Part shown: positions 1 to 28,118 of the stretch, one piece after another
Numbering within the stretch: the first letter of the stretch is position 1
How the letters are laid out: each line of letters begins with the position of its first letter
Virus record (IMG/VR): IMGVR_UViG_3300043395_000565
Location: 1 to 28,118 of that record
Length of the DNA: 28,118 nt
DNA from: a virus
Direction: 5' to 3' (one strand)
The notes under the pieces: model-generated
The model's input: only the letters and a program-made list of their open reading frames with translations
The model's database searches: none
Told to the model about the DNA's origin: nothing
Made by a program: the position numbers and the translations under genes

Positions 1-16
1 TAAATAAGGAACATAT

Positions 17-448
17 ATGGGAACTCTATCATTAAATGCAGCAAGCAGTGGGTCTACAACTCTCACTCCTACAAATAACATTACAGCAACTGTAACGCTG
101 CCAGGAGCCACTACAACCTTGGTTGGCAATTCTGTTGTTCAAACCTTTTCAGCTTCTCAGCGAGGCACAGTGACGACAGACAATGACCTGTCTTTCGACA
201 TGAATGTGACAAACAACTTCAAATGCACCCCCACAGCCACAGGCGCTCTCACATTCACTAACATCACAGCAGGGCAAAGCGGGTATGTCCTCTTGGTCAA
301 CTCAGGTGGCTACGTCATCACAGCAGCGGCAACTACAAAGGTGGGAGCAACCTTCCTGTCCACGGTTAGCGCAGCGGGTACATATTTGATTTCGTACATG
401 ACGGACGGTACGAATGTCTATTGCACCGCATCAGGAGCCTTGTCTTGA
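17..448 (+). CDS. Small tail-fibre-associated structural protein (hypothetical)
   Basis: 143 residues, rich in Thr, Ser, Ala and Gly with alternating hydrophobic residues and few charges, as in beta-rich phage fibre or decoration proteins. No signal peptide, membrane segment or catalytic motif is visible. The start ATG follows TAAATAAGGA, which gives a ribosome site and probably also the stop codon of the previous gene at the window edge. It is translationally coupled to the large fibre gene: its TGA (446-448) overlaps that gene's TTG start. The pairing with a LamG-type fibre suggests a role in the fibre or tail tip, but this is inferred from position and composition only. Confidence 0.6.
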   Translation: MGTLSLNAASSGSTTLTPTNNITATVTLPGATTTLVGNSVVQTFSASQRGTVTTDNDLSFDMNVTNNFKCTPTATGALTFTNITAGQSGYVLLVNSGGYVITAAATTKVGATFLSTVSAAGTYLISYMTDGTNVYCTASGALS

Positions 449-2874
449 GCCTCTTAGCAAACTCCAATGCCATTGAGACAGGCGGCTACCAGATTAGCCG
501 AAGTGTGCGTTTGCGCTCTAGTGCGAGTGCTTATTTGAATAGGACTCCTGCTAGTGCTGGAAACCGTAAGACTTGGACTTGGAGTGCGTGGGTAAAAATT
601 GGAAAGGCATTGTCTACTGGACTATTTACAGCATCGACTTCTGCTAGTGATATGTACACGATCCAATTAGGGTCTGGTGGCGAGATTGCTGTATATGCTT
701 ACTCAAGTTCTGCATATCAATATTTTAGAAACACTTCGGCAGTCTTTAGAGATTATTCTGCTTGGTATCATTTTGTAGTTGCGTTTGATAGCACTCAGGC
801 AACAGATACAAATAGAATAAAAATTTATGTTAATGGCGTTCTTCAATCAACAACATCAGGCTCAGGTAGTGGATGGCCCAGCCTAAATTATGACGGCGGT
901 GTAAATAACACGATTAAACATCAATTGTCTGAAAATGTTGGCGGCGCACAATACTTCGACGGCTACCTCACCGAAATCAATTTCATCGACGGTCAAGCGC
1001 TAACCCCATCTAGCTTCGGACAAACAGACACCATCACCGGCTCTTGGGTTGCAAAGAAATACACGGGAAGCTACGGGACAAATGGATTTTTCCTGACTTT
1101 TGCCGACAACAGCGCAGCAACATCCACCACCATTGGCAAGGATTATTCAGGCAACGGCAACAACTGGACACCTAACAACATCAGCGTCACCGCAGGTTCT
1201 ACCTACGACTCCATGCTGGATGTGCCTAGCGGGAGTGGCTACGCAGATGGCGGTAATGGGCGGGGGAATTACTGTGTGTTGAATCCGCTGATTCTTGTGC
1301 CTGCTGGAACCATATCCAATGGAAACTTAGATTACAGCCGTGGCTCAACTGCATCTCATGGTTCTGCGGCGGCATCTTTTACCCTGCCAACAACAGGTAA
1401 GTGGTATTGGGAAGTGACGGCTTGTTCAAGCGCCAACAATGAAATGATTGGTATTGCCAACATTCAGAACAACCCTCAATTACCAGCAGCAGGGTCGGAA
1501 ATTGGTGGCGGTTCTAGAGGAGATTACGGTTACAGGTCTGACGGAAACAAATATAACAACGGCAACCAAGGTGCTTATGGAGCAACTTATTCTAGCGGAA
1601 ACATCATTGGTGTTGCGTGGAATTCTGATGCCGGAACTTTAGTATTCTACAAAAACGGAACAAGTCAGGGGACTGCTTTTTCATCTATCACGCAATCAGC
1701 AGGCAAGTTTGCTCCAGCGGTATCTAGCGCAGAAACAAGCCCAGATTCATTCAACTTCGGTCAGCGCCCCTTCTCTTATGCCGTGCCATCGGGATATTCT
1801 GCGCTGAACACAACCAACCTGTCTGATCCGACTGTTAAGAATGGTGCGGGGTATTTTGCGGCTACGCTGTATACGGGTAATAACACAAGCCAAAGCATTA
1901 GTAATGCGGTTAATGGGACGAGTTTCCAACCAGATTTTGTATGGATTAAAAACAGAAGTGGTGCAATTTCACACAGTCTATACGATTCGGTGCGTGGGGC
2001 TGGCTGGAGATTGGCATCCAACGAAACGACAGCGCAACTTAACTACACCTCACAGATGACTGCGTTTAATAGCAATGGGTTCTCTGTTGCTACGACGAAC
2101 AATGAAGTAAATGAATCACCAACATCCTATGTCGCATGGAACTGGAAAGCCAACGGCACAGGCGTAAGCAACACCGCAGGAACCATCACCAGCACGGTGT
2201 CAGCGAATACAACGAGTGGGTTCTCGATTGTTACTTATACGGGTACTGGTGCTAATGCTACGGTGGGGCATGGGTTGGGTGTTGCGCCTAGTATGTACAT
2301 TGTTAAAAGGCGTACTGGAGGCATAGGAAATTGGGCTGTTTGGCATACTGGTCTTTCCAATACAACAACCTCATACATACTGCTTGATAGCACAGCGGCA
2401 CAAAGCACATCAACAAGTCTTTGGGGAAGTACAGCCGCAACATCAACAACATTAGGTATTGGCACATCCGTTACAACAAATAATTCTACTGATACATATG
2501 TAGCCTACTGCTTCGCCGCCATCCCCGGCTATTCATCCTTTGGCAGCTACACTGGCAATGGAAGCACGGATGGGCCGTTTGTGTTCTGTGGGTTTAGACC
2601 TAGATTCTTTATGATTAAACGGACTGATACAACAACAAACTGGATTATGTATGACACAGCAAGGCAACCCTATAACACCACAAATCCCGGCCCAATATAT
2701 GCCAATCTTTCAAGTGCTGAAGAAACTAATGTAACCTTGACTGCATTTGATGTTTTAAGTAATGGATTTAAACCTAGAAATACATCATCTTGGGCTGAGT
2801 CTAATGCTTCTGGCGGCACATACATCTATGCCGCCTTCGCCGAAAATCCTCTGAAATTCTCTAATGCCCGCTAA
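445..2874 (+). CDS. Large tail fibre / receptor-binding protein with LamG-like and SPRY-like domains
   Basis: About 809 residues. I place the start at TTG 445, not further upstream: AGGAG at 433-437 lies 7 nt before it, the TTG overlaps the preceding TGA (TTGA), and the resulting N-terminus SLLANSNAIETGGYQISRS fits the start of related fibre proteins. Visible modules are a concanavalin/LamG-like domain near residues 20-200 (RSSASAYLNRTP, WTWSAWVK, IKIYVNGVLQS), a SPRY/B30.2-like stretch near 290-430 (GKWYWEV, GVAWNSDAGTLVFYKNG), then three related repeats to the end (ATLYTGNN..PDFVWIKNR; IVTYTGTG..APSMYIVKRR; SFGSYTGNG..PRFFMIKRT). LamG and SPRY folds commonly bind sugars or proteins, so host recognition is likely. 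Enzymatic activity is not evident. Base composition alternates between C-rich and AT-rich blocks, suggesting mosaic exchange. Confidence 0.85.
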   Translation: MSLLANSNAIETGGYQISRSVRLRSSASAYLNRTPASAGNRKTWTWSAWVKIGKALSTGLFTASTSASDMYTIQLGSGGEIAVYAYSSSAYQYFRNTSAVFRDYSAWYHFVVAFDSTQATDTNRIKIYVNGVLQSTTSGSGSGWPSLNYDGGVNNTIKHQLSENVGGAQYFDGYLTEINFIDGQALTPSSFGQTDTITGSWVAKKYTGSYGTNGFFLTFADNSAATSTTIGKDYSGNGNNWTPNNISVTAGSTYDSMLDVPSGSGYADGGNGRGNYCVLNPLILVPAGTISNGNLDYSRGSTASHGSAAASFTLPTTGKWYWEVTACSSANNEMIGIANIQNNPQLPAAGSEIGGGSRGDYGYRSDGNKYNNGNQGAYGATYSSGNIIGVAWNSDAGTLVFYKNGTSQGTAFSSITQSAGKFAPAVSSAETSPDSFNFGQRPFSYAVPSGYSALNTTNLSDPTVKNGAGYFAATLYTGNNTSQSISNAVNGTSFQPDFVWIKNRSGAISHSLYDSVRGAGWRLASNETTAQLNYTSQMTAFNSNGFSVATTNNEVNESPTSYVAWNWKANGTGVSNTAGTITSTVSANTTSGFSIVTYTGTGANATVGHGLGVAPSMYIVKRRTGGIGNWAVWHTGLSNTTTSYILLDSTAAQSTSTSLWGSTAATSTTLGIGTSVTTNNSTDTYVAYCFAAIPGYSSFGSYTGNGSTDGPFVFCGFRPRFFMIKRTDTTTNWIMYDTARQPYNTTNPGPIYANLSSAEETNVTLTAFDVLSNGFKPRNTSSWAESNASGGTYIYAAFAENPLKFSNAR

Positions 2875-2885
2875 TAGGAGCAACC

Positions 2886-3431
2886 ATGTATTATTCACAA
2901 ACTGAAAACAAACACATTTCCGAATACACTCAATTCACCTTGGGTGGCATCACCTACCCACAGCAATGGCTGGCTCAAGCAACGCCTGAACAGAAGGCAG
3001 CAATTGGGCTAGAAGAAGTGGTGGTCACAGGCAGCAGAGCAGATGACAGGTTCTATTGGGTGAGCGAGAACTTGGTTGGCGCATCTTTGACCTACACCAA
3101 CACACCAAAGTTGCTTGATGACCGCAATGAGGTGAATGAGGACGGCACACCGATGCTGGATGAGGCTGGCAATCAGGTGGTCACCAAGGGTCTTAAATCG
3201 ACTCACAAGGCAATGATTGACCAGCAGGTGTATTCCACCCTGCAACCGTCTGATTGGATGGCGGCAAGGGCGTTTGAGACAGGCACAGAAATGAACGCTG
3301 CATGGAAGACATGGCGAGCATCTGTGCGCTCAACAGCCACAGCAGTAAAGGCAGACATTGATGCTTGCACAACTGTCGAGCAGTTGATGGACATTGTGAA
3401 GAATTGGCAGATGCCAGAGGCTCCTAAATGA
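2886..3431 (+). CDS. Probable tail fibre assembly/chaperone-like protein
   Basis: 181 residues directly downstream of the fibre gene, with TAGGAG 5 nt before its ATG. The C-terminal part (about residues 115-178: TLQPSDWMAARAFETGTEM, WKTWRASVRSTATAVKADI) has the pattern seen at the end of many fibre-linked phage proteins and tail fibre assembly factors. The N-terminal 60 residues carry a YPQQWL / ATPEQKAAIG segment also common in that group. It ends in an ATGA overlap with the next gene. It could be a chaperone for the fibre or a small fibre-bound subunit; the sequence alone does not decide. Confidence 0.6.
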   Translation: MYYSQTENKHISEYTQFTLGGITYPQQWLAQATPEQKAAIGLEEVVVTGSRADDRFYWVSENLVGASLTYTNTPKLLDDRNEVNEDGTPMLDEAGNQVVTKGLKSTHKAMIDQQVYSTLQPSDWMAARAFETGTEMNAAWKTWRASVRSTATAVKADIDACTTVEQLMDIVKNWQMPEAPK

Positions 3432-3628
3432 GTGATGAATCTTTAGACACCCGCTTGTCGGTGCATGAAGCAGTTTGTGCCGAGCGTTATCAAGCCATTG
3501 AAAAACAGCTTGATGATGGTAGTAAGCGTATGACTAAAATTGAATATCTCATTTACATCACTCTTGCAGCTATTTTGCTTGGCCCCGGTGTAGCTGCTGA
3601 GTTTGTTAAGAAATTGCTTGGAATATGA
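3428..3628 (+). CDS. Small membrane protein, holin-like
   Basis: 66 residues: a polar, charged N-terminal half (about 1-38, likely helical: HEAVCAERYQAIEKQLDD) followed by one hydrophobic segment (about 40-60, YLIYITLAAILLGPGVAAEF) and a short basic tail (KKLLGI). This layout is that of XhlA/haemolysin-type phage lysis accessory proteins or one-segment holins. It is coupled by ATGA to the genes on both sides and sits at the head of the lysis block. Role inferred from topology and position. Confidence 0.55.
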   Translation: MSDESLDTRLSVHEAVCAERYQAIEKQLDDGSKRMTKIEYLIYITLAAILLGPGVAAEFVKKLLGI

Positions 3629-4116
3629 TTGATCCAATTACAGCCCTAGCAGCGGTACAAAGTGCTGTTGCTCTCATCAAGAAGGCTTCTAAAACTGTAG
3701 ATGATGTGGCTTCTTTAGGGCCAATGATTGGTAAATATTTTGAAGCCAAGCATACAGCCACTAAAGCAGTTGCTCAAGCAAAGAAGAAGGGTGGTTCTTC
3801 AATGGCTAAGGCTATTGAAATTGAACTAGCTTTGAAGGCTCAAAGAGACTTTGAACAAGAACTTCAGAACTTGTTCTTTAGTACAAACAACATGGATATT
3901 TGGCAGAATATAAAGAAAAGAGCCTCAGACATGGATGCCGCTAACGCTGAACAAGCCAGGAAAGACAGTGTTGCAGAAGCAAAGCGTAAACGAAGAGAAC
4001 AAGAGGTTACAGAAATAATAATTGCTGTGGCTGTAGTGGTGGTTGTTGTAGCCACCATTGTCTGGGCTGCATGGGAGGCTTTTACTTTTTGTTCTAAAGC
4101 AGTGTGTGGAATATAA
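3625..4116 (+). CDS. Membrane-anchored coiled-coil protein of the lysis block (unknown function)
   Basis: 163 residues. The N-terminal two thirds are charged and helical (AKHTATKAVAQAKKKG, EQARKDSVAEAKRKRREQE). A strongly hydrophobic segment near residues 130-150 (IIIAVAVVVVVVATIVWAAW) is followed by a short tail with two cysteines. The long basic, helical region on the N-terminal side of a single membrane segment implies a cytoplasmic domain with a tail anchor. It starts in an ATGA overlap and lies between two other membrane proteins and the endolysin, so a lysis or membrane-remodelling role is plausible. I recognise no family. Confidence 0.6.
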   Translation: MIDPITALAAVQSAVALIKKASKTVDDVASLGPMIGKYFEAKHTATKAVAQAKKKGGSSMAKAIEIELALKAQRDFEQELQNLFFSTNNMDIWQNIKKRASDMDAANAEQARKDSVAEAKRKRREQEVTEIIIAVAVVVVVVATIVWAAWEAFTFCSKAVCGI

Positions 4117-4125
4117 AGGACTAAT

Positions 4126-4641
4126 ATGTTAACTCTTCTCTCTACAATTGTTTCTTTTCTAATGGGAGGGTTGCCTAAGCTTCTTGATTTCTTTCAAGAT
4201 AGGGGAGATAAGAAACATGAATTGGCTTTAGCACAGCTTCAAACTGAAAGAGAACTAGCCCTTAGAAAGCTAGGCTTTGAAGCACAAGAAAGAGTGGAAG
4301 CCATTCATACAGAACAAATAGAAATACAAACCAAGTCTGCGGAGAAAACAGCTATAATTTCCGCACAACAAGCGGAGATTCAGGCTATATATGCACATGA
4401 TGTTAGCTTAAATGAAGGAACTAGTCAGTGGGTGAAAAACCTCAGAGCAAGTGTACGTCCTGTTATAACATATGGGTTTTTCTTTTTGTTAGTGGCTATT
4501 GATGTTGCCTTAGTGGTGCATGGATTTATGTACGACATTTCTTTTGAGAACATGGCTGAACATTTGTGGGACAATGAAACACAAGCGTTGTTTGCTTCCA
4601 TCATAGCTTTCCATTTTGGTGGTAGGGCTTTTGGTAAATGA
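4126..4641 (+). CDS. Holin-type protein (3TM-like)
   Basis: 171 residues. A hydrophobic N-terminus (1-22, LLSTIVSFLMGGLPKLLDFF) precedes a long helical charged region (25-95, rich in Glu and Gln), then two hydrophobic segments near 112-132 (VITYGFFFLLVAIDVALVVHG) and 150-168 (ETQALFASIIAFHFGGRAFG). The motif order ASVRPV-ITYGF ... WD-ETQALFA-II-FHFG-R-FGK matches the phage/gene-transfer-agent three-segment holin group as I know it. AAAGGA precedes the ATG, and the gene overlaps the endolysin by ATGA, the classical holin-lysin arrangement. It would form the membrane lesion that releases the cytosolic endolysin. Confidence 0.7.
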   Translation: MLTLLSTIVSFLMGGLPKLLDFFQDRGDKKHELALAQLQTERELALRKLGFEAQERVEAIHTEQIEIQTKSAEKTAIISAQQAEIQAIYAHDVSLNEGTSQWVKNLRASVRPVITYGFFFLLVAIDVALVVHGFMYDISFENMAEHLWDNETQALFASIIAFHFGGRAFGK

Positions 4642-5114
4642 ATGTAAGCGACAAAGCAATCAAAATGATTGTACACCATGAGGGGCTACGCTTAAAGCCT
4701 TACAGGTGTCCTGCTAAGCTTTGGACAATAGGAGTGGGTCATGTCCTCTATCCAGAACAAGGCAAGCTTTCTATAAATGAGAGAGATGGGTTTGCTCTAA
4801 AGCAAGAAGACAATAGAACATTTACACAAGAAGAAGTGAGCAACATTCTTAAAGCAGACCTTAAGCGTTTTGAACAGGGAGTGGATAGGTTTATAACAAC
4901 ACAGCTTTCTCAGGGAATGTTTGATGCCCTGGTGTCCTTCTCTTTTAATGTAGGCTTAGGTACTCTTCAGAGGTCTACATTAAGACAAAAGCTAAACCGA
5001 GGAGACAAAGAAGGAGCCGCAGAAGAACTATTAAAATATTGCATGGCTGGTGGTAAAATATTAAAGGGCTTGCAAAACCGTAGGCTAGATGAGAAAGCTC
5101 TCTTTTTATCTTAG
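4638..5114 (+). CDS. Endolysin, GH24 lysozyme (T4-type muramidase)
   Basis: 158 residues, the usual size for this family. It cleaves the beta-1,4 bond between MurNAc and GlcNAc in peptidoglycan. The catalytic triad region E15-x8-C24-x5-T30 is clear (HHEGLRLKPYRCPAKLWTIG, then VGH); Cys takes the place of the T4 Asp20, a substitution that is frequent in phage GH24 enzymes. ALVSFSFNVG (about 92-101) and the C-terminal LQNRRLDEKALFL are also typical. No signal peptide or SAR segment is present, so release depends on a holin. It is coupled to the upstream holin by ATGA. Confidence 0.93.
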   Translation: MNVSDKAIKMIVHHEGLRLKPYRCPAKLWTIGVGHVLYPEQGKLSINERDGFALKQEDNRTFTQEEVSNILKADLKRFEQGVDRFITTQLSQGMFDALVSFSFNVGLGTLQRSTLRQKLNRGDKEGAAEELLKYCMAGGKILKGLQNRRLDEKALFLS

Positions 5115-5123
5115 GAGAAACAC

Positions 5124-5276
5124 ATGAAGAAACAAGACAAGGTGGGGAAGGTGATGAAGGAATGGAAAGAAAAAACTCTCCATAGCGGCAAGGGAGGCCC
5201 TGTTGTTAAAAGCAAGAAACAGGCCATAGCCATTGCTTTGTCTGAGGCAGGGATGGCTAAGAAGAAAAAGAAATGA
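5124..5276 (+). CDS. Small basic DUF6496-like phage protein
   Basis: 50 residues, found by hand translation. It starts MKKQDKVGKVMKEWKEKTLH and ends in a lysine tail (AKKKKK). The middle (HSGKGGPVV-KSKKQAIAIALSEAG) matches the small conserved family I know as DUF6496: KxGKVMxE(W/F/Y)K near the start and KQAIAIALSEA near the end. The function is unknown; its strong positive charge suggests nucleic-acid or capsid-DNA contact. TAGGAGAAACAC gives a good ribosome site, and the stop overlaps the next ATG (ATGA). Confidence 0.75.
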   Translation: MKKQDKVGKVMKEWKEKTLHSGKGGPVVKSKKQAIAIALSEAGMAKKKKK

Positions 5277-5464
5277 TGTTTATAGCACAGCTTATGGTGT
5301 GCCTTAGTAGTTGCCAGCTCATTGAGGAAGACATTCCTAAGCTATTTCATAATGTGGAAGAATGTAAGAGCTATGCTAAAGAGCTGGCAGAAGAAGTGTT
5401 AAAGGAAATACCAATAGCTAAAATTGGCTATAGATGTATACCAACCTCTCAAAACAGCGTATAA
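5273..5464 (+). CDS. Small protein with hydrophobic N-terminus, possibly exported
   Basis: 63 residues, coupled by ATGA to the gene before it; a second ATG follows directly at 5276. A short hydrophobic N-terminus (MMFIAQLMVCLSSC) ends in LSSC, which resembles a lipobox but lacks the usual positive charges. The rest is an acidic helix with Cys 32 and a late Cys in GYRCIP, so disulphides outside the cytoplasm are possible. The pattern of a short hydrophobic start, EECKSYAKEL and IGYRC recurs in small unnamed phage proteins. Given the adjacent lysis block it could be an envelope protein; no spanin features are convincing. Confidence 0.55.
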   Translation: MMFIAQLMVCLSSCQLIEEDIPKLFHNVEECKSYAKELAEEVLKEIPIAKIGYRCIPTSQNSV

Positions 5465-5509
5465 GCCGTTATTTCTGTTCAGGCGGGGGTGGTATAGGGG
5501 AGGCTAATA

Positions 5510-5530
5510 AAACGCCTCTAATGGGCGTTT
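5510..5530. other. Intergenic hairpin (7-bp stem)
   Basis: AAACGCC (5510-5516) and GGCGTTT (5524-5530) form a perfect 7-bp stem with a 7-nt loop in the gap between 5464 and 5552. There is no T-run after it on the + strand; on the - strand TTTTATTA follows. It may be a weak transcript-stabilising or attenuating hairpin. A terminator is possible only for the - strand. Confidence 0.35.
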
Positions 5531-5551
5531 AAAGGGCTTTAAGGGGTATAT

Positions 5552-5830
5552 ATGAAAGATAGCAGACTTGAAAGAGCAGGGGTGGCTGGGTATAACAAAC
5601 CAAAGCGCACCCCAAGCCATCCAACAAAAAGCCATGTTGTTGTGGCTAAAGAGGGCAGCAATGTCAAAACCATTCGCTTTGGACAACAAGGGGTGTCAGG
5701 CAGTCCAAAGAAGGAAGGGGAGAGTGAAAGCTATAGAAAGCGTAGAGAAAGTTTCAAGGCTCGTCATGCCAGCAACATAGCCAAGGGCAAGATGAGTGCT
5801 GCATATTGGGCTGACAAGGTGAAATGGTAA
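5552..5830 (+). CDS. Conserved small basic phage protein
   Basis: 92 residues, highly basic. It starts MKDSRLERAGVAGYNKPKRT and contains TIRFGQQGVSG (about 41-51) and a C-terminal block ESFKARHASNIAKGKMSAAY followed by WADKV. I recognise this as a widespread conserved protein of aquatic and proteobacterial phages, without an established function. AAGGGG lies about 8 nt before the ATG. It is the last gene before promoter P1, so it ends the first late transcription unit. Its charge suggests nucleic acid binding, which is inference only. Confidence 0.75.
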   Translation: MKDSRLERAGVAGYNKPKRTPSHPTKSHVVVAKEGSNVKTIRFGQQGVSGSPKKEGESESYRKRRESFKARHASNIAKGKMSAAYWADKVKW

Positions 5831-5839
5831 CATAAAAGT

Positions 5840-5851
5840 TACTTATATGTA
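5840..5851. promoter_or_regulatory. Operator-like site A of promoter P1
   Basis: TACTTATATGTA, one mismatch from the palindrome TACTTATAAGTA. It ends just as the P1 -35 box begins (5852). Its centre is 40 bp from site B (5880-5891). The overlapping 12-mer CTTATATGTATT (5842-5853) recurs exactly at 26922-26933 near promoter P2. Confidence 0.5.
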
Positions 5852-5880
5852 TTGACTTATTTTATTTTTTATGTTATAAT
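5852..5880 (+). promoter_or_regulatory. Sigma70-type promoter P1 for the tail/ejection operon
   Basis: -35 TTGACT (5852-5857), a 17-bp spacer and -10 TATAAT (5875-5880): eleven of twelve consensus positions with ideal spacing. The start of transcription is expected near 5887, only about 17 nt before the adaptor ATG at 5904, leaving just room for AAAGGA (5892-5897). A palindrome covers the expected start point. Host RNA polymerase would read it, in keeping with the absence of a phage RNA polymerase in this window. Confidence 0.85.
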
Positions 5881-5891
5881 ACTTATAAGTT
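5880..5891. promoter_or_regulatory. Operator-like site B of promoter P1
   Basis: TACTTATAAGTT contains the perfect 10-bp palindrome ACTTATAAGT (5881-5890), abutting the -10 box and covering the expected +1. The same palindrome abuts the -10 box of promoter P2 at 26962-26973. A dimeric repressor bound here would block initiation. Confidence 0.65.
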
Positions 5892-5903
5892 AAAGGAATA
5901 AAG

Positions 5904-6551
5904 ATGACATATCTAGAAATGGTTAACAAGGTTCTAAGAAGACTTAGAGAAAGGGAAGTGGGGGCTGTCTCTCAAACGTCCTATAGCAAGCTCATTGGTG
6001 ACTTTGTTAATGATGCTAAAGCAGAGGTGGAGAATGCTTGGAAGTGGAGTGCTCTAAGAACCACTCTTACACTCACCACACAAGCTAATGTGTTCAACTA
6101 TGAACTCAATAGTAGCCAGAACAACTTCAGCATTATTGATGTCATTAACGACACCTCCAATAGGTTTATGGAATATAAAACCTCTGTGTGGTTTGATAAT
6201 CAATTTCTAAATATGTCTCCCGCCACAGGAGCTCCTCAGTTTTATTCCTTCAATGGGGTGGCTAATGATGGAGATACACAAGTGGACATCTACCCAATTC
6301 CTGATGGTGTTTATCAGCTTAGGTTTAATTGTGTCATTCGTCCTGTTCCTCTTGTGCTAGATGCTGATGTCATTGTCATTCCTCACCAGCCTGTCTTCTT
6401 GTTGGCTGTCTCTAAAGCCATTGAGGAACGTGGAGAAGACGGAGGAACAACAAGCATCAATGCTTTCCAAGCAAGCAGAAACTCGTTGGCTGATGAAATT
6501 GCTTATGATGCTGCTCGTCACCCAGAAGAAACTATTTGGTATACGACATGA
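5904..6551 (+). CDS. Head-tail adaptor / tail tubular protein A-like
   Basis: 215 residues, the size of T7 gp11-type adaptors. It opens TYLEMVNKVLRRLREREVGA, followed by a helical segment (FVNDAKAEVENAWKWSALR) typical of short-tail adaptor proteins that dock on the portal ring. The rest is beta-rich with DVYPIPDGVYQLRFNCV-like alternation. It is the first gene after promoter P1 (start ATG after AAAGGA) and overlaps the nozzle gene by ATGA; adaptor then nozzle is the conserved podovirus order. It would bridge portal and tail nozzle. The family is inferred from pattern and context. Confidence 0.75.
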   Translation: MTYLEMVNKVLRRLREREVGAVSQTSYSKLIGDFVNDAKAEVENAWKWSALRTTLTLTTQANVFNYELNSSQNNFSIIDVINDTSNRFMEYKTSVWFDNQFLNMSPATGAPQFYSFNGVANDGDTQVDIYPIPDGVYQLRFNCVIRPVPLVLDADVIVIPHQPVFLLAVSKAIEERGEDGGTTSINAFQASRNSLADEIAYDAARHPEETIWYTT

Positions 6552-8143
6552 AAGAACTTGTTAGCGCAACAGTTGCTGCTCCAGGCTTCTATGGGCTTAA
6601 CACCCAAGAGAGTGGAGCATTGCTGTCTGACGGGTTTGCCCTTCGTGCTTCCAATTGTGTCATTGATAAGTATGGACGTTTAGGGGCTCGTAAAGGCTGG
6701 CTAATGAGGACAACTTCTGGCAGCAGTGTCCTTTCTGGACAGCCAATTAGAAGCATCTTTGAATATTTAAATGCCAATGGAGACATTGACTACATTAGTG
6801 CTGGAAATAATAAACTATTTCTTAATGGCATTGGAGGAGCATTAACAGACATCACTCCTACTATGACCATTACAGCTAGTAATTGGCAAATGTCTTCTTT
6901 GTATGACCATTGTGTAATAGTACAACAAGGACATGAACCTGTAATATTTTCTAGACACACTGGTTCTCCTGTTTGCTCCCTCCTAATAAACCATACAGCC
7001 CATTCTGGTTCTTTTTCTTCTCCTATATTTGGCACAGGTGTAGATAATGGGCCAAATTGTATTCTTGCTGCTTATGGACGTTTATGGACAGCTAGAAGTA
7101 ATAACAACAAAACCACTATTTGGTGGAGCACAGATATTGCTGATGTAAACTTCCCCACTTTTAACACAGGAGGAAGCAGCACGGCTGGTAGTATGAATAT
7201 CAATGCTAAGCTTCCTAACAATGCTGATGAAATTGTAGGACTTGCTGCACATAATGGGTACATTGTCGTATTCTTAAGACAAAACATTGTCATTCTTAGA
7301 GGAGGAGATGACAACTTTAGCAACCCAGCTTCTATGTTTGTTCAGGACGTTATTCCCGGTGTAGGCTGTATAGCTAGAGATAGCATTCAGAAAACAGGTA
7401 ATGACATTTTGTTTCTTTCTGCTTCTGGTGTTAGAAGCCTTGGGCGTACAGTGCAGGAAAAGAGTATGCCAATGACAGACATCTCTAAGAATGTAAGGGA
7501 TGACTTGTATGCTTATATGGCTAACACTTCTCCTAATGAAATTAGAAGTTGTTTCTCTGAAAAGAATGCTTTCTATCTGTTAAGCTTTCCAAGCACCACC
7601 ACTCCTGTTGTCTTTTGTTTTGACATGAGAGCCCCTTTACAGGATGCTTCTGCTCGTGTTACAACATGGGATAGCTATCAAGCATATGCTCTATCAGCTA
7701 ACAGGAATGGCTCTTTGTACATTGGAAAGCCTAATGGCATTGGTGAATATTATGGCTATACAGATAATGGGACAGGCTATCCATTCATCTATTATACCAC
7801 CTATTTTGATTTTGGACAAAGCACAACAAACAAAATTGTAAAGAAGGTGGGCATTGTTATGATTGGCGGTGGAGGACAAAGCATTGTTCTTAAGCTGGGC
7901 TTTGATTATGCAGATGCATATGAAAGCTTTGCCACCACCTTAAGCACTAAAACTCCTGCTGAATATAACATAGCTGAATACAACATAGCAGAATATTCTT
8001 CTGGTGTTTTTGTTGACACCGTTAACACCCCTCTTGGTGGACAAGGCAAAGTGGTACAGATGGGCTTTGAGGCTACAGTTAATGGAGCTCCTCTAAGCAT
8101 TCAAAAGATGGACATATTTACTAAACTAGGACGGAGTTACTAA
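6548..8143 (+). CDS. Tail nozzle / tail tubular protein B-like
   Basis: 531 residues from ATG 6548, which overlaps the adaptor's TGA (ATGA). A TTG start at 6536 would add four residues but lacks a better ribosome site. The N-terminus (TVAAPGFYGLNTQESGALLS, then FALRASNCVIDKYGRLGARKGW) is the characteristic opening of short-tail nozzle proteins, and the repeated beta-strand pattern throughout (YISAGNNKLFLNG, LYDHCVIVQQGHEPVIFS, GLAAHNGYIVVFLRQNIVIL) suggests a beta-propeller as in T7 gp12 and P22 gp10. It would form the channel below the adaptor. NIAEYNIAEY near residues 470-479 is a short internal duplication. Confidence 0.78.
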   Translation: MKELVSATVAAPGFYGLNTQESGALLSDGFALRASNCVIDKYGRLGARKGWLMRTTSGSSVLSGQPIRSIFEYLNANGDIDYISAGNNKLFLNGIGGALTDITPTMTITASNWQMSSLYDHCVIVQQGHEPVIFSRHTGSPVCSLLINHTAHSGSFSSPIFGTGVDNGPNCILAAYGRLWTARSNNNKTTIWWSTDIADVNFPTFNTGGSSTAGSMNINAKLPNNADEIVGLAAHNGYIVVFLRQNIVILRGGDDNFSNPASMFVQDVIPGVGCIARDSIQKTGNDILFLSASGVRSLGRTVQEKSMPMTDISKNVRDDLYAYMANTSPNEIRSCFSEKNAFYLLSFPSTTTPVVFCFDMRAPLQDASARVTTWDSYQAYALSANRNGSLYIGKPNGIGEYYGYTDNGTGYPFIYYTTYFDFGQSTTNKIVKKVGIVMIGGGGQSIVLKLGFDYADAYESFATTLSTKTPAEYNIAEYNIAEYSSGVFVDTVNTPLGGQGKVVQMGFEATVNGAPLSIQKMDIFTKLGRSY

Positions 8144-8730
8144 TGAGTGACTATACTAAACTAACCAACTTTGCTGTTAAAGATGGCTACACTACAGGCA
8201 ATCCAGCAAAGGTGATTAAGGGAACAGAGATTGATGACGAGCTCAATTCAATTTCTACTGCCATAGCAACCAAGCTAGACAACAGTGATTTAACAAGCAT
8301 TCTAAATTCTGTCTACCCTGTTGGTTCTATTTACACCAATGCTGGTGTTGCTACCAATCCGGGAGCATTGCTTGGCTTTGGTACATGGACAGCCTTTGGT
8401 GCTGGTAGGGTGTTGATTGGTGATGGAAGTGGCTTTAGTGCTGGAGCTACAGGCGGCTCTGCCGATGCGGTTGTTGTGAGTCACACGCACTCAGCTTCTA
8501 CAAACACAACTGGAGCACATACACATGATGTTATGTCTTGGGTGGGCACTAGTGGTTTGGCTAATGGTTCTTGGTATAGCGGAGAAATTTCCATCTCTGC
8601 CGGTAACAGAACAACAACAACCGCAGGAGACCATAGCCATACAGTGAGTGTATCAACTACTGGCTCTTCTGGCACTAATGCCAACTTGCAGCCGTACATT
8701 GTTGTATATATGTGGCAGCGTACAGCATGA
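8143..8730 (+). CDS. Tail collar-type fibre protein with histidine-rich metal sites
   Basis: 195 residues, starting in a TAATG overlap with the nozzle gene. The N-terminal 50 residues (TNFAVKDGYTTGNPAKVIKG, then TEIDDELNSI) are a common virion-attachment stretch. Residues 58-93 (YPVGSIY ... LLGFGTWTAFGAGRVLIG) form a collar-type domain. Three HTH or HSH motifs (114-116, 126-128, 164-166) resemble the iron-binding HxH tracts of T4 short tail fibre trimers. It ends LQPYIVVYMWQRTA, also typical. It probably forms a trimeric tip or collar structure that contacts the host. Confidence 0.82.
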   Translation: MSDYTKLTNFAVKDGYTTGNPAKVIKGTEIDDELNSISTAIATKLDNSDLTSILNSVYPVGSIYTNAGVATNPGALLGFGTWTAFGAGRVLIGDGSGFSAGATGGSADAVVVSHTHSASTNTTGAHTHDVMSWVGTSGLANGSWYSGEISISAGNRTTTTAGDHSHTVSVSTTGSSGTNANLQPYIVVYMWQRTA

Positions 8731-9029
8731 ACATTGAACATCATTTCTCTAGTGGTGTGTATGCTAAACAGACAATGCTTCCAAAGGGAAGCTTTGCTGT
8801 ACAACATAAACACAAACATAGCCACCTTTCCATCCTTGCTTCTGGGCGTGTTCTTGTATGTGTAGATGAGGAAGAAAAAGAATATGTAGCCCCTGCTTGT
8901 ATAACAATTGAAGCAGGTAAAAATCATGGAGTGGAAGCTCTTGAAGATAGTGTTTGGTTTTGTATTCACGCAACTGATGAAACAGATATTAACAAAGTCG
9001 ATCAAGTAGTGATCGCAAAAGGAGACTAA
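8727..9029 (+). CDS. Cupin-fold protein
   Basis: 100 residues from ATG 8727, which overlaps the preceding TGA (ATGA); a GTG at 8712 is less likely. Cupin motif 1 is HKHKHSHLSILASGRV (His 27, 29, 31, 33) and motif 2 is near IEAGKNHGVEAL (His 67), giving a likely metal site. Single-domain cupins of this size occur beside tail genes in T4- and T7-like phages, but substrate and role are not established. It could be a minor virion protein or a sugar-modifying enzyme for receptor or fibre. Confidence 0.75.
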   Translation: MNIEHHFSSGVYAKQTMLPKGSFAVQHKHKHSHLSILASGRVLVCVDEEEKEYVAPACITIEAGKNHGVEALEDSVWFCIHATDETDINKVDQVVIAKGD

Positions 9030-9030
9030 T

Positions 9031-9915
9031 ATGCCTTGGATTGGAGCAGCAATTGGCGCAGGCGCAGGTTTGATTAGTGGAAGTATGGCACAAAGTTCTG
9101 CTAATAGAGCAGCAGAAGCTCAACTTGAAGCAGCACGAATGGCAGCAGATGCTGCTAAGTTTAGGCCATACAGTGTCACCTCTGGCTTTGGCAAAAGCTA
9201 TTTTGATACGGATAAGCAGACAGCAGGGTATGAGCTAGACCCTCGTTTAGCTGCCTTTAGAGATCAGCTATACGGCTTGTCCTCTCAAACTCTAGGGGGC
9301 ATTGGCACTCCAGAGCAAGAGGCTCAGAAATATTATCAACAGCAAATGGGCTTGCTTGCTCCCACTCGTTTGCAAGAGGACATTGCTGCTAGACAAGCAG
9401 CCCTCGGAAGTGGACGCATTGGCCTTGGTGTTTCTCCTGGCATGGTGGGGGCTGGAGAAGCTGCTGGCTTGGTGAACCCAGATGAATACGCTAGGCAGCT
9501 TGCAAGAGAACGAGTGAATGCTCAGCTTGCAGCAGAGAGCAGCATACAAGGACAGAATGTCATTGATAAGCTCATTGCTAGAGGAACAGGTTTGTTCTCC
9601 TCTGGTGCTGGTGTTGAACAGCTAGGCATGGGAGCCCTTACAACAGGGGCTAACATTGGTAAAGCAGGCGTACAAGCAGGACTAGGACAAGCAAGTGCTT
9701 TGTTGCAGGGAGGCATGGGTGCTGCACAAAGCAACCTTGCTGGTGGTTTGTCTCAGGCTAATATGCTACAGCGTAGTGGCTTGTCTTTAAGTGGTATGTT
9801 TGCTAATAAACCTATAAATGCTTTACAAGCTGCTTTTTCTAATACTGGTTTAGGAAGCTCTGGTTTTGGTACTGGTCTTGCATATGGTAATCAAGACTTA
9901 GGCTTATTCCTTTAA
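9031..9915 (+). CDS. Internal virion / DNA ejection protein, gp14-like
   Basis: 294 residues. A glycine/alanine-rich hydrophobic start (MPWIGAAIGAGAGLISGSMA) is followed by an alanine-rich helix (QSSANRAAEAQLEAARMAAD), as in T7 gp14-type ejection proteins. The middle is Gln- and Ala-rich and helical; the end is Gly- and Ser-rich (FSNTGLGSSGFGTGLAYG). AAAGGAG precedes the start. It is the first of four genes in gp14-gp15-gp16 order. By analogy it enters the outer membrane during infection as part of the DNA ejection channel. The call rests on composition, hydrophobic start and gene order. Confidence 0.65.
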   Translation: MPWIGAAIGAGAGLISGSMAQSSANRAAEAQLEAARMAADAAKFRPYSVTSGFGKSYFDTDKQTAGYELDPRLAAFRDQLYGLSSQTLGGIGTPEQEAQKYYQQQMGLLAPTRLQEDIAARQAALGSGRIGLGVSPGMVGAGEAAGLVNPDEYARQLARERVNAQLAAESSIQGQNVIDKLIARGTGLFSSGAGVEQLGMGALTTGANIGKAGVQAGLGQASALLQGGMGAAQSNLAGGLSQANMLQRSGLSLSGMFANKPINALQAAFSNTGLGSSGFGTGLAYGNQDLGLFL

Positions 9916-9926
9916 GGAGAAACTAA

Positions 9927-10952
9927 ATGGCTAGTGATGTTATGTCTTTATTTAATATGCCCACTCAGCAACAACTGGGGCAGCAATATCTAGAAGGAAT
10001 GCTCACATCTCCTCAGCAGATGGGGGCTCAAGGGCTTTTGCAGCAAGTGGTTTCTCTTGGCGGCAATGCTGGTGCTATGCTTGGCTATGGTGCTGGACGC
10101 TTGATGGGAGGAATGACGGCTGATGAGGTGAGGGCTAAGGGCATTGATGATGCTATGCGTACCGTGCAAGGGCTTGGGCTTACAAGCGATGCAGAAATGT
10201 ATGGAGCTTTGTCTAAAGAGCTTGCTAACAGGGGGCTCACACAAGATGCATTGAAGGCTCGTAATGCTGGCTTGGAAGCTAGGAAAGCTGAAGAAGCAAT
10301 TAAGTATCAACAAGGCCGTCTTGGTATTGCTCAAGAAGAGCTTAAGATTTCTAAAGACAGGGCACAAAGAGAGGCTGAAAAAGCACCTGTAGAATTAGAG
10401 GCTCTCAGAGGTCAAATTGCAGAAAGAGCAGACAAGCTCAAAAGCTATGAACAGAAAATTCAAGAGAACGCTGCAATTATGGAAACAGCCCCTCAAGATT
10501 CTAAAGAATATAAAGAAGCAATGGCTAAGTATTTAGCAGCTGCAAGAGACCTTGAACAAGACAGACAAAAGCAAGCCCTTGAAATGCGTAGAGTACAGGC
10601 TCTTGAAATGCAAGCTCAAGCATCTCTAAAGACAGCTCAAGCATCTCAAGCTAGAGCAATACAAGACGCTATAAGTGGAAAGATAACAATGCCTATTGCT
10701 GATATAACGGGAAGGGTTACAAATGTTCCTATTGGTATTCCAGTAAAGAATGGAAAAATTATGGGAGCCGGTACTGGTAAGACATATACACAAGACGAGT
10801 GGGACAGCAATGGAATGCTTGCTGAGGAAGCGGCTGTTAGAAAGAAACTAATGCCTTCAACCCCTACTCCTGCTGCACCAAAGTCAGAACAAAAAGGCCC
10901 ACCAACTAAACCACTTTCAGCTTTTGATATGTCCTTAGGAACGGCTCCTTAA
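9927..10952 (+). CDS. Internal virion protein, coiled-coil, gp15-like
   Basis: 341 residues, almost entirely helical. Residues 20-85 contain glycine-rich patches (LGGNAGAMLGYGAGRLMGG). Residues 110-245 form a long charged coiled coil with Glu, Lys, Gln and Ala heptads (EELKISKDRAQREAEKA, ELEALRGQIAERADKL). The C-terminus is Pro-rich and disordered. AAGGAG precedes the ATG. Its position between the gp14-like and the large gp16-like genes supports a periplasmic ejection-tube or core protein. No enzymatic motif is visible. Confidence 0.6.
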   Translation: MASDVMSLFNMPTQQQLGQQYLEGMLTSPQQMGAQGLLQQVVSLGGNAGAMLGYGAGRLMGGMTADEVRAKGIDDAMRTVQGLGLTSDAEMYGALSKELANRGLTQDALKARNAGLEARKAEEAIKYQQGRLGIAQEELKISKDRAQREAEKAPVELEALRGQIAERADKLKSYEQKIQENAAIMETAPQDSKEYKEAMAKYLAAARDLEQDRQKQALEMRRVQALEMQAQASLKTAQASQARAIQDAISGKITMPIADITGRVTNVPIGIPVKNGKIMGAGTGKTYTQDEWDSNGMLAEEAAVRKKLMPSTPTPAAPKSEQKGPPTKPLSAFDMSLGTAP

Positions 10953-10953
10953 T

Positions 10954-13149
10954 ATGGCAGAGATTCTTTCTCCAGAAGAGCAAAGCACAGCCCTTCAAGA
11001 ATCGTTTGATCTTGTAGGTGCGCTTAAGGCTGGGCATTCTAAAGAGGCTATAGCTTCCTATCTCGCAGAAAAGAATAAATTTAACATTCAAGGAGCTAAA
11101 GAAGAAGGCTATACAGATGAGCAAATTATTGCTCACCTCCTTAAAGGAGGAGCATCTAAAGCTTTTGGACAGGAGTTTATTAGACAACTAGGAAGCTCTG
11201 CTCAAGGTATTGGACAAATTACTGGGATTGCTGATAATGCTCAGATAAGAGCAGAGAAAGAAGCTTCTGATATTTATGGGTCTCTCTATCCTAAAACATC
11301 TATAGCTGGTAGCTTTGCAGGAGCTATTCTAGATCCTGTTGCTCTTCCTACTGGTGCTGTTGCTCCTCTTAAAGCAGCAACTCTTACAGGAACTCTTGCT
11401 AAACAAGGAGCAGCTCAGGGAGCTTTTGGTGGTCTATTAGAACCCATCACTAAAGAAGGGGCAGACACTGGTTTATTTAATGCAGACAGAGCCCTTAATG
11501 CTATCATAGGAACTGCTGGAGGAGCAGCCATTGGTGGGGGCGCTGGTGCTCTAATTCAAAGGCTAACACGAAAGCCTGCTGTCCCAGAGGTTGCCCCTAA
11601 GACAGCAGCAGAGCGCATTGCTGATGAGCTGGCTGCTGGTGAGACAGCGTCTGTTGTAAGAGCTGCTGATGAGACTGCTCCTGTAACACGAGCTGCTGAT
11701 GAAGCTGTACCCCAAACAATTGAAACCCCTGCCTACCTAAGAAGGACAGAAGGTAGAGGCGTTGAAGGACTTGAGGGAACTAGTGCTGTTAAACAGCTAG
11801 AAGATAGGCTTGTTAAAACTGAAGCTGATATTGCTAGAGCAGAAGAACGCTTGTTTGAGGTGCAACAACAGCCTAGAGAAAGACAACAGGCTGCATTGCT
11901 TACAAGGGGTGAAGGAGAAACTCCTCAAAGCATGGGTCTTGTTGAGCGTATGCCGGGAGAGCAGCCAAGACAAACTGCTGCCTTGCTTAGAGCAGCCCCT
12001 CAAGAGCCAGCTATAGCAGGTAGAGCTGCCCCTCAAGAAGCTAAGCTCACCAGTGCAGAAGACTATCTCAAAAGAATTATTGCAGAGAAGACAGCAGAAG
12101 CTGACCAAATTAAAGCCTTGCTTGCTAGACAGAAACAAGCAGCTCAGTTTCCAATAGCAACAAAAGCAGAAGCTATGGCTCCTGATGCTGCTGCCATTGC
12201 TGCTAGGGATGCTCGTATTGCTGCTGTAATGCAAAGAACAGGCAGAGCCCCTGAGCCTACTCCTGTTCCTTCCGCTGTTGTAGCTAAAGAAGCAGACATT
12301 CCTCCTGTAAAAGAAACAACAGGAGAAGCTCCTCTCACTCCTGCTCAACAGGCTCGGGTTGCTAATATTCAGAAGACGCTAGATGAGAATGGCTTTAAGA
12401 CAGTTGATGAGGCTGTAGCTGCCACAGCTAAGACAGCAGAGGAAAGAGCTGCTGCACAAGCTCGTATAGATGCAGGACAGAGCCCAACTCCTGAGCAGCT
12501 TGTTAGAAACCCAAGTGCTTTTAACTTAGGCTTTGGTAAGCAAACTGCTGGCGCGGCTCAAACTCCTAAAGAGCTTGTGTATGCAGAAGATGTTCCTTTT
12601 AAAACACAAGTTGAAAAAGTTCTAAGTAAATGGGAACCTAAAAAGGTGACAGTTGGTAAAGTGTTAGATCAAGAATCTACTAACATTGTTAATAGAGTTA
12701 CGCAAGCTCTGGGTGAAACAGGGAAAACATTAAGAGGAATAGGTAAAGGCCCAATGAGTGCTGAGAATTTTCCAACAAGGGCTGCTGCTGGTGAAGCTTC
12801 TATATTAAAAGAACACGCTGACTTAATTGATTTTGTTTTAAAGAATCCAAAGAATGAATGGACATCAGATCAAATTGCAGCAGTTGCCCCTCAGTTTTAT
12901 GAGAGCTTGGCTTTTGTTAAAAACACTTTAAAAGAATATAACCTGTTAAGGGAAGCAGGCAAAATGACAGATGAGATAAAGACAAACATAATGGCTGCAA
13001 CTCAAATGCATTTAGGTGTTATTAACATCTTTCAAGGACAACGATCAAAAGCATCAGCAAAAATGAATGCTCTTCGTCATGCTAAAGACATGGTGATGAA
13101 GGGAGAAAAAATTGGAGGGTATGCCACTCCCGGTGCTGGTTGTAATTAA
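10954..13149 (+). CDS. Large internal virion protein, N-terminal part of a split gp16-like protein
   Basis: 731 residues. The N-terminus is acidic and helical. Residues 115-205 are glycine/alanine-rich and mildly hydrophobic (SIAGSFAGAILDPVALPTGA, GTAGGAAIGGGAGALI), suggesting membrane insertion. Residues 215-500 are Ala, Glu, Pro and Arg-rich with AADE and APQE repeats, likely disordered or coiled. No lytic transglycosylase motif is seen. It ends KIGGYATPGAGCN before a TAA (13147-13149). The next gene is in the same frame 9 nt later and begins with a related peptide, so the two look like halves of one roughly 1,400-residue ejection protein, about the size of T7 gp16. Confidence 0.65.
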   Translation: MAEILSPEEQSTALQESFDLVGALKAGHSKEAIASYLAEKNKFNIQGAKEEGYTDEQIIAHLLKGGASKAFGQEFIRQLGSSAQGIGQITGIADNAQIRAEKEASDIYGSLYPKTSIAGSFAGAILDPVALPTGAVAPLKAATLTGTLAKQGAAQGAFGGLLEPITKEGADTGLFNADRALNAIIGTAGGAAIGGGAGALIQRLTRKPAVPEVAPKTAAERIADELAAGETASVVRAADETAPVTRAADEAVPQTIETPAYLRRTEGRGVEGLEGTSAVKQLEDRLVKTEADIARAEERLFEVQQQPRERQQAALLTRGEGETPQSMGLVERMPGEQPRQTAALLRAAPQEPAIAGRAAPQEAKLTSAEDYLKRIIAEKTAEADQIKALLARQKQAAQFPIATKAEAMAPDAAAIAARDARIAAVMQRTGRAPEPTPVPSAVVAKEADIPPVKETTGEAPLTPAQQARVANIQKTLDENGFKTVDEAVAATAKTAEERAAAQARIDAGQSPTPEQLVRNPSAFNLGFGKQTAGAAQTPKELVYAEDVPFKTQVEKVLSKWEPKKVTVGKVLDQESTNIVNRVTQALGETGKTLRGIGKGPMSAENFPTRAAAGEASILKEHADLIDFVLKNPKNEWTSDQIAAVAPQFYESLAFVKNTLKEYNLLREAGKMTDEIKTNIMAATQMHLGVINIFQGQRSKASAKMNALRHAKDMVMKGEKIGGYATPGAGCN

Positions 13150-13158
13150 AGGAATAAA

Positions 13159-15171
13159 ATGAAAATAGGTTCTTATTCACCCGCTTGTAATACATGGTTT
13201 GACACTCTTGCCGATAAGCAGGCACAAGTAGACAACATCTTATCTGACTTACCTGCTAATAAAAAAGATGAGGCAATGACCTCAATTATAAATTCAATGT
13301 CTAAGCAACCGGGAAAGGCTGGCTTAATAGCATCTGAATTTATTATCAATGGCTATCTTTCTGGCCCAGCAACGCCTGCTGTTAATGCAATTTCAGCGTT
13401 AACACAAATGATTATTCAACCCGTCATTAGAACAGTTGAAGCTTTTATGCCAAGTGCTGCTACAAAAGTTAAAACAGTGGGGCCAGAGGGTACAGCGGTT
13501 TATTCTCAAGCAGAGAAAAAATATGCAGGAGAAGGGCTGGCAATGATTAGGGGCATTATGCAGGGCTTTGGAGAAGCTATGGCTTTTGCCAAATCAGGTT
13601 GGGTTACTGGCAGACCTCTTGATGTTAATATGCACCCTAAAGCATGGGGCATGACTGAAGGACAGTTTAGAAAATTTGTTAACGAGAATTATCTGCCAGA
13701 AGAAAGAGCAGAGATATTGAAGACGCAGCTTTATGACTATGCTCAGAAACAAATTCCCGGTACAGTTGGAGATGCCATTCGTCTTCCAACTAAGGTTGGC
13801 ATCTTTATTGACGAGTTTAATAAAGCCATCTTTAGACGCATGGAATACAATGCATTAGCTTATAGAAAAGCTGCTGACATTGCAAGTAAAACAGGAGAAG
13901 ACTCTAATGCAATTTATAACAAACTAATTGCAGATAGATTCACTGTAGAAAACTGGCAAAGTAAAATAAAAGAAAACCTTGGAGTAACTAAGTTTACAGA
14001 TGTTCAAGCATTTGCTAAAGAAAATGTTTTCCAAGAAAAGCTTACAGGATTTGCAGCAACAATTGCTAATGCACGAGCAGAACATCCTTGGAGTGTGCTC
14101 ATTGTTCCCTTTGTTAAAACCCCTTACAACATCCTTAAAGAAGGCGTAAGCTACATTCCTGGCACTGCTCCACTTATTAAAAAAGAAATTAGAGATTCTG
14201 GTAAGTTTGAGTTTGCTTTAAAAATGCCAGAGCAAAGAAGCAAACTATTAGCTAAACAAGCTATTGGTCTTGGTGCTGCTGTCTACCTAACAAGCCTAGC
14301 AAACCAAGGACTAATCACTGGTTCAGAGCCTAAAGATGGAAGACCTCCTTTTAGTATAAAGGTTGGAGATAGCTGGGTGAGCTATCAAAAGATTGAACCA
14401 TTAGCTACTGTGTTTGGTATGACTGCTGATGCGGTTAAAATTATCAATGACTATCGTGATAATAAAAACCCAGATAAGAATGCTAAAGAATACCTATCAG
14501 CATACGCTGAAGCTATTAAGAATAACATCTTTGAGAAAAGCTTTATGGAAGGATTGTCTAAAGCAATCTTTGCTATGACAGATGCTGAGCGTCACGGTGA
14601 GGCTTTCTTAACTAGCTATGCTAATGCAATTGTACCAGCAATATCTGCAACCACTGCTCGTCTTTCTGACAAGTATGAGCGTGAGTCTACCACTTTCCTT
14701 GAGAGAGCACAAAGCAGAATACCGGGACTAAGAGAGAACCTGCCAATTAAGTATAAGATGACAGGTGGCCCAGAGGAGCCTAGTGTTTCTAATGCTTTAA
14801 TTGGAATTAAAACAGTAACTCCTACATCAGTTGAACAAACTTTGTCTTCACTAAATGTAGACATTGCTCCTTCTCCTAAGAAGCTTAAAGGAGTGGAGCT
14901 AACAACAGAACAATATTCTAGGCTTAAGGAATTGTCTGGAACTTTGATTGCTCAAGAAGTTGAAAGGCTTAAAAATAATCCTAGATTTATGGAGCAGGAC
15001 AAGTATAAAAAAGAAGTGGATATGGATAAAGCTATAAGCCGTGCTAAGAAAACAGCAGGAGTAGCTCTATCAAATGAAATATATAAAACAGACCCTGTGT
15101 TTGCTAAGAAATACTATAACGCACTAATTGAGAAGTATGGCTTACAAGAAATAAAAGGGTATCAGCAATAG
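13159..15171 (+). CDS. Large internal virion protein, C-terminal part of a split gp16-like protein
   Basis: 670 residues. The start ATG follows TAAAGGAATAAA, a ribosome site nearly identical to that of the adaptor gene (5891-5903). It begins MKIGSYSPACNTWFDT, which repeats the end of the gene before it. Helical throughout, it has a conserved-looking core near residues 185-330 (LPTKVGIFIDEFNKAIFRRM, ARAEHPWSVLIVPFVKTPYN) of the kind found in large polyvalent and internal virion proteins, and a hydrophobic stretch near 370-385. The C-terminus is Lys-rich. It is the last gene of the arm; its TAG is followed at once by a palindrome and a terminator. Confidence 0.68.
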   Translation: MKIGSYSPACNTWFDTLADKQAQVDNILSDLPANKKDEAMTSIINSMSKQPGKAGLIASEFIINGYLSGPATPAVNAISALTQMIIQPVIRTVEAFMPSAATKVKTVGPEGTAVYSQAEKKYAGEGLAMIRGIMQGFGEAMAFAKSGWVTGRPLDVNMHPKAWGMTEGQFRKFVNENYLPEERAEILKTQLYDYAQKQIPGTVGDAIRLPTKVGIFIDEFNKAIFRRMEYNALAYRKAADIASKTGEDSNAIYNKLIADRFTVENWQSKIKENLGVTKFTDVQAFAKENVFQEKLTGFAATIANARAEHPWSVLIVPFVKTPYNILKEGVSYIPGTAPLIKKEIRDSGKFEFALKMPEQRSKLLAKQAIGLGAAVYLTSLANQGLITGSEPKDGRPPFSIKVGDSWVSYQKIEPLATVFGMTADAVKIINDYRDNKNPDKNAKEYLSAYAEAIKNNIFEKSFMEGLSKAIFAMTDAERHGEAFLTSYANAIVPAISATTARLSDKYERESTTFLERAQSRIPGLRENLPIKYKMTGGPEEPSVSNALIGIKTVTPTSVEQTLSSLNVDIAPSPKKLKGVELTTEQYSRLKELSGTLIAQEVERLKNNPRFMEQDKYKKEVDMDKAISRAKKTAGVALSNEIYKTDPVFAKKYYNALIEKYGLQEIKGYQQ

Positions 15172-15186
15172 TTACTAGCTAGTAAC
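15171..15186. repeat. Palindrome GTTACTAGCTAGTAAC, copy 1
   Basis: Perfect 16-bp palindrome whose first base is the last base of the preceding gene's TAG stop. It stands 4 nt before the terminator stem between the two convergent arms. It is one of six copies in the window. Confidence 0.9.
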
Positions 15187-15190
15187 TAAA

Positions 15191-15220
15191 AAGGGCTCCT
15201 AAGGAGCCCTTCTTTTTTAT
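15191..15220. terminator. Bidirectional rho-independent terminator between convergent arms
   Basis: AAGGGCTCCT (15191-15200) pairs with AGGAGCCCTT (15202-15211), a strong GC-rich stem with a minimal loop, followed by TCTTTTTT on the + strand. On the - strand the stem is followed by TTTTTAGTT, so it can end transcripts from both sides. Confidence 0.9.
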
Positions 15221-15384
15221 ACATAGAACTCGCCTATGTATATAGATATGAATGGTATTTTGATGATGATGCCTGCATATTCAGCAACAGTTTCCTTTCC
15301 TTCCACTTCAATGACATGAAGAATGTCGTTATTATATTCAATGTCAAAGCCTATTCCTTGACGTAAGTTTAACACAATGCTCAT
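15217..15384 (-). CDS. Small hypothetical protein, last gene of the right arm
   Basis: 55 residues, found by hand translation. It starts MSIVLNLRQGIGFDIEYNND and continues through VIEVEGKETVAEYAG to a hydrophobic end (IIIKIPFISIYIGEFYV). The start ATG follows GAAGGGATAT, a good ribosome site. Beta-strand alternation suggests a small beta protein, faintly like CsrA in its N-terminal half, but CsrA key residues are not convincing. The stop codon lies in the T-run of the terminator. Function unknown. Confidence 0.6.
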   Translation of the reverse strand: MSIVLNLRQGIGFDIEYNNDILHVIEVEGKETVAEYAGIIIKIPFISIYIGEFYV

Positions 15385-15493
15385 ATATCCCTTCTATCAG
15401 GGTTGTTCATGTGGGGTATGTAGGGAGGTACTAGCCCCCTGTTTTACCCCCTGAACTGACCTTGATTTTTTAGCCAAAAAGAAGCACTTTGTC

Positions 15494-17404
15494 CTACCGG
15501 ATAGGGCAAGCACCAGTTGCACACTCATCTTCTAGGCCAATGTTAGCCTCGTCAATCTGAGTGATGAGCTTAGTGGCTTTCACCATATTGTCATATTCCT
15601 CTTTCGTAATTTCCTCCAGAGGCGCTTGCTTGAAACCATGCTCACTATGTAACAAAAACGACAAGCTCTTGTGATTGTTCTTGTAATGTTTCTTGAGATA
15701 TTTCTTAATATCATTAAGCTCTTCCTTCCTGTAGTAGACGGTGCAGCTTACGCTGTTATCACTCCACACTTCTTGAAGCCACTTCACCACCTCTAGCTGG
15801 TCAATGGCTGTCATATCCTTAGCAAGCTTAGCTGTCTCAGGGTGGCTAAATGGGAAACTAACAACAACAGTTGAGTGGTCTTCTGTCCCATCAAAGTTTT
15901 GCTGATATTCCACATGGTAGCCATGATCTTTACAAACCTGCACCAATGAATGGTTGCTTGCAATGCGAATACGCCGAATCATATAACGAGCATAAGCAGG
16001 GTGAGCACCAGGGGTGACACCAGGAAGCAAGCTAAGTGTACCAGAGGGCTTCACTGTTGTCAGCTTAATGCTCTCAGGAAAGCCATGCTGTGCAGAATAG
16101 CTCTTGTCATATTCCCGTAGCTGTTCATACACATCCTTGAGCCAACTCTTCTGTTCCTCTGTTGCTTGCAGCACACCAGTTACACCAATGCCCATCCTCA
16201 TATTCTTGTTAACAATGGCTTCTGTGCTCTTGAGGTGACATTTCAAAGCAAGGCTGTGCTTGTTAATACGATAGAGAAGCCTAGCCACATCAAGCATCTC
16301 TTCCTTGCTCTTGATGTTAGGCAGGAATATTTCAGCAAGGCAGCAGGTTTCCTTATCAGCTAGGCTCTGTTCTGCACAGGGGTTATATCCTTGTACTTCC
16401 GGGTCTGGGTAGTTGGTGTCTCCCAAACGCCCCACCTTTCGAGACAGCTTAAGGTTGATGAGGCCATACGGCTCTCCCTTACCCTCATATCCATCCCAGA
16501 AGAACTCATGCAAATCTCCAATGTCATTACAAACCACGCTGTTGTTGGACATGGCTCTCCATGAGGGGATATTTCCCAAGTCCCATCGTTTAGCAAGCAA
16601 ATATTCCACATCGTCAGCATCTCCAATGGCAATTTGAGCAGAGCGCCTAACATTGCCAGCAACAACAATGGCTCCAATAATGTTCATCACATCAAGACAA
16701 TCAACAGGGCGCAGCTTCTTGCCTGCTCTCTTCTCCAATATCTCACCAATCTTAGAGATGCCCCACACTAAGTCTTCAGGCCCAGAAGCTACACCACCAA
16801 AGCCCTTGATGGGAGCCCCTTTGGAGCGAATAAGCTTAGTGCTATAGGTGAAGGTTTGTCTGCCGCTTTCGTGAGCAAGGAAGGCTGCTTTAAGCGTTTT
16901 ACCGAGGAGCCTCACCCATCCCTCTCTGCTGTCAGGAACAATGAAGTCGGCGTCATCTGTGTCTGAACGAGTTGGTGTTTTAAACTCAGCATTAACAGGA
17001 GGAAGCTTTTCTACGTTAGTTCGCTGAATGTTATAGCCCACTCCTGAGCCCAGCATCAACAAGTCCATAGCCCAAATGAAAGGCTCAACAGGTTTGTCAA
17101 CAACAGTGAAGGCACAGTTTTGCAGGCTAGACAAACCAAGCTTGTCCACTGTGGGAGTACCTAGCTGCCACAAGAAACGTCCAGCAACTGTCCCCTTTAG
17201 TTCCATCAAGTATTTCTTGAGGCGTTTCTGTTCTCCATACGAGAAGCCACAAGACAGTTGATTGTTTGCAGCATTCACCACTCTATCAATTGTATCCTCA
17301 AATTCTTCTGTCGGACTATTGGGAGAAGTTTCGTCTAAGCGGCGTGAATAGGTGCGCTTATATGTAAGGTAGCCAACAGTGCTCCACGGTGTTTCATAGC
17401 TCAT
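15494..17404 (-). CDS. nrdJ: Class II (adenosylcobalamin-dependent) ribonucleotide reductase
   Basis: 636 residues, shorter than the roughly 740-residue monomeric Lactobacillus enzyme. It reduces ribonucleotides to deoxyribonucleotides with a radical generated from coenzyme B12. Visible signatures are the first redox cysteine in LQNC97AF, the radical/Glu motif NPC343AE345Q (residues 341-346), TVKPSGTLSLLPGVTPGAHP with the conserved PSGT loop, and the C-terminal redox pair C628-x4-C633 (ECATGACPIR). No NrdB-like partner is nearby, as expected for class II. It overlaps the small upstream gene by 11 nt and, with ThyX, forms the dNTP supply module. The host or medium must provide B12. Confidence 0.93.
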   Translation of the reverse strand: MSYETPWSTVGYLTYKRTYSRRLDETSPNSPTEEFEDTIDRVVNAANNQLSCGFSYGEQKRLKKYLMELKGTVAGRFLWQLGTPTVDKLGLSSLQNCAFTVVDKPVEPFIWAMDLLMLGSGVGYNIQRTNVEKLPPVNAEFKTPTRSDTDDADFIVPDSREGWVRLLGKTLKAAFLAHESGRQTFTYSTKLIRSKGAPIKGFGGVASGPEDLVWGISKIGEILEKRAGKKLRPVDCLDVMNIIGAIVVAGNVRRSAQIAIGDADDVEYLLAKRWDLGNIPSWRAMSNNSVVCNDIGDLHEFFWDGYEGKGEPYGLINLKLSRKVGRLGDTNYPDPEVQGYNPCAEQSLADKETCCLAEIFLPNIKSKEEMLDVARLLYRINKHSLALKCHLKSTEAIVNKNMRMGIGVTGVLQATEEQKSWLKDVYEQLREYDKSYSAQHGFPESIKLTTVKPSGTLSLLPGVTPGAHPAYARYMIRRIRIASNHSLVQVCKDHGYHVEYQQNFDGTEDHSTVVVSFPFSHPETAKLAKDMTAIDQLEVVKWLQEVWSDNSVSCTVYYRKEELNDIKKYLKKHYKNNHKSLSFLLHSEHGFKQAPLEEITKEEYDNMVKATKLITQIDEANIGLEDECATGACPIR

Positions 17405-17555
17405 CCAGTTCCCTTTCTAAAAAATCAGCTTTTTCTTCTAGCTTATCCATAAACCTATCGACAAGCTCATCTTCATTAACATCTAACAGTTCTAATATTG
17501 TAACACAGTCTTGTCTTTTTAGCAAGTCAGCTATGTCGATAAGGGTGAGAGCCAT
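17394..17555 (-). CDS. Small acidic helical phage protein
   Basis: 53 residues, found by hand translation: MALTLIDIADLLKRQDCVTI, then LELLDVNEDELVDRFMDKLEE and an acidic end. I recognise similar short proteins (IDIADLL ... VTLLELL ... LVDRF) in many podoviruses, without known function. It starts in a TAATG overlap with the metallophosphoesterase after a near-perfect Shine-Dalgarno (AAGGAGG) and overlaps the RNR start by 11 nt, so it probably also couples RNR translation. Confidence 0.75.
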   Translation of the reverse strand: MALTLIDIADLLKRQDCVTILELLDVNEDELVDRFMDKLEEKADFLERELDEL

Positions 17556-18322
17556 TATGCCTCCTTATACTTCTTCTTCAAATATGTCAGGCTTACAGGC
17601 ATCTCATCAAAGGCTCCATCATCCACCTCGTTGAGCATCCATACACCTGACCATGAGCCGTTGGTTTGTGGGGACAGATAGTCTTCATCATGTTGATAAC
17701 AAATACCAGCAAAGAGCCCTGTCATACGCTTCCCATCTGCTCGTTTAGCAAAGGCAATGCCCCTGTCTTGAACGTGCCCCATAACACAACTCATATGCTT
17801 TTTTGTGAGCAACAGAGTAGGGGAGCTAACTGGTCTCCCCATAACCCCAGAAGTAAAGTAGTGACAATAAGCAACGCCATTGATAACAATAGGCTGTAAA
17901 AAAGGATATGTTTCCCATCCAGTTTCTTTAAGCTTGAAATCATTATATCCAATTAGTCCTTCTAGTTTTCTGTCGCTCTCTATAGCCCGTTCAATGCGCT
18001 CCTCGTGATTGCCAATGAGGAACACCATGCGTGGCTTCCATTGCTTGTGCTTATTCTCCTTCAAGCGTTTCTGTTCTGCCTTGATGGGGGCAAGCAAAGC
18101 TTCCATGCCTGCCTTGCCTGCCTCAATGTCTTCCTTGTAGGTGCGTCCTTCAAAGCTCTTCTTGCCTATGTCATAGATGGACAAGGAGGGCATATCCCAA
18201 TGGTCTCCTAGATGGACAATGACATCTGGCTTCTTCTCTGCTGCATACTTGCCCACCCAAGAGAGGTGTTCAAAGCTGTGCCCCGGTTTACATTGTGTGT
18301 CAGGAATGATGAGGTGCTTCAT
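17555..18322 (-). CDS. Calcineurin-like metallophosphoesterase
   Basis: 255 residues. The metal-binding motifs appear in family order: D8-T-Q10 (Q replaces the usual H of DxH), GD40HWD (39-43), GNHEE (104-108), H154 in CHYF, and GH183V (a GHxH variant). Members hydrolyse phosphomono- or diesters; phage members act on nucleic acids, nucleotides or protein phosphates, and the substrate here cannot be told. The gene is coupled to its neighbours by ATGA upstream and TAATG downstream. The missing His in motif I may alter activity. Confidence 0.85.
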   Translation of the reverse strand: MKHLIIPDTQCKPGHSFEHLSWVGKYAAEKKPDVIVHLGDHWDMPSLSIYDIGKKSFEGRTYKEDIEAGKAGMEALLAPIKAEQKRLKENKHKQWKPRMVFLIGNHEERIERAIESDRKLEGLIGYNDFKLKETGWETYPFLQPIVINGVAYCHYFTSGVMGRPVSSPTLLLTKKHMSCVMGHVQDRGIAFAKRADGKRMTGLFAGICYQHDEDYLSPQTNGSWSGVWMLNEVDDGAFDEMPVSLTYLKKKYKEA

Positions 18323-18510
18323 TTCTCAAACACTCCTTTCTTGTCTAAGATGTTATGCACACCAGCATATGTGCAGCCCTCTAGAAAAGCAGCAAAATGT
18401 TCCAGAACTTCTGTCCACGGAATTCCAGAAGGAAGAACAACTGCTAAATCGTTTTGTATTCCTACCTCTTGGTTGATGCGTGTAAATTTCCACATTATTT
18501 TATTTTCCAT
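18319..18510 (-). CDS. Hypothetical small protein
   Basis: 63 residues with ATG after AAAGGAACAT, just downstream of the tRNA gene. It reads MENKIMWKFTRINQEVGIQN, then a mixed hydrophobic core (LAVVLPSGIPWTEVLEHFAAF) and a charged end. The spacing of IPWTEVLEHFAAFLEGCTY suggests a compact alpha/beta fold. It is coupled by ATGA to the metallophosphoesterase. I do not recognise a family. Confidence 0.65.
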   Translation of the reverse strand: MENKIMWKFTRINQEVGIQNDLAVVLPSGIPWTEVLEHFAAFLEGCTYAGVHNILDKKGVFEK

Positions 18511-18522
18511 ATGTTCCTTTCT

Positions 18523-18599
18523 TGGTATGCCCTAGAGGAATTGAACCTCTGACCTACAGCTTAGAAGGCTGTTGCTCTATCCATCTGAGCTAAGGGCAT
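18523..18599 (-). tRNA. tRNA-Arg (anticodon UCU)
   Basis: 77 nt including an encoded CCA end. The acceptor stem is ATGCCCT/AGGGCAT, the D stem GCTC/GAGC, the anticodon stem ACAGC/GCTGT around loop CTTCTAA (anticodon TCT), the variable loop AGGTC, and the T stem AGAGG/CCTCT around TTCAATT. All stems are fully paired, so it should be functional. It reads AGA codons, which the phage uses often for arginine (for example three AGA and one AGG in the first 17 codons of the gene at 5904). It sits inside the right-arm operon between thyX and a small gene, with palindrome copy 2 just 2 bp before its 5' end. Confidence 0.97.
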
Positions 18600-18601
18600 A
18601 A

Positions 18602-18617
18602 GTTACTAGCTAGTAAC
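18602..18617. repeat. Palindrome GTTACTAGCTAGTAAC, copy 2
   Basis: Perfect copy, identical to copy 1. It contains the thyX stop codon (18610-18612 on the - strand) and lies two bases upstream of the tRNA-Arg 5' end. Confidence 0.9.
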
Positions 18618-19239
18618 CTAGTGCTTCCTTAACACTAGGAAATTGTTCAAGCACTATAGCTTTGCACTTCTCTGCCACTTCTCTATGTTCCTTCTGTGTT
18701 GCCTTGTCACAACGAATGTCAATGTAGTGCAGCCAGCTACGCAGAGTACCGTTCATGTACATGGTGCTTTGTGTTAGTCCCTCTGGTAAGAGCTTTCTTG
18801 CCACCTCTTTAGCAATTCCTTTCTCAAGGGCTTCATCATACCACTTCTCAGCAAGGTCTGCAACTCCCACTTGTGCATACCTCCACCAGTTACGCAGATA
18901 TTCATCATCTGTCTTCAGGCTATTCTGTCTGTTGTCTTTGTCCTGTAGCCTTGCCTCACTAAAGCCATCAATGTTTGTCACCTTTGCATATCGTTGGGAA
19001 AACTCTTGAAAGCTAAAGCTTCTATGTCTCAATATCTGACGAGCAATGTCTCTTGTTGTTTCAATTTCCATACAAACATTCACCATCTCAAATGGGCTCC
19101 AATGCTTATTCCTAATGAGAAAAGCAATAAGCTTAGAGGCTGTCTCTGAGTTGTGTTTATTTGTTGGGTTGCTCACCCTAGCCATCTGAGCAATGAGAGC
19201 CTCTCCATATGGTGTGCTCCATACAAGTTCTACCCTCAA
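18610..19239 (-). CDS. thyX: FAD-dependent thymidylate synthase ThyX
   Basis: 209 residues. It makes dTMP from dUMP with methylenetetrahydrofolate, FAD and NADPH. The ThyX signature RHRxxSxxxxSxR is intact: R71-H-R-S-F-S-F-Q-E-F-S81-Q-R. NKHWSPFEMVN (44-54) and the C-terminal GTLRSWLHYIDIRCD also fit the family. The start is TTG 19239, overlapping the upstream TGA (TTGA) with AAGGAG 8 nt before it. It works with class II RNR to supply dNTPs. Palindrome copy 2 covers its stop codon. Confidence 0.95.
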   Translation of the reverse strand: MRVELVWSTPYGEALIAQMARVSNPTNKHNSETASKLIAFLIRNKHWSPFEMVNVCMEIETTRDIARQILRHRSFSFQEFSQRYAKVTNIDGFSEARLQDKDNRQNSLKTDDEYLRNWWRYAQVGVADLAEKWYDEALEKGIAKEVARKLLPEGLTQSTMYMNGTLRSWLHYIDIRCDKATQKEHREVAEKCKAIVLEQFPSVKEALGY

Positions 19240-19505
19240 GTTACAAACTCCTTTGCAATGAATGGCTCCTCATATTGATCTGCCAATGCCAGCACAACAG
19301 CACGTTTAAGCTTTGCTTCAATTAGCTCTGCGGCTCCCTTGATGCTGGCTGTCTCCCATGAGAAAGCGTGTTTTGTTAAAAACTCAATGGCTTCCTCTAC
19401 ATTTCTAGCCACTACAGCTTGCAGTCCTCCATACTCTGATGTAGGAAATGGAACCCAATAGCTGGTGAGGTAGACATACCATTGTTCCTTTTCTTTCTTA
19501 GCCAT
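19236..19505 (-). CDS. Hypothetical protein next to thyX
   Basis: 89 residues with a charged start (MAKKEKEQWYVYLTSYW), a mixed alpha/beta middle (LQAVVARNVEEAIEFLTKHA) and an Ala-rich helix (IEAKLKRAVVLALADQY). The VVARNVEEAIEFL segment resembles small ferredoxin-like folds, a weak impression. It overlaps the HNH gene by 8 nt and thyX by TTGA; its own final codons carry the thyX ribosome site. Function unknown. Confidence 0.7.
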   Translation of the reverse strand: MAKKEKEQWYVYLTSYWVPFPTSEYGGLQAVVARNVEEAIEFLTKHAFSWETASIKGAAELIEAKLKRAVVLALADQYEEPFIAKEFVT

Positions 19506-19914
19506 TCTTTTTCCTTTCTTCCTTTTCTAGCTGTGTCTTTACAGAATGACATGGCTTGCACAGCACCTGTAAGTTTTCTTTCTCACAGAACATCCTGTTA
19601 ATAAAGATGTCCCATCCTTGGAAACCAACAGACGTATCAACAACAGGCAATATGTGGTCTACTTGTATGTCTTTAGCGACAAAAAGTTTTTTACAATGTG
19701 CACACTTGTAATGATAGGCTAGTTTGTTTGTTGCTTTGTTTGTCTTGCGTCCAATGCAAGCCTCCTTCATTGCTTTAAACTTAGGAGGCCATCTCCTCGT
19801 TGCTGTACGCAATGCTGAGATGATGAAGCTTTTAAACCTAGCCGGTGTCCACTCGCTGTCGTTATAGCTTAAGCGTAATAAGCCATTGGTGTAAGAGGTT
19901 TCCAAACCCTTCAA
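19498..19914 (-). CDS. HNH endonuclease
   Basis: Up to 138 residues. The HNH/zinc module covers residues 71-123: C71AHC74, the catalytic D86-H87 (IQVDHILPVVD), N114 and C119KPC122H. A basic region (RTATRRWPPKFKAMKEA) precedes it, a pattern I know from a conserved phage HNH family placed among replication genes. It nicks or cuts DNA; roles in recombination or host DNA breakdown (as T7 gp3) or in mobility are possible. The start is uncertain: only TTG codons (19914, 19905) are in frame before the conserved part, without a good ribosome site, and homologous-looking sequence begins near EWTPARFKSF. Confidence 0.85.
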   Translation of the reverse strand: MKGLETSYTNGLLRLSYNDSEWTPARFKSFIISALRTATRRWPPKFKAMKEACIGRKTNKATNKLAYHYKCAHCKKLFVAKDIQVDHILPVVDTSVGFQGWDIFINRMFCEKENLQVLCKPCHSVKTQLEKEERKKNG

Positions 19915-20155
19915 CTTCTTTTTCGTTATGATCTGTCTCCCCCATTACAAATTTAATAGCATGAACAAGCTCATGGAAAAATGTAGCCAGCGTTGCCTGA
20001 GAATTCATACCATCTCTGATATTTATTTCATACTTAGCTGGATCACACAAGCCCATGTCTGGTAGGTCTTGTACAATTTTTACACTCCATGTACAGCCTG
20101 CAAGTTGGAAGCTTGTGGGAATTCCCAAAGCTGCTGGTGCTGTCTTCTTAGCCAT
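19862..20155 (-). CDS. HExxH zinc metallopeptidase-like protein
   Basis: 97 residues. FFHELVHAIKFVMGE contains an HExxH zinc site (H61-E-L-V-H65) and the following EKEVEGFGNLLHQ offers a third ligand (E80 or E82), as in ImmA/IrrE- or SprT-like minimal peptidases. The start ATG has GGGAG 6 nt upstream. The first 76 nt overlap the end of the exonuclease gene and the last 53 nt overlap the HNH gene in other frames, so the gene is tightly nested. The substrate is unknown: a repressor or anti-defence target would be conceivable. Confidence 0.75.
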   Translation of the reverse strand: MAKKTAPAALGIPTSFQLAGCTWSVKIVQDLPDMGLCDPAKYEINIRDGMNSQATLATFFHELVHAIKFVMGETDHNEKEVEGFGNLLHQWLITLKL

Positions 20156-20778
20156 AACAATCTCCCATTCTCAAGAGTTCTTTCGTTGCCCAGAGCCTCC
20201 AAGCAAACGGCAAGCATCTCTGGCTCTGTCGTAGCTTTGGCAAGCATCTTCTCTGCTTTTGCTGGCCCCACTCCCTTGATGCCAACAATGTTGTCGCTCC
20301 TGTCTCCCATCAAAATTTGCTTGTAGAAGAAACGAATTCCTTCTGCTTCTGAGACATAGCGTTTTTCTTTCTTCACAAAATTGTAGTGCCATCCTGCCAC
20401 CTGTAAGAAGTCTTTGTCAATTGAAACAATGATGCAATCATCTTTAAGCTCTGTAGCTTTGATGGCAATGCAATCATCTGCTTCCTCTCCATTACTCACT
20501 ATAGCTCCCCATGAGGTTACTAGATAGTTACGCAATAGCTCTAGATGTGCAGGCTTCTCTTGTGTACGGTTGCCTTTGTATGGGGCTGTGACAGCTATCT
20601 CTTTCCGGAAGTTGTCTTTTCCTGTTAGAAAGATTTGCCAGCTATCCAGCCCCAAGTCAACCATCAAGATTTCCTCCAAGAAAGCAGCCATTGTTGTAAT
20701 GGCTGTTCCCTCGGATTCATCCTTACAAGCGAAAGCAATGCGATAGCACATCACATCACCATCGACTAAAGCAATCAT
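20080..20778 (-). CDS. 5'-3' exonuclease (FEN/PIN family, T7 gp6-like)
   Basis: 232 residues. Acidic metal-binding residues are VD6GD8, GEEADD (97-102), SIDKD (119-123) and GDRSDN (158-163), followed by a helix-three-turn-helix IKGVGPAKAEKML (167-179). It would remove RNA primers or resect duplex ends during phage replication and recombination. The last roughly 25 residues are encoded in the overlap with the metallopeptidase gene and are probably not conserved. It is coupled to ssb by ATGA. An imperfect copy of the 16-bp palindrome lies inside the gene at 20516-20531. Confidence 0.92.
   Translation of the reverse strand: MIALVDGDVMCYRIAFACKDESEGTAITTMAAFLEEILMVDLGLDSWQIFLTGKDNFRKEIAVTAPYKGNRTQEKPAHLELLRNYLVTSWGAIVSNGEEADDCIAIKATELKDDCIIVSIDKDFLQVAGWHYNFVKKEKRYVSEAEGIRFFYKQILMGDRSDNIVGIKGVGPAKAEKMLAKATTEPEMLAVCLEALGNERTLENGRLLWLRRQHQQLWEFPQASNLQAVHGV
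20516..20531. repeat. Palindrome copy 3 (imperfect, intragenic)
   Basis: GTTACTAGATAGTTAC, one arm mismatch from the consensus GTTACTA-NN-TAGTAAC. It lies inside the exonuclease gene. Confidence 0.55.
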
Positions 20779-21218
20779 AGAGACACTTCAGCTTCCTCTT
20801 CTTGCTGCACAGGAGGGGCAACAAGCTGCTTAATTTTCAAGCCGGGGTTGGAACTGGAGTGCAGGATGCTAACACCATTGCCATGCAGAGCAGATAGCTT
20901 ATGGCTATAGCTACTGAGGGTGCATTCAGCCATTGTGCCATTCCCAATTTGATCTGGAGAAACTTCATTGCCCTGTCCATCAACAGCCCGAATGACATAG
21001 TTGCTCTTAGCGATGACATACTTGCCCCTTCCATAAGAATCATCTGCCTTCTGTTTCACCTTAATGCCAAGCTCATTGGTTAGACGCTGAACAACAGCAT
21101 CTGACAAATCGCCAATGCAAATCTCATATTTATTGTTAGTCTCGTTGAACTGTCGATTGGGCTCAGCCATGTGTTTAGCCCAGAACAATTTACCAACTAC
21201 TTTAACTTGTGCTTTCAT
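20775..21218 (-). CDS. Single-stranded DNA-binding protein (T7 gp2.5-like)
   Basis: 147 residues. The N-terminal 115 residues have an OB-fold-like strand pattern (KVVGKLFWAKH, YEICIGDLS, GKYVIAKSNYVIRAVDGQGN), and the C-terminus is acidic with a final hydrophobic residue (QQEEEAEVSL). That acidic tail is the hallmark by which SSBs recruit polymerase and helicase. It lies in the replication cluster directly after DNA polymerase and before the exonuclease. The ATG follows AAAGGAAACAA. A putative promoter with a palindromic site at its start point lies just upstream (21238-21290). Confidence 0.8.
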   Translation of the reverse strand: MKAQVKVVGKLFWAKHMAEPNRQFNETNNKYEICIGDLSDAVVQRLTNELGIKVKQKADDSYGRGKYVIAKSNYVIRAVDGQGNEVSPDQIGNGTMAECTLSSYSHKLSALHGNGVSILHSSSNPGLKIKQLVAPPVQQEEEAEVSL

Positions 21219-21237
21219 TTGTTTCCTTTAAAAAAAT

Positions 21238-21253
21238 GTTACTAAATAGTAAC
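21238..21253. repeat. Palindrome GTTACTAAATAGTAAC, copy 4
   Basis: Both 7-bp arms are perfect. It lies in the only gap between the polymerase-side small gene and ssb, at the predicted start point of the putative ssb promoter, so it may act as an operator. Confidence 0.9.
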
Positions 21254-21258
21254 TACTA

Positions 21259-21453
21259 TTAGTGTAGCATATTTCCACCACTGTTGTCAACATCAGAAGA
21301 CAAAACAACAGCAGTTACATATGAAAATAAACTCACTAAAAACTCGGTGTCAAGAAGCTTGTCTAACACCATTGTCACCTTCCCGTCTTTGACGAAAAGA
21401 TAAACGCTTTGGTCACTTGTGTTAATAAGGTTTAGAAGTTTATCCTCCTCCAT
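21259..21453 (-). CDS. Small hypothetical protein downstream of DNA polymerase
   Basis: 64 residues from ATG 21453, chosen because it overlaps the polymerase stop (TAATG) and has GGAAGGA upstream; a longer reading frame upstream would overlap the polymerase by 55 nt without need. The sequence MEEDKLLNLINTSDQSVYLF, then VKDGKVTMVLDKLLDTEFLV, suggests a helix, two strands and a helix. Function unknown. The putative ssb promoter runs through its 3' end. Confidence 0.65.
   Translation of the reverse strand: MEEDKLLNLINTSDQSVYLFVKDGKVTMVLDKLLDTEFLVSLFSYVTAVVLSSDVDNSGGNMLH
21261..21290 (-). promoter_or_regulatory. Putative sigma70 promoter upstream of ssb
   Basis: Reading the - strand: TTGACA (21290-21285), an 18-bp spacer, TACACT (21266-21261). 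The start is expected near 21254, at the edge of palindrome copy 4. The -35 is perfect and the -10 matches four of six. Confidence 0.45.
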
Positions 21454-23162
21454 TAGTGTGTGTCCTTCCATGTCTTTCCCACCTTGTATTCCCCAGACAA
21501 AGGACACCTTAAATTAAAGATGTCTTTAGTTTCAGCTATGCTTTTCACAGCAAGCTTTCCCACAACATCAGCCCATTCTGGCTTTGTTTCAATCTGCCAT
21601 TCGTCATGGACATTGGCACAAAAGCCAAAGGGAATACGGTGTTTCCTAAGCTGTTGGTCTAGCAGCACTAAGGCTTGCTTCATAACAATCGCCCCTGCGC
21701 CTTGAAGTAGGCTATTAAGTGCTGCGTGTTCGGAGCGTACCCATATCTTTCTACCATCAAGCCCCGGTACATAGCCCTTGCTTGCATACTTGGCAACTTG
21801 AATGCGTAAAGCCTTGAGCGAGGGAGTGCTTTCAAGAAAGGCATGAATAAGTTGCTGTCCCTTCTTAGCATCACCACCAGCAACACTCCCAATCTTAGAT
21901 GGGCCAGCCCCATAGAGGAACGCATAGATGAATGTTTTTGCTTGATCCCTTGTCTGTAGTCCTGCCGCTTTCTGGTTGACAGTGTGTACGTCTGTCCCGT
22001 CTTTCGAGCTGCCTTCTGTAACCGTCTTGACATAGCCTTCATCCTTCATATAATGAGCCAACATCCTAAGCTCTAGCCCAGAAGCGTCAGCACCAACAAG
22101 AACATTCCCCTCATCCACAGTCCAAAGCTCACGACACTCCTTTCCATAGGGGCTCCCTGAGTTGGGAACCTGTGCCATGTTTGGGCTGCTGTGTGTCATG
22201 CGTCCTGTCACAGCACCATTGGTGATGACACTACCATGAACACGCCCATTTACACCCACTTCCTCAAGCCAGCTTCCTACCTGAGCTACACGCTTTTGCA
22301 GCATTAAATATTCAGAGAGCAGCTTAGCCTCTGGAAGAGCAATGTTTTCTAACACCTTCTCATCAACAATGATGGAGCCCTTGTCTGTCTTCTTTGTAAA
22401 CTTAACACCAAGAGAAGCAAGCCTATCAGCAATTTGTTGACGAGAGCCAGGGTTGAAAATAATTTCTTTGTCCTTGAGAGGCTTGCCTGTTTTCTCAGAC
22501 ACTCGCTTCTCAATAATGGGAGGAAACACTTTCTGTAGCTGGCTCTCAATGTCTCCCATCTTTCCTTGTAGCTCAGCAAGCAATCCTTGAGCCTTGGGTA
22601 TATCAAGCCTAAAGCCATGCTCCTTTTGTTTCTGAATAATAATTGCCACCTCATGTTCAAGCTCTATGCTCTTGAGAGAGAAGTCTTTTAACAAACCAAT
22701 GAGGTGTTTGTGCAGATCAACTAACAAAGAAACATCCTGCTCACAATAGGGAAAGAGAAGCTCTAGGTCTGGGGTGTCCCAACAATCTAGGTTACTAGGT
22801 AGTAACCCGTCTTGTGCATACTTGTCAAAGAACACTTGTGGGTAGTCAATCTTTTTGTTCCCAAGCCTCTTCCCCCATGCCTCTAAACTGTGACCTCCCT
22901 CTAAGCTTGGATTGTAAAGCCTTGACAGTATCAATGTATCTATCGCTTTCTTCGCTGAAATCCTCACTCCCCAGCAAGTTCTTAGCACCACTCCATCGAA
23001 TCCGATTAAGTTGTGTCCTATCACTTTGTCTGATTTTTCTACTAATGTAGTTAGTGTACTTGCTTCTGTATGACATACCATTCCATTCTTCTCATCCCAA
23101 GTGTAGCAACACCATATCTTGTCATGTTTTTTGTTTGTCTCGATATCGAGATAGAGGTTCAC
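21453..23162 (-). CDS. DNA polymerase, family A (T7/Pol I type) with 3'-5' exonuclease
   Basis: 569 residues, shorter than T7 gp5 (704). Proofreading domain: D6-I-E8 (LDIET), HNLIGFD56, YCEQD143. Polymerase: TGRMTHSSPNMAQVP (319-333), motif A D359ASGLELRMLAH, motif B R405-DQAK-TFIY413AFLY-G, motif C VH519DE. Tyr 413 occupies the position of E. coli Phe762 (T7 Tyr526), a state associated with lytic phages and low discrimination against dideoxynucleotides. The start is GTG 23162 in a GTGA overlap with the DUF6378-like gene, with GGAG 6 nt upstream. An intact palindrome copy lies inside the gene (22791-22806). Confidence 0.96.
   Translation of the reverse strand: MNLYLDIETNKKHDKIWCCYTWDEKNGMVCHTEASTLTTLVEKSDKVIGHNLIGFDGVVLRTCWGVRISAKKAIDTLILSRLYNPSLEGGHSLEAWGKRLGNKKIDYPQVFFDKYAQDGLLPSNLDCWDTPDLELLFPYCEQDVSLLVDLHKHLIGLLKDFSLKSIELEHEVAIIIQKQKEHGFRLDIPKAQGLLAELQGKMGDIESQLQKVFPPIIEKRVSEKTGKPLKDKEIIFNPGSRQQIADRLASLGVKFTKKTDKGSIIVDEKVLENIALPEAKLLSEYLMLQKRVAQVGSWLEEVGVNGRVHGSVITNGAVTGRMTHSSPNMAQVPNSGSPYGKECRELWTVDEGNVLVGADASGLELRMLAHYMKDEGYVKTVTEGSSKDGTDVHTVNQKAAGLQTRDQAKTFIYAFLYGAGPSKIGSVAGGDAKKGQQLIHAFLESTPSLKALRIQVAKYASKGYVPGLDGRKIWVRSEHAALNSLLQGAGAIVMKQALVLLDQQLRKHRIPFGFCANVHDEWQIETKPEWADVVGKLAVKSIAETKDIFNLRCPLSGEYKVGKTWKDTH
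22027..22054 (+). promoter_or_regulatory. Consensus-like promoter antisense to DNA polymerase (uncertain)
   Basis: On the + strand TTGACA (22027-22032), a 16-bp spacer, TATAAT (22049-22054): all twelve consensus positions, with a slightly short spacer. It points against the replication operon and heads no + strand gene. It may be a chance result of codon choice. Confidence 0.3.
22791..22806. repeat. Palindrome GTTACTAGGTAGTAAC, copy 5 (intragenic)
   Basis: Both 7-bp arms are perfect, and one extra G/C pair (22790, 22807) extends the palindrome. It lies inside the DNA polymerase gene, where codon use must have been adapted to keep it. Confidence 0.9.
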
Positions 23163-23482
23163 TTTTTCTCCAACTGTTTCACCACAAGAGTGGCATACCC
23201 AGAGATGTCATGCCACGAATCGTCATAATAAAAGTCACCAGACAAGATGCGCCCAAGCTTATTGGCAATCATGTGCAAGCTCTCCTGCATGAATGGCTCC
23301 ATCTTATACCAATTCTTGCTGCGTACAAAGACAGTTTTGATGTCTTGTGACACACCTGCTACATCACGATAGTCTCCATATTTCTCAGCCCGTTTCTCTA
23401 ATGTTTCTTCCACATCTGGGTGGTCTTCTTCATTAGCCTTCACTAAGTTGTGCATATATTGTTCCAATAAATAGTTGTCCAT
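23159..23482 (-). CDS. DUF6378-like protein
   Basis: 107 residues. TLEKRAEKYGDYRDVAGVSQ, then a WYKMEPFMQESLHMIANKLG stretch and GDFYYDDSWHDISGYATLV, match the pattern I know as DUF6378 (R--KYGDY--VA ... Q-SLHMIA-KL-RIL-GD ... DSW-DI-GYA). Its helical layout with conserved acidic residues recalls MazG-like nucleotide pyrophosphohydrolases, but no activity is established. It overlaps the polymerase start (GTGA), implying co-translation with polymerase. A perfect -10 hexamer lies just before its ATG. Confidence 0.8.
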   Translation of the reverse strand: MDNYLLEQYMHNLVKANEEDHPDVEETLEKRAEKYGDYRDVAGVSQDIKTVFVRSKNWYKMEPFMQESLHMIANKLGRILSGDFYYDDSWHDISGYATLVVKQLEKK

Positions 23483-23484
23483 AT

Positions 23485-23512
23485 ATTATACCTTCATTGC
23501 TTCAATTGTCAA
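23485..23512 (-). promoter_or_regulatory. Consensus promoter P3 upstream of DUF6378-like gene and DNA polymerase
   Basis: On the - strand TTGACA (23512-23507), a 16-bp spacer, TATAAT (23490-23485). All twelve positions match. The start would fall near 23478, inside the first codons of the next gene, so a transcript would be leaderless or serve only the polymerase downstream. It sits inside the end of the 47-residue gene. No palindrome adjoins it. Confidence 0.45.
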
Positions 23513-23629
23513 TCCAACCCACTCACGCTTGTCTGGGTAATAGCAGGGGCCGTCCTTGCGGTGGACAATCCCTAGCGTAGTCAGGTCGCCACATACGCAC
23601 ATCCAATCAGGGTTGAATTCGTTTGTCAT
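23486..23629 (-). CDS. Small Cys-containing protein
   Basis: 47 residues, found by hand translation: MTNEFNPDWMCVCGDLTTLG, then IVHRKDGPCYYPDKREWVGL and TIEAMKV. CVCG plus a later Cys could bind zinc or form a disulphide. Its ATG overlaps the next gene's TGA (ATGA with the gene at 23626). The EWVGLT segment also occurs in the neighbouring 67-residue protein, and its end VGLTIEAMK resembles that of the 48-residue membrane protein. Function unknown. Confidence 0.65.
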   Translation of the reverse strand: MTNEFNPDWMCVCGDLTTLGIVHRKDGPCYYPDKREWVGLTIEAMKV

Positions 23630-23829
23630 GTGTTCTTCTCCTTGAGTTTGGCTTCGATGTCTCTAGCAAACGCTAGGTCAATAACATTGTCAGCGCCTTC
23701 TGCCCATATTTCCTCATCCGTCAGCCCAACCCATTCATGTTTCTTTGCAGATTCAAATGCTTCTTCAGCGCGTTGGATACGGGCTTGTCGCTTGGCAATA
23801 GCTTCAAATTCTTCGTCTTCTGGTGTCAT
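23626..23829 (-). CDS. Small acidic helical protein with EWVGLT motif
   Basis: 67 residues: MTPEDEEFEAIAKRQARIQR, then AEEAFESAKKHEWVGLTDEE and a helical end. The (K/R)-x-EWVGLTDEE segment is a familiar short motif in small phage proteins of unknown role. It is coupled by ATGA to the genes on both sides. Mostly helical and charged; no enzymatic motif. Confidence 0.7.
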   Translation of the reverse strand: MTPEDEEFEAIAKRQARIQRAEEAFESAKKHEWVGLTDEEIWAEGADNVIDLAFARDIEAKLKEKNT

Positions 23830-24167
23830 TTGCTTGTCCTTTTGTGAATATACGCCAGCAGTTTACGTAGGTAGTCTGCTTCGCTATAGTCCATACAGAT
23901 ATAGTTATCTTGCATGGTACTACTATATGATGGGAAGTACGCAATGTATCCGTTACCTGTGTCTGTGATTTCGCACAGCGTATCAACCCCAGGAGTATAA
24001 CCACCGCCTGCTTTTAGAACATAGCTGTCATCGCTGTCATTATCAATGATGCGCTCAACAATACCATCTTCTTCAAACACCTCACCATTCTCTGCAATCA
24101 AGTCTTTTACCTGCGCCGTTAGCTTGTTAAGCTGATCTAAAAGTCCATCATAAATCTCTGGTGTCAT
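23826..24167 (-). CDS. Hypothetical acidic protein
   Basis: 113 residues. A helical N-terminus (EIYDGLLDQLNKLTAQVKDL) is followed by an Asp/Glu-rich stretch (EDGIVERIIDNDSDDSYVLK), a Gly-rich turn (AGGGYTPGVD) and a C-terminal helix (YSEADYLRKLLAYIHKR). It is coupled by ATGA at both ends. Acidic early phage proteins often act as DNA mimics or inhibitors of host proteins, but that is speculation here. I recognise no family. Confidence 0.65.
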   Translation of the reverse strand: MTPEIYDGLLDQLNKLTAQVKDLIAENGEVFEEDGIVERIIDNDSDDSYVLKAGGGYTPGVDTLCEITDTGNGYIAYFPSYSSTMQDNYICMDYSEADYLRKLLAYIHKRTSK

Positions 24168-24310
24168 TTCATTGCCTCCATCGTGAGTCCAACATTGCCA
24201 ATAGAATAGCCAACAAAAGCAATCCCCAAGCCAATGTTCCCACTACGTATAAGATCAAGAGCAACAACAGCATACACCACTCCTATTGCCGCAATAAGCC
24301 AGCCACTCAT
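24164..24310 (-). CDS. Small two-segment membrane protein
   Basis: 48 residues, found by hand translation: MSGWLIAAIGVVYAVVALDL (first membrane segment), then IRSGNIGLGIAFVGYSIGNV (second) and GLTMEAMK. Small proteins of this shape (GWLIA-IGV-YA-VA-DL ... GLGIAF-GY--GN-GL) occur in other phages. It could help membrane attachment of replication or act in exclusion; no evidence decides. It is coupled by ATGA on both sides. Confidence 0.7.
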   Translation of the reverse strand: MSGWLIAAIGVVYAVVALDLIRSGNIGLGIAFVGYSIGNVGLTMEAMK

Positions 24311-24429
24311 ATTTCTTTTTCCTTTGCTTCTTTCTTTCTGTTCCTATGTTTCCCTGCGTTTCTCTTTGGCCTTGATAACAAGGCAAGAACAACAGGGTTA
24401 CGCCTCTTCTTTTTTTTCTTCTTCGCCAT
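24307..24429 (-). CDS. Small, very basic protein
   Basis: 40 residues, found by hand translation: MAKKKKKKRRNPVVLALLSR, then PKRNAGKHRNRKKEAKEKEI. About half the residues are Lys or Arg, and NPVVLALL is a short hydrophobic core. Its ATGA end is coupled to the membrane protein gene, and its first 23 nt or more lie within the end of the gene at 24398. The start codes for a long lysine run over a purine tract. Such proteins usually bind nucleic acid. Function unknown. Confidence 0.6.
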   Translation of the reverse strand: MAKKKKKKRRNPVVLALLSRPKRNAGKHRNRKKEAKEKEI

Positions 24430-24589
24430 AATTGGGGTGTAGCTTCTCAGCTTCTTTAACGCCATTCATTATCGCAGTGACAATGCCATAGCGTGTAAGT
24501 GCATCAAGCTCTTCCTTAGAAAAATTAAACTGGAGGACAGCACTACCATCCTCATTCTCTTGAATTAAAACCACCTCTGATGTAGTCAT
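24398..24589 (-). CDS. Hypothetical small protein
   Basis: 63 residues: MTTSEVVLIQENEDGSAVLQ, then FNFSKEELDALTRYGIVTAI and an acidic, lysine-rich tail. SAVLQFNFSKEELDALTRYGI looks like a compact strand-helix fold seen in small phage proteins with the FNFS-EE motif. It is coupled by ATGA to the gene before it and overlaps the start of the very basic protein gene by 32 nt. Confidence 0.65.
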   Translation of the reverse strand: MTTSEVVLIQENEDGSAVLQFNFSKEELDALTRYGIVTAIMNGVKEAEKLHPNYGEEEKKEEA

Positions 24590-24810
24590 TCATCTTCTCC
24601 TGTTGAATACCATGACAAAGCAAGAGTTAGTGCCTCTCGCATCTCTTTAATTTGCTTGATGTCTTCCTTCTTGTCTGTAGAAAAGACAGCCACCCACCCT
24701 GGAGTTTTCTTCTTGTGCTGTTCCAAATACATCCCCAAGGTGTGTACGCTATCCTTCAAAGAAGCAGCAACAATTTTAGGAACCTGCTCATCATCTATGT
24801 CAACTAACAT
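24586..24810 (-). CDS. Hypothetical protein
   Basis: 74 residues from ATG 24810, chosen over a TTG at 24837 and two earlier ATGs because GGAG lies 7 nt upstream and the overlap with the previous gene is then only 11 nt. The sequence MLVDIDDEQVPKIVAASLKD, then a helix-rich body with LTLALSWYSTGEDE at the end. DDEQV-KIV--SLK- and AL--AL-WYS are patterns of small helical phage proteins. Function unknown. Confidence 0.65.
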   Translation of the reverse strand: MLVDIDDEQVPKIVAASLKDSVHTLGMYLEQHKKKTPGWVAVFSTDKKEDIKQIKEMREALTLALSWYSTGEDE

Positions 24811-24964
24811 CTTCATCTCCATCAGGTGGGCTATCAAACCCTACAGCATATTCATCTCGTAGCTCGTCCCTCTTCAGTTCAAGCCACTCGTAATAATAAC
24901 ACTCACCAAACTCCCAATTCAATGAGCATTTCTCAGGGAACATACAATTTTTACACTTGCTCAT
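24800..24964 (-). CDS. Small Cys-rich, probably zinc-binding protein
   Basis: 54 residues, found by hand translation: MSKCKNCMFPEKCSLNWEFG, then ECYYYEWLELKRDELRDEYA and an acidic tail. Cys 4, 7, 13 and 22 (CxxC-x5-C-x8-C) could hold one zinc ion or disulphides. ATGA overlap with the end of the primase-helicase gene places it in the same translation unit. Function unknown; a DNA- or protein-binding partner of the replisome is possible. Confidence 0.7.
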   Translation of the reverse strand: MSKCKNCMFPEKCSLNWEFGECYYYEWLELKRDELRDEYAVGFDSPPDGDEDVS

Positions 24965-26574
24965 AGCTTTTCCTCCTCAAGCTCAGACATTCTACCAGTT
25001 TCCCTAGAGTATAACAGAGAACAAGCTGGCCCTGTCAAGCCACTAAACCTGTTCTTTAACACCCTCACCTTGGTGGTGTTACGCTCTGTCTCATCCTCTG
25101 CCTGTCCATTGCGCTCAAGACCAATCACCATGTCACTAAGCTGAGCAATGGCTCCACTTCCCCTAAGCTGGGCAAGGCTAGTGACAGCCCCCTCCTCATG
25201 TCCCTTGCTTTCAGGACGCTTGAGGTGGGAGACAATGATGAGGCTGATGCCAGTGTTCTGCACCAATGTACGCAAGGAAGTCATCACACTATCCAAAGCT
25301 TTTCGCTCATCTCCATTACTCTGGGCTGAAACAACAATTGAAACGTGATCAAGGAACACATAGCCACAACCAAAAGCACGAGCAAACTCTTCAGTGCGAC
25401 TGACAATGTTTTCAATGTTGGTGGAACCAAAATGGTCAAACATATACACACGGTCAGTGCCAAGTGTAGCATCAAAAGCATCTCTCTTTTCCTGTTCTGT
25501 TGCCTCTACATCTGGCAAATGCAAAGGCTTGTTAGCAGCAAGGCTCATCAAGCTCAAGCCAGTTTTACGCACACTCTCCTCAAGGAACATCAAGCCAATG
25601 TTCTCCTCTGTCTTGCACAAGATGTTCCAGATAATTTCCCTCAAGAACTGACTCTTGCCTAGCCCTGAGCCTGCTGTGACAGTGACAAGTTCTCCCTTGC
25701 GTATGCCATAGGTGAGCTTGTTCAGCCCCATGAATGGGTAGGCCACCTCAGCCTTGTCAAGAGGGCGACTAACATCTTCCCACAGGGAGGAGCCAGCAAC
25801 AATGCCATCAGGCATATACCTCTCTGCTGCCCACCAGCGGTCAATGAATTCCTTCTCCTTACCAGCTAAGAGCCAATCACACCCATCCTTAAAGCCCTCA
25901 GTGGGCTTGAACACCTTTGCCTTGGAGCCGAACAAAGCAGCCACCTGAGAGGAAGCTTGCTGTCCGGGCTCATCACTGTCAAAGCAAACCACAATGTTCT
26001 CAAAGCTGTTGAGCCACTCGTAAGCAGCCTTGCAATCTTTGACAGCCCCTGCTGCACCACTCTTGATGGAGACAACAGGCCACTTGCTGCCAAGCATTTG
26101 GAAGACAGCCAGAGCATCATACTCCCCCTCCACAATGGTGACATACTTGCCTCCCTTGGTGAACTTGTTCTGTCCAAACAAGCCTGTCTCTTTCCAATCT
26201 CCCTCAATAAAAAACTTCTTCTCTGCCACCATGCGTTTCTTGACAGCAACAATCTTGCCTTGCTGGTTGTGGTAGGGAAACCACACAGCTTTTGTACCAT
26301 CAGCAACCACCCCAAAGTGGTCACAGGTGGACATTGTTATGCGTCTAGAGCCAATGCTTGGGGTTGGTAGGGCTAAATAAGCCGCAGCAAGGGCATTTAT
26401 AGCCTCTACAGGCGTTTCTTTTTTGGTATGTAAGGGGGTGGTAGCCATGTGGGTGGAAACAGGCGGGGTGTAGGTATCACAAGCAAAGCATTTGGTGCTT
26501 CCATCCTCGTTAAGGGACAGGCCATCTGAGCTCTCACAAGCTGTGCATGGGAGGTGGGTTTTAACAAAAGCCAT
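24961..26574 (-). CDS. Primase-helicase (T7 gp4-like, TOPRIM plus DnaB/RecA-type helicase)
   Basis: 537 residues, close to T7 gp4 (566). Zinc ribbon C10xxC13...C29xxC32; TOPRIM with VE149GEYDALA and FD199SD201EPG; helicase with Walker A AGSGLGKS (301-308), LEES (331-334), Walker B FLD409H, sensor SH450LKRP and the arginine-finger region LRGSGAIAQLSD (470-481). It would unwind DNA 5'-3' and prime the lagging strand with the polymerase encoded nearby. It starts in a TAATG overlap with the gene at 26574-26738, in the same early transcript driven by promoter P2. Confidence 0.96.
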   Translation of the reverse strand: MAFVKTHLPCTACESSDGLSLNEDGSTKCFACDTYTPPVSTHMATTPLHTKKETPVEAINALAAAYLALPTPSIGSRRITMSTCDHFGVVADGTKAVWFPYHNQQGKIVAVKKRMVAEKKFFIEGDWKETGLFGQNKFTKGGKYVTIVEGEYDALAVFQMLGSKWPVVSIKSGAAGAVKDCKAAYEWLNSFENIVVCFDSDEPGQQASSQVAALFGSKAKVFKPTEGFKDGCDWLLAGKEKEFIDRWWAAERYMPDGIVAGSSLWEDVSRPLDKAEVAYPFMGLNKLTYGIRKGELVTVTAGSGLGKSQFLREIIWNILCKTEENIGLMFLEESVRKTGLSLMSLAANKPLHLPDVEATEQEKRDAFDATLGTDRVYMFDHFGSTNIENIVSRTEEFARAFGCGYVFLDHVSIVVSAQSNGDERKALDSVMTSLRTLVQNTGISLIIVSHLKRPESKGHEEGAVTSLAQLRGSGAIAQLSDMVIGLERNGQAEDETERNTTKVRVLKNRFSGLTGPACSLLYSRETGRMSELEEEKL

Positions 26575-26738
26575 TATGTCTCCAGTTCCTCAAACACACC
26601 ATCAACAAGGGCATGGTTGCTCATGCACCAAGCATCATGGAAAAGCTTTAGAAATTCTGCATACCCAATGGCATTAGCCACATCAACAGCATCTCTAATG
26701 GCAAAGTGGACAAACATCTCTTGTTCTGTATCACTCAT
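26574..26738 (-). CDS. Hypothetical small protein before primase-helicase
   Basis: 54 residues from ATG 26738 (a tandem ATG stands at 26741 and another in-frame ATG at 26765); AAGGAG spacing favours 26738. The body MSDTEQEMFVHFAIRDAVDV, then ANAIGYAEFLKLFHDAWCMS, is helical. Its stop overlaps the primase-helicase ATG (TAATG), so it is likely to set the translation of that gene. Function unknown. Confidence 0.65.
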   Translation of the reverse strand: MSDTEQEMFVHFAIRDAVDVANAIGYAEFLKLFHDAWCMSNHALVDGVFEELET

Positions 26739-26913
26739 CATCTTCTCCTTCTTCTCCTTCCTCATGTTTTAAATCATACCTCTCCTTCACTTCAACGCTG
26801 TCCTTAACAAAGGAAAAGCAAGCGTTACACATATCAAGAAACTCATTAGTAGACCAGAGCCTACGGGTAGCTTCAAAGTCTGAAAGCCTTTCATTACAAC
26901 AAACACATCTCAT
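26731..26913 (-). CDS. Zinc-finger-like small protein, first gene after promoter P2
   Basis: 60 residues: MRCVCCNERLSDFEATRRLW, then STNEFLDMCNACFSFVKDSV and a very acidic tail (EEGEEGEDDE). Cys 3, 5 or 6 with C29xxC32 (DMCNAC) form a probable zinc site; C--C---LS-FEATR ... LD-CN-C is a pattern I know from many podoviruses. AAGGAATACAT precedes the ATG. As the first gene after P2 it is probably expressed early and strongly; the acidic tail suggests a protein or DNA-mimic partner. Confidence 0.75.
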   Translation of the reverse strand: MRCVCCNERLSDFEATRRLWSTNEFLDMCNACFSFVKDSVEVKERYDLKHEEGEEGEDDE

Positions 26914-26919
26914 ATGTAT

Positions 26920-26931
26920 TCCTTATATGTA
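26920..26931. promoter_or_regulatory. Operator-like site A' near promoter P2
   Basis: TCCTTATATGTA, two mismatches from the palindrome TACTTATAAGTA. Its centre is 42 bp from site B' (26962-26973). The 12-mer CTTATATGTATT (26922-26933) is identical to 5842-5853 at promoter P1. Confidence 0.45.
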
Positions 26932-26961
26932 TTATTACTATTATAAGCATCTACTCTTATG

Positions 26962-26973
26962 TACTTATAAGTA
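26962..26973. promoter_or_regulatory. Operator-like site B' of promoter P2
   Basis: TACTTATAAGTA, a perfect 12-bp palindrome directly beside the P2 -10 box and covering the expected start point. Its 10-bp core ACTTATAAGT is the same as at P1. Confidence 0.7.
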
Positions 26974-27002
26974 ATTATATCCACTTTTTATCACATTGTC
27001 AA
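26974..27002 (-). promoter_or_regulatory. Perfect sigma70 promoter P2 for the replication arm
   Basis: On the - strand TTGACA (27002-26997), a 17-bp spacer, TATAAT (26979-26974): twelve of twelve consensus positions with ideal spacing. Transcription should start near 26967, about 54 nt before the gene at 26731-26913. It would drive primase-helicase, polymerase and the rest of the arm. Confidence 0.9.
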
Positions 27003-27053
27003 GCATATAATGTAGACAATGAACAACACTAAGAACCACCAGTTGCTCATGCG

Positions 27054-27069
27054 GTTACTCGCTAGTTAC
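27054..27069. repeat. Palindrome copy 6 (imperfect)
   Basis: GTTACTCGCTAGTTAC, two mismatches from the consensus GTTACTA-NN-TAGTAAC. It includes the stop codon (27066-27068, - strand) of the gene upstream of promoter P2. Confidence 0.5.
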
Positions 27070-27503
27070 CATGAGCTCTGATAGAACACATCAACCACAC
27101 CATTGATGATGTCCTCATCTTGACAGAGGTCTTTCATCATCTCATAGGTGCTGTCAATTTCTCCCCAGTACCACTCGTCAACTTCCGAGCTACCAAAGAA
27201 GAAACCAGCTGTTGGTGGGAGAAGCTCTGGATTTTTGTTAGCCAAAACTTCAAAGCACACATCTCTAAGCTTAACAAGATCGCTGTATTTGACAAAATAT
27301 TCGTCACAGTTGTCTACATTTCCCTGCACATTGCGTACAAACCAGCCATGTATGGCATTGGCTTTCCTCCAATAGCCAAGCTCTAGCTCTATGAGAGACA
27401 CTTTCCTACCTTTGGTGTATTTGTCAAGCTCTTGCCAAGCTTCGTCCTCACGCTCCTTGTACCACATGAAGCGTTTTCCTTTCAAGTACATATCAAGACC
27501 CAT
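27066..27503 (-). CDS. Conserved phage protein of unknown function
   Basis: 145 residues from ATG 27503 (MGLDMYLKGKRF), preferred because AAGGAG lies 6 nt upstream and the longer frame would overlap the previous gene. A tandem ATG stands at 27506. The pattern MGLDMYL-GKR-MWY ... LELGYWRKANAIHGWFVRNV, then NCDEYFVKYSDL ... LLPPTAGFFFGSSEVDEWYW, is a well-conserved protein of many phages with no assigned role. Conserved Trp, His and acidic residues suggest an enzyme or a tight binder. It ends at palindrome copy 6. Confidence 0.85.
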   Translation of the reverse strand: MGLDMYLKGKRFMWYKEREDEAWQELDKYTKGRKVSLIELELGYWRKANAIHGWFVRNVQGNVDNCDEYFVKYSDLVKLRDVCFEVLANKNPELLPPTAGFFFGSSEVDEWYWGEIDSTYEMMKDLCQDEDIINGVVDVFYQSSW

Positions 27504-27885
27504 CATATGCTCCTTCATAAACACCAGCTTCAAGAATAGGCTTGTTATTGTTAACACACAGCCTAGCTACATCTGCAAACCATATAGGCTTTTCTGTATG
27601 GTCTACAAAACTATCAAACAAGTAGGGATTATACCTTATTTTATGCCATGTCAAGCCTGCTAAATAGAGGGAGCTTTCATCCTCCCAATAGCCAGCCACA
27701 CCAGCATGGACATTCTTCACCTGCTCCCTAAGCACACGCTGTCTGCCTGCCTTGCTCACCTTAAACTCAGGCGTGTCAAGCCACAAGCTAGGCAAATGTG
27801 CAACAACCTTGCCTTTGCTCTTGCCTTCCAAAGCTCTAACAGAGAAAAGCTTCTTGTGTAAATTGAAATAGACAAACACCTTCAT
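27493..27885 (-). CDS. Conserved phage protein of unknown function
   Basis: 130 residues. MKVFVYFNLHKKLFSVRALE, then GKSKGKVVAHLPSLWLD, FKVSKAGRQRVLREQVKNVH and AGVAGYW. The set YFNLHKK-FSV-ALEG ... KVS-AGRQRVLRE--KNVHAG is familiar from early regions of phages of Proteobacteria, with no proven function. It has an ATGA overlap with the HTH gene upstream and an 11-nt overlap with the next gene. The basic AGRQRVLREQ segment may bind nucleic acid. Confidence 0.8.
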   Translation of the reverse strand: MKVFVYFNLHKKLFSVRALEGKSKGKVVAHLPSLWLDTPEFKVSKAGRQRVLREQVKNVHAGVAGYWEDESSLYLAGLTWHKIRYNPYLFDSFVDHTEKPIWFADVARLCVNNNKPILEAGVYEGAYDGS

Positions 27886-28016
27886 ATGTTGTTCCCCATT
27901 AGTATTTCTTTCAATACACGAATAGGAATGCCAACCTTTCTTGACAGTTGCAACAAAGTCATGTTTGGGTTGTTGTCATACATCCTGCATATTTCGCTAT
28001 GTGTATATCTCTTCAT
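27882..28016 (-). CDS. Small helix-turn-helix protein
   Basis: 44 residues, found by hand translation: MKRYTHSEICRMYDNNPNMT, then LLQLSRKVGIPIRVLKEILM and GNNI. MTLLQLSRKVGIPIRVLKEI reads as a helix-turn-helix (helix 2 LLQLSRKV, turn Gly 29, recognition helix IPIRVLKEIL). It is coupled by ATGA on both sides within the early region. It is a candidate DNA-binding regulator for the palindromes described in this window; this link is inference only. Confidence 0.65.
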   Translation of the reverse strand: MKRYTHSEICRMYDNNPNMTLLQLSRKVGIPIRVLKEILMGNNI

Positions 28017-28118
28017 CCTAAAAACTCCTCACGAATGTCTGATAGCTGCTTAAAAATTTCTTCTTTAGAGCCCTTAAAACCCATCTCCTTGAGGATGGAA
28101 TAGGCACTACGCCCCCTC
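28013..28118 (-). CDS. C-terminal end of a small phage protein (partial)
   Basis: The visible end is about 34 residues: RGRSAYSILKEMGFKGSKEE, then IFKQLSDIREEFLG and TGA; the beginning lies beyond the window. SAYS-LKE-GF-G-KEE-F reads as a helical, charged small protein. Its stop overlaps the HTH gene's ATG (ATGA). Confidence 0.55.
   Translation of the reverse strand, partial: RGRSAYSILKEMGFKGSKEEIFKQLSDIREEFLG

Follow-up and report, generated by a model that had tools for sequence, protein, structure and literature searches.

A strict palindrome dispersed through the genomes of a group of uncultivated bacterial viruses, and a candidate regulator that accompanies it

Conserved inverted repeats lie scattered near the early promoters of phiC31, a temperate Streptomyces phage with a known repressor, and strict, dispersed 16-bp sites are known from parS. 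The stoperators of cluster A mycobacteriophages such as L5, Bxb1, and TipsytheTRex are 13-bp asymmetric elements, oriented with transcription and present in 20-30 copies per genome, some of them at promoters and most away from them (PMC6550527, PMC9283540). One stoperator lies beside the regulator gene, and the motif differs between sister groups with diverging regulators; the phages concerned are temperate, carry an integrase or parABS, and encode a monomeric HTH repressor that binds the sites (PMC6550527, PMC9283540). In phage SPbeta, the dispersed 15-bp element SPBRE was first seen in silico, and ChAP-seq later identified it as the binding site of MrpR, the master repressor of this temperate phage, which has an unexpected tyrosine-recombinase fold (PMC10516654). 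The 16-bp operators of plasmid RK2, which lie upstream of promoters, act as silencers both near and far from them, and are bound by KorB, a CTP-binding clamp of the ParB kind (PMC11790492).

The window analysed here, a 28,118-nt stretch of viral DNA, carries six copies of a 16-bp palindrome, all of them found where the original prediction had placed them (Table 1). With the consensus GTWACTNNNNAGTWAC, the motif occurs 4-13 times per contig in 13 motif-positive contigs (104 sites). Like cluster A stoperators, the palindromes occur throughout transcription units, both at promoters and elsewhere, but they differ in their symmetry and copy number. Scattered palindromes near promoters are also a likeness to the phiC31 repeats, as sites both near and far from promoters are to the KorB operators. 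In addition, the motif was, like SPBRE, a dispersed element noticed in silico first, although SPBRE is described at intergenic regions (PMC10516654), and many of the present palindromes are intragenic.

The six palindromes are real and far above chance, as had been claimed. For GTTACTANNTAGTAAC, the spelling in which they were first noticed, 0.00 exact matches are expected in the window (100 dinucleotide shuffles), and seven matches with at most 3 mismatches were observed against 0.90 expected, none of the 100 shuffles reaching seven. The count of four perfect and two mismatched copies (one mismatch and two mismatches, respectively) holds for that spelling, but not the mismatched status itself, since all six fit the better consensus GTWACTNNNNAGTWAC exactly and the two are therefore ordinary members; exact GTWACTNNNNAGTWAC matches in the window are these same six. 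The seventh match, at 8136 in the structural arm, has 2 mismatches, breaks the GTWACTNNNNAGTWAC consensus, and looks like chance. Chance or base composition as the source of the palindromes was ruled out by the shuffles together with the distribution among clades.

Table 1. Palindromic sites and neighbouring signals in the window.
Feature	Position	Strand	Context
Site 1, GTTACTAGCTAGTAAC	15171..15186		Convergent end of two arms, just ahead of terminator
Intrinsic-terminator-like hairpin with T tail	15191..15211	+	Just past site 1
Site 2, GTTACTAGCTAGTAAC	18602..18617		Provides stop codon of ThyX gene (18610-19239, -)
Site 3, GTTACTAGATAGTTAC	20516..20531		Within exonuclease gene (20080-20778, -); exact to W consensus
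Site 4, GTTACTAAATAGTAAC	21238..21253		7 bp past promoter-like -10, 19 bp ahead of next gene
Promoter-like TTGACA-18-TACACT, TG before second hexamer	21261..21290	-	Immediately upstream of site 4
Site 5, GTTACTAGGTAGTAAC	22791..22806		Within DNA polymerase gene (21453-23162, -)
Promoter-like perfect TTGACA-17-TATAAT	26974..27002	-	Ahead of primase-helicase
Site 6, GTTACTCGCTAGTTAC	27054..27069		Overlaps stop codon of PHROG 7971-like gene (27066-27557, -)

The predicted placement of the copies was borne out as well: copies 1, 2, and 6 overlap stop codons (in copy 1 the overlap amounts to one base, namely its first, which ends the stop codon of an internal-virion-protein gene, 13159-15171, + strand), and by position copy 4 lies in a short gap and copies 3 and 5 lie inside exonuclease and polymerase. 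Site 2 sits 2 bp ahead of the 5' end of a tRNA-Arg, and the promoter-like sequence ahead of the primase-helicase lies 51 bp past site 6 along the direction of transcription. The gene after site 4 (20775-21218, - strand) has no PHROG match; our guess is that it is SSB-like. Conservation of position in relatives had been named beforehand as a refutation test, and the positions proved to be conserved among the motif-positive contigs: an exact site is found inside the exonuclease in 13 of 13, within the polymerase in 10 (seven at offset 347/356 and three at 662), at the convergent point in 9, over the stop codon of the PHROG 7971-like gene in 9, and at the ThyX end in 5.

Counting the motif in related phages, as had also been suggested, gave a divided answer, in that high-identity relatives carry it and lower-identity ones do not. 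Among 80 primase-related viral loci, it is present in all 37 at ≥73% identity and in none of the 43 at ≤69%, and in the polymerase list it is present in 7/7 at ≥71% and 0/73 at ≤61%, with the loci of different lists often sharing contigs. Among cultured phages, the closest by primase and polymerase are the Pelagibacter phages HTVC115P, HTVC103P, and HTVC104P (48-50% amino-acid identity), with an uncultured record ranking between these. No inverted hexamer repeated more than twice was found in HTVC115P and HTVC103P (first 30 kb each) or in Celeribacter phage P12053L. Repeated palindromes were likewise absent from the contigs G026 and G027, whose primases are at 69%, and from another 13 loci. 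Bacterial genomes scanned with the primase and with c11, the candidate regulator introduced below, yielded no confirmed relative. A collection-wide scan for the exact motif returned a single palindrome in most stretches among the matches listed, and was set aside as evidence because chance can give single palindromes in a large collection. A literature search turned up nothing on such sites in this phage group, which does not prove them unpublished.

The motif is a genuine signal in the DNA, which natural selection has maintained across a group of uncultivated phages. In the exonuclease, the codons CGT AAC TAY CTA GTW AC(C/T) are present in 15 of 15 distinct ungapped motif-positive rows (duplicates and gapped rows having been left out) and change only at N, W, or out-of-motif positions; such confinement of the variation to degenerate motif positions shows selection at the DNA level. 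The corresponding polymerase table shows three motif-positive rows, two of them with the site. The motif is also nearly all-or-none: distinct contexts, merged only if the 76 bp around the site were identical, number 196 exact and 5 with one mismatch, against 7 in an undeduplicated reversed-sequence control, although the 196 do not represent independent events because near-identical relatives are still counted separately. All-or-none matching of this kind is typical of enzymes, and the sites could therefore be recognised by a methylase, nuclease, or recombinase rather than by a regulator. We regard this as very improbable, given that the sites flank promoters and fall on stop codons, that no PF00589 integrase was found in 13 contigs, and that twelve specified positions would be long for a methylase.

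The same contexts speak to the suggestion that the palindromes act as RNA hairpins in transcript processing, stability, or termination. Sites are indeed close to gene ends, including one next to a tRNA and another next to a terminator, the fully palindromic copies can fold as a weak hairpin (-3.4 kcal/mol), and one palindrome, within the 103-nt stretch that follows a promoter in contig G028, is predicted to form a hairpin (z -2.1 for the whole stretch). However, positions 3 and 14 vary independently (AT 69, AA 63, TA 35, and TT 29, against 66, 66, 32, and 32 expected), positions 7 and 10 are pairable in 87 of 196 contexts against 89.6 expected, four of six folded natural variants have no stable structure, and an Rfam search of 14900-28118 matched nothing besides the tRNA. 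Because the arms do not co-vary and most of these variants do not fold, we give the RNA reading hardly any credence, and the proposal of a hairpin used in processing is not supported, no compensatory changes between the arms being seen.

The distribution of sites along the genome points to gene control. Although the copies are confined to the right arm in the window, as originally described, this does not extend to seven contigs of 38-42 kb, where the replication arm has 39 of 57 sites, the 1-kb stretch preceding c11 has 14, and the structural arm has 4; densities per kb are 0.02, 0.37, and 2.0 for the structural arm, the replication arm, and the control region, respectively. With respect to strong sigma-70-like promoters, 63 of 196 sites lie within 80 bp downstream (11.5 expected) and 42 within 80 bp upstream (11.1 expected), and only one overlaps such a promoter (6.8 expected); the majority (133/196) have no strong promoter within 80 bp upstream. 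In addition, 31 of 104 sites overlap the stop codon of a called ORF, compared with 3% of random positions, although some small ORFs in these placement counts may not be genes because they were called with a simple longest-ORF script.

Could the sites instead organise the phage DNA, be it for replication, condensation, segregation, or packaging, as targets of a protein of the ParB or KorB kind, any effects on transcription being secondary? Their strictness and dispersal recall parS. They recall the 16-bp KorB operator as well (PMC11790492), and a weak structural row relates the c11 model to a pNOB8-type ParB N-domain (5k5a; Z 4.1, 114 residues, rmsd 4.7). Against this, Z 4.1 falls in the noise range of the search, and the skew of site density to the control region and the flanking of promoters indicate gene control. 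A search for a ParA-type ATPase, covering the PF13614 family alone and with a control of 14/14, gave 0/13 in contigs that may be incomplete, so that the partition site proposed earlier gains no support from it. We consider the DNA-organising role distinctly unlikely. An integrase, searched for through PF00589 alone, was likewise found in 0/13 of these possibly incomplete contigs (controls 14/14), in which respect they may differ from the phages that carry cluster A stoperators, and since neither search found a lysogeny gene, a repressor here would have no obvious immunity role. A search of 13 contigs for a T7-type RNA polymerase gave no match, and none in any control genome either, and is hence uninformative.

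The most probable binder of the sites is the product of c11, an early gene that is the first of its arm and ahead of which the sites cluster. Each of the 32 c11 loci found has an exact site within the 400 bp upstream of the gene, for 27 of them located at -15 to -55 relative to the match start, and in 20 of the 32 two upstream sites stand 93-107 bp apart, a spacing at which looping would be allowed. The gene is present in 12 of 13 motif-positive contigs and in neither of two motif-negative ones; the one motif-positive contig that misses it is the truncated window. In the near-identical contig G016, c11 lies at 8471-9037 with a site at 8441, and a hand-worked comparison would put the gene, together with its operator cluster, some 1.4 kb past the window's end at 28118, if the window and G016 are colinear.

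The c11 protein, which has a conserved TAKxRKSEFK stretch, contains no recognised DNA-binding domain: no Pfam hit passed the cut-off, a PDB sequence search gave no match, and no fold matched significantly. In these library searches it thus showed no significant likeness to KorB, to MrpR, or, there being no HTH match, to the L5 gp71-type repressor (HTH plus Stoperator domain). Its predicted model is of modest confidence (pLDDT 77.6; five models 52-78). A winged-helix reading of this model (three helices and a hairpin) was rejected, as the more confident model of the clade B protein has no hairpin and neither model matched a fold. The c11 protein had no match in plasmids, and tblastn of the clade A and B regulators and the clade C positional candidate against a phage collection gave none.

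As c11 is the first gene of its arm, the site near it may reflect an operon control region and another binder, that is, a host regulator or a different phage protein of which c11 is a mere target. The want of a known DNA-binding fold in c11 favours this, as does the fact that more gene clusters track the motif-positive contigs: neither motif-negative contig, for example, has the clusters c12, c28, and c29. However, c12 is a GP88-family protein, and this family does not track the palindromes, because motif-negative G027 has a GP88 protein too. Furthermore, a host protein's site is not expected to differ between sister phage clades unless their hosts differ, and the clade with GTTAAC palindromes has a diverged gene in the place of c11, with its own palindromes adjoining. 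We therefore judge another binder to be unlikely.

Some relatives that lack the motif carry other scattered palindromes, differently spelled. In other clades, GTTAACNNNGTTAAC is found in 78 exact and 4 single-mismatch contexts (control 7) and TTTGTANNTACAAA in 6 and 1 (control 0); for GTTTCCNNNGGAAAC of clade C the numbers are 30 and 5 (control 0), and since these single-mismatch copies exceed the control, strictness is not universal. GTTAAC palindromes accompany the clade B candidate regulator at 22 of 22 loci. The predicted models of c11 and the clade B protein have eight helices each, in the same order; the clade B protein gave no significant structure match, a comparison of the clade A (c11) and B family profiles aligned the same conserved stretch without significance (E 0.24), and a c11 sequence profile found nothing below E 0.09 among the proteins of other clades. 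A correlation between the clade B regulator and spacer is confounded by shared ancestry, and its spacer counts include near-duplicate contigs. For clade C, the regulator is guessed from position, and the two loci inspected lack an exact site immediately upstream of this candidate.

Taken together, the palindromes are probably bound by a dimeric protein that the phage itself encodes, the c11 product being the likeliest candidate. The best reading is that they are operators and roadblock ('stoperator'-like) sites of an autoregulated dimeric protein of an undescribed family, and we infer binding and silencing by c11 as follows. A c11 dimer would occupy every site, with a subunit on either GTWACT half. 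Where sites flank promoters, it would limit initiation and autoregulate c11, upstream of which the paired sites could permit looping, and inside genes or at gene ends it would stop host RNA polymerase during elongation, in the manner of a stoperator. Related clades would operate alike, through diverged proteins and palindromes of another sequence. Among the earlier suggestions, the stoperator analogy is the best and is partly supported: it fits scattered, conserved, and clade-specific sites at promoters, at gene ends, and within genes, beside a candidate autoregulated gene, but not the symmetry of the sites, and no PF00589 or PF13614 match was found in 13 contigs.

It is tempting to speculate further, at somewhat less than even confidence, that these phages encode a new family of small, all-helical regulators, known only from uncultivated phages without detected lysogeny genes, with strict palindromic stoperator nets that reach even into replication genes and a recognition that has switched between sister clades (GTWACT, GTTAAC, GTTTCC, and TTTGTA half-sites). 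The candidate regulator matches no known DNA-binding family in the searched libraries, and the finding would assign a role to proteins whose only matches to date are hypothetical families. A mechanism well studied in one group of temperate phages would be widened to symmetric sites and to an uncultivated group with T7-type replication genes. If true, the sister clades would form a natural series for the joint change of a regulator and all its sites, and their specificities a ready test of how both can change without breaking the replication genes that bear the sites. Perhaps they would even define immunity-like groups among lytic phages.

Rechecking of the coordinates placed the six palindromes of the window where the original prediction had put them, starting at 15171, 18602, 20516, 21238, 22791 and 27054 (sites 1 to 6). 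The window is a complete virus record of 28,118 bases, classed as linear and probably a fragment, in which the structural genes occupy the left part on the + strand, ending at 15171, and the replication and nucleotide genes (ribonucleotide reductase, metallophosphoesterase, tRNA-Arg, ThyX, HNH endonuclease, exonuclease, DNA polymerase and primase-helicase) the right part on the - strand. Site 2 falls between the ThyX stop and the 5' end of tRNA-Arg. Four exact copies of GTTACTANNTAGTAAC are present versus none in 100 shuffles, and with up to three mismatches allowed there are 7 matches versus 0.90 expected from shuffles of the window. Among relatives, taken as the best 80 loci each from polymerase and primase searches of a viral collection (for polymerase, the best 80 among the matches listed), positions 3 and 14 of the motif are A or T, giving the form GTWACTANNTAGTWAC and then GTWACTNNNNAGTWAC. 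Exact matches to GTWACTNNNNAGTWAC in the window are precisely the same six, so copies 3 and 6, at first read as mismatched, are both exact and not degenerate. A reversed-sequence control allowing one mismatch to GTWACTANNTAGTWAC gave zero in each locus listed when the motif was refined.

At least one site was found in 37/37 of the best 80 primase loci with identity of 73% or more and in 0/43 at 69% or less; for the best 80 polymerase loci among the matches listed, the figures were 7/7 at 71% or more and 0/73 at 61% or less. The site within the exonuclease gene is present in all 13 contigs carrying the exact palindrome (motif-positive), and its codons read CGT AAC TAY CTA GTW AC(C/T) in 15/15 distinct ungapped motif-positive rows. 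In these rows Arg is invariably CGT, Leu invariably CTA and Val solely GTA or GTT, with variation limited to the N and W positions of the motif or to bases outside it; motif-negative relatives mostly have different codons and residues there. On this alignment evidence, selection at the exonuclease site is on the DNA. The polymerase site occupies one position in 7/13 contigs and a second in 3/13 and is missing from 3/13, and therefore sites are also gained and lost.

The motif is also close to all-or-none. Ordinary operators shade into weaker copies, whereas the GTWACT palindromes of the window's group (clade A) have hardly any: across 119 loci, with contexts merged when the 76 bp around a site were identical, 196 exact sites in 76 loci stood against 5 one-mismatch contexts (7 in the reversed control, left unmerged). 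Among sister clades with other half-sites, the GTTAAC clade is similarly strict (78 exact, 4 one-mismatch, control 7) and strictness is lower in the GTTTCC clade (30, 5 and 0); the TTTGTA pair is a small sample (6, 1 and 0).

The original prediction had offered an RNA hairpin as an alternative, and this is probably not what the motif is, given the independence of its arms and the folding of its variants. Positions 3 and 14 vary independently across the 196 sites (AT 69, AA 63, TA 35, TT 29 versus 66, 66, 32 and 32 expected), and positions 7 and 10 are pairable in 87/196 versus 89.6 expected. Of six natural variants, the two fully symmetric ones do fold, at only -3.4 kcal/mol, and the other four form no stable structure. 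Independent half-sites are the pattern that would be expected of a symmetric protein dimer reading duplex DNA. Separately, in contig G028 the stretch that follows a perfect leftward promoter (L295 16833-16935, -) is predicted to fold at -17.1 kcal/mol (z -2.1) with a AAGCUUAUU/AAUAAGCUU hairpin ahead of a palindrome; it could serve the structural arm as a leader or in processing.

Seven contigs of 38-42 kb hold 57 sites, at 0.37 per kb in the replication arm (39 sites), 2.0 per kb in the 1 kb preceding the early gene c11 (14 sites) and 0.02 per kb in the structural arm (4 sites). Of the 196 distinct sites, 63 follow a strong sigma-70-like promoter by at most 80 bp (11.5 expected from 1520 random positions), 42 precede one by at most 80 bp (11.1 expected), and one overlaps a promoter (6.8 expected). 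Downstream distances are grouped at 7, 20-24, 28-30, 37-51 and 55-70 bp. Polymerase, exonuclease and convergent-end sites score below the 99th percentile for promoters (11.3), the best value, 9.5, coming from the strand opposite the exonuclease site, both in the window and in contig G016. The perfect promoter at 23485-23512 has no nearby palindrome, the next site lying about 680 bp downstream, within polymerase. Stop codons of called ORFs are overlapped by 31/104 sites in the 13 contigs, compared with 3% of positions drawn at random; the TAA within the first GTAAC provides the stop in 18 cases, and the overlap is partly economy because the motif holds usable stop triplets.

Features and loci associated with the palindromes
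Feature	Locus	Position	Strand	Remark
tRNA-Arg (TCT)	window	18523-18599	-	begins 2 bp after site 2
Site 4	window			7 bp downstream of TTGACA-18-TACACT
Site 6	window			51 bp before perfect TTGACA-17-TATAAT preceding primase
Perfect TTGACA-16-TATAAT	window	23485-23512	-	ahead of genes leading to polymerase
GTTAAC type	L244, L253, L255, L262			5-10 palindromes per locus, copies also within primase gene
GTTTCC type	L263, L265, L267, L280			5-10 palindromes per locus, copies also within primase gene
TTTGTA type	L248, L249			5-10 palindromes per locus
GP88-family (PF17338)	cluster c12 of motif-positive contigs			E 4e-25
GP88-family (PF17338)	G027	11935-12648		E 5e-44
GP88-family (PF17338)	L263	1890-2636		E 4e-33

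The candidate regulator, c11 (about 182-209 codons), heads the replication arm in 12/13 motif-positive contigs, the exception being the window, which ends before it; it was found in neither of two motif-negative contigs checked, one of them a 24.6-kb fragment. Searching with 11 c11 proteins yielded 32 loci, and in every one an exact site precedes the match start by no more than 400 bp; a site stands at -15 to -55 in 27, and in 20 a pair of upstream sites is spaced 93-107 bp apart. By eye, many of the near sites have a promoter-like sequence on one side and the ribosome-binding site on the other, the second site being across that promoter. Ten of the 32 contigs were outside the primase, polymerase and exact-motif listings, and all ten have the site. 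In the protein a conserved basic segment (TAKxRKSEFK) is accompanied by an acidic linker and a tail predicted to be helical, and the protein model has eight helices at modest confidence (pLDDT 77.6). It gave no Pfam match above cut-off, no PDB match by sequence, no significant fold match and no tblastn match in phage or plasmid collections; PHROG 4648 (function unknown) matched weakly in 7/11 members (best E 0.004).

When inverted hexamers that recur were searched for blind, GTWACT was recovered in motif-positive contigs, and some uncultivated relatives lacking the motif proved to carry scattered palindromes of other kinds (GTTAACGNCGTTAAC with spacer variants, GTTTCCANTGGAAAC and TTTGTANNTACAAA); none was found in G026, G027 and 13 further loci, nor in most loci of a second set. 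In the GTTAAC clade the gene at the c11 position codes for a 166-183-residue protein, and all 22 loci with it have two or more GTTAACNNN(N)GTTAAC sites, one lying 81-105 bp past the match start in 22/22 and one 100-168 bp ahead of it in at least 18. Its model (pLDDT 87.4, above that of c11) likewise shows eight helices, arranged as in c11, and SVKxLKSxRK is conserved in the place of TAKxRKSEFK. Shared descent is likely, and stays at that grade because profile comparison of the two families was not significant. Within this clade a GNC spacer occurs in 49/49 sites of ten loci with a KSNRK regulator versus 0/59 in twelve KSARK loci, a correlation that kinship and near-duplicate contigs alone could explain. 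Locus L261 mixes spacers of 3 and 4 bases and has two overlapping GTTAACNNNNGTTAAC sites (17046 and 17056) with one GTTAAC arm in common; in L268, GTTTCCACAGGAAAT, a one-sided variant of the GTTTCC-clade palindrome, occurs three times (282, 967, 1284) preceding exact copies. Several clades have GP88-family genes close to where the replication arm starts, whether or not palindromes are present.

In the best-supported reading, the palindromes make up a net of sites that act as operators or block elongation, serving an autoregulated protein of the phage, probably c11. The sequence comparisons show that the sites are conserved, selected as DNA and strict, and establish where they are placed and what they are associated with; on the inferred side, c11 would bind the palindromes, repress from them and halt elongation at those within genes. 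The likeness to L5 stoperators first proposed holds in part. Mycobacteriophage stoperators, as described in the cited accounts, share with the palindromes their layout and a specificity that diverges between groups, but they are asymmetric, depend on their direction and have a monomeric HTH repressor as binder (PMC6550527, PMC9283540), whereas the palindromes are symmetric. Because the asymmetry test fails, we keep them out of the L5 family; they may work like L5 stoperators. A close precedent for inferring a binder from dispersed sites is the reported history of SPBRE in SPbeta, spotted in silico long ahead of its binder MrpR (PMC10516654), and the 16-bp KorB operators of RK2 are described both close to and distant from promoters (PMC11790492). 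Neither an integrase (PF00589) nor a ParA-type ATPase (PF13614) was detected in the 13 contigs, and for such a phage possible uses of the net are late shut-off of the replication arm, damping of early genes, or a dormant state.
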